A stretch of DNA of 64,000 nucleotides, from NCBI RefSeq assembly GCF_014279655.1, contig NZ_CP047946.1, positions 1,674,001 to 1,738,000 of the forward strand, given 5' to 3'. The number at the start of each line of letters is the position of its first letter. Position 1 is the first letter of the stretch. Of this stretch, positions 1 through 64,000 are shown one piece after another. This DNA comes from Synechococcus sp. ROS8604. Lineage in GTDB: Bacteria; Cyanobacteriota; Cyanobacteriia; PCC-6307; Cyanobiaceae. The notes under the pieces are model-generated. The model had not been told where the DNA came from and did no database searches. It worked only from the letters and a program-made list of their open reading frames with translations. A program made the position numbers and the translations under genes.

Positions 1-146
1 GAACCAAGGTTAAGGAGATGCGGACTATCCACCATGGTTTCCATGGTGGCATCCAAATCTGCTGCAAGCTCTGCCTGCACGTGCGCATCAAACAGTTCAG
101 AGGCAAGGAAGTGACCAGCTTCAACAGATGCGATTATTTTTGACAT
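1..146 (-). CDS. N-terminus of a hypothetical protein, cut by window edge
   Basis: Only the first 48 codons are present; the gene runs off the left edge. The start ATG at 146-144 gives a peptide beginning MSKIIASVEAG, followed by an acidic helical stretch (DLDATMETMVDSPHLLNLG). Short N-terminal helices followed by a phrase like this are seen in SnoaL/NTF2-like proteins, but the fragment is too short to assign. The 5' region holds no strong ribosome binding site. Confidence 0.55.
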   Translation of the reverse strand, partial: MSKIIASVEAGHFLASELFDAHVQAELAADLDATMETMVDSPHLLNLG

Positions 147-215
147 GGCATTCCACTATCTTTTTGTTTTAAAAAAGTAGCTCTAGCTTCGCCTCCCCGT
201 CAGCCCCCTAGCGTT

Positions 216-446
216 TCACCCCATCTCGGGTGCCCAGCCTGCTCTGCTCTGCCAGGTAGGTGCCCATAGCTTGCAAGTCTTGGTGAGGTGCTGGCCCTGC
301 TGCAGCTGCTGCTGCCGGATGTTGCAAGCAACCAGCGTGTGGCAGTGCTGATCAACACCATGCCTGAAGTGCTGGCACGCCACGCACACATTGGAACACC
401 GGCAGTTCTGCAGCTCCCGATCATCCACATAGCTCCACTCCTCCAT
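216..446 (-). CDS. small Cys/His-rich hypothetical protein
   Basis: A 76-residue protein with closely spaced Cys and His residues: NCRCSNVCVACQHF, then DQHCHTLVAC, then KTCKLW. The pattern of paired cysteines and histidines suggests bound metal, probably zinc, though nothing identifies a function. The phrase HCHTLVACNIRQ is one I associate with small conserved proteins of marine Synechococcus, but I cannot confirm that without a search. It is monocistronic, and the next feature upstream is the Yfr2-like RNA on the same strand about 200 bp away. Confidence 0.6.
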   Translation of the reverse strand: MEEWSYVDDRELQNCRCSNVCVACQHFRHGVDQHCHTLVACNIRQQQLQQGQHLTKTCKLWAPTWQSRAGWAPEMG

Positions 447-643
447 AACCCCCTCGCTTTAGTACAGACGTACTAGCCTAAAGGGTGGAAGTCGTGGCGC
501 TGGAGTCCGCAACAGCCACCCCCTCACGAGACACGCTGAACGCAGGCAAAGATTTGCCGGAGCGAACCCACCACACCGGCGCTGGTGAACGCCCAACCAG
601 AGACAGCGGCCAGGGAACGAAGCAGCAGTCAAAACGAAGAGAC

Positions 644-738
644 AAAAGAAAACCCCGCCAAAGGCAGGGTTTCTCGACTTCTTAACAGGCGTGTTGCCTT
701 GTTTCCACTCCGCGAAGAAGCACTCCTCACAAATCAAT
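644..738 (-). ncRNA. yfr2: Yfr2-family small RNA, copy A
   Basis: Read on the minus strand, this has the Yfr2 features: a 5' stretch TTGTGAGGAGTG, a GGAAACAAGGCAAC core (the GGAAACA loop motif of the family), and a 3' Rho-independent terminator (AACCCTGCC, short loop, GGCGGGGTT, then T-rich). Positions 644-720 are identical to 2131-2207 (copy B). The 5' part is antisense to the Yfr1 seed ACTCCTCAC, as described for Yfr1/Yfr2 cross-talk in picocyanobacteria. The exact 5' end is not visible and is placed near 738 by length. Family membership is from motif recognition. Confidence 0.75.
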
Positions 739-817
739 TGTGCTTTGCGATTGGCGCTGTGCCACTTTCTGCCAACACTTAGGTGACTGTTACAAGATTT
801 CTGGATTTAATAGCACC

Positions 818-882
818 GTCAACCATGACAAAGGATTGACTCCTCACACCCCCCAAAGAAGGCTTCGTCGCCTTCTTTTTTT
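818..882 (+). ncRNA. yfr1: Yfr1 small RNA, copy A
   Basis: The ultraconserved Yfr1 seed ACTCCTCACAC (839-849) lies single-stranded between a 5' hairpin (GTCAA 818-822 with TTGAC 836-840) and a 3' terminator hairpin (AGAAGGC 857-863 with GCCTTCT 870-876, then T-run). A -10-like TTTAAT at 806-811 places transcription start near 818, which fits the RNA's 5' hairpin exactly. Yfr1 is an abundant trans-acting cyanobacterial RNA that represses outer-membrane protein (som) mRNAs by seed pairing in Prochlorococcus. Confidence 0.88.
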
Positions 883-980
883 ATGCCTGCTACCTGGAGA
901 CCCACAAGCAAAACAGCCGGGCTTTACCTTTCGTTACAAATGGCCTAGGCTTTGTTTCATAAAGAAAAAAGCCCCATCCG

Positions 981-1112
981 ATGACCGATTACTCAACTGC
1001 CATCTTTGGCCTGATCGCCTTCACCGGAATTGTTTCCGCTGCCGTGGTCTACATCCTTGCCCAGCCTTCCGATCTGCCAGTCGTGAAGAACGCAAAAGCA
1101 TCTCAAAACTGA
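981..1112 (+). CDS. small single-pass membrane protein (43 aa)
   Basis: ATG at 981 opens a 43-residue protein with an acidic N-terminus (MTDYS), one hydrophobic helix (about residues 7-28, AIFGLIAFTGIVSAAVVYIL) and a short polar tail ending KNAKASQN. It is too short for automatic calling but has the layout of the small thylakoid proteins common in cyanobacteria. I do not recognise it as any named Psb or Pet subunit. It follows Yfr1 copy A by about 100 bp and precedes a second small membrane ORF. Confidence 0.55.
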   Translation: MTDYSTAIFGLIAFTGIVSAAVVYILAQPSDLPVVKNAKASQN

Positions 1113-1146
1113 GCCCCCTACTGAACACTCCTTACCGGTTCAACCC

Positions 1147-1242
1147 ATGGACACCCAAGATCTTCTCGTGCTTCTCGTGAGCTTCGGGACCGCCTGCTTC
1201 GCTCTTAATATCTACAAATTGAATCAAGCGCCTCAACAGTGA
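1147..1242 (+). CDS. small single-pass membrane protein (31 aa)
   Basis: ATG at 1147 encodes 31 residues with a single hydrophobic helix (residues 5-22, DLLVLLVSFGTACFALNIY) and a short polar tail. It lies 34 bp after the previous small membrane ORF and ends about 100 bp before a strong terminator, so the two may share a transcript. No function can be assigned. The call rests on composition and context only. Confidence 0.45.
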   Translation: MDTQDLLVLLVSFGTACFALNIYKLNQAPQQ

Positions 1243-1341
1243 GCCTTACAAAGCTTCACCAGCCTATTGCTGTATGTAAATCGTTCCTTGGGCGGGATCT
1301 GCGAATGAACGTCGCTTGAGTGAGCGATCTTCCAATTAATA

Positions 1342-1374
1342 AAAAAAGATCTCTTTCCGAGGAGATCTTTTTTT
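1342..1374 (+). terminator. bidirectional Rho-independent terminator
   Basis: AAAAAGATCTC and GGAGATCTTTTT flank a short loop. A-run on one side and T-run on the other let it serve both the small + genes upstream and the TerB-like gene ending at 1401 on the minus strand. Confidence 0.75.
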
Positions 1375-1400
1375 ATGCCGGAAATTTCCTTTAAGTCGCG

Positions 1401-1928
1401 TTAGCCGAGCCAACTTAAAAGCACCTGCTTTAGAGAAGGAATGTTCCATTTTTGCAGCTCTTCATCTGCCGCCCACTGAATAGCCCGAACCCGTTCTTCT
1501 GGGTAATGAAAGGCCTCAGTGATCTTTCGAAAAAGAGCGAGCTCTTGGGCATTGATGTCTGACAAATCATCTTGATCTCTGGAGACCATGGCCGTGAGAT
1601 AGGCCAACTTGACGGCAAGATCTCGTTCTTCCTTAGACTTGAGTGCAATCAAGCGCTTGAAAAGATCATCATGCTCAATCCGCTGAGTACTTCCCCTTGC
1701 CACGCTGATGTTGCGTGACGGCAATGAATAACCTTCAACCAAACGGTTTTTCAAGGCATCACGATCTTCCTGAAGGCCATGGCTATCAATAAGAGACAGG
1801 ATCAATTCCTCTTCTTCCTGAGACATTGAGCCATCGCAGTAGGCAACCTCCTGGACAAGCTGAAGCAGGGTTATGGAGCTACTATCGTTCATCTTCAAGG
1901 CATCTTCTTCCCGACCTTCTAGCATCAT
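1401..1928 (-). CDS. TerB-like domain protein
   Basis: The protein is an all-helical TerB-type domain: QLVQEVAYCDGSMSQEEEELI near the N-terminus carries the acidic D-G-x-x-x-x-E-E signature of TerB/DjlA-type domains, and an internal YLTAMVSRDQDDLSDINAQELALFRKI-like repeat (asymmetric second half) follows. TerB domains are linked to tellurite or stress responses and membrane-associated sensing, but no substrate can be inferred here. The frame is open to 2018; I start at the ATG pair at 1928 because the extra 30 residues are not domain-like and lack an SD. 1892 is an alternative start. It is monocistronic between small RNA loci. Confidence 0.7.
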   Translation of the reverse strand: MMLEGREEDALKMNDSSSITLLQLVQEVAYCDGSMSQEEEELILSLIDSHGLQEDRDALKNRLVEGYSLPSRNISVARGSTQRIEHDDLFKRLIALKSKEERDLAVKLAYLTAMVSRDQDDLSDINAQELALFRKITEAFHYPEERVRAIQWAADEELQKWNIPSLKQVLLSWLG

Positions 1929-2130
1929 CTCTTCGTAAAATGGGGTCTCGTAATCGACATTGAGGATTGGGAGGGGGACACGACATTTGCCGAGAAGAGC
2001 GGCGATCCGCCACACCATGGATGCCGCACAGATCCAGCCCCCTTAAGGAAGCCAAAGACTTGGCATTGCAGTGATCACACTGATTCGTGAGTTGCTTCTT
2101 CCCATTAGCCAGCCGATGAAAGCTTTGGCC

Positions 2131-2224
2131 AAAAGAAAACCCCGCCAAAGGCAGGGTTTCTCGACTTCTTAACAGGCGTGTTGCCTTGTTTCCACTCCGC
2201 GAAGAAGTCCTCCTCACACCGACA
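2131..2224 (-). ncRNA. yfr2: Yfr2-family small RNA, copy B
   Basis: Positions 2131-2207 repeat copy A exactly (GGAAACAAGGCAAC core and 3' terminator on the minus strand). The 5' part differs: here it reads GGTGTGAGGAG, which is the perfect 11-nt complement of the Yfr1 seed CTCCTCACACC. Divergent from Yfr1 copy B about 90 bp away. The 5' end is approximate. Confidence 0.75.
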
Positions 2225-2311
2225 TGGTGAATGAAGAAGAGCAGCGTGCAAGACACGTCTTGTCACTTGTTGGATTGCCACAAAGCCTGAGCCTTGACCT
2301 ATAAAGAACGT

Positions 2312-2378
2312 GTCAACTCCTGACAAAGGATTGACTCCTCACACCCCCCAAAGAAGGCATCAAACACCTTCTTTTTTT
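2312..2378 (+). ncRNA. yfr1: Yfr1 small RNA, copy B
   Basis: Same architecture as copy A: 5' hairpin GTCAA (2312-2316) with TTGAC (2331-2335), seed ACTCCTCACACC, and a 3' hairpin AGAAGG/CCTTCT (2352-2372) with T-run. A -10 TATAAA (2300-2305) and a -35-like TTGCCA (2275-2280) precede it. The terminator loop is longer than in copies A and C because the closing G-C pair is lost. Confidence 0.85.
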
Positions 2379-2540
2379 ATGCGGTGAGCATCCATCTCTT
2401 GAGCCCTTGCCGCCGTAGGCCAGGCCCGCATGGCTTGAAAACTCCAAAAGAGTGCTCTTCGCGAGCAAAGCCCCACAGACATCGAAACAAACAAGTCTCT
2501 ACGTGTCAGTTAGTTGACTGAGTGGGACCTTCTTCATAAA

Positions 2541-2617
2541 GATGGACACGGCCATCTCCTCACAAGATTTGGCTCCTCACACCCCCCAAAGAAGGCTTCA
2601 TCGCCTTCTTTTTTTTT
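2541..2617 (+). ncRNA. yfr1: Yfr1-like small RNA, copy C, with two seed motifs
   Basis: A different 5' hairpin (GATGG 2541-2545 with CCATC 2552-2556) follows a TTGACT (2514-2519) and CATAAA (2535-2540) promoter-like pair. It is followed by two seed motifs, CTCCTCACAAG (2556-2566) and GCTCCTCACACC (2572-2583), and then a terminator AGAAGGC/GCCTTCT (2590-2609) with a nine-T run. The doubled seed is unlike the single-seed copies A and B. Confidence 0.78.
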
Positions 2618-2787
2618 GCCAGTCATTGCAACGAGGCGCCCCCCTGTGTGCTCTTGCAATCCATCATTGGCGCGCCGCGATCAAGCACGGTCGCTTCCTC
2701 AAGCTCAAGACGGGTGGTTGACTTGTCAGATGACTGTCCCCAGGTCATGCCCACAGAAGCCTCGATGGGGCCATTGAAAGAACTCGC

Positions 2788-3447
2788 ATGATCGGCTGGC
2801 TACAAGGAGAATGCATCGAACACTGGAGTCAGGGCGGACGTCAGGGATTGGTTATTGCCTGCGCAGGTGTGGGCTATGAGGTTCAACTGGCTTCGAGGTA
2901 CCTACAACCTCTCTCCGCAGGGACAACTTGCACCGTCTGGATTCATCAGGTGCAAAGGGACGATGGCTCGAGCTTGTTTGGCTTCCCAGATCGCAGAGAA
3001 AGAGATCTGTTTCGCGTTCTGATCAGCGTGAATGGGGTCGGTCCTCAAGTGGGGCTGGCGTTGTTGGAGAGCTGCAGCGCTGCCGAGTTGATTGAAGCGA
3101 TCATCGATGGAGACCTGCGACGCCTCACCCAAGCGCAGGGCGTAGGCAAACGCACAGCAGAACGCCTTGCGGTGGAACTTCGCGATCGGCTGGGTGCATG
3201 GAGTGCAAATCAAGACAATGATCGTTCCGACCTCTCCCTTGTGGACAGAAGTGATCTCAAATCGCTGCCGATTGATCCCGACCCCCTGCAGGACTTACAG
3301 CTCACCCTCAGCACACTCGGATATGAGGATTTAGAGATCCGCAGCGCGATGCGCGCTGTGACCAATGGAGAAGACGTCCCGGCATCGGATGACGGGGATG
3401 GGTGGTTACGCGCAAGCCTGCGTTGGTTGAACCGCCCTTCGTCGTAA
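2788..3447 (+). CDS. ruvA: Holliday junction branch-migration protein RuvA
   Basis: RuvA tetramers bind the four-way junction and load the RuvB motor during recombinational repair. The 219-residue protein shows the N-terminal OB-fold (MIGWLQGE to about 64), two helix-hairpin-helix motifs in domain II (LISVNGVGPQVGLALL and LTQAQGVGKRTAERLAVEL) and a C-terminal RuvB-contact domain (QDLQLTLSTLGYEDLEIRSAM). The length is normal for the family. It leads a + strand group with rpsO 56 bp downstream, an arrangement I consider typical of picocyanobacteria. Confidence 0.96.
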   Translation: MIGWLQGECIEHWSQGGRQGLVIACAGVGYEVQLASRYLQPLSAGTTCTVWIHQVQRDDGSSLFGFPDRRERDLFRVLISVNGVGPQVGLALLESCSAAELIEAIIDGDLRRLTQAQGVGKRTAERLAVELRDRLGAWSANQDNDRSDLSLVDRSDLKSLPIDPDPLQDLQLTLSTLGYEDLEIRSAMRAVTNGEDVPASDDGDGWLRASLRWLNRPSS

Positions 3448-3503
3448 TCGTGACCATGAAGAGGTAAATTAGTTGTTTGCACAAATAGGGCCGGACGCTT
3501 CGC

Positions 3504-3773
3504 ATGTCGCTCGATACAACGGAAAAGCAGCAACTCATCAACAGCCACCAAACCCACGCCACCGACACCGGATCGGCAGAAGTTCAGGTCGCCATGCTGA
3601 GCGAGCGCATCTCGAAGCTCAGCAGCCATCTTCAGCAAAACATCCACGATTATTCGTCCCGCCAGGGGCTGCTCAAGATGATTGGTCGTCGCAAGCGTCT
3701 GCTTGGCTACGTCCGAGGCAAGAGTGAGCAGCGCTATAGCGATCTCATTTCTAAGCTTGGAATCCGCGGCTAA
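3504..3773 (+). CDS. rpsO: 30S ribosomal protein S15
   Basis: An 89-residue S15, the primary 16S rRNA-binding protein of the platform. Family landmarks are present: [37 protein letters not shown] and the basic [11 protein letters not shown] helix ending in [12 protein letters not shown]. The length is exactly that of bacterial S15. Its stop is 28 bp before the PAM68-like gene, so co-transcription is likely. Confidence 0.98.
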
Positions 3774-3801
3774 GCAAGCTGCACAGGATTTCACGGACCT
3801 C

Positions 3802-4218
3802 ATGGCTGATCGACGCAACTCTCTGCCCTTCGAGCCGCGCCGGTCAGCAGAAGGATCGAAAGCACAATCCAAATCCAAACGGTCTGCCTCTCAATCAGGA
3901 AGCAGTCAACCCATTCCCAAGTCTGTTGCCAACCGAATGGCACGACGCGTGGCGATCGCCACAGGCATCCCTTCAATCATGGGAATGGGTGTTTTCGTTG
4001 GAAGTTATTTCCTGGTCTCACGTCAGATCATGGAAGTTCCTCCTGGGATCACCTTGCTGGCCTCTGGTGGTTTCTTTTTGTTGGGACTAGGGGGTCTCAG
4101 CTATGGCGTTTTATCAGCCAGTTGGGAACCGAATGCAGGGACCTTGCTGGGACTCGAGCACATCAAGCCCAACATCCAGAGAATGCGCGAATCCATTCGT
4201 GCTCAAAAACAGACCTAA
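3802..4218 (+). CDS. PAM68-like photosystem II assembly protein (DUF3464)
   Basis: The family (PAM68 in plants, Sll0933 in Synechocystis) assists early photosystem II assembly at the thylakoid membrane. The 138-residue protein has a basic, Ser/Arg-rich N-terminal 45 residues, then two transmembrane helices (about IATGIPSIMGMGVFVGSYFL and the GGFFLLGLGGLSYGVL stretch) and the family phrase SASWEPNAGTLLG, ending in a polar tail with RMRESIRAQ. ATG 3802 is chosen because the longer open frame overlaps rpsO and is not conserved in character. It converges on dnaE with a 9-bp gap. Confidence 0.88.
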   Translation: MADRRNSLPFEPRRSAEGSKAQSKSKRSASQSGSSQPIPKSVANRMARRVAIATGIPSIMGMGVFVGSYFLVSRQIMEVPPGITLLASGGFFLLGLGGLSYGVLSASWEPNAGTLLGLEHIKPNIQRMRESIRAQKQT

Positions 4219-4227
4219 ATCAACGCT

Positions 4228-7200
4228 TTAATTCAGAAGAGGTTCGCTGCATGTCACGTTGAAGGACTTCTCTTGAAGATGAAGAGCAGCTTCAGAGGCA
4301 TCGCGAACACAAAATTGTGGTCCAAGACGCACATAGCGAACCGTATTTCCCTGGCGCACTGCGGCAACAACCGGGACTCTGACGCCTAACTGTTCCTGAT
4401 CTGGGCGGTAGGCCTGAAGGCATTCGCGCAATTTGTGTTGAACAGCCACATCGCTGGCCTGTTCTGGATCAAGTTCCACCATCAGTAAACGCAGATCATC
4501 AATCGCTCGACAGTCATCCACGATCAATTGGACCCGCTCGTCGCGGCGATCCACGGCGGCCCAAACCAACAAACGAGCCTCAGCCATCAGGTGATCAGCC
4601 AAACGGGCATAGCATTTAGGGAAGACCACCGCTTCACAGGATCCAGTGAGGTCTTCCAAGGTCAACACCGCCATTCGATCCCCTTTGCGAGTGGTGACCT
4701 GACGCATCTCACTCACCATCGCAATCGCACTGACCTTGGCTTTGTCGGCTTGTTCTTCCAAACTGCCGAGGCCGATAGGAGCCAAAAGTTTCGCCGGAGC
4801 AGTGAGCTGTTTTAACGGGTGATCGGAGAGATAGAAACCAACAAGGTCCTTCTCAAGCCTGAGCTTTTCAGTGGGGTGGTAATCCTTCACCGGAGGAGCC
4901 TTGGGCGCCAAGCTGAGGTCAGTTCCTGCCTCATCAGCGCCCTCACTGGACGCTGCCATCAAATCAAACAAGTTGCCCTGTCCGCTGGCGCGATCTTTGG
5001 CCCTGGACGTAGCCCAATCAAGAAGAAGGTCTAAATCAGCCATCAGTTGAGCCCGATTCGCCTCGGGCTCAAGAGCATCCATCGCTCCGCAATGGATCAG
5101 CGACTCCATACTTCTGCGATTAAGCACCGCAGAGGGAAGACGATCACAGAGATCAGCAAGGGATTGGAATGGCCCCTCTGATTCCCTAGAGCCAATCACG
5201 GCGCGAATCGCGCCATCACCAAGATTGCGAACAGCTGACAACCCAAACAGGATGCGATCACCCTTAGGAGTGAAATCAATCCCAGATGCATTGATATCTG
5301 GAGGCATCACTTCGATGCCCATTGCGTTGCAATTGGAGATGTAGCGTTGAACTTTGTCGCTGGCTCCAGCATTCACTGTGAGCAAGGCGGCCATGTAAGC
5401 CACCGGATAATGCGCTTTTAGATACGCAGTTTGATAAGTAACAGCTCCGTAGGCCGTGGAGTGGCTTTTATTAAAACAGTATTCAGCAAAGAGAACCATT
5501 TGGTCAAAGAGTTCGTCAGCGATTTTCTTATCCACACCACGATCGGAAGCGCCTTGCACAAAGATTCCACGATGTTTCTGCATTTCCGACACCTTTTTCT
5601 TACCCATGGCGCGACGGAGTAAATCCGCTTCTCCCAATGAATACCCAGCCATATCCTGAGCAATTTTCATAATTTGCTCTTGATAAACCATGATCCCGTA
5701 GGTTTCTTGAAGGATCGGCTCAATCGAGTGATGCGCGAAATCAATCACCTCACGACCATGCTTGCGATTAATAAATTTTGGAATCAGTCCTGCATCTAAA
5801 GGACCAGGACGATAAAGAGCCAAAATCGAGGAAATATCCTCTAAAGATGAGGGCTTGAGATCGCGAACGATTTGACGCATCCCCGTTGATTCCAGCTGAA
5901 AAATGCCTTCTAAGTCGCCACGAGCAAGCAAGGCATACGTTTCAGGATCTTCAAGAGGAAGCTTATCCGGATCAACTCTTTCTCCAATCGTGGTAGCAAC
6001 AAGCTCCAGAGTTTTGTCAATCATCGTGAGATTTTTCAGACCCAGGAAGTCCATCTTCAGAAGCCCCATCGACTCCACATCTTCCATGAAGTATTGAGTA
6101 ATAACCTGTCCATCATTATTTCTCTGAAGGGGAACAAGTTCATCTAGAGGATCCGCTGCAATCACAACTCCAGCAGCATGCACTCCGTAGGTTTTATTCG
6201 TCCCTTCAATGCGCATCGCCATGTCGACCCAACGCTTAACGACAGGATCTTTCTTGTACTTTTCGCGAAATTCAGGATTGGGAGATTCCTCACCGATCAT
6301 GGCTGCCAATTTTGCTGGTTTGCCGCGTACGACCGGAATCAACTTTGCAAGTCGGTCAGCATCGCCATAGGGAATATCAAGAACCCTTGCCACATCTTTT
6401 AGAACCGCCTTGGACGTCATGCGGTTAAAAGTAATGATCTGAGCCACCTTGTCTTCGCCATAACGGCGGGTGACATAGTCAATCACTTCTCCCCGACGTT
6501 CGATACAGAAGTCGGTGTCAATATCAGGCATCGACTTCCGTTCTGGATTCAGGAATCGCTCAAACAACAGGCCATTCTTCACGGGATCGATATTGGTAAT
6601 TCCTAGCGCATAGGCCACCAATGACCCCGCCGCTGATCCACGCCCCGGTCCAACGGGAATTCCCTGCTCTCGTGCAAAGCGGATGTAATCCCACACCACA
6701 AGGAAATAGGTGGGGAATCCCATCTGTTCCATGATCTTTAATTCATGGGAAAGACGATCTCCATAGATCGGATCAATGGCTGTTTCGGAATCAATCTCCA
6801 ATCGGTTGCGTAAACCCTGCTCCGTCACTTCATGGAGATAACTCACAGGAGTGTGTGGCTCTGGGATTGGGAAACGCGGCATCTGATACCGGCCAAGGAT
6901 GTCGTAATCCTCAACTTTTTCTGCAACTTGTACAGTATTGCCAATTGCTTCCAACACCACATCTGGCTCAAGATGGTCAGCAAAGAGCCGTGACATCTCC
7001 TCTTCACTTTTAAGATATTCAGTGCCGGTGTAACGCAACCTTTTAACATCACTAATCAGCTTGCCGGTGAGAACACACAGCAAAGCGTCATGCGCTTCTA
7101 CATCGTTGCGCGTGAGGTAATGAGCATCGTTGGTAGCGATCAAACGAATTCCAAGTTCCTTGGCAATCTGAACAATGCCTACATTGACGATGCGATCTTC

Positions 7201-7749
7201 AGGTGAGCCGTGGTCTTGAATTTCCAGGAAAAAATTATCGCCAAAGACGTCCTGATACCAACGGGCCACATCACGGGCTACATCCAGACGATCACGCATA
7301 ATCGCCTGAGGAATTTCACCACCAAGGCAAGCGGTGGCAACGATTAAACCTTCGCCATATTGCTTCAGCAATTGTTTATCAACACAGGCACGGGAAAAGA
7401 TTCCTCGCCCTCGCATTCCACGCAGGTGGCTGATGCTGGTGAGCTTCACCAAGTTGCGATAACCAGTGGCATTCTTCGCCAGCACCACGAGGTGATATCG
7501 GCGCTCCTTCTTAGGTTGAGGGTCATCAATGGAACCGTTGATGACGTACATCTCATTGCCGATAATTGGCTTGATGCCCGCTCCTTTGCACAACTTGAGC
7601 AGCTCTACGGCTCCGTACATCACTCCGTGATCCGTGAGTGCCAGTGCCGGCATCCCTAACTCTTTGGCACGTTCAACCATCTGAGGAAGCTGCGAGGCCC
7701 CGTCCAAAAGGCTGTAATCGCTGTGGTTGTGAAGGGGAACAAATGCCAT
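4228..7749 (-). CDS. dnaE: DNA polymerase III alpha subunit
   Basis: The replicative polymerase, 1,173 residues. An N-terminal PHP domain opens with [16 protein letters not shown]; the polymerase active site carries [19 protein letters not shown] and PDIDTDFC. A tandem HhH region and a C-terminal OB-fold follow. The site where many cyanobacteria carry the split DnaE intein (AEY before [11 protein letters not shown]) is uninterrupted, so this is a one-piece, intein-free dnaE as in marine picocyanobacteria. ATG 7749 is chosen over an upstream in-frame ATG because the PHP motif begins immediately after it. Upstream lies a perfect 18-bp hairpin separating it from gatA. Confidence 0.98.
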
Positions 7750-7780
7750 ACCCCTAGCGTAAACGCATGCGCAAGATATG

Positions 7781-7825
7781 GGGGCATCACCCCCTGCACG
7801 CACCACATGCAGGGGGTGATGCCCC
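7781..7825. repeat. perfect 18-bp inverted repeat hairpin
   Basis: Positions 7781-7798 and 7808-7825 are exact inverted complements (GGGGCATCACCCCCTGCA arm) with a 9-nt loop. The hairpin lies between the end of gatA and the start of dnaE. No T-run follows on either strand, so it is not a classical intrinsic terminator. It may still stop transcription or protect the gatA mRNA 3' end. Confidence 0.8.
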
Positions 7826-7836
7826 TTTGCTATGGA

Positions 7837-9300
7837 TCAAGCAGGGATCAAGCTGCCCTCGGGGCGTCGGGCCATCACATCTGCACTCTGCTCGTACTGG
7901 TGGGCCACTTGGAGAAGCAAAGGTTCCTCGAGCACATTGCCAATCAGTTGAACCCCGATCGGCAGCCCCTCGCTGTCGAATCCACAAGGCACGTTGATGG
8001 CCGGTAGACCCGCCAAATTGGCAGGAATCGTCAGTAGATCCGCTAGGTACATCGCCAAGGGATCATCTGCATGGGCACCAGCGGCAAAGGCTGTGGACGG
8101 AGCCGTGGGGGTTAACAACACATCCACGGAGGCAAAGGCCGTCTCGAAGTCCCGACGGATCAAGGTACGAACCTGCTGGGCCTTGCGGTAGTAAGCGTCC
8201 ACATACCCAGCGGAAAGGGCATAGGTACCAATCAAGATGCGCCGTTGCACTTCACTACCAAAGCCTTCGGCTCGGCTTTGCGCCGTCATCGCAGCAAGGC
8301 TGGAGGCATCCTCAGCTCGGAAGCCGTATTTCACGCCGTCGTAGCGAGCCAAATTGGCCGAGGCTTCGGATGGGGCGATGACGTAATACGTGGCGATGCC
8401 GTCGTTAAAGCGAGGGCAGCTCACATCCACGAGCTCGGCTCCTAGAGACTGCAAGAGGTCGGAGGCGGCAAGCACCGACGCTTTGACCTGCGGGTCGAGT
8501 CCTTCCTGGTCAAAGCACTCGCGCACCACTCCGATACGAAGCCCACTCACGGAGCGTCCTAGACGATCGCGGTAATTGGGCACAGGAGCCTTGAGGCAGG
8601 TGGAGTCTCGAGGATCTTCCCCAGCGATCGCTTGCAGCAGTTCAGCTGCATCCGAGACGGATGTCGCAAAGGGACCCACTTGGTCAAGCGAGCTGGCAAA
8701 GGCCACCAGCCCATAACGACTCACACGACCATAGGTGGGTTTTAAACCCACCACGCCACAGAAGGATGCTGGCTGTCGGATGGATCCACCTGTATCGGAC
8801 CCCAGGGAGGCCATGCATTCGCCTGCGGCAACGGCTGCTGCACTTCCCCCAGAACTCCCTCCAGGCACGTGGCCCGTATTCCAAGGATTGGCGGTTGGTC
8901 CAAAGGCGGATGTTTCGGTTGAGCCGCCCATGGCGAACTCATCCAGATTGGTCTTTCCGATCAGAACCGCTCCTGAACGCCAGAGGCGATCAGTCACGGT
9001 GGATTCATAGGGCGGGACAAAGAACTCCAGCATCCGGCTGGAGCAGGTTGTGCGAATTCCTTTTGTACAGAGGTTGTCCTTGATGGCGATTGGCACACCC
9101 GCTAAAGGAGGCAGGTCCTCTCCTGCCGCCCGCGCTTCATCCAAGCGATCCGCATCAGCGCGAGCTCGATCGGCTGTGACCTCCAAAAAGGCATGGACAC
9201 TTGGATCAACTGCCTCGATTCGGGCCAGATGATGATCAGTTAGCTCCCTGGCGGAGACTTCACCGCGTTCAAGTTGCTGACGCCACTCGGCAATCGCCAT
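7837..9300 (-). CDS. gatA: Asp/Glu-tRNA amidotransferase subunit A
   Basis: GatA is the glutaminase/amidase subunit of GatCAB, which converts Glu-tRNA(Gln) (and Asp-tRNA(Asn)) to the amidated form in organisms lacking GlnRS. The amidase triad is visible with canonical spacing: Lys74 (GVPIAIKDN), cis-Ser149 (PGGSSGGS) and nucleophile Ser173 ([11 protein letters not shown]). The 487-residue length is normal. It sits downstream of a DUF1816 gene and upstream of dnaE on the same strand; gatB and gatC are not in this window. Confidence 0.97.
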
Positions 9301-9343
9301 CGACAGGATTTGGGTTCCAACAGCGACGCTATCAGCCGCAGGA

Positions 9344-9589
9344 TCAGCCTTGAACGTTGATTGTTAGCGGTTCCGATCTACGGCAACGCAGAACCGAATG
9401 ATCGATTGACGAAGGTGCTTCTGAAGAAAGGTCATCGAGAAAGGCTGGGAGCACTTGCTCGAGACCATTCTTGGTGACAAAGGGACCGAACCAATAGGTG
9501 ACATCAGGCCCATGGGTCTGGACACGAGCCCACCATGCAAAGCCGAGGCCATTGGCGAGACTGCGCAGGGGCCTGATCAAGGGGCTCAT
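9344..9589 (-). CDS. DUF1816 domain protein
   Basis: An 81-residue protein with the DUF1816 core: [22 protein letters not shown] followed by a short acidic helix ([15 protein letters not shown]). DUF1816 proteins are small, largely cyanobacterial and of unknown function; some are fused to phycobilisome linker-type domains. This one stands alone, 43 bp upstream of gatA on the same strand. Confidence 0.82.
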
Positions 9590-9644
9590 GGAAGAGCTGT
9601 CGAGGTAAACGTATTTTGCCCCGGTTCAAGACATTTGCTCGAAA

Positions 9645-11522
9645 TTAGAGATCAATACTCACTGCAAAAGCATCAGCTCCTGACATTTCGGACTCATGCC
9701 CTAAATCGAGATTGACCACGGAACCCTCTTTACCCTCCTCAGAAGACTGCTCTGAAGACTGCTCTGAAGACTGCTCAGACAGCTGATCTGAGATCTGGAC
9801 AGAGGTTTGTTGAGATGCAGGTTGTTGAGAAGTTGGTTGTTGAGAAGCCGGTTGTTCTGGGGACGGATCCGAGATGGGGGCGTCGCCGGGCTCTGCGCTG
9901 GCAGGGGCCGTTGCAAGAGCGGATCCAGCCAATTGGGGCCGGGTGATTCGTGGAGATGGGTTCTGTCCCTTGAGACCCTTCATCCAGCCGCGCCGAGCCA
10001 CCTCATACACACAAAGGGCTGTGGCAACAGATGCATTCAGGCTGGGGGTGACGCCTCGCAAGGGAATGCGGATCAACTGATCGCAATGACGACGCGTCAA
10101 CATCGACAGCCCTTGCCCTTCAGAGCCGGTCACAATCACCAGCGGGCCATCCAGATCCACCTCCTCAAGGGTGAGGTCACCTTCCTCAGCCAAGCCGATC
10201 ACCCGATAACCAGAGGATTTCAGGGTTTCAAGGGATCGATTGAGATTGACGACCCGAGCAACGGGTAAGTGCTCAAGGGCACCGGCAGCAACCTTGGCGA
10301 CAGACCCTGTCAAGCCAGCACTTCTTCGCTGAGGGAGGACCACGCCATGCGCTCCGAGCGCTTCAGCTGAACGCACAATGGCGCCCAAATTATGGGGATC
10401 GGTCAGACCATCGAGGGCTAACAACAACGGGGCCTCGTCCAAGGCGCTGCATCCCTTCACCAAATCCCCGAGGTCGAAGGTTTCAGCTGCGGCCGTTTGC
10501 AAAACAATGCCCTGATGCACAGCGCCACCGGTGAGCTGGCCAAGCCTGGCCCAGGTGACCTCCTCCACCAACACTCCGGACGATTTGGCATCTCTGAGCA
10601 GCTGAAGGAATTTCGAAGCACTGCGCAGCTCAGAGGTGCACCAAATGCGATGAATGGGCCTGCCTGCCTCTAGCGCCGCCTGAGTGGCATGACGCCCCCA
10701 GAGCAAATCATCGGCCACTGCCTCTGGGGCATGAGGACTGGACTCCCCACGGGGCTTGTCATCCAAACGTGGGGAAAATCTTTTACCGCCACTCCCACCC
10801 TGACCACTCCCAGCCTGGCCACGACGCTCAGCAAAACGTGCTCGACGCTCGCCGTAAGAACGGTCAGAGGAGCGACGATCAAAAGACGGACGGCGATCCG
10901 TTGAGCCCGAATCCTTGAAGCGACGATTGGAAAAACGCTGATCGCTGAAAGAGCCTTCAAGCGGACGACTGTCAGAAAACTGGTCTGAGGAGGAGCGATC
11001 CGTCAACGACCGATCCCCGCTAGGACGATCAGAGGAACGATCGAAGGAAGTGCGGCGGTCACTGGCGCTTGAATCTTTAAAGCGACGCTCTGAAAAACGA
11101 TTTCCTGAAGAGCGCCCCTCAGAGGAGCGACCCTCAGACGAGCGACGCTCGAAGGAAGGCCGGCGATCAGGGGATCCCGAATCCCCAAACCGACGCTCTG
11201 AAAAACGGCGATCGGAAGACTGTCTGTCAGAAGGCTTTCGGTCGGAAAACTGTCGGTCCGAGGGTCTTCGATCTGAGGAGCGGCGATCAAAAGCCGGTCG
11301 ACGGTCCTTTCCATACGCGTCGCCAGAACGACGTTCGGAGAAGCGCCGATCCGAGGGGCGACGGTCACTGGAACGTCGCTCGCTGTTTCCGTTTTCAAGA
11401 CGTCCCCCCCAGCTGTCATCGCGACGGATGGGTGGTGATCCATCACGAAACGGACGTCGACCGCGTGAACCTGAGCCGCTGCCAGAGCCAGAGGGGGGGC
11501 GGCGATCGGATCGTGAGCTCAT
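9645..11522 (-). CDS. TrmH/SpoU-family RNA 2'-O-methyltransferase with long disordered ends
   Basis: A RlmB/TrmH-like enzyme that methylates a ribose 2'-OH in rRNA or tRNA using SAM. The catalytic part is standard: an N-terminal substrate-binding region (DDLLWGRHATQAALEAGRPIHRIW), motif 1 (LDGLTDPHNLGAIVRSAEALG), motif 2 (VTGSEGQGLSML) and motif 3 (IPLRGVTPSLNASVATAL), which form the knotted SAM site. Unusually, about 250 N-terminal residues are an imperfect RRSSDRRPSDR-type repeat (very basic, Ser/Arg/Asp) and the last ~90 residues contain QQPASQQPTSQQ and SEQSSEQSSEQ repeats. Total length is 625 against about 250 for RlmB. rRNA G2251-type activity is inferred from family only. Confidence 0.9.
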   Translation of the reverse strand: MSSRSDRRPPSGSGSGSGSRGRRPFRDGSPPIRRDDSWGGRLENGNSERRSSDRRPSDRRFSERRSGDAYGKDRRPAFDRRSSDRRPSDRQFSDRKPSDRQSSDRRFSERRFGDSGSPDRRPSFERRSSEGRSSEGRSSGNRFSERRFKDSSASDRRTSFDRSSDRPSGDRSLTDRSSSDQFSDSRPLEGSFSDQRFSNRRFKDSGSTDRRPSFDRRSSDRSYGERRARFAERRGQAGSGQGGSGGKRFSPRLDDKPRGESSPHAPEAVADDLLWGRHATQAALEAGRPIHRIWCTSELRSASKFLQLLRDAKSSGVLVEEVTWARLGQLTGGAVHQGIVLQTAAAETFDLGDLVKGCSALDEAPLLLALDGLTDPHNLGAIVRSAEALGAHGVVLPQRRSAGLTGSVAKVAAGALEHLPVARVVNLNRSLETLKSSGYRVIGLAEEGDLTLEEVDLDGPLVIVTGSEGQGLSMLTRRHCDQLIRIPLRGVTPSLNASVATALCVYEVARRGWMKGLKGQNPSPRITRPQLAGSALATAPASAEPGDAPISDPSPEQPASQQPTSQQPASQQTSVQISDQLSEQSSEQSSEQSSEEGKEGSVVNLDLGHESEMSGADAFAVSIDL

Positions 11523-11533
11523 AGCAGGGGTGG

Positions 11534-11941
11534 TTATGACAGGGCGGTGTCGGTCTCCTCAAGTCGATCCAAGAGCTGCGCAAGCCGCGCCGGATTCTGC
11601 AAAAAGAGCCAGCCAATCATTGTCTCAAATCCCGTTGCTCTGCCATACACGCCGGCATCAGCTCGCTTGGGTCCACGGCCAGCCCGATTGCGTCCACGCC
11701 TTACATAATCGCGTTCCTGATCTGTTAAAAACGGATCCAGCTTCTCTAATGCGGCCGCCTGAGCATCAGCCCTGACGAGAGAAACGACCGCTTGGTGAAG
11801 ATCCTGAGATCGTCCTGGAGTTTTGCAAAACCTCAGTCTTTGATGCAATTCCCAAACAGCATCTCCAAGCCAAGCAAGCTGTAACGATCCAAGATCACGC
11901 TCAGGCTCTTGTGGCAACTGAGAACGAATCCAGTCACTCAA
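11534..11941 (-). CDS. mrnC: Mini-ribonuclease III (MrnC)
   Basis: A stand-alone RNase III catalytic domain without a dsRNA-binding domain, used for 23S rRNA 3' maturation. The family signature LAWLGDAVWE gives catalytic Asp27 and Glu31; a second acidic site occurs in GRATGFETMIGWLF. The 135-residue length is typical. It is 11 bp upstream of the RNA methyltransferase gene and its start overlaps the stop of the STAS gene (ATGA), so the three are probably one operon with an RNA-maturation theme. Confidence 0.92.
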   Translation of the reverse strand: MSDWIRSQLPQEPERDLGSLQLAWLGDAVWELHQRLRFCKTPGRSQDLHQAVVSLVRADAQAAALEKLDPFLTDQERDYVRRGRNRAGRGPKRADAGVYGRATGFETMIGWLFLQNPARLAQLLDRLEETDTALS

Positions 11942-12312
11942 GTTGCCAATTGGCTAACAGCCTTATCGAGATCTTCCGATAGGTGGAGAAACTCCTCAAG
12001 TTTCACCAATTTGACGGTTTGAACAACGCGGGCATTGCCAACAATCGCAAAGCGTCGCTTGGAGTCTTTGCATTGTTTGGCAAATTGCACAAGAACACCC
12101 ACGCCAGACGAGTCAAGAAAATCAATTTTGATGAGATCAATCACGGCCGGTGACTTATTCGGTTTCAAAACATCAGTCACGTAGGTCAGAAACTGACTCT
12201 CGGAATAGGCATCAAGCTGACCGGTGAAATGAAACACCACACAGCCACCCTTTTGCTCGAAGCCACCCCGAAGCGAAACGGTTAATCGCTGCAGTTCAGT
12301 AATGGGACTCAT
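11938..12312 (-). CDS. STAS-domain anti-anti-sigma factor-like protein
   Basis: A 124-residue single STAS domain as in SpoIIAA/RsbV: VVFHFTGQLDAYSESQF at the N-terminus and DLIKIDFLDSSGVGVLVQF in the middle. The DSSG motif holds the serine that partner anti-sigma kinases phosphorylate. Cyanobacterial homologues act in partner-switching regulation. The cognate kinase or phosphatase is not nearby. It overlaps mrnC by 4 nt. Confidence 0.9.
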   Translation of the reverse strand: MSPITELQRLTVSLRGGFEQKGGCVVFHFTGQLDAYSESQFLTYVTDVLKPNKSPAVIDLIKIDFLDSSGVGVLVQFAKQCKDSKRRFAIVGNARVVQTVKLVKLEEFLHLSEDLDKAVSQLAT

Positions 12313-12379
12313 CCCCCGAAATTCTGTTGGACAAAATTCTAGGGAGATTGGCTGCTTCTCACCACGATCTGATCAAGAT

Positions 12380-13519
12380 TCAACGGCAATCTGCCATCAA
12401 GCCCGTAAAGCGGGCGAAATGATGATCTGCATCATGGGGGCCTGGACTTGCTTCAGGGTGATATTGAACGCCAAACACCGGTTGATTCCGATGGGCAAAT
12501 GCCGCCACTGTGCGGTCGTTCAAGTTGAAATGAGTCACCTCTACTTTGTCCTCGGGCAATGAACCAGCGTCAAGAGCAAAGCCATGGTTTTGGCTTGTAA
12601 TTTCCACCTGACCCGTGCTGCCACAGGGATGATTAAGGCCTCGATGGCCATAGGCCAACTTGAACGTTGTGCCCCCGAGGGCCAACCCCAGAATTTGATG
12701 CCCCAAACAGATCCCAAACATCGGCAGCTGCCGATGTTCCAGCAAACGTTGGGCCAGCGTGATGCCTGATTGCACAGCCGCTGGATCACCAGGACCGTTG
12801 GAGAGGAAAACACCTTCCGGCTCTTGAGAGAGCACGGTATCGAGGTCTGTATTTGCGGGCAAAACAGTTAGGTCACAGCCGTGGCTAACCAATCGATCAA
12901 GAATGGCTCGCTTAATCCCGAAATCGATAGCGACAACCCGATAAGGACGCTCAGGGCGCGTTTGAAACCGTTGGTCAAAAGCAACGCTGCAGGACTTGGT
13001 CCAGCGGTACGCGGTTGGGGTGGTCACCTGATCAGCCAGGTTGAGCCCTTCCATCGAGGGGGCTTGCTTGAGATCCTCTAAAAGCTCAAGAGGCGGGCGA
13101 CCGTCGCTGCTGATCACACCATTCATGGGGCCCAATTCGCGCAGATGCCTCACCAGAGCACGGGTATCCACACCATGAATTCCGATCACACCGTTTTGCT
13201 CTAGCCATTCAGGAAGAGACTGTTTGCTCCGCCAATTGCTCGCCTGAGGAGCCATCTGCCTCACGATCAATCCACGGGCATGAGGCTGATCCGCCTCTTG
13301 ATCATCTGGATTAACACCGGTATTTCCGATTTCTGGGTACGTAAAAGTGATGAGCTGACCGGAATAACTCGGATCCGTTAGGACCTCTTGGTATCCCGTC
13401 ATTCCGGTGTTGAACACCACCTCGCCGATCACGCTGCCGCGCCGACCGCAGGCAAAGCCCTCGAGAACCGTGCCGTCCTGCAGGACCAGACGCGCTGTGA
13501 ATGGGTTAGGAGCGGTCAT
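12380..13519 (-). CDS. carA: carbamoyl-phosphate synthase small subunit
   Basis: CarA is the glutaminase subunit that supplies ammonia to CarB for carbamoyl phosphate, feeding arginine and pyrimidine synthesis. The N-terminal CPSase_sm domain ([36 protein letters not shown]) is followed by a class I amidotransferase domain with nucleophile Cys in [17 protein letters not shown] and the His/Glu pair in [14 protein letters not shown]. The 379-residue length is normal. It lies 30 bp downstream of trpD on the same strand. Confidence 0.97.
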
Positions 13520-13549
13520 TAGCAGAAGCGAGTGTCAGCCATGGCCTCC

Positions 13550-14596
13550 TCATTCTTCCTTGCGACCTTCCAGGGCATCCCGCAGAGACACAAGTCGATG
13601 CCACGGCTGACCTTCCCCCAAGCTTGTCAAAGCCTGCTTCACTCCTTCAGACAAATCAGACTGAAGGCCTGCAGCCCAAAGGACCAGCGCGGTGTTCAAG
13701 GCAACGGCATCCCGGTGCGCAGCAGGAGCTTCACCCTTCAAGACCGCCTCAAGAATCTGCTGATTGGTCACCAAATCCCCACCCTTTAAGGCCTCCAGGG
13801 GCGCAGAGGTCAAGCCAACATCAGAGGCGCTGAGTTGATCGGAACGAATCGTTCCGTTCTCAAGAATGCGTACTTGATTGGCTCCCTCTAGCGAAGCCTC
13901 ATCCAGCCCTCCCGCGCCATGCACCACCACGGCGCGCTTGAGCCCCAGTTGTTGCAAGGCCTCTGCCATCGGATCCAACAGGTCCGATTTGGCAACACCG
14001 AGAACTTGCGCCTCCGGGGTGAGTGGGTTCACCAGAGGGCCGAGCAGATTGAAGACCGTTCGCACCCCCAAACTGCGGCGAAGCGGAGCAAGGTTCACGA
14101 GTGCTGGATGCCATGCAGGAGCAAATAGGAACGTCACTCCCGAGGCAGATAAGGCTCCAACCACTGTTTCCAATGGAGCCTTGAGTTGCAATCCCAATCC
14201 CTCAAGGACATCGGCGGAGCCGACCTTGCCACTGGCGCTGCGGTTGCCATGTTTGGCGACATTGGCCCCACAGGCCGCCGCTGTGAAGGCAACAGCCGTT
14301 GAGATGTTAAAAGTGTTAGCCCCATCTCCACCTGTGCCACAGGTGTCGACCAGAGCAAGGTTTGGTGTCGCGTTTGGAAGCGCACACGCCTTGCGCAAAA
14401 CATGGGCCATCGCAGCGAGTTCAGTGCCTTGAACGTCGCGTGCGCGCAAAGCTGCAAGAAATGCACCGGTCTGAACGGGCGTGAGCTCTTCCGCCAGCCA
14501 AGCCTCCATCAGAGCAGAAGCATCCTCCTTGGACAAAACGTTCCCTCCCAACAACTGCTCAAGGAGTTGGGGCCAGGACGCTGATGCAGTGACCAT
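13550..14596 (-). CDS. trpD: anthranilate phosphoribosyltransferase
   Basis: TrpD transfers anthranilate to PRPP, the second step of tryptophan synthesis. The PRPP-binding signature [18 protein letters not shown] and the anthranilate-site [21 protein letters not shown] are present; family length fits (348 residues). I start at ATG 14596 ([16 protein letters not shown]) because the frame stays open for 68 further codons upstream through a terminator-like hairpin with no conserved content. That upstream frame contains two Trp codons, discussed separately as a possible attenuator. Confidence 0.96.
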
Positions 14597-14624
14597 GAAA
14601 GAAACGCGATTGAAGTGTCTGCTC

Positions 14625-14710
14625 AAAAAAAAACCCGGTATGCAGATGCACGCCGGGCCGGATGATGGGGACATCTCCACTATCACCCACAAACCAGGAA
14701 TTGACCACAT
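14625..14710 (-). promoter_or_regulatory. possible trp attenuator/leader upstream of trpD
   Basis: On the minus strand a GC-rich hairpin (CCCGG/CCGGG arms at 14657-14653 and 14638-14634) is followed by nine Ts (14633-14625), a textbook intrinsic terminator, yet it lies 30 bp upstream of the trpD start. Just before it an ATG at 14710 opens [13 protein letters not shown] with two Trp codons. That is the layout of a transcription attenuator. Against it, the leader frame has no stop before trpD. Confidence 0.4.
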
Positions 14711-14805
14711 AAAGAAGTAACTATCTATGACTCTCGAAGTCAGCGGTTGCGGACCAACTTTTAACCAAGACGAATGCCTAGGTTGATAGCTGTTCTGCAC
14801 CAGGC

Positions 14806-16557
14806 ATGGCCGCCTTCCGTCTCGATTTAATCGGTCGCTATCTGCGTCCGCACCGTCGCACGGTTGTGGTGGGAGCCCTAACGCTGGTGGTGGTGAATAT
14901 TCTCAGCGTCACCATCCCTCTTGAGGTGAGACGGGTCATTGATGACCTGCAAGACGGGTTCGCAATTTCCGACGTGCTCCGTCAAGCCGGCTTCATCGTG
15001 TTGCTGGCCACAAGCATGGGGATTGCGCGGCTGATTTCGCGTCAGTTGGTGTTTGGGGTTGGGCGGCAAGTTGAAGTGGAATTGCGCCAAAAGTTATTTG
15101 ATCAAATGCTGCTGCAGGAACCCGGCTGGGTGCAACAAACCGGCAGCGGCGAAATTATTAGCCGTGCCACAAGCGATGTTGAAAACGTTAGAAGGCTTCT
15201 TGGCTTTGCCGTCCTCAGCCTGACCAACACCGTCTTGGCTTACGCCTTCACGCTCCCAGCGATGTTGGCCATTGATCCAGGACTAACCGTGGCAGCGATC
15301 GCCTTGTATCCGGTCATGCTCGGATCTGTGCGTTTGTTTGGCGGCCGGATGATGCGCCAACAGCGACGCCAACAGGAAGATTTGTCGGGTCTCAGTGAAC
15401 TCATTCAAGAAGATCTTTCCGGCATTGCAGCGATCAAGATTTACGGACAAGAGTCTCAGGAACTGGATGCCTTTGGCACACGAAATCAAAATTACCGGGA
15501 TTCGGCCATTCGATTGGCTCGAACCCGCAGCACGCTTTTTCCACTTTTAGAGGGGATTTCTTCCATCTCCTTGCTGCTCTTGATTGCCCTTGGCAGTGGG
15601 CAGTTGGAGCGAGGAGCACTCACCATCGGCAGCTTGGTTGCTCTCATCCTTTACGTCGAACGACTGGTCTTTCCAACGGCCTTATTGGGCTTCACACTCA
15701 ACACCTTTCAGACGGGTCAGGTCAGCCTTGAACGAGTCGAGGAGCTCCTTTCGCGCCGTCCCCGTGCTGCAGATCCATTGGAGCCTGTCGCTGTTAACGA
15801 ACAGATGCTGGGCGAATTAGAAGCAAGGAATTTGCATATTCGTTATGACGGAAGCGATCAAGACACCTTGAGAGGGCTCTCATTCCGGATTGCCCCAGGC
15901 GAATTGGTGGCGGTTGTGGGTCCTGTTGGTTGCGGAAAAACCACCCTTGCCCGAGCCCTGGGTCGCATGGTGGAAGTCCCGGAAGGACAGCTGTTTTTGG
16001 ATGGCTGCGATCTCACCCAATTCCGGCTTCAGGACCTCAGAGAGCAAATTGCACTCGTGCCCCAGGAGGGCTACCTGTTTACAAGCAGCCTGGCCGACAA
16101 CCTTCGCTATGGAGATCCAGAAGCAGGCATGGATCGGGTGGAAGCAGCAGCTGATCAAGCCCGACTTCTGGATGATGTAAAGGGTTTCCCCGATGGTTTT
16201 GACACCTTGGTAGGGGAAAGAGGCATCACGCTCAGTGGAGGCCAACGGCAACGGACGGCTCTTGGTAGAGCGTTGTTAATGACCTCACCGTTGCTCGTGC
16301 TGGATGACGCTTTAGCCAGCGTTGACAACAACACCGCCGCTGAAATTCTCGCGTCTGTCCGTCGTCAAACGCAACGCACCATTGTGATGATCAGCCACCA
16401 GCTGTCGGCAGCGGCGGCTTGCGATCGGATTCTTGTTCTGGAGCAGGGACGCCTCGTCCAGCAAGGTCATCACAACGAACTCATCACGGTGAAGGGCCCC
16501 TACCGCAGCCTTTGGGAGCGGGAGCAGGCTGCCGAACGCTTGGATGCTGTGGCTTGA
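14806..16557 (+). CDS. ABC exporter, fused permease and ATPase
   Basis: A 583-residue half-transporter of the MsbA/LmrA-like type. Six membrane helices occupy about residues 20-290. The nucleotide-binding domain has Walker [10 protein letters not shown], a Q-loop, signature LSGGQRQR, Walker [13 protein letters not shown] and the switch MISHQLS. These transporters act as dimers exporting lipids, peptides or drugs; the substrate cannot be told from sequence. It is divergent from trpD and first of a + strand run of membrane and redox genes. Confidence 0.93.
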
Positions 16558-16631
16558 AACATGAAACGCTTATCCATAAAGCCACGACAAATGTGGCGTT
16601 CGGGGCTTAGCTAGTTCAAAAGGTTTTAGCG

Positions 16632-16883
16632 ATGTCTTCCAGCTCTCCCTTCGCGGTGCGCTGCACCCTCACCTTCGGCGACATCTACGGCCAGATTTTG
16701 GCCTGGATGGCAGTGATTTTTGTGAGTTTGGCCTCTGGCCTGGCTCTGATGGGGTCATCCAAGCCGTTGTTCGCGCTTGTGGGTGTAGGGCTGATTCTTG
16801 TGTTGAGCTTGCCCTTTCTTCTATTCGCCTTTGTCACGACGTTGCTGAACCACATTCAACTGGAACCCAAATCAGGTGCCTAG
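16632..16883 (+). CDS. small two-helix membrane protein
   Basis: An 83-residue protein with two hydrophobic helices (about 21-42 and 47-72) separated by a short GSSKP turn. AAAAGG upstream gives a plausible ribosome binding site. No named family is recognised. It lies between the ABC exporter and msrA. Confidence 0.7.
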   Translation: MSSSSPFAVRCTLTFGDIYGQILAWMAVIFVSLASGLALMGSSKPLFALVGVGLILVLSLPFLLFAFVTTLLNHIQLEPKSGA

Positions 16884-16907
16884 GGTTTCGGCACTTACTT
16901 CATCGCG

Positions 16908-17630
16908 ATGCTGCCCTCCTGGCTTACCGGACAGACAACACCGTCACAGCCGTCCAGCAATCAAGGGCGGCATGTCGTGCTTGGCACTGCCCTGAATGCG
17001 CCTTTGATGGACGATCAGGATGAGGCCCTGTTTGGTTGCGGCTGCTTCTGGGGGGCTGAGAAAGGCTTTTGGAGACTGCCTGGTGTGGTGTCAACAGCGG
17101 TTGGTTATGCAGGCGGAAAAGTCGAGAATCCAAGCTACGAACTGGTTTGCAGTGGACGCACAGGCCATTCGGAAGTGGTGCGAGTGGTCTGGAGCACGTC
17201 GGCGATTGATTTCAGTGATCTCCTCAAGCTGTTTTGGGAATGCCACAACCCAACCCAAGGCGATCAACAGGGGAACGACCGAGGCAGCCAGTATCGATCA
17301 GCGATCTACACCAGCACGGAACAGCAAGCAGAGCTGGCAATCGCAAGCCGTGATTGGTACCAGGCAGCCTTAAACAATCAAGGTGATGCTGCCATCACAA
17401 CGGAAATCGCTTCCGATCAAGTGTTTTTTAGAGCCGAGGAGTACCACCAGCAATATTTGGCCAGGCCGGGCAGCAGGCCGTATTGCTCTGCCATGCCAAG
17501 CGGTGTCTTGCTTGGTGACTTCCCTGGTGCCAATTACAAACTCCCAAGCACTGTTTGGAGCCACTACGACTGGTCCATCAGTCACTGTGTTTTGCGCGGT
17601 GACAACAGCCCCATTTCTCTGAAGGCCTAA
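16908..17630 (+). CDS. msrA: peptide methionine sulfoxide reductase MsrA
   Basis: MsrA reduces methionine-S-sulfoxide in proteins, repairing oxidative damage. The active-site motif GCFWGAEKGFW with the catalytic Cys follows an extra Cys (FGCGCFW); YAGGKVENPSYELVCSGRTGHSEVV and QGNDRGSQYRSAIY are also diagnostic. The first ~40 residues before the catalytic domain are a polar extension. Resolving cysteines would be in the C-terminal part. The 240-residue length is at the upper end for the family. Confidence 0.96.
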   Translation: MLPSWLTGQTTPSQPSSNQGRHVVLGTALNAPLMDDQDEALFGCGCFWGAEKGFWRLPGVVSTAVGYAGGKVENPSYELVCSGRTGHSEVVRVVWSTSAIDFSDLLKLFWECHNPTQGDQQGNDRGSQYRSAIYTSTEQQAELAIASRDWYQAALNNQGDAAITTEIASDQVFFRAEEYHQQYLARPGSRPYCSAMPSGVLLGDFPGANYKLPSTVWSHYDWSISHCVLRGDNSPISLKA

Positions 17631-17634
17631 ACCC

Positions 17635-17796
17635 ATGAACAACGCCTTGCCAGACAGGGTCGTCATGGCAGCCATTGCTTTCACCCTCGTTGTGGTGTTC
17701 GCTTTGATCTTCAGTCTGAGACCGAATGACAACAACGCGGAGCCGTTGCTGTGGAAGGAGCAATCCTCACCCAGCGAAAGCTCCTTAGCGATTTGA
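17635..17796 (+). CDS. small single-pass membrane protein (53 aa)
   Basis: ATG 17635, four bases after the msrA stop, encodes 53 residues: a short N-terminus, one hydrophobic helix (VVMAAIAFTLVVVFALIFSL) and a polar Ser-rich tail. The tight spacing suggests translation with msrA. It is not otherwise recognised. Confidence 0.6.
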   Translation: MNNALPDRVVMAAIAFTLVVVFALIFSLRPNDNNAEPLLWKEQSSPSESSLAI

Positions 17797-17863
17797 TCAC
17801 AAACAGAGTTTTGAATGTGAAACTTAGATTATTGAGATCCACCAAGGCACCTAGAAGAGGTTT

Positions 17864-18211
17864 GTGAAGCCTTCACCTGACTCACGCCAGCGCCGTCGGC
17901 TGCACCCATTGCCTAAGGGATTGGTAGAGCTTTATGGCTTGATTGCCGTTTTAATTGTGCTCATTCCTGAATGGCTGGCCGATGGAACGCTTGCCTTGAA
18001 TGAGCGCCCGAGCCGCTCAGCAATGCCGATGACCAGCAGAGCCTGGCGCACACTGCCCGAGCTCCAGTTGGCTTCGATGACGCTCTGTGAGTTGCGTCTC
18101 CTTGCCAAGAATTTGCGCCTTTGGGGATACAGCAGCGACAGCCGAAGCGAATTGACAGACCGCCTGCTGAGACGGTCTGCACGCTTCAACAAAGGGGGGA
18201 ATGCGCTGTGA
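17864..18211 (+). CDS. SAP-like domain membrane-associated hypothetical protein
   Basis: A GTG start with AGAAGAGG upstream. The 115-residue protein has a basic N-terminus, a hydrophobic segment (LVELYGLIAVLIVLIPEWLA) and a C-terminal SAP-like helix-turn-helix (MTLCELRLLAKNLRLWGYSS then SRSELTDRLLRR). SAP modules usually bind nucleic acid, but in small cyanobacterial proteins the role is unknown. tRNA-Pro follows 14 bp downstream. Confidence 0.72.
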   Translation: MKPSPDSRQRRRLHPLPKGLVELYGLIAVLIVLIPEWLADGTLALNERPSRSAMPMTSRAWRTLPELQLASMTLCELRLLAKNLRLWGYSSDSRSELTDRLLRRSARFNKGGNAL

Positions 18212-18225
18212 TAGCTTCCTTCTAA

Positions 18226-18299
18226 CGGGGCGTAGCGCAGCTTGGTAGCGCACCACTTTGGGGTAGTGGGGGTCGTGGGTTCAAATCCCGCCGCTCCGA
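18226..18299 (+). tRNA. trnP: tRNA-Pro (GGG anticodon)
   Basis: A full cloverleaf can be drawn: acceptor CGGGGCG/CGCTCCG, anticodon stem CCACT/AGTGG around loop TTGGGGT (anticodon GGG), T-arm with GGTTCAAATCC, discriminator A at 18299; CCA is not encoded. It reads proline CCC/CCU. No second copy of its 3' end is seen in the window, so it is not the attachment site of the element to the right. Confidence 0.96.
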
Positions 18300-18330
18300 T
18301 TTCAAACAAAAACTCAAATCCCATTCATCA

Positions 18331-18357
18331 AGCCGGTCCTCTAGGGCCGGCTTTTTT
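18331..18357 (+). terminator. terminator after tRNA-Pro
   Basis: AGCCGG and CCGGCT arms around TCCTCTAGGG, followed by six Ts. Confidence 0.8.
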
Positions 18358-18606
18358 GTGATCTAGATTGACCTTGCAGCAGCAGCATCGATTCGCCAAG
18401 CAGGTTTACCCCATACTCATCCGCTTGATCCGGAAGCAAATGTTCCTTTTTGAAAAGCAATGAAAACCGAGAAGGCCGCAAAGACAACCGATCTGTCCAG
18501 CCACCAGCAGTTTTTTTAAGGCTCAACAGACAACAACCACAATTCATGAAAATATAAACAACTAAACAAATTCATTGCGACAGAACCGATCGACTCCATA
18601 CCCCAC

Positions 18607-18816
18607 CTACTTATTCTCAAGCCGATGAATCCACCAAGAAAGCAAAACGTACAGAACAAGAGCGGCCACAAGAGCAACCCTCATCAAGCCATAATGAGAA
18701 AAGCCTAAGAAACGAAGCACTCTTTCTATAACAACACCCAAAAAAAATATCCCCAAAGGTAATATGACTTTAACCAGGCTATAGAGCTTCACGCCAACAA
18801 AATAGTGGATAAGCAA
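18607..18816 (-). CDS. small two-helix membrane protein
   Basis: A 69-residue protein dominated by two hydrophobic helices (SLVKVILPLGIFFLGVVI and MRVALVAALVLYVLLSWWI) with a charged tail HRLENK. Divergent from the secreted protein at 18869; the 52 bp between them contains the promoters. It is AT-rich and not recognised. Confidence 0.5.
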   Translation of the reverse strand: MLIHYFVGVKLYSLVKVILPLGIFFLGVVIERVLRFLGFSHYGLMRVALVAALVLYVLLSWWIHRLENK

Positions 18817-18868
18817 AAATCACATCTTTGAGTATAGTATAAAATCAAACACGGGATGCCAGAAGTCG

Positions 18869-19324
18869 ATGAAAATACTATTATTCATCCTCGCAATCAT
18901 GGGCGTATCCGGATTTAGCCTAGATCAAGTAAAAGACCTCTTTTCATCAAAGACACGCGCATTTGAAAGATGTGAAGAGTGGAAAGACGAAGGCAGAGTC
19001 CTAATTTACAAAACAAACATAAACATCGCAGAAGAAGCCTCAAAGTTCGAAATCGAACACCCCGAGCCTCATTCTCAATTTCACGGAACCGAGAAAGAAA
19101 AACTGAAGGCGGTTAAAGAAAGATATGAATGGAACAAAGCCAGGATGGATTTTACAGCCAGCAATCCAAGCAAAAAAATAAAAGTCCATTCACGCCTTTG
19201 CAAATACGTACCAAAGCAACGATTATTTGAAGGCTATGAGAACAAACTCATACAGGATGGATCCTGGAAGGATGAAGAGGGCATGAGAGGCAAGATGCAA
19301 AAAGCAAAACAATTTTATTACTGA
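18869..19324 (+). CDS. secreted hypothetical protein (151 aa)
   Basis: The N-terminus MKILLFILAIMGVSGFS is a signal peptide. The mature part is highly charged, helical and Lys/Glu-rich, with Cys residues in FERCEEW and SRLCKYV that could pair in the periplasm. Many small picocyanobacterial secreted proteins have this look. No domain family is recognised. Confidence 0.65.
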   Translation: MKILLFILAIMGVSGFSLDQVKDLFSSKTRAFERCEEWKDEGRVLIYKTNINIAEEASKFEIEHPEPHSQFHGTEKEKLKAVKERYEWNKARMDFTASNPSKKIKVHSRLCKYVPKQRLFEGYENKLIQDGSWKDEEGMRGKMQKAKQFYY

Positions 19325-19448
19325 TCAACCTCGAAAAGCATGATCTGTACCTACAGCGGCGCATCCAATGTCATCTATTCAGACAAACATCATCACCCAA
19401 GTTGTTCTGAGGTGATTCTGCAGAACAGCATTTTTAGATCCCGCCAAC

Positions 19449-19664
19449 ATGCCTCAAGCACTCATCGGCACACGTATTAAAGCCCCTCAAGGATTGCTTA
19501 CAATCATGCCTTCGCAGCGTCTGCGCAAATGCTCCTTACTGGAGCGAGCAGATCCAAACGGATGCTTCATCGTGCAGGATCATTTCGGTGTGCTTGATCC
19601 CATCCTTTGGAACCCCGCCTTAGCAGAAACGGCGGGACGGCAAAAGGATCACAGCAAAACCTAA
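19449..19664 (+). CDS. small hypothetical protein (71 aa)
   Basis: The first half (IGTRIKAPQGLLTIMPSQRL) and second half (ADPNGCFIVQDHFGVLDPILWNPAL) read like a small soluble domain rather than random translation. No family is recognised. Convergent with the secreted protein at 19709. Confidence 0.4.
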   Translation: MPQALIGTRIKAPQGLLTIMPSQRLRKCSLLERADPNGCFIVQDHFGVLDPILWNPALAETAGRQKDHSKT

Positions 19665-19708
19665 GCGCGCTGACAAAAAAGACTTTTGCCGCACACCTTG
19701 CTATGGGC

Positions 19709-19933
19709 TCACTCCCAGGTCGCTGTACAGCGATAAGAGGTTTCGCCTCCCATGCCGATCTCAATCGATGTGCATGAGGTGCCGGTTACTTTTTTGCCCT
19801 CTGGCACTTTGGATAAGGCCCTATTGGTAGCAACCTCTTCGTCCATCGCCTCTTGAGTCGCTGATCCGGCCCAGGCACCCCCGCAGGGACCTATCACCAT
19901 GGTGGCAACTGCAAATAGAAGAATCGCTTTCAT
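19709..19933 (-). CDS. small secreted protein with Cys pair
   Basis: Starting at ATG 19933 gives a clear signal peptide (MKAILLFAVATMVIGPCGGAWA). A 52-residue mature domain ends in GTSCTSIEIGMGGETSYRCTATW, where two cysteines could form a disulfide. The open frame extends 13 codons upstream, but the signal peptide decides the start. Function unknown; periplasmic or secreted by inference. Confidence 0.65.
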   Translation of the reverse strand: MKAILLFAVATMVIGPCGGAWAGSATQEAMDEEVATNRALSKVPEGKKVTGTSCTSIEIGMGGETSYRCTATWE

Positions 19934-20201
19934 AACGAAGAGCTGATAACCATAAATACTCTTTAGCAACACATTCGAAAAATGCCTGAAAGCGAAGAAC
20001 CCATCTCTCTCTCTGAACGAATGCCCTTAAGCAAAGGGATATATCTACCGCAAACAGACCAATCACTCCCAATCAAAAAATAAAGTCGCAATGTTAATAA
20101 AAAATAACCACCAATCACCAATCACCAATCACCAATCATGAAGAATCGACTACATAAAACAAATATCAGCCATCCCCAGCAACAAGAGAGATCATGATGA
20201 G

Positions 20202-20672
20202 TTATTTAGTTACAAATAACTCGCCTGCCATGGTTTTGTAGCACTTGAGCGATGCACCTGGACGACGCTTCCGGGTAGGCAAACCCTGGCCTGGCAACAA
20301 CATTTTTGGTGCAAAATTAACCTGAGGAGCTACATCAAGCAATTTTTGCGATTCCGCTAGCTCTTGGGCAATTGATTCTGCTGTTGTCAGTGCTTGGGCG
20401 GGAACAGCTTCAGTCGGGTCGACATCAACGTCCCCCACAAGAGTTTCCGTCTGAGAAGACGTTGAAGTGGTTGAGGTGGAAGGAGATGCCGGCGTACGAG
20501 AGAGCGGACGGAGAAGCACAAACCCCAGCATCAATGACAGAAGAGAGGCAATCGTGCTGGGGAGACCAAGTGAACGCCCCAAGAAATTCCAAATGATTCC
20601 TGACCCCGCGAGACCAAAAACGCCTATGGCCGCAAAGAGCGGACCAATGAGCTTGAAGAGTAAATTTTTCAT
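20202..20672 (-). CDS. membrane-anchored hypothetical protein (156 aa)
   Basis: Two hydrophobic helices (residues 9-30 and 38-57) precede a Ser/Thr-rich linker (SRTPASPSTSTTSTSS), an acidic helical segment and a basic end (RKRRPGASLKCYKTMAGELFVTK). The layout suggests a membrane anchor with a soluble tail. No named domain seen. Confidence 0.55.
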   Translation of the reverse strand: MKNLLFKLIGPLFAAIGVFGLAGSGIIWNFLGRSLGLPSTIASLLSLMLGFVLLRPLSRTPASPSTSTTSTSSQTETLVGDVDVDPTEAVPAQALTTAESIAQELAESQKLLDVAPQVNFAPKMLLPGQGLPTRKRRPGASLKCYKTMAGELFVTK

Positions 20673-21113
20673 GTCGACATTTTGACGTGTTGCGACCCTT
20701 TGCCGTGAGTCATTTCACGTAGGAAAGCAGGAAAAGCGACACCACGACGCGATCACCAATGCATGAACGAGAGTGATGACAATTCTAAACAAAAATTCCT
20801 GGATGCTTATACCAACACGAGCACCAAGAAAAGCATCATTCACCACATTCACTAAGCAGTAGTCAACTTACAATTTTGAGGAATGGTTAATCATATAGCT
20901 GTGACTACCGCAGAACAAAAAAACAACAAAGCATTCAGAACTCACGCAAAAGCGCAGATGCTATCCACTCTCCTAACCATGATGCATGGCAAATTCACCT
21001 CACAACATGAGCTCTTTCAAAACCTTGCCACAAACTCTTTTCTTTAATCTCGAACCCACCAAACTTCTCAGCCAAATTAATAAGTGAGAGGAAGATTGGG
21101 TATAGTAAGAAAA
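20673..21113. other. gene-poor intergenic stretch
   Basis: AT-rich, about 440 bp. I see no coding pattern, tRNA or strong terminator here, only the promoter region of the gene at 20672 and of the pseudogene to the right. Confidence 0.5.
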
Positions 21114-21431
21114 ATGAATTTGAGGATGACCCGCCCTCCAAAAACTGGACTAATGCTTCTTCTCGCAATGGCTTAACCAGTGATAGCGGGTGAGACCAGT
21201 GAGTGGGAAAAGCGGGGGGAAAAGCTTTGCCGTGAAGACACAGAGTTCTGTGAATTCTTCGCTTTGAGCTCAACCCTCTCAGGCATTTGTCAAATCTATA
21301 TGCAAGGCATCATCACCAAGGATCAGCACCTTAAAGCTATCGATCTATACAGCAACCTACAGACATCAACAAAGAGTTCCAAAGCAGCCTTCAATACCCA
21401 CAAAAGGATTGGCTTCCATTACGACAACTAG
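21114..21431 (+). pseudogene. secreted small protein gene with stop codon in its signal peptide
   Basis: From ATG 21114 the frame reads MNLRMTRPPKTGLMLLLAMA, then TAA (21174-21176), then PVIAGETSEWEKRGEKLC and on to a 106-codon end. Without the stop this is a signal peptide (hydrophobic LMLLLAMA-x-PVIA, cleavage after AGA-type site) joined to a mature domain with four cysteines (KLCREDTEFCEFF, GICQIYM). The gene is probably inactivated by a point mutation; a GTG at 21180 could still start the mature part in the cytoplasm. Confidence 0.6.
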
Positions 21432-21885
21432 AAATAACAAGATTAGCAATACTACAATAACTTAAACCTTCAAAACAACTTATACGCTCCAGAATCAAAT
21501 AGATCTAGACAGCGAACAGAATTTCACTCTGGAAATGCATGTTTACAAAGGATGAAAACCAAAAGAGAAAAATTCGAAATTTCAAACAACAAATCTTGAC
21601 AGTGACGACATCCACACCCAAAAGGCAAGCCTATAACTTCGTTTAGGCAATCGCCCACATTAAGGTTACAACTATTTTCATCAAAAGAAACAATCTGCAC
21701 AGATATCTAACAATAGTTGCAACCAGCAGAACAAGATGCAGCCACCTTGAATCTATTTTCTCATTCACAAAAAACTCCATCAAAAATTATCCATCGAGTC
21801 GCTTGCGAAAGATCTTTGGCCGAAGGAGTTAGGCGCTTGTTTTAAGGCAGATGGAAGATTTTGGACGCTCAGCGTTTGCCAAGTC
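21432..21885. other. gene-poor host flank of the element
   Basis: AT-rich, about 450 bp, with no ORF I can support. From about 21,785 composition returns to host-like GC. At 21869-21895 on the minus strand lies a second copy of the M16 peptidase C-terminal codons (see attL). Confidence 0.45.
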
Positions 21886-21895
21886 CTTGTTGCCA
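21886..21895. other. candidate attL core
   Basis: CTTGTTGCCA here matches 62302-62311. On the minus strand it lies inside an orphan reading frame encoding RWQQGLGKR then stop (21869-21895), parallel to RWQQAMGKR at the end of the intact M16 gene. Differences outside the core are what attL (B-O-P') and attR (P-O-B') should show. About 70-110 bp inward, GGCAAC-type motifs recur (21965-22006) and could be arm sites. Confidence 0.5.
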
Positions 21896-22033
21896 GCGCT
21901 GAGTGCTGAATCCATGGGTACAGAACCCTAGTGTTTACAACGAGTCTGGGTGATGAGCAGAAACAGTTGCCGTAACGGGAGTCGGCAACGGATGCGGCAA
22001 CTATTTAGCCCCATCCTTGCGTGCTTCTTCTGC

Positions 22034-22321
22034 CTATTGCGGAAGAGGTGCTCGCTTAAGCCACTGTTTCAGTAAGCGGCTGCGGTGATAGCGATAGCGA
22101 GGAGACTTAACCGTGCCGACATTCCTGATTGCTTCGCCGTGAATGACGCCAGAACTAATCAGTCGTGTGAGTTGGCGGTCGCTTACAGACATCAGAGCCA
22201 GTGCGTCCTTGGTTGTTATCCACTCGTTCATCTCTCGTTCAGCAGACGCTTGGATGAGCGTGTCTAACTTTTTCTCAATCGCATCAAGCCGATGCGAGAG
22301 GTATTGGGTGTCTGGGTTCAT
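22034..22321 (-). CDS. excisionase-like helix-turn-helix protein
   Basis: A 95-residue protein: an N-terminal coiled coil (LSHRLDAIEKKLDTLIQAS) followed by a winged-helix/MerR-type DNA-binding module (EWITTKDALALMSVSDRQLTRLISSGVIHGEAIRN, then SPRYRYHRSRLLKQWL). Small proteins of this type act as excisionases or as repressors. Its position just inside the left end, opposite the integrase at the right end, suits a recombination directionality factor. This is inference from context. Confidence 0.7.
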   Translation of the reverse strand: MNPDTQYLSHRLDAIEKKLDTLIQASAEREMNEWITTKDALALMSVSDRQLTRLISSGVIHGEAIRNVGTVKSPRYRYHRSRLLKQWLKRAPLPQ

Positions 22322-22386
22322 AGGCAGAGGTGAGGGCTGACGAACGCTAAGGGCGCTAGTAGATTTGTATTAGTTGCATCGTAAGC

Positions 22387-22629
22387 GTGGGTAGCGGATG
22401 GCTGATAGACCCAGACGGCTACTGGGTTAGGCGGTTCCATCGGGACGAGAAGTCTTGGGGCAGTCACCCCCGCGTTTTTGTTGATATCGGCAGAGGGATG
22501 CCTGACGGTGAGCCAGCACTGCTTAAAAGCAGACGCCACTTACGCAGAGAGCAAGCGGAACAACTGTGGAAGCATCTACACAAAGAAGGATGGAAACAGA
22601 CGACACCTGTATGGGGCGATGGCGTTTAG
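22387..22629 (+). CDS. DUF1651 protein
   Basis: An 80-residue protein of the picocyanobacterial DUF1651 family: GWLIDPDGYWVRRFHRDEKSW, then RVFVDIGRGMPDGEPALLKSRRHLRREQAEQLWKHLHKEGW. The start is GTG 22387. The family is abundant, often near mobile DNA in marine Synechococcus, and of unknown function. It is divergent from the excisionase-like gene and followed by a terminator at 22697. Confidence 0.8.
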   Translation: MGSGWLIDPDGYWVRRFHRDEKSWGSHPRVFVDIGRGMPDGEPALLKSRRHLRREQAEQLWKHLHKEGWKQTTPVWGDGV

Positions 22630-22696
22630 TGCTTTACATCCCGTTACATCCGTATTAACTTCCTCGGGCGACCTTTAGAACGGGATCCGCAAAAGG

Positions 22697-22726
22697 AAAA
22701 GGTCCTCGTGCAAGGGGGCCTTTTTT
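22697..22726 (+). terminator. terminator after DUF1651 gene
   Basis: AAAAGGTCC and GGGCCTTTT arms around a short loop, ending in six Ts. Confidence 0.75.
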
Positions 22727-22941
22727 GATGTCTTCCCTCTAGTGCTGGCAGTAGTTGTCGATCACGGGATGGATTGCCTCTAGCTGCTTGAAAACTGCTG
22801 ACTCATTTGTCTCTGCTTGTTCAGGCGTTCGTGCTTATAACTTTCAGCAGTTTTGAAGCGTTACTAAGTAGGGCAGTTACTCACTGTTTCAACATCAGTT
22901 CAACCCTGCGCATTTACTAATTACATTCTCAAGAGTCAAGG

Positions 22942-23069
22942 CTTATTGAGAACGTAAGTTAATACCCTCAACGGGAGTTGCCGTTTGTTCAAACACTTGT
23001 CGGCCACAAGAGTTGTCGCTTGTTTTAAGTGTGCGATTAACAACTTAATTGATAACTATTCTCAATAAG
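22942..23069. repeat. inverted and direct repeats in a noncoding region
   Basis: CTTATTGAGAA (22942-22952) and TTCTCAATAAG (23059-23069) are exact inverted 11-mers; a partial copy TTCTCAAG lies at 22926. Between them GAGTTGCCGTTTGTTCAA (22975 on) and GAGTTGTCGCTTGTTTTAA (23010 on) are imperfect direct repeats. The 500-bp region 22727-23242 has no gene. The repeats look like binding sites, possibly for a regulator or replication initiator. Confidence 0.55.
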
Positions 23070-23242
23070 GTTTCAACTAAGCCACGCTAAACTGCATAAG
23101 CATGTGTATTAATACCTAGCGTTGACTACATTGCAGTCGCTTGGCTCTTATATATCTTCTAAATATTGATAATAATATTTTGAAAGTCTATATTCTTTTT
23201 AGCATGCTGCTAGTCATACGTTTCTGTGGGCTATAAAATCCA

Positions 23243-23875
23243 CTAAATCCAGAAGTCTTTCTTAGGTAACTGACGGTTAGGCAATGACTGGTGTCGCTGT
23301 CTTCTGTTGAGTAATGGGTTTACCCGACGCTCTTCATTACGTTGAGCAATTGCTTCATCCATGAGCTTGTTTTCTAACTCTTTCTCAAGTGCATCGATGT
23401 CCGCTGTCTCAGTGACTTCAGTTGTAAGTCCATACTTTTCATAGTGCTTCTCCTTAATATCGCGGATACTCTTGACCTTCCGTGCATTCTTACGCTTCGG
23501 CTTGAGGTGCTCGTGTTCCTTGAGCCACTCAGCACGTGTCATCTGCCCTTGAACTGCCGGAGCATTGAGGAACTCTTCGTCGCTTTGAGTTGTGCCGTAA
23601 GAACTCTGCTCCTTTTCGTAGCGTTCTGCCTGCAGTAATTCCCATAGGACTTCAGCTTGACGCTTCAGTTCTTTGATGTCTTTATCTCTTATGTTTTTAA
23701 GTTCACTTTCATCCATCATTCTCGCAACTGTGTCTTCTGCCTCTAGATGACTAGTGGTTTGTTTTAAGTCACGAGTGTGCTGCATCTGCTCTCGCGCTTT
23801 AGTAATGATTGATGCAGCGCTCTGAGGTTCAGACTTAGGCCTACCTACAGGTCTTGCTTTCTTTTTATATGCCAT
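23243..23875 (-). CDS. charged coiled-coil hypothetical protein (210 aa)
   Basis: Very polar and helical throughout, with a basic N-terminus (MAYKKKARPVGRPKSE), a Lys/Glu-rich middle and a basic end (RRQRHQSLPNRQLPKKDFWI). The GRPKSE phrase resembles AT-hook-like motifs but is single. No catalytic motif. It is one of several element proteins with the look of scaffold or structural proteins. Divergent from the gene at 23924. Confidence 0.6.
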   Translation of the reverse strand: MAYKKKARPVGRPKSEPQSAASIITKAREQMQHTRDLKQTTSHLEAEDTVARMMDESELKNIRDKDIKELKRQAEVLWELLQAERYEKEQSSYGTTQSDEEFLNAPAVQGQMTRAEWLKEHEHLKPKRKNARKVKSIRDIKEKHYEKYGLTTEVTETADIDALEKELENKLMDEAIAQRNEERRVNPLLNRRQRHQSLPNRQLPKKDFWI

Positions 23876-23923
23876 GTTATTCCTTCTTCTTATACAATAA
23901 TACTAATACTAGTTATAAAGCTG

Positions 23924-24322
23924 ATGTTAAACAAATTATTTGCAGGGTCTAGGCCAACACTTAAGCAATCGCTCTTCATCGGTGGTGGTATCGGCGCAGC
24001 ATCAGCAGCAGCAATCGCTGCACATAGTGCTTTGAACGATGACGCTATTGCCTTGGAGCAAGATGCAAATACTCTTGGAATTACACCTGAACAACTGCTT
24101 GGTCTTGCCGGACTAGCTGGTGTAACTGGAATGCTCGCCGGTAATGAGAATGACATCATCAGAGCAACTACTGCTCCAGGGATGGGTGGTCAATCCATGG
24201 GTGGTGTTGCTTATACGGACCCAATGAGTAATGGACAAAGGCTCGACGCTATTGCCAGAAACCTGCAACGTATTGACGCTGACGTGCCAGCGAACGTCCT
24301 AATGAGGAGGCGAGCTCGCTGA
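23924..24322 (+). CDS. Gly/Ala-rich membrane-inserting hypothetical protein
   Basis: A 132-residue protein with two Gly/Ala-rich hydrophobic stretches (LFIGGGIGAASAAAIAAHSAL and LLGLAGLAGVTGMLAG) of glycine-zipper type, then a polar Gly/Met/Asn segment and a basic end. Similar composition recurs in the large proteins at 57793 and 58537, so it may belong to the same assembly. Function unknown. Confidence 0.6.
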   Translation: MLNKLFAGSRPTLKQSLFIGGGIGAASAAAIAAHSALNDDAIALEQDANTLGITPEQLLGLAGLAGVTGMLAGNENDIIRATTAPGMGGQSMGGVAYTDPMSNGQRLDAIARNLQRIDADVPANVLMRRRAR

Positions 24323-24405
24323 CAAACTGGTACTCAGTTACTACACTAGATCTGGACGTGCACGGATGAGGCTGACGCTATGTGTCGGTCTCTTTTTTTT
24401 TGCGC

Positions 24406-24693
24406 TCAGGCAAATGGGTCATCACCTTCTTCGGGAAATGTTGCTGCTTCTAGGCGCTTCAGTCTGAGCAAGATGTCCCGAACAACGACACGACTGCGCT
24501 CGTCTGCAAGTTTGAGGTCCTTAAGTAAGCCCTGGTCCTTACTGGGGGATTGAGAATTAAGCCCTTGGAGCTTCTCTGCTGCGGCTGCTCTAAGGAAGTT
24601 GCTCCTGTCTTGGCCGAGGACTGACGCTGCTGCATCGATCTCAGCGAGCATGTCAGTGCTGATGCGGATGTTGATGGTCTTCATCGTTGCCAT
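24406..24693 (-). CDS. ribbon-helix-helix transcriptional regulator
   Basis: The N-terminal region MKTINIRISTDMLAEIDAAASVLGQDRSNFLRAAAAEKL is a standard CopG/Arc ribbon-helix-helix fold (beta strand INIRIS, then two helices with SNFLRAAA), followed by a C-terminal coiled-coil-like tail with an acidic end. Starting at ATG 24693 removes 24 non-conserved residues. It is divergent from the gene at 24882 across a region with several TGTGCAC-like inverted repeats, probably its own operator. Confidence 0.82.
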   Translation of the reverse strand: MATMKTINIRISTDMLAEIDAAASVLGQDRSNFLRAAAAEKLQGLNSQSPSKDQGLLKDLKLADERSRVVVRDILLRLKRLEAATFPEEGDDPFA

Positions 24694-24698
24694 ATGCG

Positions 24699-24802
24699 TT
24701 CTGTGCACTTGTTGTGGATACGAAAACTCTAGTGCAGTACTAGACGTATGCACAGTGTGCGCCACTTTCGTGGACCGTCACATTGACAGTGTGTATGCAC
24801 AC
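24699..24802. promoter_or_regulatory. probable operator region of the ribbon-helix-helix regulator
   Basis: Repeated half-sites of the form GTGCAC or TGTGC: CTGTGCAC near 24702, GCACAGTGTGC (24750-24760) and GTGTGTATGCACAC (24789-24802, five-bp arms). They lie between two divergent genes, where a dimeric regulator would control both. Confidence 0.5.
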
Positions 24803-24881
24803 CACCTATACCATGTACATAGGCAACCGGTTAACGGTTCTCCTCCTCACATACATCACCTATACAAAGGTGCTAAACGAC

Positions 24882-25397
24882 ATGACCAATTCACTCGTTA
24901 CCCAAGTTGATCAGTGCAATCGTGCTGCTGCTCAGGCTGTATCAGATAACGCTACTGATAACGGAACTGTTCTGTCATATGACGAAGCCGTTAAATTCAC
25001 GGCCTTTCAAAGAGGAGCAAATGTGAATCACTATGTCTGCGAAATCCTCAAGCAAAGCAAAGTCATCAGCGCCGCTTCTAATTTGAGCATGCCTTATTGC
25101 ATGTCTAGCCAGTCCGATAATCCAGAAGTATGGAACTTCTCTTGGGGTGTTGATTTTTCAGATGGGGTCAGCACAAGAAGCTGTTTCTTCATCATCTATC
25201 CTGATGGAATGGCAGAATGTCGCGAGTTCCCCAAGGAAACTTTGCAGCTCAATGATATGAAGACTGTGTTTTCAGTTGCTATGGCAGTTGTGAGCGATGT
25301 TCTTCAAAGCCATGATTGGGATAAAGATGAAACCATGAATGTTATCTTCAACAACCTCAGAGAGCAGGTTGGTCTTCCTCCTATTGATGTGGCTTAA
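24882..25397 (+). CDS. hypothetical protein (171 aa)
   Basis: A soluble, acidic protein. The phrase VWNFSWGVDFSDGVSTRSCFFIIYPDGM suggests a beta-rich core, followed by a helical C-terminus (FSVAMAVVSDVLQSHDW). I start at ATG 24882; the longer frame begins in the operator region. No family is recognised. The next gene lies 70 bp downstream on the same strand. Confidence 0.6.
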   Translation: MTNSLVTQVDQCNRAAAQAVSDNATDNGTVLSYDEAVKFTAFQRGANVNHYVCEILKQSKVISAASNLSMPYCMSSQSDNPEVWNFSWGVDFSDGVSTRSCFFIIYPDGMAECREFPKETLQLNDMKTVFSVAMAVVSDVLQSHDWDKDETMNVIFNNLREQVGLPPIDVA

Positions 25398-25467
25398 CCG
25401 ACTAAGGGTGTATTAAGACTAGCCAGTTCAATGATTATCAATTCATACACAAACAACACCAATAACA

Positions 25468-26634
25468 ATGACAACCTCACACATCCCCAACAACGTTTCA
25501 ACTGAACAACTTCAAGAAGCAATGGACCAGACTCGTATGACTACACCTTTAACTGGTGAGGCACTTCTTGCCAGAGTTAAAGAGCTCTGTGACCTCACCA
25601 AGACAGAGCTAATAGAAGCCTGTGGTTATGTCTCGATTGAAGAAGATGGGTCTCATAGGCTGTTGTTCACCGACTTCTACGAAGCGCTATACAATCCAGC
25701 AATACTGAGCGAGGAGGAATGGAGTGAGTTTTACGAACTAGTTTGGGAGGCAGGTGATAACGAGAATTGGTTCGCAGATGCTGTTCATCATTATGTACTA
25801 AATCAAGGCTTTACAGGCAAGAGTATTAGTAAGTTCGAGGAAATATATAAATCCACACCTAAAGAAGAGCTTGGACTAACTGAAATGCCATCTCACTCAG
25901 ACTTTATTAGTTACTGCAAGCAAGCCCTGCTTGAATCAATTTCAAAAGAAGGCTATCTGCTAGATAACAAAGATTTTAATTTCCTTCAAATATATTTCAT
26001 GCTGCTTAGAGAAGAAGGTGACGCATTTAATGCTTGCAAAAAGTTGGTGACATTTGTAGAGAGTTATCCAGAACAGCATAATCTTCGAAGGAAGTTTGCA
26101 GCATTTATGCTGGATACCACAGATTACGGAATGCAGCACGATAGCTATCTAAGTTTTAAAGAACCAATTTGGAGCGCCATCAAAAATTATATTATTGACA
26201 ACGAAGAGATTAAAACATTCTTCTGTCAATCCTACCGACCATTTCATGGCACTATTAAGTGCGCGGATTGGGCTGACAAAGTAGCAACACTTTTGGAAAA
26301 TCCAGAAGTAATTGAAATCGCTGGCAAAATTGGTGTGACAATCATTCCTCGCAGCGATGGTCAAACCATAGATCCTTTAATGGAAGAGGCACAGAACAAC
26401 AGCGTCTCGATTGAGTTCACTGGCAAACGTGTCTGCGTCACTGGCAAGCTCAGTCAAACCAGAGGGGAGATTGAAGCCCTTCTAAAAGCAGATGGTGCAA
26501 TCATCGCCGGCAGTATCAGCAAAACTACTGATTACCTTGTTGCCGGAGCTGAGGCAGGGAGCAAGTTATCTAAGGCCGCTGACTTAGGCATCACTGTTCT
26601 GACTGAAGAACAGATGATGACAGCTCTTAACTAG
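25468..26634 (+). CDS. cyAbrB-like N-terminal domain fused to BRCT domain
   Basis: The first ~70 residues resemble cyanobacterial AbrB regulators (PLTGEALLARVKELCDL then ELIEACGYVSIEEDGSHRL and TDFYEALYN). The last ~76 (about 313-388) are a BRCT domain of the NAD-ligase/RFC type (FTGKRVCVTGKLSQTRGEIE, DGAIIAGSISKTTDYLVAG, GSKLSKAADLGITVLTEEQ). The ~240 residues between are helical and unassigned. BRCT domains bind DNA ends or phosphopeptides. The combination of a DNA-binding regulator-like head and BRCT tail in an element gene is unusual; a role in replication control or host-DNA processing is inference. Confidence 0.72.
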   Translation: MTTSHIPNNVSTEQLQEAMDQTRMTTPLTGEALLARVKELCDLTKTELIEACGYVSIEEDGSHRLLFTDFYEALYNPAILSEEEWSEFYELVWEAGDNENWFADAVHHYVLNQGFTGKSISKFEEIYKSTPKEELGLTEMPSHSDFISYCKQALLESISKEGYLLDNKDFNFLQIYFMLLREEGDAFNACKKLVTFVESYPEQHNLRRKFAAFMLDTTDYGMQHDSYLSFKEPIWSAIKNYIIDNEEIKTFFCQSYRPFHGTIKCADWADKVATLLENPEVIEIAGKIGVTIIPRSDGQTIDPLMEEAQNNSVSIEFTGKRVCVTGKLSQTRGEIEALLKADGAIIAGSISKTTDYLVAGAEAGSKLSKAADLGITVLTEEQMMTALN

Positions 26635-26698
26635 CCATCAAAAAGCAGCATAGTGACAGGTTCAATTCCACCTTGCTGCTTTAAGTAATTGGAGCGGC

Positions 26699-27616
26699 TC
26701 ATGCCTCTCCCATTTTAGCTAGGAGCGCCTCGTATTTTTTACGAAGCTCCAGGTTCTTTCCTACCTGTTCAATTACTGCATCCTCTACTGAGATGGCAAA
26801 GTTGTTAAGCAGTGCTGGTGCTTCTAAACCGAAGTGTTCCAAGATATCCTGTGATTCTTCTGACAGCTCTGACACCACGATCACTTCAGGAAGATTTCTC
26901 TTGATGACCTGACCGTTCTCTTTAGCTACTTCCCTAAGTGCAGCATCGATTGTTGATTGGTCTTTGTCTTTTACAAAGTCATTCATCACCTCAAACTGAT
27001 TGCATAGCCCAACAAAACAGTTCCTCTGGCAGAAGTCATCGAGGACTGCAACAACTTCTCCTTCAGCAGGTTCATAGTCAGGAGCATTTTCAGTTGATTG
27101 AACCGTGGCTCCCTCCCATTGCCATGCAGTAACCAGGCCTTCATGGTGCTGGGCGCTCCACACGTAGTGCTTAAAGGTTTTCAATGCCGCCATGTAGGCA
27201 CTCATATCTTCAGCTTCATGCAGTTCCTCAAGGCACATAATGTGTGTCATTGCGCCTTCCTTGCGATAAGGATCAGTATTTGGAGTGAACTCTGAGTCCT
27301 CTGCACAGCTAACTGTAGGTGCCACGGTTAACAAATAAAGGATTTTCTCCTCACCGAATTCTTGGGCCATCGTCCTGCCTATCTCTAAACAGGCTTGGTG
27401 CCTTTGCTCTCGGTCTGTCTCTGTGACTGCACCAGTAACGACGGTGTCATCACCGATAGCTATCAGTGTGAGGTCAATCAACTGGTTATCAGCAAGGACA
27501 CCTAACAAATACTCCTGGTAATATTTACCTAGTGCCTTGGCATCACGGTCCTTAACGAACTCATATATGTAGTGTTCTTTTGTGAGCGGTTCACTCACGG
27601 CTTGGAAGTTAGGCAT
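26699..27616 (-). CDS. hypothetical protein (305 aa)
   Basis: An acidic soluble protein; no motif recognised. Cys residues cluster in DDFCQRNCFVGLCNQF. It overlaps the following upstream gene (27609) by 8 bp, so the two are translationally coupled. Member of a - strand block leading into the replication genes. Confidence 0.65.
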   Translation of the reverse strand: MPNFQAVSEPLTKEHYIYEFVKDRDAKALGKYYQEYLLGVLADNQLIDLTLIAIGDDTVVTGAVTETDREQRHQACLEIGRTMAQEFGEEKILYLLTVAPTVSCAEDSEFTPNTDPYRKEGAMTHIMCLEELHEAEDMSAYMAALKTFKHYVWSAQHHEGLVTAWQWEGATVQSTENAPDYEPAEGEVVAVLDDFCQRNCFVGLCNQFEVMNDFVKDKDQSTIDAALREVAKENGQVIKRNLPEVIVVSELSEESQDILEHFGLEAPALLNNFAISVEDAVIEQVGKNLELRKKYEALLAKMGEA

Positions 27617-27893
27617 CTTCTATTTCCTCCTCACTAACGATGGTCACAACGATGTCAGTGAGGCAATTCAGCAGTGCAGCACTGATTAAATTCATTGCTT
27701 CATTGATTGCTTCATCAGAAGCATTGGTATGTGTGCGGCAAATTTGCCCAAGACAATCCACTGCATCAATCGTGTCAGGTAGCGCGAATGCTGGCAATCT
27801 TTTGTTTGCAGACTTCAGATGTTTAATGAGTTCAGTGACTGATGCCGATGCAGCTGTCTGTTTGAATTCGTTCTCTAATGTTTGTTGGTTCAT
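27609..27893 (-). CDS. small hypothetical protein (94 aa)
   Basis: A helical, mildly acidic protein (LENEFKQTAASASVTELIKHLKSANK) ending EEEIEDA. It overlaps the 305-aa gene by 8 bp and lies 16 bp after the VapE-like gene, so it shares its operon. No family recognised. Confidence 0.6.
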   Translation of the reverse strand: MNQQTLENEFKQTAASASVTELIKHLKSANKRLPAFALPDTIDAVDCLGQICRTHTNASDEAINEAMNLISAALLNCLTDIVVTIVSEEEIEDA

Positions 27894-27909
27894 TTTGTTT
27901 CCTCTTGTT

Positions 27910-29241
27910 TTAGTAATCTGTTAATTCATTAGCTTGTAACTGATTGGCAGGGCGCTTGAATGCACGTACTGATTTGTTCCTTCCGTTCTCTTGCTTCTGG
28001 CTTGTGCTGAATTTCAACCAGCCCCGCGCACGCATGAGCTCAGATACTCGACGGCTATGGCTCAGCTCCTGCATATGCGGTGGAACTTGAAGCACACCTC
28101 TGATGATGTCCTGAATAGAGACCTTGTTCCTTGTGGATAGGAACTCATCAAGCAGCTGCTCAATGGGGTCTTCCACTCGGAACTGCATCGTCTTCTCGTG
28201 GACCTTCTCGTATTCATTGCGGGTCCAGGTACAGCTGGTGCCTGCATCAATCTCGGCAAGTGCTTTGGCCCAGAGACCATCACGGTTCGCAGCCACCCAC
28301 TCGAAGTCGATGGTCTCCCCCTCAGGGATCTGAATCATGAATGTCCTGCGGCTCTCAACGTCAGTGATGAACTCACTTCTATTGGTATTGCCGTAGAAAG
28401 CAAATGCCCGTGGCACACGCTCAGGGTGAGGCGCATACGGAAGGCGGGTGATGTCTTCCCTAATGGAGACGAGGTTCTTCATCTTCTCCCTGTCTGACTT
28501 ACGTCCACAGGTCATCGAATCAACCTCAGCTAGCTCGTTGATCCAGCTCATCTGCATACGGGATGGCTCTTTCACAAGCATGTCCACGTCAGCACTCAGC
28601 TCTCCATACCAATCAGCGGTAGGGATAAGGGATCTACCGAATGCACTCTTCCCAATCCCCTGTGCCCCCACCAGGATCATCAACCAATCCATCACGCAGC
28701 CAGGCTGGAGCGGACGTTTTGCAGTACCGACCATCCACTTCTTGAAGATGTCAGCAGCTAACTGTTCGTCTGTCTTGAAGATGCGTTGGGTGATTTCTCC
28801 CCAGCTCATATCCAAGGCACGTCCACGGCAGGTATTCAGGTACTCAACAACTGGATCCTTCTGGTTAGTGGCAAGGATGTACTCGACAGCAGAGCGTGCG
28901 TGCTCCTGCCTCATTGACTCACCAAGGATTTCACCAATCAAGTGGTGGATGTTCTTGATGGAGCTGGCACTTAAGACCTTCTGCTTTAGAGAGCTGCGGT
29001 CTCTGTAGGTGCTGGACTGGCGGCGGATATCAAAGCTCAGCTCTGGCAGGGCACGCTGGATCATCTTGCGGTGAGTTAACTGCTCGGCTGCAATATCTGT
29101 TGCTGCTTTTGTGCTGCCCTGTGGACGGCCTCGTTTCGCCTGGCTCCCTTGACTCTGATTTGTTTTACCTGCAATCTCCATATGTACATCTGGAGATTGA
29201 CTAGTAGTAACAATGTCCTGAATGTCATTGATATGGAACAT
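27910..29241 (-). CDS. VapE/D5-like helicase (first copy)
   Basis: A virulence-associated-E-type P-loop ATPase, which in mobile elements acts as the replicative helicase. Walker A is VGAQGIGKSAFGRSL in mid-protein; downstream acidic segments ELAEVDS and the sensor-like FYGNTNRSEFITDVESRRTFMI fit the family. The C-terminus is a winged-helix-like basic region. The start is set at ATG 29241, giving MFHINDIQDIV, which mirrors MFSIDDIKGII in the second copy at 33464. It directly follows a 285-residue gene (stop 29244) with a primase-like gene farther upstream. Confidence 0.82.
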   Translation of the reverse strand: MFHINDIQDIVTTSQSPDVHMEIAGKTNQSQGSQAKRGRPQGSTKAATDIAAEQLTHRKMIQRALPELSFDIRRQSSTYRDRSSLKQKVLSASSIKNIHHLIGEILGESMRQEHARSAVEYILATNQKDPVVEYLNTCRGRALDMSWGEITQRIFKTDEQLAADIFKKWMVGTAKRPLQPGCVMDWLMILVGAQGIGKSAFGRSLIPTADWYGELSADVDMLVKEPSRMQMSWINELAEVDSMTCGRKSDREKMKNLVSIREDITRLPYAPHPERVPRAFAFYGNTNRSEFITDVESRRTFMIQIPEGETIDFEWVAANRDGLWAKALAEIDAGTSCTWTRNEYEKVHEKTMQFRVEDPIEQLLDEFLSTRNKVSIQDIIRGVLQVPPHMQELSHSRRVSELMRARGWLKFSTSQKQENGRNKSVRAFKRPANQLQANELTDY

Positions 29242-29243
29242 AT

Positions 29244-30101
29244 TCAAATACCCTCGCTTAAACTTGTGGCAAAGCACTCTTTAAGTGTAGGCAAGCGAGA
29301 CAGATCACCACATGATTGTTCAAAGTCAAGCTTCTCTTCTAGATCGATTAATGCAAGGTCGGTGAGGTCTTCAATATCACCATTGGAGATGACTGCTCTT
29401 CTTGCTTTTGACTTAGCCTTGGCTTCGAAATAGGAAGGTAGCAATGCAGCAAACAGCTGGCTCAGGTCTACTTCTTCTATGTTTGAAAGGATTGACTTAA
29501 GCACCTTAGCTTGAACATTGTTTAAGGGATAGCTAGTGGTGAACATGCTGTTCTCAGATGTAGCCCTTGCTAAGCGCTCCTGATTCAATGGAGCTGTGTT
29601 CTTCTTTACAGGGAGTTCTCTACTTTCATAATGACGGAACAAGTCCTTGAGGGTCACGCACTCTTCAATAGTGGCGAAGGTGTCGAACTTATCAACTGCA
29701 TATTCAATATAAACCTCAGTAGGGTTACTGCTAAGAACTCTTAAGTAGCAATGAGTGCCATGCTGATGCCAGCAATCAAGCTTAGGCCGTAGGCAGTGCA
29801 CAACATAATCTAGTGCTAGCCCGAATGCCCAATCCGACATAGAGCTATTAAGCAGTGCAGGCTTTGAAGTAAGTAGTCCGAATGCTTTGGTGAGCATTGT
29901 GCTCAAGTCTTTAAAGATATAAGGGCCAATACCGTACCCACCATCTTCTGTTATGTACGGTTCTGCATAAGGCCACAGTTGATTGCTTTGCTTAGTCACA
30001 TCATCTGTAAGCTTTTTGCTGATTGGAAATGCTGAACAGTAATCAACTACTGATTGGCTGCAATTCTGAATAACGGTCTCTTGTGTTTCTGTCTTAGTCA
30101 T
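29244..30101 (-). CDS. hypothetical protein in replication operon (285 aa)
   Basis: A soluble protein with a C-terminal helical, acidic domain (EEVDLSQLFAALLPSYF, DIEDLTDLALIDLEEKLDF). Its stop is two bases from the VapE-like start, implying coupled translation. Middle segment PKLDCWHQHGTHCYLRVL contains several His/Cys residues, which could bind metal. I do not recognise the fold; a replication accessory role is inferred from context. Confidence 0.65.
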   Translation of the reverse strand: MTKTETQETVIQNCSQSVVDYCSAFPISKKLTDDVTKQSNQLWPYAEPYITEDGGYGIGPYIFKDLSTMLTKAFGLLTSKPALLNSSMSDWAFGLALDYVVHCLRPKLDCWHQHGTHCYLRVLSSNPTEVYIEYAVDKFDTFATIEECVTLKDLFRHYESRELPVKKNTAPLNQERLARATSENSMFTTSYPLNNVQAKVLKSILSNIEEVDLSQLFAALLPSYFEAKAKSKARRAVISNGDIEDLTDLALIDLEEKLDFEQSCGDLSRLPTLKECFATSLSEGI

Positions 30102-30165
30102 CGGTTTAATTTCTATTTGTTTTACAAATGTAAGTTATGTTTATAAAGTGTGAGCCAAGCAGGGA

Positions 30166-31332
30166 CTACTTAAGTCCCAATGCGGCAAGCGCTTCAATGG
30201 CAACTGCAGGATGTGATTGCATAACAAAATCATCATCTCTCGTATCGTCCATGTTCCACGAATACTTGAATGGTGGATACTCACCTGTAAGCTTGTAGTA
30301 CTGATTAAACCAGTCACATTTATCTGCTTCTAGTGCACGGAATAAGGTGCCTAGGTTTGCATAGTCCAAACCTCTAGAACGCAGCACACCTTGCGGGTTG
30401 TTGCCGATTCGATCCATCCGATAAGGGCTTCGCTCCATCCATTCAATGAAGGCGTTATCAAGGCGGGGGCTTACCTGCTGAACGAAAGCATGCACCCACG
30501 AATACACTGAGCCATACGAGTTAAAGCCACTTGGATTAAGGATCTTACTAATAACAATGTCAAATACCTTTAGAGATGCCTCATCTAATTCAAGCCTATC
30601 TATGCGTTCAACAGAATTGTCATACGTTCTTATCGATTGTGAGCCGATACCTACCCAGCTGTCGATGATAGATGCAGGTACATGGCCAGCATCATCATTC
30701 ATGTAGCAGGGGGTTCTACCGCTTTTGAGACCAGCCCACCATCGGACTGGATCTTTAATTGCCTTGGAATCAATACCACCTAATAAGCCTATATCCTCCA
30801 GCATTGCTTCATCCATAGCCGGGAAATCTTGACGTAGTAATTCGTGCAAATAAACACCAAAGGCTTTGGCCTGATTAAAATCTAGAGGGTACTCAAATGT
30901 CAGGATGATTCTCCCCATGATGTATCCAGCATCAGGAGGGCACGTCTGACTTTTGTAAATCAAACGAATGAATGGTCCGATACGGCTGTTGAGAAGCTGC
31001 TCAGTTGTTGGCAATCTTCTCTCACATTCATCCCAAAGGATTTGTTTCCCATCAATGGTTGTGATCTTGTCTAGGTCTATGCCAATGCCCCAGCTACGAA
31101 TGAAGCTCTTGCCGTTGCGGTAGCCACCACTAAATTCCCCGAATGAGAAACCAGGACCATTGAGGTCGGATGTCCCACTGATGGCTTCTGCAAACTCAGA
31201 GATTGAGCTGAAGTCTTGCTTTATAAAACCAACTGCATAGTGCTTAGTGAAACCATCCTTTAACTTCTTCTGACAACTATCTTTTGCTGTCATCAGGTTT
31301 GTATTAATACTGGCGGTAACTGGGACAGGCAT
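30166..31332 (-). CDS. primase-like protein
   Basis: The phrase SWGIGIDLDKITTIDGK supplies an acidic D-x-D pair following a hydrophobic strand, as in archaeo-eukaryotic-type primase-polymerases of mobile elements. FIRLIYKSQTCPPDAGYIMGRIILTFEYP follows as a beta-rich core, and a later WMERSPYRMDRIG-like region ends the protein. Located in the same - strand block as a VapE-like helicase, the usual partner. I call it primase-like rather than primase because the full set of catalytic residues cannot be placed by eye. Confidence 0.6.
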   Translation of the reverse strand: MPVPVTASINTNLMTAKDSCQKKLKDGFTKHYAVGFIKQDFSSISEFAEAISGTSDLNGPGFSFGEFSGGYRNGKSFIRSWGIGIDLDKITTIDGKQILWDECERRLPTTEQLLNSRIGPFIRLIYKSQTCPPDAGYIMGRIILTFEYPLDFNQAKAFGVYLHELLRQDFPAMDEAMLEDIGLLGGIDSKAIKDPVRWWAGLKSGRTPCYMNDDAGHVPASIIDSWVGIGSQSIRTYDNSVERIDRLELDEASLKVFDIVISKILNPSGFNSYGSVYSWVHAFVQQVSPRLDNAFIEWMERSPYRMDRIGNNPQGVLRSRGLDYANLGTLFRALEADKCDWFNQYYKLTGEYPPFKYSWNMDDTRDDDFVMQSHPAVAIEALAALGLK

Positions 31333-31353
31333 ACCCTTTCTCCTTAAAGAGGT

Positions 31354-32178
31354 TTAGTAATCTTCGGTGCTTCCGTAGTTAGCTGACTGGGAGTAGGAAC
31401 CCGTTCTCACTTCAGCAACCTCGCTGTCAGCATCCCCTACTTCTTCGCTCTTTCCTACTTTGATAGGAATGATGGTATCTGCAATTAGAGCCAAGCCATC
31501 ACGAGTTCCATCATTTTGAATGCGTCCCTCGATAGCAACAACTGTCCAATCAGGCAGCTTGCTCACTGTGTCAGTCACCAGTTTGTCGTTCGTGAATATC
31601 AACATTGACTGCCAGACAGTTTTCTTGGTAATGACACTGAACTGCTCAACAGTCATTTTCGATATATGCTTACCTGCTTGAGAAACAAACTTCTTAAGGA
31701 CTGAGTTATCGCTTGTAATGATGGTGCGCTTACCCCAAGCATCAAGCGGGATAACGTCAACTTCACCATTAAGGAAGATCGCATCGTATACAGCTTCTGA
31801 GCCAGGCACTGTGAAGTGCTCGCGCATGATGCGGTGTTTTACCTCAGTAGCGGTTGGATCAGGGTCATCGCTCTTAGGGCCTGTATAGGTTTGATATTCA
31901 TAAGCATTGATCATCTCTACAAGGCAGTTAATCTTCAGCCCCAGTCCAGGGTTCTCTGGATTCTTACGATCAGTTAGGAAGCGCTCAACCGCTCTGCTCT
32001 GCCTTGAGTTAGGTAGGCAAAGATAAAGACCACGGACAGGTGCCAGTTTGTCGTTATCCTTTTCAGCCTTAGTCTGCTCTAGTTGTACAGGCAGTCCAAG
32101 ATATGAGCTGCTTCCAAGTTTAATCTCAGTGAGCTTAGGATCCTGTTCGATTGGTGTAGCAATAGATGAAATACGCAT
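31354..32178 (-). CDS. hypothetical protein in replication operon (274 aa)
   Basis: A soluble protein with several beta-rich phrases (AVYDAIFLNGEVDVIPLDAWGKRTIITSDNS, MLIFTNDKLVTDTVSKLPDW) and a Ser/Tyr-rich acidic tail (RTGSYSQSANYGSTEDY). An acidic disordered tail is common in ssDNA-binding proteins, but no fold is recognised. The start is ATG 32178, because the preceding 30 codons overlap the upstream gene. It lies 21 bp upstream of the primase-like gene. Confidence 0.6.
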   Translation of the reverse strand: MRISSIATPIEQDPKLTEIKLGSSSYLGLPVQLEQTKAEKDNDKLAPVRGLYLCLPNSRQSRAVERFLTDRKNPENPGLGLKINCLVEMINAYEYQTYTGPKSDDPDPTATEVKHRIMREHFTVPGSEAVYDAIFLNGEVDVIPLDAWGKRTIITSDNSVLKKFVSQAGKHISKMTVEQFSVITKKTVWQSMLIFTNDKLVTDTVSKLPDWTVVAIEGRIQNDGTRDGLALIADTIIPIKVGKSEEVGDADSEVAEVRTGSYSQSANYGSTEDY

Positions 32179-32245
32179 TTGATTTACTTTGTTTCTGTAA
32201 TTAATGTATGAACTGTGAAGGCGAATAAATAATAGATGGACTGTT

Positions 32246-32710
32246 TTAGTCCTGATTGGTTCTATCAAACATGTGGCGCATCTTCGTAAAGATACGGAAC
32301 TGTTCTACAGCTCTTGTCTTATGGAAGAGAAGCTTCTTTGTACTAAGCTTCCAGACATGCTTGGAGACAGGTGGCTCTTTAGGATCTTCGTGGATACGGA
32401 AGATCAGCCAGTCACGCATAAGCCGATTGAGATAACGAACGTTGTCTGCCGTATCTGACTCTGAATTCCTTCTGGCAGCAGACATCAGACCCGTCTCGGT
32501 AAGGATGTTGACGAAGGTTCTCTTGTCAATCCATTCCAGTTCTGAGTTAGTAGATTCCAGCTGAGCCTTTAGCGCAAGATGACTTTCGGTTAGTTGCTTA
32601 TGTTTTGACTTAAAGCTTTCAAGTTCAAAAGCCTGAATCTTCATTCTCTCTTGCATGAGATCCATTGTCTGAATCATTTCTTGGAGAATTAGATCACTTG
32701 TAAGTTGCAT
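32246..32710 (-). CDS. coiled-coil hypothetical protein (154 aa)
   Basis: Residues 1-60 form a long amphipathic coiled coil (MQLTSDLILQEMIQTMDLMQ and ESFKSKHKQLTESHLALKAQLE). The rest is basic and Trp-rich and resembles a small DNA-binding domain (LNRLMRDWLIFRIHEDP, KHVWKLSTKKLLF). First gene of the - replication block after the gap at 32.7-32.9 kb. Unrecognised. Confidence 0.55.
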   Translation of the reverse strand: MQLTSDLILQEMIQTMDLMQERMKIQAFELESFKSKHKQLTESHLALKAQLESTNSELEWIDKRTFVNILTETGLMSAARRNSESDTADNVRYLNRLMRDWLIFRIHEDPKEPPVSKHVWKLSTKKLLFHKTRAVEQFRIFTKMRHMFDRTNQD

Positions 32711-32857
32711 TGTTTTATATCGCCTTCTTCTTAAATATAACCTATTGGGACTATCTTTGTGGGGTTAGATTGTTTTTAGTCCCATATTTAATTAGATGAT
32801 GTCATTAAAAAGGAGGCTCAGTGCCTCCCCTAATATCTGACTTGCTGCATGCGTTGC

Positions 32858-33262
32858 TTAAATAACTGCCAGTCTGTTCCGCTTTCTTTGATATGCAGGT
32901 GGCTGAAGCGCCGCTCTAAGGCATAGGTTCAGCTCTAGCTGTAGGTCCTTCACCTTCTCTGGATAGCGAAGGACTTTCATCTTGTAGTTAGCGATGGTCT
33001 CCATGAACCGGTCATGGCACAGATCAAACTTGTGTGACCTGTAACACCATTCGCCATCAATGATTCGGCTTTCAAAGAACTGATCGTCACGGTTGTAGTT
33101 CTGAAGCCAGTAGGTGATTTTCTTTTTGTATGAAATGTCATTCCGGTTGTCTGCCCTCAAGGCATCAATGATTTGTGACATATTGCGCCAGCCATTACAG
33201 CTGTCATTCATTTCGATGATGTCTAGGACACCACGCAAGTCCTTCTCAGTTACAGGTTTCAT
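32858..33262 (-). CDS. basic hypothetical protein, possible DNA-binding
   Basis: About 134 residues from ATG 33262. A winged-helix-like stretch (KPVTEKDLRGVLDIIEMNDSCNGWRNMSQIIDALRADNRND) is followed by Trp/Arg-rich and basic segments. Divergent from the second VapE-like gene; 200 bp of promoter DNA lie between. Not assigned to a family. Confidence 0.55.
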   Translation of the reverse strand: MKPVTEKDLRGVLDIIEMNDSCNGWRNMSQIIDALRADNRNDISYKKKITYWLQNYNRDDQFFESRIIDGEWCYRSHKFDLCHDRFMETIANYKMKVLRYPEKVKDLQLELNLCLRAALQPPAYQRKRNRLAVI

Positions 33263-33463
33263 TCTTCTCTCACAGCGGTGGGTTAAGTTCCACATAGACT
33301 TCTACTTGTTAAAGTCAGTCTAGTGTAGAAATGATCTCATTCGGTACTACCATTTTAAAGGATTAGCTTCTACTTGGCGTATACCAATCGGGACTTTAAT
33401 AGTTCAAACAATTGTTTCTAATATATACGAAGGTTACATTCTTGATATCTATATCTTTATGCC

Positions 33464-35416
33464 ATGTTTTCTATTGATGATATAAAGGGGATTATCGCCA
33501 ATGCGTCAGATCCCGCAGCGCCTAAGGAATTAAACACAGCTACTTCGTCTAATGATCTAGCTATCGATAATCCTATTATTAACCTGTCAGGCATACGTAA
33601 TTCTAATGATGTTATTTCTTTAGGTACTGCGGAGTTCACGCCTAGGGAGCTGCAGGGCTATAGCGACTTAGTCGTTCACAAGCGCCCCAACCTGTTACGC
33701 AATAACCAGCCATACATATACAAAGATGATGGGAAAGAATTGTCAGGAGTATCTCGGTACTGTCTGCCAGGAGAGTCACCCACCAATTCGTGTGGCTGGT
33801 TCTTTATTACTCCCGATGAAAACTATATTCCAATTACTGCTGATCTGGAACTAGAGGAGGCATACGCTCCAGAGTTCTATGGCGGTAGCATTCCTGACAC
33901 GCCTTATGGTGTTGGCTATCAAGATACCTGCTTGCTGGAGACTAACGCTACCCTGATTCGGCTCTTAAGCGCACAATATTTATACGAGCTTTGTGCCACA
34001 CTTTCAGATAACTGGAGTATTAATAAGGTACATACGCTTACGTTCACTCGTGCTGGTAAGGCAGACCAGATGCGGTTCATCTCATTGCGTGATGATGGCA
34101 GCATTGCTTCTGTTTCAGTAGACCGTTGTGATGAACAGAACGTTAAGCCTAAAGATATTTACCCAATTGTCACGAGCTGGTGCTTGACCAACAAGGTGTT
34201 GTTCGATGTCTATACCAGTAGCCTGATGATTAATGGCAAACAGGTCACCGAAAAGGCATTGCCTGGATTGATTTCAAAGGTTAGTCATGAGCTCGGTATC
34301 AATATTAAAACCTCAGACTTCAAACCAACACTTACTTCCTATGCGATTAACAACCAATATCACAGTCTGATGGAACGATACTTCAAGCTGGAGCAATTAG
34401 AAGAGCTTGAACTATTAGAACCACATGATCATCGAACGTTTGCAAGCGAGTTCTTTGAAATTAAAGATGATGAGCACCGGAGGTATGCCGATGCCTGCAT
34501 GCAGCACATGCTGGAGAAGCTTGTCATACGGGCACTGTATCCAGGGTTCCCTCTAAGGAGTTGTGTCATCCTCCACGGGCCTCAAGGTGTAGGTAAGAGC
34601 GGAGTTCTCAAAGCACTTTGTGGCGAGGAGCACTACGACGAAATCCAGGCGCTTTCTAAAGGTGATGCTCACCACGGTGGAGCAGGGCATCCAGACACAC
34701 AGAAGAAACTTTCTCAGAACAACTTGGTCGTTATCAATGAAATTGGTAGGGCTCTTGAAGACCTAGGGCCAGACTCGATGAAAGACTTTATTACCAGCGA
34801 GAGTTGCTCTTACGTTGATAAGTTTCAAACAGATATTACTAGGCGCGGAAGAACGGCTGTTGTTGCTGGAACAACTAACCGAGCAAACATTCTTACCGAC
34901 CCAACAGGTAACACTCGCTTTCAGATAATTCTGTGTGGCAATACTGAGAAGATTGACTTTGATCGGCTTGAGAAGTTGCAACCAGGCATCCTGCTGTCTG
35001 CACTAAAAGCTGTCAGGGAGATTGCAGCTGAAGGAGTGTCAGCCTTGAAAGCTCATGCACTGCCTGACTGGGTAATGGAGTACAGCGAGAAGCAGAACCT
35101 TGAGTTCCTTTCAGGTAGTGAGTTTGTTGGTACCCTTGCGCCTCTTGTTTCTCCTACATCTCCATCAGGTATGAAGGCTTCACGGCATACCGTTGGGATG
35201 AAAGAGATATGTGATGCACTTAACCTCAAGCCAAACGAAGTGCGGGGAGCTATGGATGAAATCGTTCGGTCTATGAAGCTTCTCGGATACGAGAAGTGGG
35301 GCAAGCGCGTTCGTTTTAACGGGCATAACAACCAGACTGTCTTCATCAAGACAGGTGCAGATAAACCCCTAACCAGGGAAACAGTGCACGATGTTATGCC
35401 TTCAGGGGATTACTGA
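33464..35416 (+). CDS. VapE/D5-like helicase (second copy, 650 aa)
   Basis: A larger helicase with the same N-terminal motif as the first copy (MFSIDDIKGII). The ATPase domain (about 360-540) has Walker A LHGPQGVGKSGVLKAL, acidic Walker-B-type NNLVVINEIGRALED and sensor region VVAGTTNRANILTDPTGNTRF, matching D5/VapE superfamily 3-type proteins. The N-terminal ~350 residues are unassigned and may hold a primase or DNA-binding part. The C-terminus has a winged-helix-like end. It precedes the palindromic repeats at 35.5 kb, the expected place for an origin. Confidence 0.85.
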   Translation: MFSIDDIKGIIANASDPAAPKELNTATSSNDLAIDNPIINLSGIRNSNDVISLGTAEFTPRELQGYSDLVVHKRPNLLRNNQPYIYKDDGKELSGVSRYCLPGESPTNSCGWFFITPDENYIPITADLELEEAYAPEFYGGSIPDTPYGVGYQDTCLLETNATLIRLLSAQYLYELCATLSDNWSINKVHTLTFTRAGKADQMRFISLRDDGSIASVSVDRCDEQNVKPKDIYPIVTSWCLTNKVLFDVYTSSLMINGKQVTEKALPGLISKVSHELGINIKTSDFKPTLTSYAINNQYHSLMERYFKLEQLEELELLEPHDHRTFASEFFEIKDDEHRRYADACMQHMLEKLVIRALYPGFPLRSCVILHGPQGVGKSGVLKALCGEEHYDEIQALSKGDAHHGGAGHPDTQKKLSQNNLVVINEIGRALEDLGPDSMKDFITSESCSYVDKFQTDITRRGRTAVVAGTTNRANILTDPTGNTRFQIILCGNTEKIDFDRLEKLQPGILLSALKAVREIAAEGVSALKAHALPDWVMEYSEKQNLEFLSGSEFVGTLAPLVSPTSPSGMKASRHTVGMKEICDALNLKPNEVRGAMDEIVRSMKLLGYEKWGKRVRFNGHNNQTVFIKTGADKPLTRETVHDVMPSGDY

Positions 35417-35438
35417 ATACTCTGCATAGTATTTATCT

Positions 35439-35465
35439 GCCTCCCGTTACTTTGGGGGGCTTTTT
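35439..35465 (+). terminator. terminator after the second VapE-like gene
   Basis: GCCTCCC and GGGGGGC arms around GTTACTTT, followed by five Ts. Confidence 0.75.
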
Positions 35466-35507
35466 AATGCGCCAAAAAATCTACGGAGAATTTCCACTTT
35501 TTGAAAA

Positions 35508-35750
35508 TGTTACACGTACGTGTAATACGTGTAACATCCTTCATTTCTTCAAACCTGTTGCGGCAGAAAGGAAGACAGAGAATGTTACATGTTACATGTC
35601 TTCTCATCTTTTTTTTCTATTAGTAGTTTATCTATGCCACATAAAGTGCTAGAAAAAGGTTTACCAACCACGTGTAACGTGTATAATTCTTGTAATCAAT
35701 TGCGGCGCAATGGATGTCATGTTACACGTAGGTTTGCATACGTGTAACAT
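35508..35750. repeat. palindromic TTACACGT repeats, possible origin or operators
   Basis: Within 243 bp the motif TGTTACACGTA recurs on both strands. There is a perfect 16-bp palindrome TTACACGTACGTGTAA (35510-35525), followed at once by TACGTGTAACAT (35526-35537); a degenerate TGTTACATGTTACATG (35583-35598); CACGTGTAACGTGTATAA (about 35670-35687); and an inverted pair ATGTTACACGTA/TACGTGTAACAT (35719-35750) with an 8-nt spacer. The surrounding DNA is AT-rich and has no gene. Adjacent to a helicase gene, this looks like iterons or multiple operators. Confidence 0.7.
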
Positions 35751-35968
35751 TTTCGCCCTCTCCTCTTTGTTTATTACCTCTGCCTTGATTGGACTTAGTT
35801 AGTCCCTAGCCATAGATGTGCTTAGTCGGTTTAGTTATATTTAATTTAATCGCATTGGCATTGAACTAAACATCGGCTGTCACTTTCATTAACCGGTGCT
35901 TCTAGTTCATGTAAGGCCAATACAACTAAACACGTGGAATGCAAAACCACAATATCTACTAACTAGAA

Positions 35969-36649
35969 ATGACTACACTTACAATTCTTCCTCCTGGCCT
36001 CACGTCTGAATTCACTTCAGCATCTACAGAAAAGAAAGCGTTTGATTCACTGGAGTTCTTGCCTAATAAAATTGAGAGCGGCTCCTCAGAAGAGATCCGT
36101 CTATTAGGAACATTCTCCACTGGTCACATGCTTGCACCATGGAGGTGTGGGGTCGAAGAAAAACAGCCTGATGGAACCCTGCGTTTTGCAGGCTTTGATT
36201 ACTCGAATGATTACGAGGGTTTTCCTAACGCAGCACGTATGACTGATTGGGCCAAGCCTGACCGTCCAAAGATCGATGGTGAATTCGTAAAGCCCAAGCG
36301 TGCCTTATGTGCCTTGGTTTATTCGTATGCACGTCAGCGCGTTGAGCTTGCTGTGATTGAGCAGCGTTCTCTGCGCGATGGCCTGGTCGAGATTCTCAAT
36401 GATGAGGACTTCGCTTTTGATAGTGCTGATATTGCCAACTTCGTTCTCAAGATCGGTAAGCAAGGCTCTGGTCTTGAGACCAGCTACAGCATTCTTCCCA
36501 AGCCACGCAAGGTCGAGGCAGCTGTTGCCAAAGCCTTTGAAGAAGTCCGTGAGACAGCAATGGTTGCTGACCTCCTTGAAGGACGGCATCCGCTGAACAA
36601 GCCCAAGGCTGAGTTCAAGTCTGATGCTTCTGCAGATGGTGAGTTCTGA
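35969..36649 (+). CDS. probable single-stranded DNA-binding protein
   Basis: Residues 90-180 have the beta-strand layout of phage ssDNA-binding proteins: CALVYSYARQRVELAVIEQRSLRDGLVEILNDEDF, DIANFVLKIGKQGSGLETSYSILPKPRK. The G-x-G-x-x-T-x-Y-S-I-x-P-K-P phrase is typical of cyanophage and T4-type SSB relatives. The C-terminus is acidic (DASADGEF), as SSBs require for partner contacts. Its stop overlaps the next ATG (TGATG). The placement right of the origin-like repeats and helicase gene supports a replication role. Confidence 0.72.
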   Translation: MTTLTILPPGLTSEFTSASTEKKAFDSLEFLPNKIESGSSEEIRLLGTFSTGHMLAPWRCGVEEKQPDGTLRFAGFDYSNDYEGFPNAARMTDWAKPDRPKIDGEFVKPKRALCALVYSYARQRVELAVIEQRSLRDGLVEILNDEDFAFDSADIANFVLKIGKQGSGLETSYSILPKPRKVEAAVAKAFEEVRETAMVADLLEGRHPLNKPKAEFKSDASADGEF

Positions 36650-37008
36650 TGTTCTTTGTCCGCTCAGTTTTCTACTGGGCATCTAAGGGATGTCCAGATG
36701 CTGTACCTAAGGGGGTGATTGCCATTGACCTTGGTGACACTGTTGATCAAACCAGCAGCATCAAAGAGTTAGGTCTTGAGTTGTGTAGTGCAGCTTTCTT
36801 TGACGACACCCCCTGGCAGGTGGGGTGTGAGATGGACGACGTTGACCTAGTCGTTAAGTCAATCCCCCATGAGCAATATGGTGAGATTGGTCAAACGCTC
36901 TCGTCGGATCAACTCATTCCTGACTGGCAGTTTCAGTTGCTCAAGCAGCAACCGGGCCTAGTTGTATCGGAGCATTCTTTGGCAGACCTTGAGTGTGAGT
37001 GCTGCTGA
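36649..37008 (+). CDS. hypothetical protein coupled to the SSB-like gene
   Basis: A 119-residue acidic protein whose ATG overlaps the stop of the SSB-like gene, so translation is coupled. It is Cys-rich at the end (DLECECC) and contains a DVDLVVKSIPHEQYGEIGQTL segment. No family recognised. A terminator follows at 37027. Confidence 0.65.
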   Translation: MFFVRSVFYWASKGCPDAVPKGVIAIDLGDTVDQTSSIKELGLELCSAAFFDDTPWQVGCEMDDVDLVVKSIPHEQYGEIGQTLSSDQLIPDWQFQLLKQQPGLVVSEHSLADLECECC

Positions 37009-37026
37009 TGATGCGTTCCTGATTAC

Positions 37027-37051
37027 TCCCCCGCCACGATCGGGGTTTTTT
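37027..37051 (+). terminator. terminator before the barrel array
   Basis: CCCCCG and CGGGG arms around CCACGAT, then six Ts. The right half (CGGGGTTTTTTATTGC) resembles the segment preceding the small proteins of later units, suggesting that unit 1 lost its small gene by deletion. Confidence 0.6.
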
Positions 37052-37067
37052 ATTGCCTGCTGAAGAG

Positions 37068-37145
37068 CAGCAAAGCTGAAACTGCCTACTGCAGCTCGCA
37101 ACAGCAGTAAAAGCAAGCCATTCTGCGCTCAATAGATCCTTATCA
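37068..37145 (+). promoter_or_regulatory. conserved structured leader of barrel gene 1
   Basis: Begins CAGCAAAGCTG, then CTGCCTACTGCAG: two adjacent small hairpins, followed by CAGCAG-type repeats and the start codon 78 nt on. The same leader precedes all five barrel genes at the same distance and is identical to that of unit 2. Confidence 0.7.
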
Positions 37146-38171
37146 ATGCAGCGTTCACTGCGCCTGTCGTTATCGCTAAGCGGTGTTGCTGCACTGGCAC
37201 TCTCTAATGGCGCTCTGCTTCCTGCGGCTGCTCAAGAGGCAGGTAGCGCAGAAGACCTCGGGGTGATGGAGATCAACCTTAAGGATGCAGTCAAGTTCAA
37301 CTGGGGTTTTCAAGGCGCACTACAAGGAGCAGGCACGCCTAACCAAGCAGGTATTGGCGGGTTCTTGCCCCTCGCTGTTGGTGACAACAGCGTCTTCTTT
37401 GCTGATGTGCTGCTCAATGCCAACTTTGCTGATTACGGCGGCAATAGCAGCATCATCAATACCGACGTAGCTGGCACCACGATCAGTACCTCAACGCGAT
37501 TGGGTTATCGCTGGCTGAATAGCGACCGCAGCTGGATGTATGGCGTTAACGGTGGCTATGACAGCCGCCCGATGAATACAGGTGGAACTGATACAGGCGT
37601 GAATGTCAGCGGCACAGAGAAGAGTGCTTTCTTCCAGCAGGTGGCAGTTAATGCAGAAGCAGTCTCTGATAGCTGGAACTTCAATGCCTATGCCTTAGTT
37701 CCTGTTGGTGATACAGAGCAACAGCTGAATAGCGTTTATCAAGGCGGCTCGCTTGATACCTACGGGCTTGATATTGGTTATTTCATCACTCCAGCCGTTA
37801 ATGCTTCTGTTGGTTATTACTACCAAAGCGGTGACCTAGGAGAAGCAGATGGTTCCGGCGTACTCGGACGCTTAGCCTATGAAATGACCAGTGGCGTCAC
37901 AGCAGGAGTCAATATCTCCTACGACGAAGCATTCGATACAAGAGTTTCAGCTGATCTTAAAGTGCGCTTTGGTGGCCCAAGTACAACAGCAGCGACGAAG
38001 AAAAAGTGGGAGAATCCAACAATTAATGCGTTAACAGCATCACCCAAGAGCAGGGATGTGAGGGTGCACGATATCTTAGTCTACAGGAGAGAACTTCAGT
38101 GTGGTATTGACGGCAACTGCATTTTTGTTCCTACTGACAGATTTATTAAGGCAAATCCAACTGAAATTTAA
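37146..38171 (+). CDS. inverse-autotransporter-like outer-membrane barrel 1, 32-aa tail
   Basis: 341 residues: Sec signal peptide (to about 29, LLPAAAQ), short linker, then a barrel domain of the intimin/invasin beta-domain type (phrases GAGTPNQAGIGGFLPL, SSIINTDVAGTTIST, LGYRWLNSDRSWMYG, GGYDSRPM, NAYALVPVGDTE, GYYYQSGDLG, ISYDEAFDTRVSADLKVRFGG) ending RDVRVHD at 309. A unique 32-residue tail with two Cys follows. The DNA is identical to unit 2 over the leader and almost the whole barrel, then diverges. In inverse autotransporters the C-terminus is threaded to the surface, so the tail should be external. No LysM or Ig repeats. Confidence 0.8.
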   Translation: MQRSLRLSLSLSGVAALALSNGALLPAAAQEAGSAEDLGVMEINLKDAVKFNWGFQGALQGAGTPNQAGIGGFLPLAVGDNSVFFADVLLNANFADYGGNSSIINTDVAGTTISTSTRLGYRWLNSDRSWMYGVNGGYDSRPMNTGGTDTGVNVSGTEKSAFFQQVAVNAEAVSDSWNFNAYALVPVGDTEQQLNSVYQGGSLDTYGLDIGYFITPAVNASVGYYYQSGDLGEADGSGVLGRLAYEMTSGVTAGVNISYDEAFDTRVSADLKVRFGGPSTTAATKKKWENPTINALTASPKSRDVRVHDILVYRRELQCGIDGNCIFVPTDRFIKANPTEI

Positions 38172-38221
38172 ATTTGACTGAAATTTAAACTGTGAGGGAC
38201 GATTGATTGACCCTAACCCCC

Positions 38222-38248
38222 AAAGCCCCTGCAATTGCTGGGGCTTTT
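38222..38248 (+). terminator. conserved array terminator, unit 1
   Basis: AAAGCCCCTGC and GCTGGGGCTTTTT arms. A related hairpin ends every barrel unit, so each variable tail is bracketed by conserved DNA. Confidence 0.8.
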
Positions 38249-38427
38249 TATTTCTTTATTAGCTCTAATAACCGTCCATATCGCCCTTCAATACCTGGCA
38301 CGATCAGAGTCCTAAAGGAGCTTGCATCGTGAGTTCAGTATTCAATAATTCATATAAAAAAATCAGGCAATATAAGCTCACTGTCTTTATTTGTTGCCTC
38401 TAAGGATATGTTCATATTTTCTTTAAA

Positions 38428-39213
38428 TCACCACAGCTTGAGGATTTGATCACCATCACGGATGCCATTTGCTCTTCTGAATCTCACCGCAACTTGATGC
38501 CAGCCTTCTGGAATCTGATTGAGTCTGATGTCAAAAGCAAAGGGTAATTTCTGTTGTCCTGGTGAGACCCGGTTCTTCCTGCTTTGACTGCTTCTGCCTT
38601 TTTCAACTAATCGTTTCAGCATTCTTGAGCCCCAATGGCACCTAGAGCCGCCTTTGCTTTTGTGCCGGTAGTGCTGGCAGAACCGTGCATATCGCCTGGA
38701 ACAACCCTTCAGGCTTGATGCCAGTTGCAGAAAGCTTGGGTGCCACTCACTGATGCCATCACACGCCAATCTTCCGTAATGCCCGTAATTGGAATAGGGG
38801 TCATAAAACCCTTTTCTTATTCCTGCTGCCTTTGGATTGGCGTGGATATAACGCAATGTATTCAGCACTCGCCTGTGGTCTGTTGGAGCAATTGCAGTGG
38901 CGTAATACCTCGCCTCCCAAAAATGCCCGCAACGACCAGAAAGGCGGTTTAGTGCCATGGCTGAATACCAGCCAAACCAATGCATCAGCTTTGGCAATTC
39001 ATTTGCATCATCATGACGCAGAAGCAGATGCAGGTGATTAGCCATCAGGCACACCGCATACAAGCGATGAGGCACCTTCTGCTTTGCTTTTGCGAGCACT
39101 GCTAACAGCACATCCCGTCTCAACCCCTTGGCAATCAAAAACTGACGGCTATTGCATCTGAGCGTGATGTGAAATGAATGTCCTGGAGGAAGCCGACGAG
39201 ATGATCGACCCAT
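38428..39213 (-). CDS. REP-associated tyrosine transposase (Y1/HUH family)
   Basis: A 261-residue RAYT-type protein. The HUH metal motif is MANHLHLLLR, and the following helix contains the candidate nucleophile Tyr (WFGWYSAMALNRLSGRCGHFWEARY), as in TnpA_REP proteins that mobilise palindromic REP elements through single-stranded DNA. It replaces part of the spacer between units 1 and 2, on the opposite strand. No terminal repeats of an IS are visible around it. It could have driven duplication in the array; that is inference. Confidence 0.85.
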   Translation of the reverse strand: MGRSSRRLPPGHSFHITLRCNSRQFLIAKGLRRDVLLAVLAKAKQKVPHRLYAVCLMANHLHLLLRHDDANELPKLMHWFGWYSAMALNRLSGRCGHFWEARYYATAIAPTDHRRVLNTLRYIHANPKAAGIRKGFYDPYSNYGHYGRLACDGISEWHPSFLQLASSLKGCSRRYARFCQHYRHKSKGGSRCHWGSRMLKRLVEKGRSSQSRKNRVSPGQQKLPFAFDIRLNQIPEGWHQVAVRFRRANGIRDGDQILKLW

Positions 39214-39334
39214 TGAATCAACAACCAGATGGTGAATTATCGCTATCGATCTCCCGACTGAATATTCACTAGCCTCACCACGAGCGGGGTTTTTTATTCG
39301 TACGGGGAATGCTTCAAGCAGTTGCCCTCAACCA

Positions 39335-39598
39335 ATGCCCCTCGACACACAGATGACGCTGGCTCTGCTGCAGGAGCTGCTGATGGCACTCAGGGCTAAT
39401 GACGCTGATGGGTACAAGTCTTGGCTAGCCCTTGGCATTGAAGAGCTTGGAAGGGATGTAGCTGCTGAGGTCGAATCGGATTGGATGGTGCCGTTGTTGG
39501 TGCTGTATCTCAGCTGGACAAGCTGTGTGGTTTATCTGCTTCGCGTAGATAAGGCTGATGGCTTGGACGCTTGGCGTGAGCTTTTAATCCGTTTGTGA
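39335..39598 (+). CDS. array-associated small protein A, altered C-terminus
   Basis: An 87-residue member of the small family found before barrels 2-5. Residues 1-53 match the other copies (LDTQMTLALLQELLMALRA, YKSWLALGIEELGRDV, VESDWMVPLLV). The rest (LYLSWTSCVVYLLRVDKADG and on) is unlike the others, which continue EEERDR and end LGVSL, so the end was replaced. Acidic, helical and soluble; no known family. 86 bp before barrel 2. Confidence 0.7.
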   Translation: MPLDTQMTLALLQELLMALRANDADGYKSWLALGIEELGRDVAAEVESDWMVPLLVLYLSWTSCVVYLLRVDKADGLDAWRELLIRL

Positions 39599-39606
39599 GC
39601 GCAGGG

Positions 39607-39684
39607 CAGCAAAGCTGAAACTGCCTACTGCAGCTCGCAACAGCAGTAAAAGCAAGCCATTCTGCGCTCAATAGATCCTTATCA
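39607..39684 (+). promoter_or_regulatory. conserved structured leader of barrel gene 2
   Basis: Identical to the leader of unit 1 over its 78 nt. Starts 9 bp after the small gene's stop. Confidence 0.7.
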
Positions 39685-40650
39685 ATGCAGCGTTCACTGC
39701 GCCTGTCGTTATCGCTAAGCGGTGTTGCTGCACTGGCACTCTCTAATGGCGCTCTGCTTCCTGCGGCTGCTCAAGAGGCAGGTAGCGCAGAAGACCTCGG
39801 GGTGATGGAGATCAACCTTAAGGATGCAGTCAAGTTCAACTGGGGTTTTCAAGGCGCACTACAAGGAGCAGGCACGCCTAACCAAGCAGGTATTGGCGGG
39901 TTCTTGCCCCTCGCTGTTGGTGACAACAGCGTCTTCTTTGCTGATGTGCTGCTCAATGCCAACTTTGCTGATTACGGCGGCAATAGCAGCATCATCAATA
40001 CCGACGTAGCTGGCACCACGATCAGTACCTCAACGCGATTGGGTTATCGCTGGCTGAATAGCGACCGCAGCTGGATGTATGGCGTTAACGGTGGCTATGA
40101 CAGCCGCCCGATGAATACAGGTGGAACTGATACAGGCGTGAATGTCAGCGGCACAGAGAAGAGTGCTTTCTTCCAGCAGGTGGCAGTTAATGCAGAAGCA
40201 GTCTCTGATAGCTGGAACTTCAATGCCTATGCCTTAGTTCCTGTTGGTGATACAGAGCAACAGCTGAATAGCGTTTATCAAGGCGGCTCGCTTGATACCT
40301 ACGGGCTTGATATTGGTTATTTCATCACTCCAGCCGTTAATGCTTCTGTTGGTTATTACTACCAAAGCGGTGACCTAGGAGAAGCAGATGGTTCCGGCGT
40401 ACTCGGACGCTTAGCCTATGAAATGACCAGTGGCGTCACAGCAGGAGTCAATATCTCCTACGACGAAGCATTCGATACAAGAGTTTCAGCTGATCTTAAA
40501 GTGCGCTTTGGTGGCCCAAGTACAACAGCAGCGACGAAGAAAAAGTGGGAGAATCCAACAATTAATGCGTTAACAGCATCACCCAAGAACAGGGATGTTC
40601 GGGTGCACGACACGAAGTGTTATCCGGGTGCAGTGGATGTGTGTATTTGA
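39685..40650 (+). CDS. inverse-autotransporter-like outer-membrane barrel 2, 12-aa tail
   Basis: 321 residues. Residues 1-309 are the same as barrel 1 except Ser to Asn in SPKNRDVRVHD, then a 12-residue tail TKCYPGAVDVCI whose two Cys are eight residues apart, fit for a small disulfide loop. The DNA downstream of the stop keeps an orphan reading frame with Cys residues before the unit terminator. Confidence 0.8.
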   Translation: MQRSLRLSLSLSGVAALALSNGALLPAAAQEAGSAEDLGVMEINLKDAVKFNWGFQGALQGAGTPNQAGIGGFLPLAVGDNSVFFADVLLNANFADYGGNSSIINTDVAGTTISTSTRLGYRWLNSDRSWMYGVNGGYDSRPMNTGGTDTGVNVSGTEKSAFFQQVAVNAEAVSDSWNFNAYALVPVGDTEQQLNSVYQGGSLDTYGLDIGYFITPAVNASVGYYYQSGDLGEADGSGVLGRLAYEMTSGVTAGVNISYDEAFDTRVSADLKVRFGGPSTTAATKKKWENPTINALTASPKNRDVRVHDTKCYPGAVDVCI

Positions 40651-40894
40651 ATAATGAATTGGATAATGGAGATTCAGTCCGGGAGCGAGTGACACGTGTA
40701 CTAACTGCACCTCACCGTAAGTTAATGTATTTTAACTGTATTTGTAACATTTTGTTAACATTTGTACTATAGGAGCCGCGAAGGAATATCCAAAGAAGGT
40801 GGTCAAGAACTGTGCAAGGCAAAGCCGCAATGAAAAATTGAAGAAAGAAATTAGAGGCTAACTCCCAAAGCTCTTGCAATTGCAAGGGCTTTTT
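40651..40894 (+). other. possible silent tail remnant and unit 2 terminator
   Basis: After the barrel 2 stop, one frame reads NICTIGAAKEYPKKVVKNC and continues ARQSRNEKLKKEIRG to a stop (about 40758-40861), with no start codon and two Cys. It ends just before the conserved terminator AGCTCTTGC/GCAAGGGCT (40868-40894). It resembles a displaced alternative tail. Some of the rest of the region is noncoding AT-rich DNA. Confidence 0.4.
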
Positions 40895-41020
40895 ATTTCT
40901 TTAATCACTGCCTAATCACGCCTAAATGACATCCGATACCTAGCGCTGATTAATACTTAGACCCATGACGAGCGGGTTTTTATTGCAGCGGGGAATGCTT
41001 TATCCAGTTGCCCACAACCA

Positions 41021-41236
41021 ATGACCCTCGACACTCAGATGACTCTTACCCTGCTGCAAGAGCTGATGGCACTCAGGGCTAATGACGCTGATGGGTACAA
41101 GTCCTGGCTTGCCCTTGGCATTGAAGAGCTTGGAAGGGATGTAGCTGGTGAGGTCGAGTCCGACTGGATGGTGCCTTTGTTGGTGGAAGAGGAGAGGGAC
41201 AGGCTGATTGGTTGGCAGCTGGGCGTGAGCCTCTAG
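41021..41236 (+). CDS. array-associated small protein B (71 aa)
   Basis: The full form of the small family: LDTQMTLTLLQELMALRAND, ADGYKSWLALGIEELGRDV, EVESDWMVPLLVEEERDRL, ending LGVSL. It lacks one of the paired leucines seen in copies C and D (LQELMAL). Acidic helical protein with no signal peptide, so cytoplasmic. Co-transcribed with barrel 3 by position; a chaperone, regulator or toxin-antitoxin partner would all be guesses. Confidence 0.75.
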   Translation: MTLDTQMTLTLLQELMALRANDADGYKSWLALGIEELGRDVAGEVESDWMVPLLVEEERDRLIGWQLGVSL

Positions 41237-41253
41237 TCCTTTTCAGAGCAAAT

Positions 41254-41331
41254 CAGCAAAGCTGAAACTGCCTACTGCAGCGTGCGGCAGCAGCACAAGC
41301 AAGGCATCGTTGCCTTATCTATCAGCTCCCC
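41254..41331 (+). promoter_or_regulatory. conserved structured leader of barrel gene 3
   Basis: Same CAGCAAAGCTG and CTGCCTACTGCAG hairpins and same 78-nt length as units 1 and 2; the second half has drifted. Confidence 0.65.
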
Positions 41332-42531
41332 ATGCTGCGTCGTATCTCCCTAGGGCTTTTGGCTTCTGCCATTTCCATTGCTTCTCTGCCTGCCATTGCT
41401 CAAGAAGATGGCAGTGCTGATGACCTTGGGGTGATGAGCATCAGCCTTAAGGATGTCGTCAAGCCAACTCTTGGGTTTCAAGGTGCATTGCAAGGAGCAG
41501 GAACACCGAATCAGGCAGGCATTGGTGGGTTCTTGCCCCTCTCTGTTGGAGACAACAGCGTTTGGTTTCTTGATGTCCTCGCCAACGCTAATTTCGCTGA
41601 TTACGAGAACAACAGCAGCATTATCAACACCGATGTTGCTGGCACCACGATCAGCACCTCATCAAGGCTTGGTTATCGCTGGCTAAACGGAGACCGCAGC
41701 TGGATGTACGGGCTGAATGCTGGTTATGACAGCCGCCCGATGAATACAGGTGGAACTGATACCGGCATCAATGTCAGCGGCACAGAGGAGAGTGCGTTCT
41801 TCCAGCAGGTGGCAGTCAATGCAGAAGCAGTTTCCAATGATTGGAACTTCAACGCTTATGCCTTAATTCCTATAGGTGATACGGAGCAAGATCTCAACTT
41901 CTTTTACCAAGGCGGTGCACTTAACACCTACGGGCTTGATGTTGGTTATTTCATCACTCCAGAGCTGAATGCTTCTGTTGGTTACTACTACCAAAGCGGT
42001 GATCTAGGCACAGCTGATGGGTCTGGTGTGCTCGGAAGAGTTGCCTGCGAAATCAGCAGTGGCTTAACAGCAGGAGTGAACGTCTCATACGACGAAGCAT
42101 TTGAGACCAGAGTTTCAGCTGATCTAAAAGTTCGTTTTGGTGGTGCAGCTACAACAGCACAACGCAAAGAAGTTCAGAATCAACCTGTCATATCTGCATT
42201 AACATCATCGCCAGGCAATAGGGACGTGAGGGTGCATGACGTGATAGACGCCAATGGTTGTCAAGGCCCGGATGCCGTAAATGCGGCGCGAGTTCTTGTT
42301 GCGATTGCTTGTGACGGCATTTCTATAAATGTTATGGACAAAGCGACCGGCAAGGTTGAAACTTTTGAGCCACGGATCGACAAAGACGGCAAAAAATTAC
42401 TTCTTACCATAGACGCGGAAGGAAGGAGTAAGTGCGAACGGTTGCGAAGGACGGGGTTTTGCAATATTGATGCGAAGTCTGATGATGGACGTCCTTTTAT
42501 GATTCCGCAGGGAGGAGATTTGATTAAATAA
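41332..42531 (+). CDS. inverse-autotransporter-like outer-membrane barrel 3, 96-aa tail
   Basis: 399 residues, the longest of the five. A different signal peptide type (MLRRISLGLLASAISIASLPAIAQ, shared with units 4 and 5), a barrel of 303 residues ending RDVRVHD, then a 96-residue tail (NGCQGPDAVNAARVLVAIACDG, then KATGKVETFEPRIDKDGKKL, SKCERLRRTGFCNIDAK) with four Cys, long enough to fold as a small extracellular domain. Barrel residue Tyr in the others is Cys here (GRVACEISSG). Confidence 0.8.
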   Translation: MLRRISLGLLASAISIASLPAIAQEDGSADDLGVMSISLKDVVKPTLGFQGALQGAGTPNQAGIGGFLPLSVGDNSVWFLDVLANANFADYENNSSIINTDVAGTTISTSSRLGYRWLNGDRSWMYGLNAGYDSRPMNTGGTDTGINVSGTEESAFFQQVAVNAEAVSNDWNFNAYALIPIGDTEQDLNFFYQGGALNTYGLDVGYFITPELNASVGYYYQSGDLGTADGSGVLGRVACEISSGLTAGVNVSYDEAFETRVSADLKVRFGGAATTAQRKEVQNQPVISALTSSPGNRDVRVHDVIDANGCQGPDAVNAARVLVAIACDGISINVMDKATGKVETFEPRIDKDGKKLLLTIDAEGRSKCERLRRTGFCNIDAKSDDGRPFMIPQGGDLIK

Positions 42532-42543
42532 CGATATCCACCA

Positions 42544-42569
42544 AGCTCCTGACATAACAGGAGCTTTTT
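42544..42569 (+). terminator. array terminator, unit 3
   Basis: AGCTCCTG and CAGGAGCT arms, then five Ts, 13 bp after the barrel 3 stop. Confidence 0.8.
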
Positions 42570-42696
42570 GTTTCTTTATTCGCTCTAATAACCGCCCATA
42601 TCTTTCTTCGATGCTTGGCACTAAATAATGCTTTATCCCGCCACAGTCTGGGTTTTCATGGCAGCGGGGAATGCTTTAAGCAGTTACCCCAAACAA

Positions 42697-42915
42697 ATGA
42701 CCCTCGACACTCAGATGACGCTGGCTCTGCTGCAAGAGCTACTGATGGCACTCAGGGCTAATGACGCTGATGGCTACAAGTCTTGGCTGGCACTCGGCAT
42801 TGAACAGCTTGGAAGGGATGTAGCTGCTGAAGTCGAGTCGGACTGGATGGTGCCCCTGTTGGTGGAAGAGGAAAGAGACAGGCTTATGGCTTGGCAGCTG
42901 GGTGTGAGCCTCTAG
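42697..42915 (+). CDS. array-associated small protein C (72 aa)
   Basis: Same family as copies B and D: LDTQMTLALLQELLMALRAN, KSWLALGIEQLGRDVAAEVE, WMVPLLVEEERDRLMAWQLG. The start is ATG 42697, matching the position of the conserved LDTQM phrase; the frame is open farther upstream with no family resemblance. Confidence 0.75.
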   Translation: MTLDTQMTLALLQELLMALRANDADGYKSWLALGIEQLGRDVAAEVESDWMVPLLVEEERDRLMAWQLGVSL

Positions 42916-42934
42916 TCCCTTTGTGAGAGCAGAA

Positions 42935-43013
42935 CAGCAAAGCTGAAACTGCCTACTGCAGCTGGCAGCAGCAGCACAAGCAAAGCATCGTTACTGCATC
43001 TATTGAACGCCCC
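42935..43013 (+). promoter_or_regulatory. conserved structured leader of barrel gene 4
   Basis: 79 nt, same twin-hairpin start as the other units. Confidence 0.65.
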
Positions 43014-44027
43014 ATGCTGCGTCGTCTCTCCCTAGGGCTGCTGGCTTCTGCCATCTCTGTTGCTGCCCTACCTGCCATTGCGCAAGAGAAGGGCAGTGCT
43101 GATGACCTCGGGGTGATGAGCATCAGCCTCAAGGATGTGGTCAAGCCCACCATTGGTTTTCAAGGGGCACTTCAAGGCGCTGGAACACCGAACCAAGCAG
43201 GTATTGGCGGGTTCTTGCCTCTCTCTGTTGGCGACAACAGCGTCTGGTTTCTTGATGTCCTCGCTAACGCCAACTTCGCCGATTACGAAAACAACAGCAG
43301 CATCATCAATACCGATGTGGCTGGTACCACGATCAGCACCTCTTCACGGCTTGGGTACCGCTGGCTGAATGGAGATCGCAGCTGGATGTATGGGCTGAAT
43401 GCTGGTTATGACAGTCGCCCGATGGCTACAGGCGATGCCGATACAGGGGTATCCGTCACAGATAAGAGCAGTGTGTTTTTCCAGCAGCTTGCTGTGAATG
43501 CAGAAGCAATCTCAGATAGCTGGAATTTCAATGCCTATGCCTTAGTGCCTGTCGGTGAGAAAGAAGCTCAACTCAACAGCGTTTATCAAGGCGGTTCACT
43601 CAACACCTACGGGCTTGATGTGGGTTACTTCATCACTCCAGTGGTGAATGCGTCTGTTGGTTACTACTACCAAAATGGTGACCTAGGAACAGCTGATGGT
43701 TCTGGTGTGCTCGGAAGAGTTGCCTATGAAGTCAGCAGTGGCTTAACAGCAGGGGTCAATCTCTCCTACGACGAAGCATTTGATACAAGAGTTTCAGCTG
43801 ATCTAAAAGTTCGTTTTGGTGGTCCGAGTACAACATTGCAGCGCAAAGATGTTCAAGAACATCCTGTCATCAATGCCTTAACATCAACACCAAGCAACCG
43901 GGATGTGAGGGTGCACGACGACTGGACTAGGATTGGGACCGAAGATCCTTGTGAGGCTTCACAGTTGCTTGGCTTGTCTGTTGAGCGTCGGGATAAACTC
44001 ATAGCTTATTGTGAGAGTTTCACCTAG
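43014..44027 (+). CDS. inverse-autotransporter-like outer-membrane barrel 4, 35-aa tail
   Basis: 337 residues: signal peptide MLRRLSLGLLASAISVAALPAIAQ, a 302-residue barrel ending RDVRVHD, and a 35-residue tail (DWTRIGTEDPCEASQLLGLS, then RRDKLIAYCESFT) with two Cys and a helical look. An extracellular loop also differs from units 1-3 (ATGDADTGVSVTDKSSVFF in place of NTGGTDTGVNVSGTE), shared with unit 5, which indicates recombination inside the barrel. Confidence 0.8.
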   Translation: MLRRLSLGLLASAISVAALPAIAQEKGSADDLGVMSISLKDVVKPTIGFQGALQGAGTPNQAGIGGFLPLSVGDNSVWFLDVLANANFADYENNSSIINTDVAGTTISTSSRLGYRWLNGDRSWMYGLNAGYDSRPMATGDADTGVSVTDKSSVFFQQLAVNAEAISDSWNFNAYALVPVGEKEAQLNSVYQGGSLNTYGLDVGYFITPVVNASVGYYYQNGDLGTADGSGVLGRVAYEVSSGLTAGVNLSYDEAFDTRVSADLKVRFGGPSTTLQRKDVQEHPVINALTSTPSNRDVRVHDDWTRIGTEDPCEASQLLGLSVERRDKLIAYCESFT

Positions 44028-44074
44028 TGAGGGCTTTATTTGAGGGCATTAAATCAGCAGACCCTAACCCCCAA

Positions 44075-44100
44075 AGCTCCTGCCATTACAGGGGCTTTTT
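44075..44100 (+). terminator. array terminator, unit 4
   Basis: AGCTCCTG and CAGGGGCT arms with T-run. Confidence 0.8.
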
Positions 44101-44225
44101 ATTTCTTCAACCAACACCATAAACCCTGAAATCAGTCTTTGATACCTGGCAATAATTAATACTTAGCCAAGCAACAAGCGGAGTTTTTAATGCAGGGGAA
44201 TGCTTTAAGCAGTTACCTCTAACCA

Positions 44226-44444
44226 ATGTCCCTCGACACTCAAATGACGCTGGCTCTGCTTCAGGAGCTACTGATGGCACTAAGGGCTAATGACGCTGAT
44301 GGCTATAAGTCTTGGCTTGCCCTTGGCATTGAAGAGCTTGGAAGGGATGTAGCTGGTGAGGTCGAGTCCGACTGGATGGTGCCTCTATTGGTTGAAGAGG
44401 AGAGGGACAGGCTGATTGGTTGGCAGCTGGGCGTGAGCCTCTAG
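44226..44444 (+). CDS. array-associated small protein D (72 aa)
   Basis: Nearly the same protein as copies B and C (YKSWLALGIEELGRDV, VESDWMVPLLVEEERDRLIG). First residues MSLDTQM. Co-directional with barrel 5 95 bp downstream. Confidence 0.75.
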   Translation: MSLDTQMTLALLQELLMALRANDADGYKSWLALGIEELGRDVAGEVESDWMVPLLVEEERDRLIGWQLGVSL

Positions 44445-44461
44445 TCCTTTTCAGAGCAAAT

Positions 44462-44539
44462 CAGCAAAGCTGAAACTGCCTACTGCAGCTGCCAGCAGCA
44501 GTAAAGGCAAGGCATCGTTACGGCATCTACTAACGCCCC
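44462..44539 (+). promoter_or_regulatory. conserved structured leader of barrel gene 5
   Basis: 78 nt, twin hairpins as in the other units; CTGCCAGCAGC variant in the second half. Confidence 0.65.
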
Positions 44540-45454
44540 ATGCTGCGTCGTCTCTCCTTGGGGCTTTTGGCTTCTGCCATTTCCATTGCTTCTCTGCCTG
44601 CCATTGCGCAAGAAGACGGCAGTGCTGATGATCTTGGTGTGATGAGCATCAGCCTTAAGGATGTGGTCAAACCCACCATTGGGTTTCAAGGCGCACTGCA
44701 GGGTGCTGGAACACCGAATCAAGCAGGCATTGGCGGGTTCTTGCCACTGTCTGTTGGCGATAACAGTGTGTTCTTTGCTGATGTGCTGCTCAATGCCAAC
44801 TTTGCTGATTACGGCAATGACAGCAGCATCATCAACACCACTGTTGCTGGCACCACGATCAGCACCTCATCACGGCTTGGCTACCGCTGGTTGAATAGCG
44901 ATCGCAGCTGGATGTACGGGCTCAATGCTGGTTATGACAGCCGCCCGATGGCTACAGGCGATGCCGATACAGGGGTATTCGTCACAGACAAGAGCAGCGT
45001 CTTTTTCCAGCAAGTTGCTTTCAATGCAGAAGCAGTTTCCAACAGCTGGACATTGAACGGCTATGGACTGATCCCTGTGGGTGATGTCGAGCAGAAGCTC
45101 AATAGCGTTTATCCAGGTGGCGCGATGAACACCTACGGATTGGATGCTGGATATTTCATTACTCCAGTCTTGAAAGCATCAGCTGGTTATTACTACCAAC
45201 ACCGTAATCAAGAAGAAGTTGATGGTTCTGGTGTGCGTGGACGCTTGGCTTATGAAATGACCAGTGGAGTCACAGCAGGAGTCAATATCTCCTACGACGA
45301 AGCATTTGATACAAGAGTTTCAGCAGACCTTAAAGTTCGCTTTGGTGGTGCGAAAACAACTGAAAAACGAAAAGAAGTACAACAACAACCTGTCATCAAT
45401 GCCTTAACATCAACACCAAGCAACCGAGATGTGAGGGTGCACGATTGTCTGTAG
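44540..45454 (+). CDS. inverse-autotransporter-like outer-membrane barrel 5, 2-aa tail
   Basis: 304 residues: signal peptide as in units 3 and 4, a barrel with several changed loops (GDVEQKLNSVYPGGAMNTY, GYYYQHRNQEEVDGSG), ending RDVRVHD, then only Cys-Leu before TAG. Reading past the TAG in frame gives PTLREGLIERSEEGDGRV to the next stop, so the tail looks cut by a nonsense mutation. Last unit of the array. Confidence 0.78.
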   Translation: MLRRLSLGLLASAISIASLPAIAQEDGSADDLGVMSISLKDVVKPTIGFQGALQGAGTPNQAGIGGFLPLSVGDNSVFFADVLLNANFADYGNDSSIINTTVAGTTISTSSRLGYRWLNSDRSWMYGLNAGYDSRPMATGDADTGVFVTDKSSVFFQQVAFNAEAVSNSWTLNGYGLIPVGDVEQKLNSVYPGGAMNTYGLDAGYFITPVLKASAGYYYQHRNQEEVDGSGVRGRLAYEMTSGVTAGVNISYDEAFDTRVSADLKVRFGGAKTTEKRKEVQQQPVINALTSTPSNRDVRVHDCL

Positions 45455-45564
45455 CCAACGCTCAGAGAAGGTTTGATAGAAAGGTCAGAAGAGGGAGATG
45501 GGAGAGTGTAGTGCTTTCTTTGAGAGGAGGTTGATTGAGATGTAGTGGCAGCTTGTCACTCAAC

Positions 45565-45590
45565 GCCCCTGCGACCACAGGGGCTTTTTA
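45565..45590 (+). terminator. array terminator, unit 5
   Basis: GCCCCTG and CAGGGGC arms around CGACCA, then five Ts; closes the array. Confidence 0.8.
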
Positions 45591-45749
45591 TTTCTTCAAC
45601 CAACACCATAAACCCTTAAATCAGCCTTTAATAACTGGCATTGATTAATGCTTGGTCCACCACGAGAGATGTTCGCAAGCAATAATTATGATTGCAGTAG
45701 CATTAAGAAGAACAAAAGTTCTTAGCGATACAAGTTATCGCCTACAGCA

Positions 45750-46449
45750 ATGCAATCCAATCCCTTCGCAATCACCATTGATGGTGAGCAGTATCCTTCT
45801 GTAAGTAAAATTTTTGCAGTCTGACCCTAAACGTAAGACGTATTACAAATCAGTTGGAGCAAGACGTAAACAGGCATTCAAAGACGGTGATGCTGCAGCT
45901 ACCGGGAGACACCGAGGCGATTCTTTACATGCTGCATTCGCTCAATACATAACAACAGGTGAGTGTGATGTATCTCCTGTCTATATGGAGTTCTGGAATC
46001 ATCTCTACCAATTCATTATTCCCTTCAATATCAAACCTGTATGGGCTGAGGCTCCATTGCTTCCTGAGCATCAGCACTTCACTAACGGTGATACCAGCTG
46101 CATTTGGAGCAAGAAAGGAAAGTGGCTAGGTAAGCCAGACCTGATTGCAAACTTTGAGGGTGTGAATGCTGTGATCGAAATTAAAACCAGCAACCATCCA
46201 TACACTAAGTCCTTTGACCGGAGACAGTTCCTTAAGTACGGCGGGTTCTATTCATACGCCTACGCATCTATGCAGACAGCTGCTTACTCACAGTGCTGGA
46301 AGGAATGCACTGGAGAAACTATTGACGCTGGAATTGTCATCAACGTGATGCGTGACGGTCTTCAGATGTTTGTTGTTGAACATCCTGAGATGCAGTTGCG
46401 GCTAAAGAACTTCAGGAAGCTTGCCAAGGACTATCACGCTGCTCATTAG
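45750..46449 (+). pseudogene. PD-(D/E)XK nuclease gene with single-base frameshift
   Basis: From ATG 45750, 24 codons (FAITIDGEQYPSVSKIFAV) run into a stop; the next frame, from 45814, carries the rest: QSDPKRKTYY, TGRHRGDSLHAAFAQYI, the catalytic GKPDLIANFEG and AVIEIKTS (the D and E-x-K of PD-(D/E)XK), and a C-terminal helix. The N-terminal ITIDGEQYPSVSKI phrase is the normal start of these phage exonuclease-like proteins. Removing one T from the T5 run at 45811-45815 restores PSVSKILQSD. Start at TTG 45814 (211 codons) would make a protein lacking the N-terminal strand. Confidence 0.75.
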
Positions 46450-46456
46450 TCAGTAT

Positions 46457-47083
46457 TTATTTTTTCCCAAAATATGCGCGGTGCATCGCCATCCCTTCAT
46501 TCGTTGCCTTAAGTGCATCGCCTGCCATACGTAGGCGGTCGTACTGATTGTTCAGCTCTGATGCCGACATCTGGTCGTAATCCATAACGTCAACAGCTGG
46601 TGTTGCTGGTGGTGCAGTAGGCAATGCACCTGATGGGCTGCCACTACTATTGCTGTTGATCAGAGAGCGACCGTCAGTTACGTCACTGTCGCTGCGAATT
46701 GGATTGTCTTCGGAGCCGTGCATGAGGAGGATTTCATATGGATTCCCATCATCACCAGTAATGGAATATTGACTAGTGATTCCACCACCCCCGTCGTTGA
46801 AGGTAGTCAGCAAGTTGCCACCATCAATTGTCACAGCGGTCCCGGCTGGAGTGCCGTAATCGATGCCGTCATGCATGCGTTGACCTCCGTTAATTGGGTC
46901 TTCTCGCATTCCATAAGGACTGGCTACTCCATACCTATCAGTAAGCAACTCGCCACCAACTCTCATCCTATTTGTGAAACGGTTTGGATTTACGAACCCA
47001 CCGGCGTTGACATCCCAGACCCTGAAGTCAAGATGATCTCCCGTTGTGCGAGATCCTGTATTTCCGGTATAAAAAGTTGCCAT
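46457..47083 (-). CDS. M23-type peptidoglycan endopeptidase-like protein
   Basis: A lysostaphin-type domain: GMREDPINGGQRMHDGIDYGTPAGTAV has the H-x(3)-D zinc ligands and the GTPAGTAV strand, and LLMHGS may supply the third ligand, though the usual H-x-H is degenerate. The N-terminus (FYTGNTGSRTTGDHLDFRVWD) looks like a tail or surface-domain start rather than a signal peptide. The C-terminal third is Ser/Pro-rich. Such proteins open the cell wall in phage tails or lysis modules. Confidence 0.75.
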   Translation of the reverse strand: MATFYTGNTGSRTTGDHLDFRVWDVNAGGFVNPNRFTNRMRVGGELLTDRYGVASPYGMREDPINGGQRMHDGIDYGTPAGTAVTIDGGNLLTTFNDGGGGITSQYSITGDDGNPYEILLMHGSEDNPIRSDSDVTDGRSLINSNSSGSPSGALPTAPPATPAVDVMDYDQMSASELNNQYDRLRMAGDALKATNEGMAMHRAYFGKK

Positions 47084-47179
47084 GACAGTATTGTTAACAA
47101 ATCTCTTCCTTAATTATATCTAGGCCCACATTATTTGAATCTTTTAGTTAATATAGTAATAAGCCATTCGTATAATCAT

Positions 47180-48028
47180 ATGCCTAATGAAAACAAACCA
47201 CAACTAACAATTGATGCCGTCAAACACTGCGTTAATGCAAACATGACGCAGGCTGATATCCTACAAAAATATGGCGTAAGAATACACGCACTACGCAAAT
47301 TACTAGAAGCCAACAATACTTCAATGCGGAAGCTTAAGCCGCCACTTATGCAGACCCTGCTTGATAACTTTGACCAATGGAAATCAGACGGAAAAAATCA
47401 CGCTGAGGTGGCTGATCTCATTGGAGTATCTCGGCAAACCCTTTATGCGATGTTGTTCAAGAAAGGTTTGAGCTTCTCTAACAGGACGAACACTAAGTAT
47501 GCAGAAGACCCGGAAATGCAAGCACGAGCTGATGATGTTGGTCATCATATTCTTACTAAAGGTGGTTCTGTATCAGGCGCAGCAAAGTTACTGGGGTACC
47601 CCGAGCACGAGCAAGCCATTCGAGTAATTCTTAAAGCGCGAGATATTGATTTGGAACTTCACTACTTCGCACATCGAAGGTTCTCTAACTGGCTGACATT
47701 GCCTGTTGCAAGACAGCAGCATCCGAGCGGGAATCATTCGATGGACAAAATTCGGTGCAAGTGCTTGCGGTGTGGGGCTGAAGCGTGGGTCCGTTATTCC
47801 AATTTGCTTGGAGAGAAAAGTAAGTGCTGTAAATCCTGCGCTAAGTCCCCAAGCATCAAAGTTCGTTGCGAGGAAACACAAGAAGAGTTCCGCTCAATGA
47901 TGAGTGCTATCAAGCATTTCAATATCAGAGCAGCATATTCAAACGTAAATTATCATCTAAAGAAAAACGGTCGCTATAGCGTTAGCGAGGGTGTGACTTT
48001 GGTGCGTGTTGTTAAGGAGGTGAAGTGA
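47180..48028 (+). CDS. HTH and zinc-ribbon DNA-binding protein, endonuclease-associated
   Basis: Helix-turn-helix segments (LTIDAVKHCVNANMTQADIL, SDGKNHAEVADLIGVSRQTLYAMLFKKG) lead to a four-Cys zinc knuckle (KCLRCG, CCKSCAK) and a C-terminal intron-endonuclease-type repeat (VRCEETQEEFRSMMSAIKHF). The start is placed at ATG 47180 since the preceding codons are not conserved in character. Its stop overlaps the GIY-YIG start (TGATG), with AAGGAGGTG just before it. Likely the DNA-binding partner of the GIY-YIG enzyme. Confidence 0.65.
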   Translation: MPNENKPQLTIDAVKHCVNANMTQADILQKYGVRIHALRKLLEANNTSMRKLKPPLMQTLLDNFDQWKSDGKNHAEVADLIGVSRQTLYAMLFKKGLSFSNRTNTKYAEDPEMQARADDVGHHILTKGGSVSGAAKLLGYPEHEQAIRVILKARDIDLELHYFAHRRFSNWLTLPVARQQHPSGNHSMDKIRCKCLRCGAEAWVRYSNLLGEKSKCCKSCAKSPSIKVRCEETQEEFRSMMSAIKHFNIRAAYSNVNYHLKKNGRYSVSEGVTLVRVVKEVK

Positions 48029-48657
48029 TGACTGGCCGTAACTATTACGTTTATATCTACTATTCAGAAGAATGGATTCCTTACTATGTGGGTAAGGGTG
48101 CTGGCAGACGATGTTTCGAGCGTCGCGAAATTCCTATCCCTGACAAAGAACATATTTCTCGCTTTTACTTTTTTACTGAGCAGGAGGCGTTTGACACAGA
48201 GGTTCAGCTGATCGCACACTTCAGACGCATTTGTGATGGGGGGACGCTTTTGAATAAAACTATCGGCGGGGCAGGTCCCTCAGGCTGTGCGCGTTCAAAG
48301 GAAACACGAGCCAAGATTCGAGCTGCGCGTATAGGAAGAAAAGTCACAGAAGAGACACGAGCCAAGATGCGTGGACGAAAACACACAGAAGAAACACGAG
48401 CCAAACTTCGTGGACGAAAATTCACAGAAGAAACACGAGCCAAGATGCGTGAATCCCATACCAGAACTATTCCAGTCTGGTTTATATCTCCGCAGCAGGA
48501 TATTCATGAAGTTCGGAGTGTCACTCAATTTGCACGAGATAATGATCTTCTTCCTCAATGCTTAAATAGAGTTTCTTCGGGTCATAGGTCCCATCACAAG
48601 GGCTGGACGCTGCACCCATCTTCGCCACATCTAAAATGTAAACAGCAGGAGCAATAA
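48028..48657 (+). CDS. GIY-YIG homing-type endonuclease
   Basis: The N-terminal catalytic domain carries NYYVYIYY (GIY) and YYVGKGAGRRCFER (YIG with the conserved Arg). The middle is a run of NUMOD3-like DNA-binding repeats (KETRAKIRAARIGRKVTEET, TRAKMRGRKHTEETRAKL, TRAKMRES), and a helix-turn-helix end follows. This is the layout of free-standing seg-type endonucleases of phages. A strong SD (AAGGAGGTG) and overlap with the upstream gene couple the two. Confidence 0.85.
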   Translation: MTGRNYYVYIYYSEEWIPYYVGKGAGRRCFERREIPIPDKEHISRFYFFTEQEAFDTEVQLIAHFRRICDGGTLLNKTIGGAGPSGCARSKETRAKIRAARIGRKVTEETRAKMRGRKHTEETRAKLRGRKFTEETRAKMRESHTRTIPVWFISPQQDIHEVRSVTQFARDNDLLPQCLNRVSSGHRSHHKGWTLHPSSPHLKCKQQEQ

Positions 48658-48659
48658 TT

Positions 48660-49169
48660 ATGCAACGTAACGACCCCTCATCCTTATCGTTTGGCGCTCG
48701 CTTAAAATCCGTTGAAGAAGCAGCGATCAATAGCAAACGCAAATTAGAGGCACTTGAGAAAACAGCTCTCGACCCTGAGCAAAAGAAAGACGCCAATGAG
48801 CGCCGACGTTTGAAGCGTAAGGAGACAGCACGCGCTTCAGGATTGCTCACTTCTGCAGAGGCATCTCTTGCTGACCTTGAGAGCATTAACCAGGATCTTT
48901 TACCGCTTGCTCAACGCGACCTAGTGCAGCAAGACATTGTTGCAAGGAAGTTTGCAGATGCAGCACCTTCGCCTATCAAGTTCACACCTGAGGCCCAGTT
49001 GCGTATCCGAAACTTCCAACAGTCAGCGGGCGGCAAAAATCACGCGGAGATATTTTCTAGGAATAACCAGGCACCAACACAGCAACAGAAAAAGAACTCT
49101 GCAGCGTATGACTACTACGAACGCAAGCGTATTACTGAGCAGCAACGCTCACGCAGATTTGGCAACTAG
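48660..49169 (+). CDS. charged coiled-coil protein (169 aa)
   Basis: Polar, Lys/Glu/Arg-rich helices (KSVEEAAINSKRKLEALEKT, EQKKDANERRRLKRKETARA) and a Gln/Asn-rich basic C-terminus (APTQQQKKNSAAYDYYERKR). It resembles scaffold or internal virion proteins in composition. Two bases after the GIY-YIG stop. Its end overlaps antisense with the minus-strand gene at 49166. Confidence 0.6.
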   Translation: MQRNDPSSLSFGARLKSVEEAAINSKRKLEALEKTALDPEQKKDANERRRLKRKETARASGLLTSAEASLADLESINQDLLPLAQRDLVQQDIVARKFADAAPSPIKFTPEAQLRIRNFQQSAGGKNHAEIFSRNNQAPTQQQKKNSAAYDYYERKRITEQQRSRRFGN

Positions 49170-49330
49170 CTCTCGCGTAGCCCATCTGAATTCAAGTTAT
49201 CTAAAGCATCGATAACTTCTAGAGTGTCTTTGGATGGTGCAGCCGCAGAAGGAAGCACCGTCCGCTTGAACAAGGCACCATCGTGGAGTACGTGTTTGCC
49301 ATCAGCGGTGACGATCTGTTTTTTATTCAT
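49166..49330 (-). CDS. small hypothetical protein (54 aa)
   Basis: Starts at ATG 49330, where it overlaps the stop of the 401-residue gene (TGATG), and ends at 49166. MNKKQIVTADGKHVLHDG and EVIDALDNLNSDGLRES suggest a small soluble protein. The stop-start overlap, typical of coupled genes, is the main evidence. Confidence 0.6.
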   Translation of the reverse strand: MNKKQIVTADGKHVLHDGALFKRTVLPSAAAPSKDTLEVIDALDNLNSDGLRES

Positions 49331-50535
49331 CAGCTTCGTCCTCGTGGGTAGCGCATCATTGGCTCACGTCCTTCGAGGAACTCCCCATAGACATTGCCAT
49401 TAATGAGTGGCCCCATGCCGCGCATTCCTTGCTGGGCTTCAAGCTGTTGGCCGTATTGTTCGCCGTGAATCACAGGCCCATAAGCCGTATTACTGGTAGG
49501 CATCTCAGTGACTGCTGCCGGGTTTCTTGAGGAGTTGCTCTGCGCTTCAGCTGGAGTTCCAACGGGATTAGGGTTCGTATATAGCGCGTTGAAATCTGTT
49601 TCTGAGATTCGATTTGCGGAATAATCACGCACTGCTTTGTCGGAGACTTCTTTGAATCCGTCATCTGTATTGCCGTAGTAACGACCTCCTGCCCTGACCA
49701 CTCCCAAGGCCCTATCTCTCTCCCTCAATCCGAGCAAACTGTTCTCAGAATCAAGGAATGCATAACGGCCACGTGTGCCAGCAGACATGGTGCTTTCGCC
49801 ACGCATACTCTCTACATCTCGGAGTGCGTCACGTAGACGATCGCTGCTTATTCCAGAAGCCGCATCTGTATTGCTATTAACCGCTGAAAGATTGGTTGCG
49901 TAAGTTGCTCCGTCAGCGATTGGACCTACTCCTCTAGTCCCGTTAGTCGCCTCAAGCATCTGTCCATAAGCTCCTCCCTCAACAACAGGACCAATGCCAG
50001 ATGTTTGCTGCTGCTGCTGTGGCTTAGGTCGTGAGTATCCAGGTTTGTAGTCAGAGTACGAACCAAGACCTAAGCGTTCGTAAAGGTCATCAACGTCTTG
50101 CATTCCCATAATTGGGGCACTGCCACCACCAGGACTTGTTGAGGTCCCTCTACTGCCATCTGGTTTAGGGACATCTCTTGTCGGTGAACTAAGAGGAGAT
50201 GGATTATCTGCCCTGTCACCAGTACTTGGATTAATTGAATACCCATTCGGTGCAGGTTTGCCGGTCTGAGGATTCAGTGCTCTACCTGATGCTCTGTCGT
50301 AAGTCACCCCAGATACGGTGTATGTGTTCTCAGCAGGTGATAGCGGCAGCGTGTTTGTGTTAGTCGGTTCAGCCGTACTATTTGAGCCTTCAACTAGGAC
50401 AGGCACACCATCCAGCCCAATTGTGTATTGCGGAGCAGTGCGTCTTGCCTGATTTCTCCGCACAGTCTGAGGGCGATAGGTGCTATCTGTTCCGTAATAA
50501 TACGGGCTATTCCTGTCAGTATTACCGTTCGACAT
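49330..50535 (-). CDS. repeat-containing virion-like hypothetical protein (401 aa)
   Basis: Ser/Pro/Gly/Asn-rich, with an internal repeat: GPVVEGGAYGQMLEA and GVGPIADGATYATNL in the middle, then YGPVIHGEQYGQQLEA and GMGPLINGNVYGEFLEG near the end. Four copies of a G-P-x-x-x-G-x-x-Y unit. Disordered linkers surround them. No signal peptide. Such repeats are common in phage or injection-type proteins; no family recognised. Confidence 0.62.
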   Translation of the reverse strand: MSNGNTDRNSPYYYGTDSTYRPQTVRRNQARRTAPQYTIGLDGVPVLVEGSNSTAEPTNTNTLPLSPAENTYTVSGVTYDRASGRALNPQTGKPAPNGYSINPSTGDRADNPSPLSSPTRDVPKPDGSRGTSTSPGGGSAPIMGMQDVDDLYERLGLGSYSDYKPGYSRPKPQQQQQTSGIGPVVEGGAYGQMLEATNGTRGVGPIADGATYATNLSAVNSNTDAASGISSDRLRDALRDVESMRGESTMSAGTRGRYAFLDSENSLLGLRERDRALGVVRAGGRYYGNTDDGFKEVSDKAVRDYSANRISETDFNALYTNPNPVGTPAEAQSNSSRNPAAVTEMPTSNTAYGPVIHGEQYGQQLEAQQGMRGMGPLINGNVYGEFLEGREPMMRYPRGRS

Positions 50536-50616
50536 GATTGATCACAGCTTGCTTCTTATATGTTTTTATTGTAGCTAAATATCACTTGCTATCTCTAGCT
50601 TGTTATACAAAAACTC

Positions 50617-50838
50617 TCAGGGGCGGCGTTTTTTGCGTTGGAAATTTTTGCCATAGTCGCTGTAAAAGTTCAAAAAATATTTCGTGGCTATATGCGGCAT
50701 CGACTTTCTGCTGAGCCGCTGTGGAGAAAAATCGCCATAGGGCCTATAAATTGAAACAAAATTTCTGACACGTCTAATATACTCACTACCCCTAAGCTCC
50801 CCCAAACAAAAAAATAAGGGGATATACACAACAGCCAC
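50617..50838 (-). CDS. possible small membrane protein (73 aa), weak
   Basis: An N-terminal hydrophobic stretch (MAVVYIPLFFCLGEL) and a basic C-terminus. AT-rich and without a clear ribosome binding site. Could be a chance ORF. Confidence 0.25.
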   Translation of the reverse strand: MAVVYIPLFFCLGELRGSEYIRRVRNFVSIYRPYGDFSPQRLSRKSMPHIATKYFLNFYSDYGKNFQRKKRRP

Positions 50839-51399
50839 TAAGTATCAACGCAAGATATAACTTCAGTTATATATTCAGTAATCAATTGATAACTGAAGCT
50901 TATCATTCGCTCTGACTTTAATGTTTAACTTCTGTTCTGCATTTGCTTTGCTTAAGTTAAATACTTTTGCTAATCGCAAGTTAAGCAGAAGTCTAAACAA
51001 GCAGAACAGCCAACTGCGCTTCGCTTCGCTCGCTCTGTAACAGCCATTGAACGAACAAGCAGCGAGCAGGAACAAGCAGGACTGTTTTCTATGCAGCATT
51101 CAATCTATTGATTGCAGATGTTACTGAAGTATTGCTCAGTCATTTCTTGTAGGACTTATCAGCTAACTCTCAGTAAGAAGATGCTTGACACAAGTCAGTT
51201 GCTGTGGTGATGATGGTTGCAACGTCAATGACGCAGAGCTGCAGCGCAGTAGCTTTGTTGAGACAATCAAACTTCCGTGGATTGCGTTCAACCCCACGAG
51301 AGCCGCTGTAATTGGTGGCCAGTAAGTAGAGAGTAAGGACCACACACCAATCAGCAAGAGCTGAGGTGCGAGTGGCATATTCACTTACAGCTTTAACTA
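50839..51399. other. noncoding stretch with inverted repeat
   Basis: About 560 bp with no gene I can support. CTTCAGTTAT and ATAACTGAAG (about 50862-50871 and 50889-50898) form a 10-bp inverted repeat. The rest shows no coding pattern; the region may hold promoters for the + strand genes to the right. Confidence 0.4.
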
Positions 51400-51555
51400 A
51401 TGACACGCGCAACCCATTCTGCCTACCGCACTTTTGTAGCTGGGGATAGCCGTCGTATGACCATCGGCAGCATGACTCTGCAAGCACAGACTGCTGATGT
51501 TGCTCACTATGTTCGCCGTCGCAGGACCAGTGGTGGACTGGGCTTGGCAGCCTAA
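51400..51555 (+). CDS. small basic hypothetical protein (51 aa)
   Basis: ATG 51400 encodes AYRTFVAGDSRRMTIGSMTL and a strongly basic end (HYVRRRRTSGGLGLAA). The codon pattern and internal strand-like phrases look coding, but no family is known. The longer antisense frame over it looks random. Confidence 0.4.
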   Translation: MTRATHSAYRTFVAGDSRRMTIGSMTLQAQTADVAHYVRRRRTSGGLGLAA

Positions 51556-51811
51556 ACATTCATAGGTGTGTAGCCCCTATCAATACTTTATGCGCCACTA
51601 ATCGCGGTAGTATTTAGTAACAATTAAGGGCAGAATAGTCACAACTAGAACACACCTAGTCCCTTATTCTGCGCTATGATTAATACATAGAGAGAGTTAT
51701 ACAACCTTTTGGTTATAACTAACTCTAAACAACAACAGAACAGCCAGCCGGGTTACCCCGGCAATTTGCAAATCGCCCAACAAAAGGCAAACAACTACCG
51801 AGTAAAATCTA
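51556..51811. other. leader region of the small-protein block
   Basis: AT-rich with TATGATTAAT-like promoter sequence near 51677. Just before the first gene GCCGGGTTACCCCGGC (about 51748-51763) forms a hairpin; similar CCGGG/CCCGG hairpins recur at 52072-52087 and 55212-55227 before other genes of this block, so this may be a shared leader motif. Confidence 0.45.
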
Positions 51812-52060
51812 ATGACAACAACAGCTATTGCACCAGCTACATTCAATACTGCTGACTTGACAGAAGCACAGCTTCAGCAGTTACAGGGCTTCATTGAAAC
51901 TAAGCAGTTCTGGAACTGTGTTTCTGACTTCGTTCAGCAAGGGCTTCACGATTTCGCACAGACTTTGAGCAGCGATGAAGATGCCGTGTTTGATATCCAA
52001 GATCAGTTGGAAGAGCTTGTCAGCTTTGACGGTGTTCGCATTGAAGGACTGAAGAACTAA
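51812..52060 (+). CDS. small acidic hypothetical protein (82 aa)
   Basis: Helical and acidic: NTADLTEAQLQQLQGFIETK, QQGLHDFAQTLSSDEDAVFD. No signal peptide or known family. Preceded by a hairpin-bearing leader and followed by the membrane protein at 52191. Confidence 0.6.
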   Translation: MTTTAIAPATFNTADLTEAQLQQLQGFIETKQFWNCVSDFVQQGLHDFAQTLSSDEDAVFDIQDQLEELVSFDGVRIEGLKN

Positions 52061-52190
52061 CAGCCATAACTTGGCCGGGTAACCCCGGCTATTTGACGCA
52101 GTGGTCTATGGGTTTAAGAGAGCGAGGATTGCCAGGGCTCACACTTATAGACCAGCCAATACTTTCACATTTACTTTTAGGAGAACACTA

Positions 52191-52754
52191 ATGCCTTTAC
52201 AGAAGAATAAGAACGGACGCTTTGAGTTCGTGCCAGCTACCAGTGGACAACCAGGACTAGAAGGTATTGCTTTTTCCGGTTGGCTTGCTCCAGACTTAAA
52301 CCTTGATGGGGACAGTATGTTCCTTGATGGTGCAGCTGAGCTAAGTATTTCCGGCACAGTATTTGCTGGTGTCTATGCAGGACTGATGAAGTTCCTAGAG
52401 CTGGAACCATTAGTCAAGGTCGGCGCACTGAAGAGACGGCAACAGCTGTCTGAGGTAAAAACCGCCGCCTTTGAATACACCAGAGACAAAGCGATATGGA
52501 TTATCTGTATCGCTTGTATCGTCGCCTTCCTTCCAGGACTAGCCCCAGTATTTGGAGTGCTCGGTTTCCTTGGAGCCAGCACGATGAGCATTCGTTTGGT
52601 CCGCCAGTTCTTTGCCTCTATGAACGAGGAAGAGTTGCAGAAGCTGCGTGATGCCGCCGCTGCTGCTGGTGTTGAGCTGAATGTTCCAGCACCCGTCACT
52701 ACTACTGCTACGACTGGCGATGTAGATGACGAACCTCTTCCTACGTTCGCTTAA
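52191..52754 (+). CDS. membrane-spanning hypothetical protein (187 aa)
   Basis: The start is ATG 52191 (MPLQKNKNGRFEFV), with AGGAG just before. A polar N-terminal domain of ~100 residues precedes two hydrophobic segments (IWIICIACIVAFLPGLAPVFGVLGFLG), an acidic/amphipathic helix (EEELQKLRDAAAAAG) and a Thr-rich acidic tail. It would be an inner-membrane protein by topology. No family recognised. Confidence 0.62.
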   Translation: MPLQKNKNGRFEFVPATSGQPGLEGIAFSGWLAPDLNLDGDSMFLDGAAELSISGTVFAGVYAGLMKFLELEPLVKVGALKRRQQLSEVKTAAFEYTRDKAIWIICIACIVAFLPGLAPVFGVLGFLGASTMSIRLVRQFFASMNEEELQKLRDAAAAAGVELNVPAPVTTTATTGDVDDEPLPTFA

Positions 52755-52841
52755 TTACTCTTGCAAACTATTAACTAAATCTAAAGATAGCCTCTCTATT
52801 CAATAGCGGGGCTTAACTAATCCTTAACCTTTGTTATTACT

Positions 52842-53102
52842 ATGACTAAACCACTCATTCAATCGTTGCTATGGACAGCTGCAATCGTGCACGTTCTTGG
52901 CCAACGCTATGTTCTTCCGTATCTTACTGCTGTATTTCAGCAGCTCTACGTAGATATCACAGGTGAAGAGCATACTCAGCTTGTAGTAGCTCCAGTTGTT
53001 GTGACTGCTAAACCTACTCCTGTTAAAGCCACACCAGCAAGGGCTACAAAATCTAGGACCAGAAAACGCGCCGCCGCTGTTACTCCTGTGGCTGTTGCCT
53101 GA
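52842..53102 (+). CDS. small membrane protein with Lys/Arg-rich tail (86 aa)
   Basis: One hydrophobic stretch (PLIQSLLWTAAIVHVLGQRY and PYLTAVFQQL) followed by a Thr/Pro/Lys/Arg-rich tail (KPTPVKATPARATKSRTRKR). The basic tail may bind nucleic acid or lipid. The next ORF begins two bases downstream. Confidence 0.58.
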   Translation: MTKPLIQSLLWTAAIVHVLGQRYVLPYLTAVFQQLYVDITGEEHTQLVVAPVVVTAKPTPVKATPARATKSRTRKRAAAVTPVAVA

Positions 53103-53104
53103 TT

Positions 53105-53260
53105 ATGCATAGTCTTCAGATTATTCCACCCCAGCTCAAGTCATATACTCCCGAACGTTATTACAGAGACATTGAATACAGAACGCTGATAGACCTTGAG
53201 CACATTGGTGAAAGGCACGAACGTCTTATGTATCTATTTGGAAGGCGCTCTGAACTATAA
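53105..53260 (+). CDS. small hypothetical protein (51 aa)
   Basis: ATG 53105, two bases after the previous stop. Residues PPQLKSYTPERYYRDIEYRT and ERHERLMYLFGRRSEL make a helical, charged protein. The tight spacing and codon use support it; too short for standard calling. Confidence 0.55.
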   Translation: MHSLQIIPPQLKSYTPERYYRDIEYRTLIDLEHIGERHERLMYLFGRRSEL

Positions 53261-53299
53261 TAGACACAGACATGTTATACAAAAATACGGAGATAACTA

Positions 53300-54067
53300 A
53301 TGCCGATATTTGGATTCTTACCAGGTGCCTCTGAGCAGGACATGATTGATCGAGAGGTTGCTGATCTCAACCCCACACGCACAGGTTCTGCTGATAGGAC
53401 AGGTTCGTGGAATTGGCAAGATGACTTTGGCGCTTGGCTCGCTGGCACCAACCGTGACCGGGTAATCCAAGGAGCAGCTGATAAGGAGAACAAGAGACTT
53501 CAACAGCTCTACTCAGGCCAGGCTCAGACCAACAGTGAAACCTTGGGGCCTCTGGCTCCTCGGTATACAGGTAATACCGAAGGACTGACTGTTCAAGAGA
53601 TCGACGCTCGCATTGCTCAAGACAGGCTTCGTGGTGAAACGTTCGTAGCTGCTTCAGCTAATCCAAATTTTCGCGGCTCTACTCTTGATCCCAACTCAGG
53701 TGTTGGCGCTATTACCGCTGCCGTATCTGCAGGTAATCAAGACAAGGAAGACAAGGACAAAGCTGAGAGGAACGCAGAAACTCGTCGCCAAGAAGGACGT
53801 CAGGAAGGAGCAGAGCGCAGGCAATCTCAGCGTGAACTTGGTATCGAATCCCGTGCCAGAGATCAACGCAATCACGAGTTGTCTTTAAGCAGGCTCGACT
53901 CTCGTGAAGCACGGCTCCGTGCAGCAGAGTCAGACCAGTTAACACTCCAACTGGAATACGCCCGGCTTGGACAGCGTGATCGTGAACGTCGGGCTGACCG
54001 TAAGGACAAGGCAATGATGATGCTTCTCCAGGGGCTCGGTAACCTCGGCGCTGGCTTCACTATCTAA
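53300..54067 (+). CDS. charged coiled-coil protein with hydrophobic end (255 aa)
   Basis: A Trp/Gly-containing N-terminus (IFGFLPGASEQDMIDREVAD), a polar middle, a long Arg/Glu-rich coiled coil (RQEGRQEGAERRQSQRELGI and on) and a short hydrophobic Met/Leu/Gly end (KAMMMLLQGLGNLGAGFTI). Coiled-coil with hydrophobic terminus resembles injection or tail-tip proteins. Terminator at 54091. Confidence 0.6.
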   Translation: MPIFGFLPGASEQDMIDREVADLNPTRTGSADRTGSWNWQDDFGAWLAGTNRDRVIQGAADKENKRLQQLYSGQAQTNSETLGPLAPRYTGNTEGLTVQEIDARIAQDRLRGETFVAASANPNFRGSTLDPNSGVGAITAAVSAGNQDKEDKDKAERNAETRRQEGRQEGAERRQSQRELGIESRARDQRNHELSLSRLDSREARLRAAESDQLTLQLEYARLGQRDRERRADRKDKAMMMLLQGLGNLGAGFTI

Positions 54068-54090
54068 AGCAGATACTTCTATAGACAAGA

Positions 54091-54117
54091 GCCTCAGTTA
54101 ACACTGGGGCTTTTTTT
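54091..54117 (+). terminator. terminator after the coiled-coil gene
   Basis: GCCTCAG and CTGGGGC arms around TTAACA, with seven Ts. Confidence 0.8.
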
Positions 54118-54168
54118 ATGCGGCTACGCCGGGCGGCCAGAAATTCTACGTAGATTTTTGCCGCGCTA

Positions 54169-55122
54169 TTAGAGCTTCATGTATTGCCGGTAGTCACCGC
54201 TGTTATACACAGACCAGGGCGTTAGGCCACCGGCTTCGTTGTACACATCGATAGCAATGTCAGCGTTCTTGCCTGGGTCGCGCAGGTCATCAACGGTGTA
54301 ACCCCTACGCCTTAGTTTGTCGCCATGACTTTGAGAATTTATTTGAAACAGGCCTACGCTGAATTCGTTTGATCTATTCGGGTCAAGTCCTGATTGAACA
54401 GTATCGATTGTTGGGTTACCACCTGATTCGCCCATACCTACTGCAGCCAGTTGTCGTGCGGTCCCAGGATCCATGCCTCTATCAACGAGCAGTTGCTGCA
54501 TCTGATCGACGGAGTAACGACTGCCTCCTCCATTGCTGATGCCCTGACCTGCAGCAAGTGACTGTGCACTGGAGATAGGTGTCGTGCCAGGAGACTCGGG
54601 TGAAAGTGGAATAGTGGAATCACTGGTTGGGATTGAGCTCGGTGTGGAGTTCTCCAGGTCTGTTCTCATCTCATCTATCTCTGTACGTAGGTCCGTAATG
54701 CTTTGGTTCCTACCCAAGAGCTGTTGCTGGAGCATCTCTTGATAGAGGTCTGGCTCATCTTTTTTCAAACGTTCTTTATTTGCGAGCCCCAGTATCAGCG
54801 CTCCTCCAGCCAGGAGTCCAGCCTTACGTGCACTACGTTTCGAGGCAGCGATTGATTTATCTCTGTCCTTGGCAATCTCTGCGCCTTTAATTTGAGTGGA
54901 AGCATCCATTGATGCGTTGTTGGCTTTGGCATTTGCCATGATGACTCCAATCCGTTCGTCACGCTCAGCCTTAATTGCTTCCTCACCAAGTGCTCCATAG
55001 TCAGGCTTATTATCTGCTAAGGCTTGACGTGCTTTAAGGTTTTTTCTGACAGCTGTATTTCCTGCAGCAATATAGTTTCTAACGTTGGCCATATTATTGT
55101 TAGAACCTTTTAATATATTCAT
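54169..55122 (-). CDS. lytic transglycosylase (lysozyme-like) protein
   Basis: The last ~110 residues are a SLT-type fold: AAVGMGESGGNPTIDT gives the catalytic Glu with following S-G-G-N, FSVGLFQINSQSHG and AGGLTPWSVYNSGDYRQYM complete the signature. The first ~210 are a coiled-coil/basic region with a hydrophobic AGLLAGGALILGLAN stretch. Starting at ATG 55122 is supported by GGAG four bases upstream. Cleaves peptidoglycan glycan strands; a phage-like virion location is inference. Confidence 0.8.
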   Translation of the reverse strand: MNILKGSNNNMANVRNYIAAGNTAVRKNLKARQALADNKPDYGALGEEAIKAERDERIGVIMANAKANNASMDASTQIKGAEIAKDRDKSIAASKRSARKAGLLAGGALILGLANKERLKKDEPDLYQEMLQQQLLGRNQSITDLRTEIDEMRTDLENSTPSSIPTSDSTIPLSPESPGTTPISSAQSLAAGQGISNGGGSRYSVDQMQQLLVDRGMDPGTARQLAAVGMGESGGNPTIDTVQSGLDPNRSNEFSVGLFQINSQSHGDKLRRRGYTVDDLRDPGKNADIAIDVYNEAGGLTPWSVYNSGDYRQYMKL

Positions 55123-55262
55123 TCTACTCCACATTCCTGGGCGCAAGGGTTGTGTAATCAATCCTTAAGTAAATATTAAGCTGCATAATCTCGGCGCTTT
55201 AACAACAGCAACCCAGCCGGTTAACACCGGCCATATGTATTCGTGTTCTTCTACTGAACACA

Positions 55263-55625
55263 ATGACTACAACTGCACGTCCATTAAAGCTGCTCAACCT
55301 TGGGAGTTTTGTTCTGACACGTGGTGTCGCTGACTTCATTGATACCGGTGTGATGCCTTATGAAGATGAGCCAAGGGCAAACACTCTTGGTCTTGATTGG
55401 CGGCGGCACTGGATCACTGTCTGCGTAAGTTCACATGCTGAGGGTTGCTGGGGTGACACCTGCCCAGAAGATGCTGCCCTCAATGATGAGGTCTTCAGCA
55501 ATGCATGTGGCGGCAGGTTAATGAGCACCTGGCACCACTCAGGTTTTCCAAAGCTTTGGATCATCACCGAAGCCTATGGCACACCTGATTGTTATACCTG
55601 CGCTCTTTGGCCGGAAGAATATTGA
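55263..55625 (+). CDS. plasmid-related hypothetical protein (120 aa)
   Basis: Matches the pattern of small 'plasmid related' proteins found on plasmids and conjugative elements: LGSFVLTRGVADFIDTG at the start, GCWGDTCPEDAALNDEVF in the middle and LMSTWHHSGFPKLWIITEAY then ALWPEEY at the end. The family function is unknown. It carries extra cysteines (CVSSHAEGCWGDTC). Followed by a terminator at 55635. Confidence 0.65.
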   Translation: MTTTARPLKLLNLGSFVLTRGVADFIDTGVMPYEDEPRANTLGLDWRRHWITVCVSSHAEGCWGDTCPEDAALNDEVFSNACGGRLMSTWHHSGFPKLWIITEAYGTPDCYTCALWPEEY

Positions 55626-55634
55626 GCATCTAGT

Positions 55635-55656
55635 CCCGCTTTACAGCGGGTTTTTT
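55635..55656 (+). terminator. terminator after the plasmid-related gene
   Basis: CCCGCT and AGCGGG arms with TTAC loop and six Ts. Confidence 0.75.
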
Positions 55657-55685
55657 CTTTGGTGTTCATTCTCCATCAACAATCA

Positions 55686-55970
55686 ATGACAAGTACCACC
55701 TCTGCACAGTCGCAGTTCTCTTTGCCTGTGTTCAATATTAATGGCACTTCTCCTGCCTCGATTCAAGATGAGTACAACAATGCAATGACTACAATCCGTA
55801 AGGCAGAACAGCTGCTGTTGAACTGTACTTGTCATGCTCGTGACTTCCAGTTCCAAACCTACGACCGATATCTAAAGGCTAGAGAAGAGCGCGAGCAAAT
55901 GCTTGAGCAGCTTCGTTCAGTCCACGACTATTGCGAAGTCTGGTATTGGCATGCTGTCGAACCAAACTGA
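55686..55970 (+). CDS. small hypothetical protein (94 aa)
   Basis: A Ser/Thr-rich start, then a helical bundle (YNNAMTTIRKAEQLLLNCTC, DRYLKAREEREQMLEQLRSV) with several Cys and Trp residues near the end (DYCEVWYWHAVEPN). No family recognised. Terminator 55985-56006 follows. Confidence 0.55.
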   Translation: MTSTTSAQSQFSLPVFNINGTSPASIQDEYNNAMTTIRKAEQLLLNCTCHARDFQFQTYDRYLKAREEREQMLEQLRSVHDYCEVWYWHAVEPN

Positions 55971-55984
55971 GCCCCTAAAACACT

Positions 55985-56006
55985 CCTCCTTAACAGGAGG
56001 TTTTTT
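55985..56006 (+). terminator. terminator
   Basis: CCTCC and GGAGG arms around TTAACA, followed by six Ts. Confidence 0.75.
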
Positions 56007-56049
56007 CATTAGTGTTCTCTACCTAGGGGACATCCATTGCTAGATATCA

Positions 56050-56784
56050 ATGACACTATCTATTGTTCCATCTGATGAGCGTGGCATTAACAACCTCGCT
56101 CAAGGGATGACAGGTTTCCTGGATGCTGATGAGGAAGCTCTTCAGCAATCAATGATGACAACCCTCTTCATTGGTGGTGCATCTGCTGAGAGCGGCGGTC
56201 GTGCTGCTTACTTGTTGATGGACGACGGTTCAAAACTGCATGTGCCTAACTCACTACGCTGTTGGATTGTTGACCTCAAGATAGTTGAGCAGAGATATCA
56301 ACAATTCGATGCTGTGGACAAGTTACTTATCCGAGTAACTGCTGCTGACGGGTCTTCGTATATCTACCGCACATCTCTCAATAGCTGGACAGCATCTAGC
56401 TTCTTGCAGAACTTCAAGTACATGACCAGGCAACAACTGTCTGATCAGGTGATGATCACGCTTGTCCCGAAAGGGAGGGCGACATTCGTCAACGTGCAGT
56501 ACTGCGAAGGTGGCTCCTTCCACCGTGTCGAGATACCCAAGTCTGAGTTCGGCTCAGGCAAGATGGGCTATGACGACATGCTTGATGCCATCAGTCATAC
56601 CAATGGCACTGCCCAGGACAACGACGACTCGCCTGTGATTGAAGCTCAGCTTTCAAAAGAGGAAGAGCCTTTCGAGGTTCGACCTGAGGATCTCGATGAG
56701 CTAATCGAGGAGGTGAAAGCAATCAAGCTTCCATCTAAACGCAGGCGTTCTTCAGTTACTGAAGCACTGGAGACTGTTGTCTGA
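56050..56784 (+). CDS. hypothetical protein (244 aa)
   Basis: A two-part protein: a ~175-residue beta-rich part (AYLLMDDGSKLHVPNSLRCW, DKLLIRVTAADGSSYIYRTS, RATFVNVQYCEGGSFHRVEI) and an acidic then basic C-terminal tail (EEPFEVRPEDLDELIEEVKA, KLPSKRRRSSV). The strand pattern and acidic tail would suit an ssDNA- or partner-binding protein, but no motif is diagnostic. Confidence 0.55.
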   Translation: MTLSIVPSDERGINNLAQGMTGFLDADEEALQQSMMTTLFIGGASAESGGRAAYLLMDDGSKLHVPNSLRCWIVDLKIVEQRYQQFDAVDKLLIRVTAADGSSYIYRTSLNSWTASSFLQNFKYMTRQQLSDQVMITLVPKGRATFVNVQYCEGGSFHRVEIPKSEFGSGKMGYDDMLDAISHTNGTAQDNDDSPVIEAQLSKEEEPFEVRPEDLDELIEEVKAIKLPSKRRRSSVTEALETVV

Positions 56785-56791
56785 ACACCTG

Positions 56792-56817
56792 CCTCCGGCT
56801 AACGCCGGGGGTTTTTT
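56792..56817 (+). terminator. terminator between convergent genes
   Basis: CTCCGGC and GCCGGGGG arms with TAAC loop and T-run; lies between the + gene at 56050 and the - block that follows. Confidence 0.7.
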
Positions 56818-57403
56818 ATTCTTCTGTTTGGCCAAGCTTCTCAGGTGTGAGCATTACTTTCTTTTGCTTGGGCTCTACTGGTGCCAGTAGCTCTGCTTCT
56901 TCTTTAGTCAGAGGAATGAAGGCTCCATCTTGATCCTGAAAATGGACACCAATCTTTCTTCCTTTCTGAACAGCTGTGTAATAGGATTGATTGATAATAA
57001 TATTTTCAATGACGCGCTTCAACACAACGCCTTCGTCTGAGATGTAGTTAGCTAAGCCCAAGCCGTACTGAGTATTCTCATTCTGTCCTTGTAACTCTGT
57101 GCGAGCTGCTGAATCTGTCTCATTACCCAAGAGAGTAGCCAAGGTCATCAGCATGCCAAGGATTACATTCTTATCTACCTCGTTACTGTCTGGTTTATAG
57201 ATGATCTCATTCTTATCGAGAAAGTTTAAGAAGACATTGCTGTGGTACTGACACTCAGTCAACACGTCACCCCTGAAAGATGCATGAGCTAATGCAAAGA
57301 TTTCTTTTTCATCTAGCGTTTTAATCTTTGCATTTAGCTCTTCATCGGTCTTGCATTCTTCTGCCAGCTCTGCGTACCTCTGTTCTGCTTCTTGGATATT
57401 CAT
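56816..57403 (-). CDS. hypothetical protein (195 aa)
   Basis: An acidic helical protein (NIQEAEQRYAELAEECKTDE, LDEKEIFALAHASFRG) with a middle domain around LGMLMTLATLLGNETDSAAR. No motif recognised. Terminal gene of the - strand block that includes the virion-like proteins and integrase. Confidence 0.6.
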   Translation of the reverse strand: MNIQEAEQRYAELAEECKTDEELNAKIKTLDEKEIFALAHASFRGDVLTECQYHSNVFLNFLDKNEIIYKPDSNEVDKNVILGMLMTLATLLGNETDSAARTELQGQNENTQYGLGLANYISDEGVVLKRVIENIIINQSYYTAVQKGRKIGVHFQDQDGAFIPLTKEEAELLAPVEPKQKKVMLTPEKLGQTEE

Positions 57404-57406
57404 GGC

Positions 57407-57757
57407 TCAGTAAATCACAATGTTTCCGTTAGCATCTGCCGTCACATTTCGCGGCGCTTCGTAAGAAGCATTCGGGTTGTAAACAGCCTGAGGCGTGTAG
57501 TTCATATTCGCCACACTGTGATTGCCGTAGTAGCCAGCGTTATCTGATTGTCCGTATAGACCGGGGACGTTATTCATTGCTACCTGTTGTGCAAAACTAT
57601 CTTGAAGTTTTTGTTCTGCACTCACGTATGCACCAGGCACATTCCCCTGTGCTTGGCGGATGACGACACCATCTGATTGTGAGATGGCTGCATTAGCTGC
57701 AGCTGCCTCTTTCATTTTCATGAAGGCTTCTAATTCACGTGGGTTGATTTGTTCCAT
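57407..57757 (-). CDS. Asn/Tyr-rich hypothetical protein (116 aa)
   Basis: Helical start (INPRELEAFMKMKEAAAANA), then a Gly/Asn/Tyr-rich unstructured segment (NNVPGLYGQSDNAGYYGNHS, NYTPQAVYNPNASYEAP). Composition suggests a flexible structural protein. Unknown. Confidence 0.58.
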   Translation of the reverse strand: MEQINPRELEAFMKMKEAAAANAAISQSDGVVIRQAQGNVPGAYVSAEQKLQDSFAQQVAMNNVPGLYGQSDNAGYYGNHSVANMNYTPQAVYNPNASYEAPRNVTADANGNIVIY

Positions 57758-57792
57758 AGCTTTGAACCTTTAGTTGTTTGATTTGTGTTTTA

Positions 57793-58488
57793 TTAATAGA
57801 CCTGGCCAGCACGCATCTCCATGTTCACTTGCTCTGTTGCAAGCCGCATTGCTGTATCAAATGGCATGGGAGCAACCGATCCATCTGCCCGTTGGATTGG
57901 CACCTGCATCAGTGTTGATGCACGGCTATCAATCATTTTCTGGACAGCCATATTTTCTTGGACTTCCATTGGTGTTAGAGCAGCCTGGTTAATGCCGCGC
58001 ATCTCATTGAGTTGATCCATCGCCACAGCTTCGAGAACTTCTTCACTACCCACAAGTTGAGCTGCGGTAGCAACGTTGTTCCTTGCTGCTGCCAGCGGAT
58101 CGCCGCCTACGGATGAGCCACCAAGAGGGTTCAAGTTACTGACCATCCGCCCTGCTACTGCAAGTGGATTGGTCGGTGCGTATTCATTCGCCTGTTGGTT
58201 GTAAGCCTGAGCAATAGAACCAAGAGCACCAGCACCAAGCAGAGAACCGGCAGCAATCTGAGCACGCCTGTCTGTCGGTAAGTACTGAGCAGTCACGGCA
58301 ACATCCATTGCTTCACGTGCACCGGGTTGCTTGCGTAAGAACTCAGGCAACGCATCTAGGTACTGCTCTGACTTATCAACCATTTCGTTTGCACGAATAT
58401 CGTTGCGGCGCTGCTGTGAATTGTCTTTGATTTCTCTACCGAACAAACCTTTCTTAAGTTCAGCGATGTCTCTACGTTGTCTAGCCAT
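57793..58488 (-). CDS. virion-like protein with hydrophobic helix (231 aa)
   Basis: A basic helical start (ARQRRDIAELKKGLFGREIK), a hydrophobic Gly/Ala stretch (AQIAAGSLLGAGALGSIAQA), an NPLGGSSVGGDPLAAARNN-type linker and a helical end. The layout of polar helices around a membrane-inserting stretch matches internal virion or injection proteins. Unassigned. Confidence 0.6.
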   Translation of the reverse strand: MARQRRDIAELKKGLFGREIKDNSQQRRNDIRANEMVDKSEQYLDALPEFLRKQPGAREAMDVAVTAQYLPTDRRAQIAAGSLLGAGALGSIAQAYNQQANEYAPTNPLAVAGRMVSNLNPLGGSSVGGDPLAAARNNVATAAQLVGSEEVLEAVAMDQLNEMRGINQAALTPMEVQENMAVQKMIDSRASTLMQVPIQRADGSVAPMPFDTAMRLATEQVNMEMRAGQVY

Positions 58489-58536
58489 AATCTTTCTCCT
58501 GATTAAAGTTTAAATAATTGGTCTCTAGTTTGTGGG

Positions 58537-60384
58537 TTAAGCAATTGATTGTTCAAGTTCGTTGAACTGACGCATAGCCTGCTCACGTTTAGCGTCTGCA
58601 TTTAATGCACGCTGCCTCGATTCTTGATTAATGATTTGATCAATGGCTGTCTGCTGCACTAGAGCTTCATCAAGTAGAGCTGCCTGCTGATTCCTCTTAG
58701 AGAAGCCGGTCTTGCTATCAGCTATCTCAGCCCTCGCATTCGGATTGGCTTGAGCCATCTCATATTTACGGTCAAGAATTTGCCGCGCATTTTCCCTATA
58801 GGTGTCGTAGTCAGTGCCAGGCAGACGCTCTTCAAAGTTCTTGCGGCGTCGGTTGTCTTCTAGTGCTGCACCTGCTGCCTGGCCCCCAACTAAACCAGTC
58901 AATCCACCAGCTGCTAGTGCTCCGATAACCGCAGGCTTATTACCTCTGATACCTGTACGTCTTCCGGCTAGGGCACCGAGTGCTGAACCAAGAAGTGTGG
59001 TTGCTACTGGTACGCCAGTGTCGTTTAGACCCACGGACTTTCCGAGGAACTGAAGCTCTGGTCCTCTGATTCCGTCGTCGGTTCCTTTGAGAATGCCAGC
59101 AAGATTGAACTTGCCGTCATCGAATGGATTCAGGTCAGTGCCCCTGTCCTGTAGATAGCCCCTGTAGTTGGCGTATTCAGCAGCGGAAACATCAGGACGC
59201 TCAAGCAAGAAGTCATCGGCATCCATCAGACGCCCTTCCCTTCCAAGGAAATACCTCATGCCAACTTCAGCTAAGGCATTGCTTGTCTTCCGTGGGTCGA
59301 TTTCATCTGGTACTGCTGCTGTGTAGCCAGCCTGCCTTCCAGTGATCGTGCCGTTGTCTTCCCCGCCAAGCAGGCCGATGCCGATATTCACAGCCGTTGC
59401 TGCCGGAAGCATTGATGCCAGGTTCACCAGCGTTGGTGAGTAGGCACGGCGCCTGACTTCAAATCTGTTGTTGCCCTTATCGAAACGAACCCTGACGCCA
59501 GGTGCTGCTCGCTTGTAGTTCTTTGCGTTGTTCCTTGAATACATCTCATCGCGGACTGCCCTCTCCGTAGCTGCCCGATCTGCTGCTTCACCTTCTCTTG
59601 TGTAGCCACCAAAGTCAGCTGCTTCTCCAGTCAGGTTCGGCAGTGGCTCACTGATTACTCCCCTGTTGGTGACTGCTCTCTTGATTGCTTCTTCGTCGTA
59701 ATCAGGTGAGTACCTGACCAAGCCTTTATCGATAGCGTCTTGCAATTCCACAGCCTCTTCCCGATAGAGGTCAGGGTTGAGGTGAGCAACGGTTGCTTCT
59801 GATGCCAGGTCAACTGGAGCTTGGATTGCATTGATGAGCCACCAAGCATTTCTGCTGGCGTTATTAGTGAAGTCATTTGCCAATCCGCCAGCTCCATAGC
59901 CAAGCTTCTGCATCAAGGGAGTGTCACGAACACGCTGCTTGTCTCGTGCAATCCGCTTTGATTCTTCTGCTGTTGGTTGGCGCAGCTTGCCTGTCTGCTC
60001 ATTGACCTGCAGATCGGGTAGACGCTGTGCCTCTGCTGGTGCACCACCAACATTCAATCCGTTGTTGGCACGGAAGCTGTACATCCCATCGTTGAATGGA
60101 CCAAGACCTAATCGTTGCAGTACATTTGCCGCAGTTCTGTTGTCTGTAGTGGAGGCGTATTGGCGGACGCTATCGATCAATGGGTGCTGACTAAGTGTCT
60201 GTTGATAGCGGGGAGGGATAGCTGCCTTGCCTTCTGCTTCTCGCCTTGAGTACAGAGCATCGCGCCTATCTTCTGAATCAAGATTGAATGCTTGACCAAA
60301 GCCTTGACCGAAGTTGCTATTACTAATGCCGCCAAGGATATTGTTGATACGAGATTTCTTCTGCTCGTCTTTATCATTATTCAT
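58537..60384 (-). CDS. large glycine-zipper virion-like protein (615 aa)
   Basis: Long polar helices with DNA-like repeats of Arg/Glu, and near the C-terminal third a strongly Gly/Ala/Leu hydrophobic segment (VATTLLGSALGALAGRRTGI, VIGALAAGGLTGLVGGQAAGAAL) that should insert into membranes. An earlier hydrophobic patch (LVNLASMLPAATAVNIGIGLLGG) is similar. Resembles the large internal/ejection proteins of podoviruses but has no recognisable catalytic part. Longest gene of the element after the helicase at 33464. Its stop region abuts the next gene. Confidence 0.65.
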   Translation of the reverse strand: MNNDKDEQKKSRINNILGGISNSNFGQGFGQAFNLDSEDRRDALYSRREAEGKAAIPPRYQQTLSQHPLIDSVRQYASTTDNRTAANVLQRLGLGPFNDGMYSFRANNGLNVGGAPAEAQRLPDLQVNEQTGKLRQPTAEESKRIARDKQRVRDTPLMQKLGYGAGGLANDFTNNASRNAWWLINAIQAPVDLASEATVAHLNPDLYREEAVELQDAIDKGLVRYSPDYDEEAIKRAVTNRGVISEPLPNLTGEAADFGGYTREGEAADRAATERAVRDEMYSRNNAKNYKRAAPGVRVRFDKGNNRFEVRRRAYSPTLVNLASMLPAATAVNIGIGLLGGEDNGTITGRQAGYTAAVPDEIDPRKTSNALAEVGMRYFLGREGRLMDADDFLLERPDVSAAEYANYRGYLQDRGTDLNPFDDGKFNLAGILKGTDDGIRGPELQFLGKSVGLNDTGVPVATTLLGSALGALAGRRTGIRGNKPAVIGALAAGGLTGLVGGQAAGAALEDNRRRKNFEERLPGTDYDTYRENARQILDRKYEMAQANPNARAEIADSKTGFSKRNQQAALLDEALVQQTAIDQIINQESRQRALNADAKREQAMRQFNELEQSIA

Positions 60385-60560
60385 TAGCTTGCATACTCCG
60401 CATAGCTTTCATCAAGCAGCTTTCGAAATACCTCAGCCGTGGAGTTGCAGTTCATCAGAGACTTAAGTTCTTCTGCCTTGAACCTATCCTTTGTTGATGC
60501 ACGAAAGGCAATCAGATTGTCACGTCGCTCAAGATGATTTGTCGTTTTGAAGTAGCTCAT
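60384..60560 (-). CDS. ribbon-helix-helix protein (58 aa)
   Basis: LIAFRASTKDRFKAEELKSL, then NSTAEVFRKLLDESY: strand-helix-helix in the order of small CopG/Arc repressors. The start is ATG 60560. Its stop overlaps the start of the 615-residue gene (one base shared). Possibly the repressor of the virion-like block or integrase. Confidence 0.7.
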   Translation of the reverse strand: MSYFKTTNHLERRDNLIAFRASTKDRFKAEELKSLMNCNSTAEVFRKLLDESYAEYAS

Positions 60561-60622
60561 ATTTTTGTATAACACTGGGCCCAATACTGCTATTCTAACA
60601 AGCGATTACTGTTATCTTTTGC

Positions 60623-62230
60623 TTAAGGTAACCAGCTAATGTCAATGCGCTGTAGATACTCGTTCAACTTGTCAGGCATCTGACCTAAGCCAACGCCATA
60701 GCTTCGCTCACCTACACCTACAGCAGCGTGACCAGTGAAAGCATTACGTACATCTAATGGGATGTCTACCTCTCTCCACATGTCCTTGGCATTGTTACGA
60801 AACGAGTGAGTAACTTTTTTCTTTTTCTCCCAGATATCCAACCGCTTAAGTAATTCCGTAAAGTGTGTCGAGAACGTGTTGGTGTTCTGGCTTATGTCTT
60901 TAAACAACCTGCCCTCACCTCTTCTATCTATATCTAACAATCCTGTATCGATCAGCTTTTGATGTATTGGCATCTTACGATTGTTGCTGTCTTTAGTTTT
61001 CAGCAGCATCGGATAAGTGCCTATAGCTTCATGTTCCCAATTAATAAACCACGTCCCCTTCTCTGTCTGTTGTATGTCTTTCGTACGCAGCTGTACTGCT
61101 TCAGCTAGTCGACAACCAGTCAGCAGCAAGATGTAAGGAAGCAATCGATTGTGCTCACGACTTTCTTGCTTGACAGCAGTGAAGATGGTGACCAGCTCTG
61201 GCTTAGTGAATGGTCTGTATCCCTTGAGATCTGCTGCCCCTGCTGGCACCACAATCTTGAAGCCATCAAAGGGATTACTTGCTATCTCTCTGTTATTAAC
61301 TGCGATCTGCACCAAGTTCTTTAGACATATCAGTTTGCCTGCCTGTGTTCGTGGTGCATTGCCACTATCTGTCTGTAACCATTTCACATACCGCTGTACA
61401 TCTGCGATCGTGATGTCTTCAGGTGGAGCATCACTGATATGAGCAACAAAATCCTTGATTGCTAGTCGATATAAGACAACACGCCTTTCTGAAACGCCAT
61501 ATCCATCTACCTCAAGTGTGCCTCCTACTGATCGCCGCCATCCTTCTATCAACTGCTCCCATGTCAGTCGCCTCTTGGGAATCGGTGGAGCTTTCGCTGC
61601 AAGTGTTGGCGAACTCCAGTCTCCGTCCTGCAATTTCTCCACATCTGCCCGTGCATCCGCTGCATATGCCAGCAATCGCTGGGTGATCGCAGTGATATCC
61701 GTTTCATTCGGGGATATCCCCAACTGATCCAGCAATGGCTGCGATATCTGCGCCAATGCTTTCTGTATCTGGCTGACATCACCAGTCATCTGCGCCCATG
61801 CCACCTGAGCTAGGAATGTCGGCACGATTTGCTGCAGTTCTGCCTGGATCGAGCTGGATATGCGCCCATCTGCCAGGGCATTACGCATTTCAAGCAGTGG
61901 ATTAGCTGCAATTCCTGCGACATCACGTGGTGACAGGGCAAATGTCTGCGGTTGTGCCTGGATTGCTGTGGATTTCTGCTGGTGTTGCGCTTCAGCTGCG
62001 TTGATTACCTCCTGCACCTGGCCATGCACCCGTGCATACGCCGTTAGTACATCAGTATCACTGCAATCTGTACCGTCAACACCCAATGACCTACGAATAC
62101 TGGCCCGATTTCCTAGGAATTCACGCAATCGCGCAGGGATTTTCCGCTCATACGTAAGCCTGCCCAGCCGATCAAGCTTCAGGTACTTAAGTAGCGCGTT
62201 CTTCTTGGGCAACGGCTGCTGATAGGGCAA
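60623..62230 (-). CDS. int: tyrosine recombinase (integrase) of the element
   Basis: A 535-residue phage-type integrase. N-terminal part (LKYLKLDRLGRLTYERKIPA then RLREFLG, SIRRSLG) is the arm-binding/DUF6538-like start; the core-binding part runs to about 330. The catalytic domain shows LLTGCRLAEAVQL (Arg I), a lysine strand, HSFRNNAKDMW (H-x-x-R) and GHAAVGVGERSYG (His/Trp position and nucleophile Tyr). Located 55 bp from the M16 stop. A longer N-terminus than lambda integrase is typical of picocyanobacterial elements. Confidence 0.93.
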   Translation of the reverse strand: MPYQQPLPKKNALLKYLKLDRLGRLTYERKIPARLREFLGNRASIRRSLGVDGTDCSDTDVLTAYARVHGQVQEVINAAEAQHQQKSTAIQAQPQTFALSPRDVAGIAANPLLEMRNALADGRISSSIQAELQQIVPTFLAQVAWAQMTGDVSQIQKALAQISQPLLDQLGISPNETDITAITQRLLAYAADARADVEKLQDGDWSSPTLAAKAPPIPKRRLTWEQLIEGWRRSVGGTLEVDGYGVSERRVVLYRLAIKDFVAHISDAPPEDITIADVQRYVKWLQTDSGNAPRTQAGKLICLKNLVQIAVNNREIASNPFDGFKIVVPAGAADLKGYRPFTKPELVTIFTAVKQESREHNRLLPYILLLTGCRLAEAVQLRTKDIQQTEKGTWFINWEHEAIGTYPMLLKTKDSNNRKMPIHQKLIDTGLLDIDRRGEGRLFKDISQNTNTFSTHFTELLKRLDIWEKKKKVTHSFRNNAKDMWREVDIPLDVRNAFTGHAAVGVGERSYGVGLGQMPDKLNEYLQRIDISWLP

Positions 62231-62284
62231 CTAATGCGGCAATTTTAGGGGCAATCCCTAGTGATAGCAACAGATCCCAGTGAC

Positions 62285-63547
62285 TTAACGCTTGCCCATC
62301 GCTTGTTGCCATCGATCAGCCAGTGATTCGATGGCCGCTTGTGGTCCACAGAGGCTGAGTAGGGGATCAGACAGGTGACGAGAAGCCGCCAAGCGCAGTG
62401 CAGTGCCATCGAGCGTCTCCATAGCCTCCATACAGCGATGGTCATGGTTATCGGGCAAACCAAGGCCTCTGAGCTGGGCTCGCCGTTCGGCTCTCTGACC
62501 TGTTGTTTGCGAGGCATGGGCCAACTGACCACGAAATTTGGCACGCGCCAGATTGAGGTCCGCGCTGACAAGCGTGTGTTCCATCAGTTCCTTCCAACTC
62601 ATCATCAGCAAATCCAAGCTGGTTAAGGCCTTATCAACAGCAGTGGATGCATGCAGAACAAATGGTGAGGCCTTGGCCCTTGCTGGATGGTGAACTCCTA
62701 CGTCGTAGGCCACGCCATGGTCTTCGCGAAGCCGGCGAAACAACAGACTCGACATGCCAGTACCCAGATGGGTTTGCAACAAGCGCAGGGCAAGGTCATC
62801 TGGATGTCCGTGAGGAAGCGTTGGCTGACCCAGCATCAGCACAACCTGTTCGGTTGACTGATGGTGGAGGTGAACGGTTTGTTTCGCACGCAGGGGTGCT
62901 TGATCAAGGGAATCTTGAGCGGCCAGATCCGATTCCATTGATTTGGATTGAGGGCAAATTCCATCCGCTTGAAGTTGATCCAACAATCCAGCTGGAATCG
63001 AACCCGACAAGGCCAAAATCGCTCCCTCGGCGCTGAGCGATGTAGCAATCGGCCTTAGCGACTCAGCATTCAGTTGCTCCAACTCCTCCGCAACGCCCAG
63101 GGGGTCATGTCCATAGGGGCCCTCGCCATAGGCCAGATGCCGCCAGCCATCAAAGGCCACATGGAAAGGGTCTTCTCTCTGACGCTGCAACGCCTGAAGG
63201 CTCAACTCCCGCTCCAGATTCACCTGATCGGCTTGCAGATGGGGTTCATGAACCATCGAGTCCAAGAGGGGAAGCAATTGGGAGCTATCGAGATCCCGGC
63301 ATTTCATGCTGATCAGCAAGCCATCTTCGTTGGTGTCGCAGCGCAGACCTGCGCCACAACCCTCCACGAGATCGGCCATTTGCATGGCATCGAGGGAGCC
63401 ACAGCCGCGAGTCAGGACGGATGCCAACAGCTGATGCGCCCCCCTCTGGCCGATTGGATCAGCAGCGCTTCCGCGTCCGATCCACAATTTGGCAGCCAAC
63501 ACACCTGGTGTCTGAACCGGATCCAAAACCAAATCGGTTGTGCTCAC
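62285..63547 (-). CDS. M16 peptidase family protein, catalytically degenerate
   Basis: A 420-residue M16B-type subunit. The HXXEH zinc motif is absent: the position reads GAHQLLASVLTRG. So this is the structural half that pairs with the active subunit encoded just upstream (its start overlaps the partner's stop by 4 nt). LLFRRLREDHGVAYDVGV is the diagnostic C-terminal R/Y motif. The last codons (RWQQAMGKR, stop) contain the attachment core, so its C-terminus was probably supplied by the element. Confidence 0.9.
   Translation of the reverse strand: MSTTDLVLDPVQTPGVLAAKLWIGRGSAADPIGQRGAHQLLASVLTRGCGSLDAMQMADLVEGCGAGLRCDTNEDGLLISMKCRDLDSSQLLPLLDSMVHEPHLQADQVNLERELSLQALQRQREDPFHVAFDGWRHLAYGEGPYGHDPLGVAEELEQLNAESLRPIATSLSAEGAILALSGSIPAGLLDQLQADGICPQSKSMESDLAAQDSLDQAPLRAKQTVHLHHQSTEQVVLMLGQPTLPHGHPDDLALRLLQTHLGTGMSSLLFRRLREDHGVAYDVGVHHPARAKASPFVLHASTAVDKALTSLDLLMMSWKELMEHTLVSADLNLARAKFRGQLAHASQTTGQRAERRAQLRGLGLPDNHDHRCMEAMETLDGTALRLAASRHLSDPLLSLCGPQAAIESLADRWQQAMGKR
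62302..62311. other. candidate attR core
   Basis: CTTGTTGCCA inside the codons RWQQ near the end of the intact M16 gene; identical to 21886-21895. Between it and the integrase start are GGCAACTAATGCGGCAA-type motifs (62228-62247) similar to those at the left end. Confidence 0.5.
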
Positions 63548-64000
63548 TCCGAGTCCTCCGGTAAGGCCAACAGAGTGAAGGCTTGATCAGGTTGCAAAAG
63601 CGGTAGCAAGGACTGTTGCAAGCGTTCAACCGTCCAGGTCTGCATGTAGCTGAGCGGAGACAACAACGTTTGGGTTCGCCCCCAAAGGGATTGGGATCCA
63701 GCAATGGCAGCAACGGATCCAGGCGCTTCCAAGCTGAAGCGCAGGCCATTTCCCACCAATTGCTGTGCCCGATGCAGCTCCTCACTAGCGATGGCTTCCA
63801 GCGAAGCCCGTTTCAATTCCTCCTCGATCACGGCTTCAACCCGATCGATCTGGTCCTCGGGGCAACAGGCTTCCAACATCACCACACTTCCCTGTTCCAT
63901 CACCGTGACGTCCATATCAATGGATTCCACGATTTGGAGATCTTCCCTTAACCGTTGCACCAATCGACTCCGCCTTCCCTCGGTTAGAAGAGTCGTGGCA
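63544..64000 (-). CDS. M16 peptidase, C-terminal fragment cut by window edge
   Basis: Only the last ~151 codons are present. The phrase LLTEGRRSRLVQRLREDLQI is the M16 C-terminal R motif, followed by DVTVMEQGSVVMLEACCPED and ending LLALPEDSE. The frame is open to the window edge with no start, so the zinc-binding half lies outside. Together with the gene at 62285 this forms the paired peptidase/non-peptidase arrangement found in cyanobacteria. Confidence 0.88.
   Translation of the reverse strand, partial: ATTLLTEGRRSRLVQRLREDLQIVESIDMDVTVMEQGSVVMLEACCPEDQIDRVEAVIEEELKRASLEAIASEELHRAQQLVGNGLRFSLEAPGSVAAIAGSQSLWGRTQTLLSPLSYMQTWTVERLQQSLLPLLQPDQAFTLLALPEDSE

Follow-up and report, generated by a model that had tools for sequence, protein, structure and literature searches.

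A large integrated element of a marine Synechococcus is probably a satellite of S-EIV1-type cyanophages

Both the capsid-forming PICIs (cfPICIs) and the Streptomyces satellites have capsid and terminase genes of their own, as stated in the accessible part of PMC10690885, and in SaPI1 the CpmB protein has, according to the available text of PMC5644958, a coat-binding motif in common with the helper scaffold. Tycheposons/VEIMEs, marine elements with a tyrosine recombinase, are proposed as satellites in the available portion of PMC11389934. The group holding S-EIV1 (KJ410740) is credited with 3.3% of marine cyanophage content in the accessible text of PMC5332604, and the excerpt available of PMC8790148 puts the number of tail-less freshwater cyanophages at just two and gives the names of phages other than S-EIV1, which lends no support to a tail-less S-EIV1. 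A scan for EIV-type terminases confirmed at least 577 places. No satellite of EIV-type phages was found in the part of the open-access literature that was covered.

We analyzed a stretch of 64,000 nucleotides (hereafter the window) of Synechococcus sp. ROS8604 (contig NZ_CP047946.1, positions 1,674,001 to 1,738,000), in which genes are named by their first coordinate. It holds a mobile element of about 40.4 kb, from about 21,870 to about 62,285, inserted in the 3' end of an M16-peptidase gene; the span 46457-60560 of the original prediction thus cuts this element. Its integration features are:

21863..21903, minus strand: left attachment-like site, copying the 3' end of the M16-peptidase gene
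60623..62230, minus strand: tyrosine recombinase (Pfam Phage_integrase, E=4.9e-7; phrog_1 integrase, E=2e-32)
62280..62320, minus strand: right attachment-like site, within the M16 gene 3' end

The best ungapped 40-nt match of the left site to the M16 end is 26/40 (maximum of 23 in 300 base shuffles), and it rises to 28-30/40 against three sister M16 ends, a score equaled by none of 200 shuffles in each case. The corresponding sites of four congeners are empty of the element. We also considered a tRNA-Pro gene as the attachment site and rejected it, as none of its 12-mers recurs at the right end of the element and the four congeners also have, at their empty sites, the two genes that separate the tRNA from the left border. 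A recombinase and replication genes of its own, in an integrated state, are what is generally expected of a phage satellite. A transposase is also carried in the window.

The right half of the element comprises the following features, where E212a, E212c and E307 are related elements described below and G201 (IMGVR_UViG_3300022074_000019) is an S-EIV1-type phage:

46457..47083, minus strand: M23-like peptidoglycan hydrolase, with a C-terminal tail in common with a G201 protein
48660..49169, plus strand: conserved element protein, homologues in E212a, E307, E212b and E361
49330..50535, minus strand: weak relative of phage p498, a large gene beside the shared non-coding site
50705..50899, plus strand: shared single-copy non-coding site with an 82-nt gap-free core
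52101..52754, plus strand: membrane protein with hydrophobic stretches, conserved in elements (homologues in E212a, E307, E253 and E212c)
53300..54067, plus strand: relative of phage p236 (E=8.8e-9 to G201, 3e-17 to G221)
54169..55161, minus strand: SLT transglycosylase, relative of the phage structural-operon SLT (Pfam SLT_3, E=2.6e-12, above cut-off; G201, E=3.5e-63)
55263..55625, plus strand: conserved element protein (E212a, E=2e-65; E307, 6e-24)
56050..56784, plus strand: element core protein, in 14/400 family genomes
56816..57403, minus strand: late-block protein 4, homologues in E307, E212a, E212c and E204
57407..57757, minus strand: late-block protein 3, homologues in E307, E212a and E212c
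57793..58488, minus strand: late-block protein 2, homologues in E212a, E307 and E212c
58537..60384, minus strand: late-block protein 1, enlarged relative of phage structural-operon p385, about 42% identical to G201/G202 proteins

Several of these genes have kin in phage structural operons. That of G201 holds relatives of 58537, 53300 and SLT together with TerL, portal-like and major head genes, a position from which p385 may be a virion protein. The arrangement of 53300 and SLT is identical in the element and in S-EIV1-type phages, and 53300 bears a C-terminal motif (RKD..M...GL.NLG.GFTI). The kinship of 49330 with p498 is supported by hhalign (E=3e-4, probability 39.5%, with 15 shuffles reaching 0.3% at most) and by a blastp match to G216_5545 (E=0.002). 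The two peptidoglycan hydrolases that had been predicted are borne out: 46457 scores below the cut-off against Pfam Peptidase_M23 (E=0.0013) and matches the annotated peptidase M23 of S-EIV1 (domain E=4.4e-9), and 54169 is the SLT_3 transglycosylase listed above. Among element regions, only that of the window has SLT, 53300 and M23.

The homologues of 58537 are well conserved (E212a, 2e-117; E212c, 5e-114; E307, 5e-110). No phage counterparts were found for 57793, 57407, 56816 and 56050 among the phage proteins compared (hhalign probabilities of at most 3.1%), nor any for 52101 in the phages compared, and a scan of phage records with 58537, 30166 and 57793 gave no match. In 56050 and 55263, non-synonymous change is well below synonymous change (pN/pS 0.195/0.648 and 0.135/0.744, respectively). 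The structure models of 56050 (mean pLDDT 39.1, one-sequence input) and 58537 (43.5, 11-sequence alignment) are poor. The description of several proteins of this half as Gly/Ala-rich and membrane-inserting holds in part: 58537 and 52101 have a hydrophobic 19-residue stretch above threshold, the other 7/9 proteins do not, and the G+A content of the nine proteins tested is 13-30%.

The absence of terminase, portal and capsid genes, as predicted, was upheld as far as tested. Pfam TerL_ATPase has no match across the whole genome (controls match in 3/14 genomes), EIV-type TerL has none in the genome and matches in both phage records searched with it, and TerL and MCP alignments have none in 13/13 carrier genomes. 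No capsid, portal or terminase family was found among the 34/57 element ORFs compared to Pfam (the 57 being a non-overlapping set of at least 45 aa). In eight element regions 29/36 phage structural profiles, including those of TerL, portal, MCP and the TerS-like gene, find nothing at E<=0.05, and 22/36 profiles applied to seven more regions find only p385 in E212c; thus neither the window's element nor E212a, E212c or E307 yielded an EIV-type gene for terminase, portal, capsid or a TerS-like protein. A P-loop pattern, simple enough to have missed the E307 VapE, was applied to the ORFs of the four elements (57, 61, 56 and 53) and matched only VapE helicases, 30166 in the window and one 265-aa E307 protein, so that no packaging ATPase candidate is common to the elements. 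The element accordingly lacks the genes of a complete particle, as satellites do; the MCP, portal and terminase genes of capsid-forming PICIs and satellite viruses, and the terminase, portal and capsid genes of an S-EIV1-type prophage, were not found.

The 82-nt core of the non-coding site is common to the window, 4/11 phage contigs and 7/14 other element regions, and its phage copies adjoin the first structural genes. It was not found in S-EIV1, G219 and G220, three phages with contigs that seem to cover the region. No reading frame is open in all 12 sequences; short ORFs that overlap the core in the window and in G217 are similar to each other (E=2.2e-5), which is taken as a by-product of DNA conservation. 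Single-strand folding is not significant (z -1.20 and -1.08) and promoter-like patterns are as frequent as in shuffles (3 found vs 2.6 expected). The site is a candidate packaging site, helper-responsive switch or origin, most likely a packaging site.

The left half carries replication, regulation and cargo genes:

23243..23875, minus strand: conserved element protein, homologues in E307 and E212c
24406..24765, minus strand: ribbon-helix-helix regulator (Pfam RHH_1, E=5e-5, above cut-off)
25468..26634, plus strand: BRCT-domain protein (Pfam BRCT, E=1e-12)
26699..27616, minus strand: protein with the EIV portal/capsid-interval motif in its C-terminal ~49 residues
27910..29277, minus strand: VapE-type replication helicase (Pfam VapE-like, E=9e-42), homologues in phages and elements
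30166..31332, minus strand: putative primase, its E212c homologue adjoining the VapE of that element (E=2e-26)
33464..35416, plus strand: second VapE-type helicase (Pfam, E=3e-28)
35969..36649, plus strand: single-strand DNA-binding protein (SSB; phrog_1607, E=2.8e-7; G201 homologue, E=2e-51)
37146..45454, plus strand: cargo, five repeated porin-like genes in a five-copy direct repeat
45814..46449, plus strand: exonuclease (phrog_298, E=1e-13), homologues in G201 and S-EIV1

We presume that 30166 is a primase from its position and a motif; it has no family match in Pfam or PHROG. A plasmid scan with 33464 matched none, and the IAT_beta match of the porin-like cargo is weak, below the Pfam cut-off. 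The motif of 26699 is that of a G201 ORF adjoining the portal gene (phmmer E=1.7e-13), and recurs in small ORFs of other elements, E212c being without it. In the motif search, G140 carries it within a 1382-aa frame and the match of G074 is weak. From its gene position the phage ORF may be a scaffold, and 26699 is possibly a capsid-interacting protein.

Four near-complete elements from two genera are known in this family: the window's, E212a, E212c and E307. The block 58537-57793-57407-56816 is kept in the other three, together with 56050, 52101, VapE and SSB. E212a is a circular permutation, its border being a 13-bp repeat that is one of two 13-mers common to the flanks. Decay is common in the family: another six regions are remnants or fragments of contigs, and the 56050 copies of G247, G276, G302 and G361 are split or contain stops (among the 14 genomes with 56050, the flanks of G141, G286, G292 and G318 were left out). 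Viral-contig scans with 26699, 30166, 56050 and 57793, using few short patterns per scan, confirmed no relative, and no encapsidated or viral-fraction copy of an element was found. The 15 spacers of the E253 CRISPR match 719,700 bases of phage sequence no better than shuffles.

We conclude that this integrative element, large at ~40 kb, is probably a phage satellite whose helpers are S-EIV1-type cyanophages. As read from the DNA, it combines gene kinship, capsid and packaging genes that were not found, recurrence in four elements, integration and the shared site; we infer excision, helper dependence, packaging and what 58537, 26699 and the shared site do. The recombinase would integrate the element at the M16 gene end and excise it as a circle, which would be replicated by its own VapE-type helicase, SSB, exonuclease and putative primase. 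Upon infection by an EIV-type helper, the element would be packaged by the helper capsid, portal and terminase, the shared site giving it a hold on the helper machinery and 26699 possibly binding the coat protein and redirecting assembly. The element would supply its own internal or ejection proteins, 58537 with 57793, 57407 and 56816, to which the window's element would add 53300, the 54169 transglycosylase and the 46457 hydrolase. More tentatively, these elements may form a new satellite family that borrows the helper shell and packaging motor and keeps its own internal DNA-delivery proteins (enlarged p385, three element-only partners and wall-cutting enzymes), an 82-nt packaging-type site and a mimic of a helper assembly factor, giving a hybrid particle of EIV-type capsid and satellite injection system; we hold this to be possible, at somewhat less than even chances.

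The main rival is that these are decayed prophages of a temperate EIV-type lineage that lost its capsid and packaging genes, the rest being left over. The phage kind of the genes, the clearly broken state of several family regions (56050 in the four genomes named above) and the transposase and repeated cargo array of the window would all fit, but four near-complete elements in two genera, one of them circularly permuted, have the same presences, absences and late-block order, the shared proteins evolve under constraint, and three late-block proteins are without counterpart among the phage proteins compared, so that we regard such decay as unlikely.

Of the three options originally put forward, none of them preferred at that stage, the satellite that uses the capsid of a helper has the strongest support, because of the phage structural-operon kin, the subset that recurs in four elements and the site shared with phages. 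An autonomous virus or virus-like element that has diverged strongly, with capsid and packaging proteins beyond recognition, could hide among the many unknown proteins, given that 23/57 ORFs lie outside the Pfam comparison and the structure models are unusable. It is nevertheless improbable, since no packaging ATPase candidate common to the four elements emerged from the P-loop pattern; moreover, 58537 and 56050 are the sole conserved proteins with a size close to that of a capsid protein, and the phage relative of 58537 coexists with a true major head protein. Least probable is a conjugative or similar apparatus for cell-to-cell DNA transfer: the two peptidoglycan hydrolases would suit it, but they are relatives of phage proteins, the one further hint is a sub-threshold match of 56816 to Pfam TraD (E=0.045, 14.0 bits, cut-off 22.3), and no relaxase, coupling protein or secretion ATPase family, as expected of a conjugative element, was found among the 34/57 ORFs compared to Pfam.

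If the satellite reading is true, a helper lineage, a candidate cis site and a pirated step are named for a marine cyanobacterial satellite family, and hybrid-particle piracy becomes testable. Setting the proteins that the satellite keeps against those that it borrows would also reveal the EIV proteins responsible for DNA delivery, in phages that are common and whose virion is little understood.

S-EIV1-type phages such as G201 have relatives of the element's 58537, 53300, SLT, M23, VapE, SSB and exonuclease, and 4/11 phage contigs also have the non-coding site. Unlike the elements, in which none of these was found, the phages carry a sigma factor and a TerS-like gene as well as TerL, portal and MCP, and at 77.9-79.2 kb their genomes are about twice the length of the element. 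Like SaPI1 and other PICIs, compared by description only, the element is integrated, has replication genes of its own and no capsid genes, and would work in a similar way; it is however larger, and also carries hydrolases of its own and relatives of proteins from the helper structural operon. In 26699, which has a motif in common with the phage ORF that adjoins the portal gene, it has a putative analogue of SaPI1 CpmB. With tycheposons/VEIMEs, again by description only, it has in common a marine origin and a tyrosine recombinase, but its integration lies at an M16 gene end and not at the tRNA characteristic of tycheposons. A helper dependence for part of the particle, which is our working model, is what the element would have in common with P4, PLE, cfPICIs and the Streptomyces satellite viruses. 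Unlike cfPICIs and the latter, in which capsid and terminase genes are encoded, the element is without them and appears to have made the opposite choice, with late proteins of its own and a borrowed capsid.

The window's genome, presumably that of a picocyanobacterium, is a single contig of 2.88 Mb, and four congeners carry an insert-free version of the neighbourhood, in the order tRNA-Pro, an 87-aa gene, a 156-aa gene (window 19,709-20,705) and then an M16-peptidase gene. In the window, about 40.4 kb occupies this neighbourhood between the 156-aa gene and the M16 gene, with the following features:

about 21,863-21,903, copy of the 3' end of the M16 gene at the left border, from a sequence match
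26,699-27,616, protein 26699, ending in about 49 residues (LEHFG.EAPALLNN.A..VEDA.IEQVG) that are common to a phage ORF near the portal gene
50,705-50,899, single-copy non-coding site, exposed by an 18-mer comparison
60,623-62,230, tyrosine recombinase adjoining the M16 gene

The top 40-nt match of the M16-end copy reached 26/40 (maximum of 300 base shuffles, 23), and against three sister M16 ends it scored 28-30/40, a value equalled by none of 200 shuffles for each. The empty sites, the M16-end copy and the recombinase at the M16 gene together indicate that an element of about 40.4 kb is integrated in the M16 3' end; the tRNA was rejected as the integration site. ORFs of at least 60 aa cover 87% of the element. 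Five tandem porin-like genes (window 37,146-45,454), the first two nearly identical and each with a small repeated ORF before or after it, are inserted between the SSB and exonuclease genes, and a gene resembling NUMOD3-type homing endonucleases, with a 40-nt repeat in four copies, lies at 48,025-48,657. In congener G253, a related region, E253, adjoins the same tRNA-Pro / M16 neighbourhood (G253:C1:767,103-774,394). E253 also holds a type I-E-like CRISPR-Cas system with Cas3, Cse1, Cse2 and Cas5 by Pfam (G253:C1:746,773-758,048; L199, L213), whose unusual, compact arrays lie between the cas genes and consist of degenerate hairpin repeats of about 24 nt and spacers mostly of 20-24 nt; 15 spacers gave no match beyond chance in the phage DNA compared here.

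Related elements recur in other genomes, three of them near-complete:

E212a, about 39.6 kb if a 13-bp repeat is its boundary
E212c, about 26.7 kb, between host genes
E307, at least 33 kb, ending with its contig

All three have the block 58537-57793-57407-56816 (proteins named by start coordinate in the window) plus 56050, 52101, VapE and SSB. Proteins 56050 and 56816 are adjacent in the window and E307 and stand at opposite ends of E212a, where the integrase is at the left border; this circular permutation points to a circular form of the element. Core protein 56050 has matches in 14 of 400 family genomes and the motif profile of 26699 in nine of the 400, two of them doubtful; among 300 genomes, the SLT protein was matched over its full length in the window's genome only, 12 others matching the lysozyme part alone. 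The near-complete E212a and E212c and a partial region, E212b, all lie in one genome, G212:C1, and in or beside them are arrays of short repeated ORFs whose ends are of the double-glycine type; we take these ORFs to resemble prochlorosin precursors.

Six more regions are remnants or are cut by short contigs. The main argument against simple decay is the recurrence of identical presences and absences across elements. As judged from sequence, the substitution pattern shows constraint on 56050, 55263 and 58537 (pN/pS 0.195/0.648, 0.135/0.744 and 0.422/0.709, with synonymous sites near saturation).

Packaging and capsid genes were sought with 36 structural-family profiles, built from phage contigs and applied to all ORFs in eight element regions (E≤0.05). 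For 29 of them, including TerL, portal, major capsid protein (MCP), TerS-like and sigma factor, these regions held no match. Phage family p385 matched in three elements, p236, SLT and M23 in the window only, p172 in E253 and p136 marginally there (E=0.046), and the S74 profile matched the window's SLT protein via a common N-terminal domain. When 22 of the 36 were rerun on seven further regions, the sole match was p385 in E212c. Alignment searches of whole carrier genomes found TerL in 0/13 and MCP in 0/13; the same TerL query matched 7/9 control records, and the control for the MCP query came from our own scripts only. A P-loop pattern, run over 57, 61, 56 and 53 ORFs of four near-complete elements, matched VapE helicases, window protein 30166 and one 265-aa E307 protein, and did not pick up the E307 VapE.

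The element's virion-like genes have kin in phages of the type of Synechococcus phage S-EIV1. Protein 58537 (615 aa) has relatives at ten loci in total with an alignment query, including two viral contigs (41-42% in the best segment). The larger of these, G201 (77.9 kb), carries relatives of 53300 and of the 54169 transglycosylase beside its 58537 relative, arranged as in the element, on opposite strands. Its terminase (phrog_38, E=3.8e-68) is 54% identical to that of S-EIV1, its major head protein (phrog_1357, E=8.6e-20) shows 74% identity with an S-EIV1 ORF, and its portal-like protein matches phrog_20475 (virion structural protein) and phrog_64 (portal, E=0.002). A VapE-type helicase, SSB and exonuclease are common to element and G201, and the element's M23 protein has a C-terminal tail as in a G201 protein and an M23 region as in an S-EIV1 protein. 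The 35 phage families compared hold no counterpart of proteins 57793, 57407, 56816 and 56050 (hhalign probabilities ≤3.1%), most of the phage contigs compared being fragments. EIV-type terminases were confirmed at no fewer than 577 places in a scan of viral contigs; scans of viral contigs with short patterns of 56050 and 57793 found no encapsidated copy. The major capsid gene of S-EIV1 seems to be wrongly annotated in its record: at KJ410740.1 60,859-62,010, AHV82228 covers the C-terminal part alone and AHV82227 is called on the opposite strand, the full ORF sharing 74% identity with the major head protein of G201. In a TMED88 metagenome bin (L058, NHEP01000030.1), a fragment encoding a relative of p385 shares its metagenome-assembled bacterial genome with an EIV-type terminase contig, probably as contaminating phage DNA in the bin.

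Two further links join element and phages. None of the 18-mers that exposed the non-coding site occur in 38 kb of host sequence. A profile built from the window and phage contigs G201 and G218 detected the site at nine additional places (first-pass E 1e-15 to 8e-7), in phages G216 and G217 and elements E307, E212a, E302, E253, E239, E361 and E212c, with no other match up to E=1 in 734,326 element-region bases (flanks included) and 448,825 phage-contig bases; a second pass added a weak E239 match (E=0.0029) and two matches with E above 5. The site is thus present in 4/11 phage contigs and 8/15 element regions; of the seven phage contigs in which it was not found, S-EIV1, G219 and G220 apparently extend across the place and four seem cut before it. 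Its 82-nt core aligns gap-free in 12 sequences, with no frame open in all 12. It adjoins the first structural-operon genes in the four phages that have it, and window gene 49330, next to it, is a weak relative of phage gene p498, likewise at the site. That it serves as a packaging site seems to us possible, at somewhat less than even chances, the alternatives being a helper-responsive switch or an origin.

The second link is the motif ending 26699. Eight phage contigs have the motif ORF at the end of the portal gene, overlapping or adjoining it, and in all five of these that hold both portal and MCP genes it is located between the two, a position from which we infer a scaffold. Other elements and genomes carry the motif, in seven ORFs 71-137 aa long; it is missing from E212c. 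Protein 26699 looks as if two genes had fused, its N-terminal and motif domains being encoded separately in E212a and E253, which hints that both domains act together.

Under the life cycle that we propose, the element would lie dormant in the chromosome until infection by an EIV-type phage, which would lead to its excision. It would replicate through its own VapE system and supply its own internal proteins, the motif protein may compete for coat protein, and the helper terminase would package element DNA. With about 27-40 kb, as compared to 78-79 kb for the phages, the element would fit a capsid of reduced size or a head holding two copies. A precedent for a helper-protein motif in 26699 is offered by SaPI1 CpmB, which has a RIIK coat-binding motif in common with the helper scaffold (PMC5644958).
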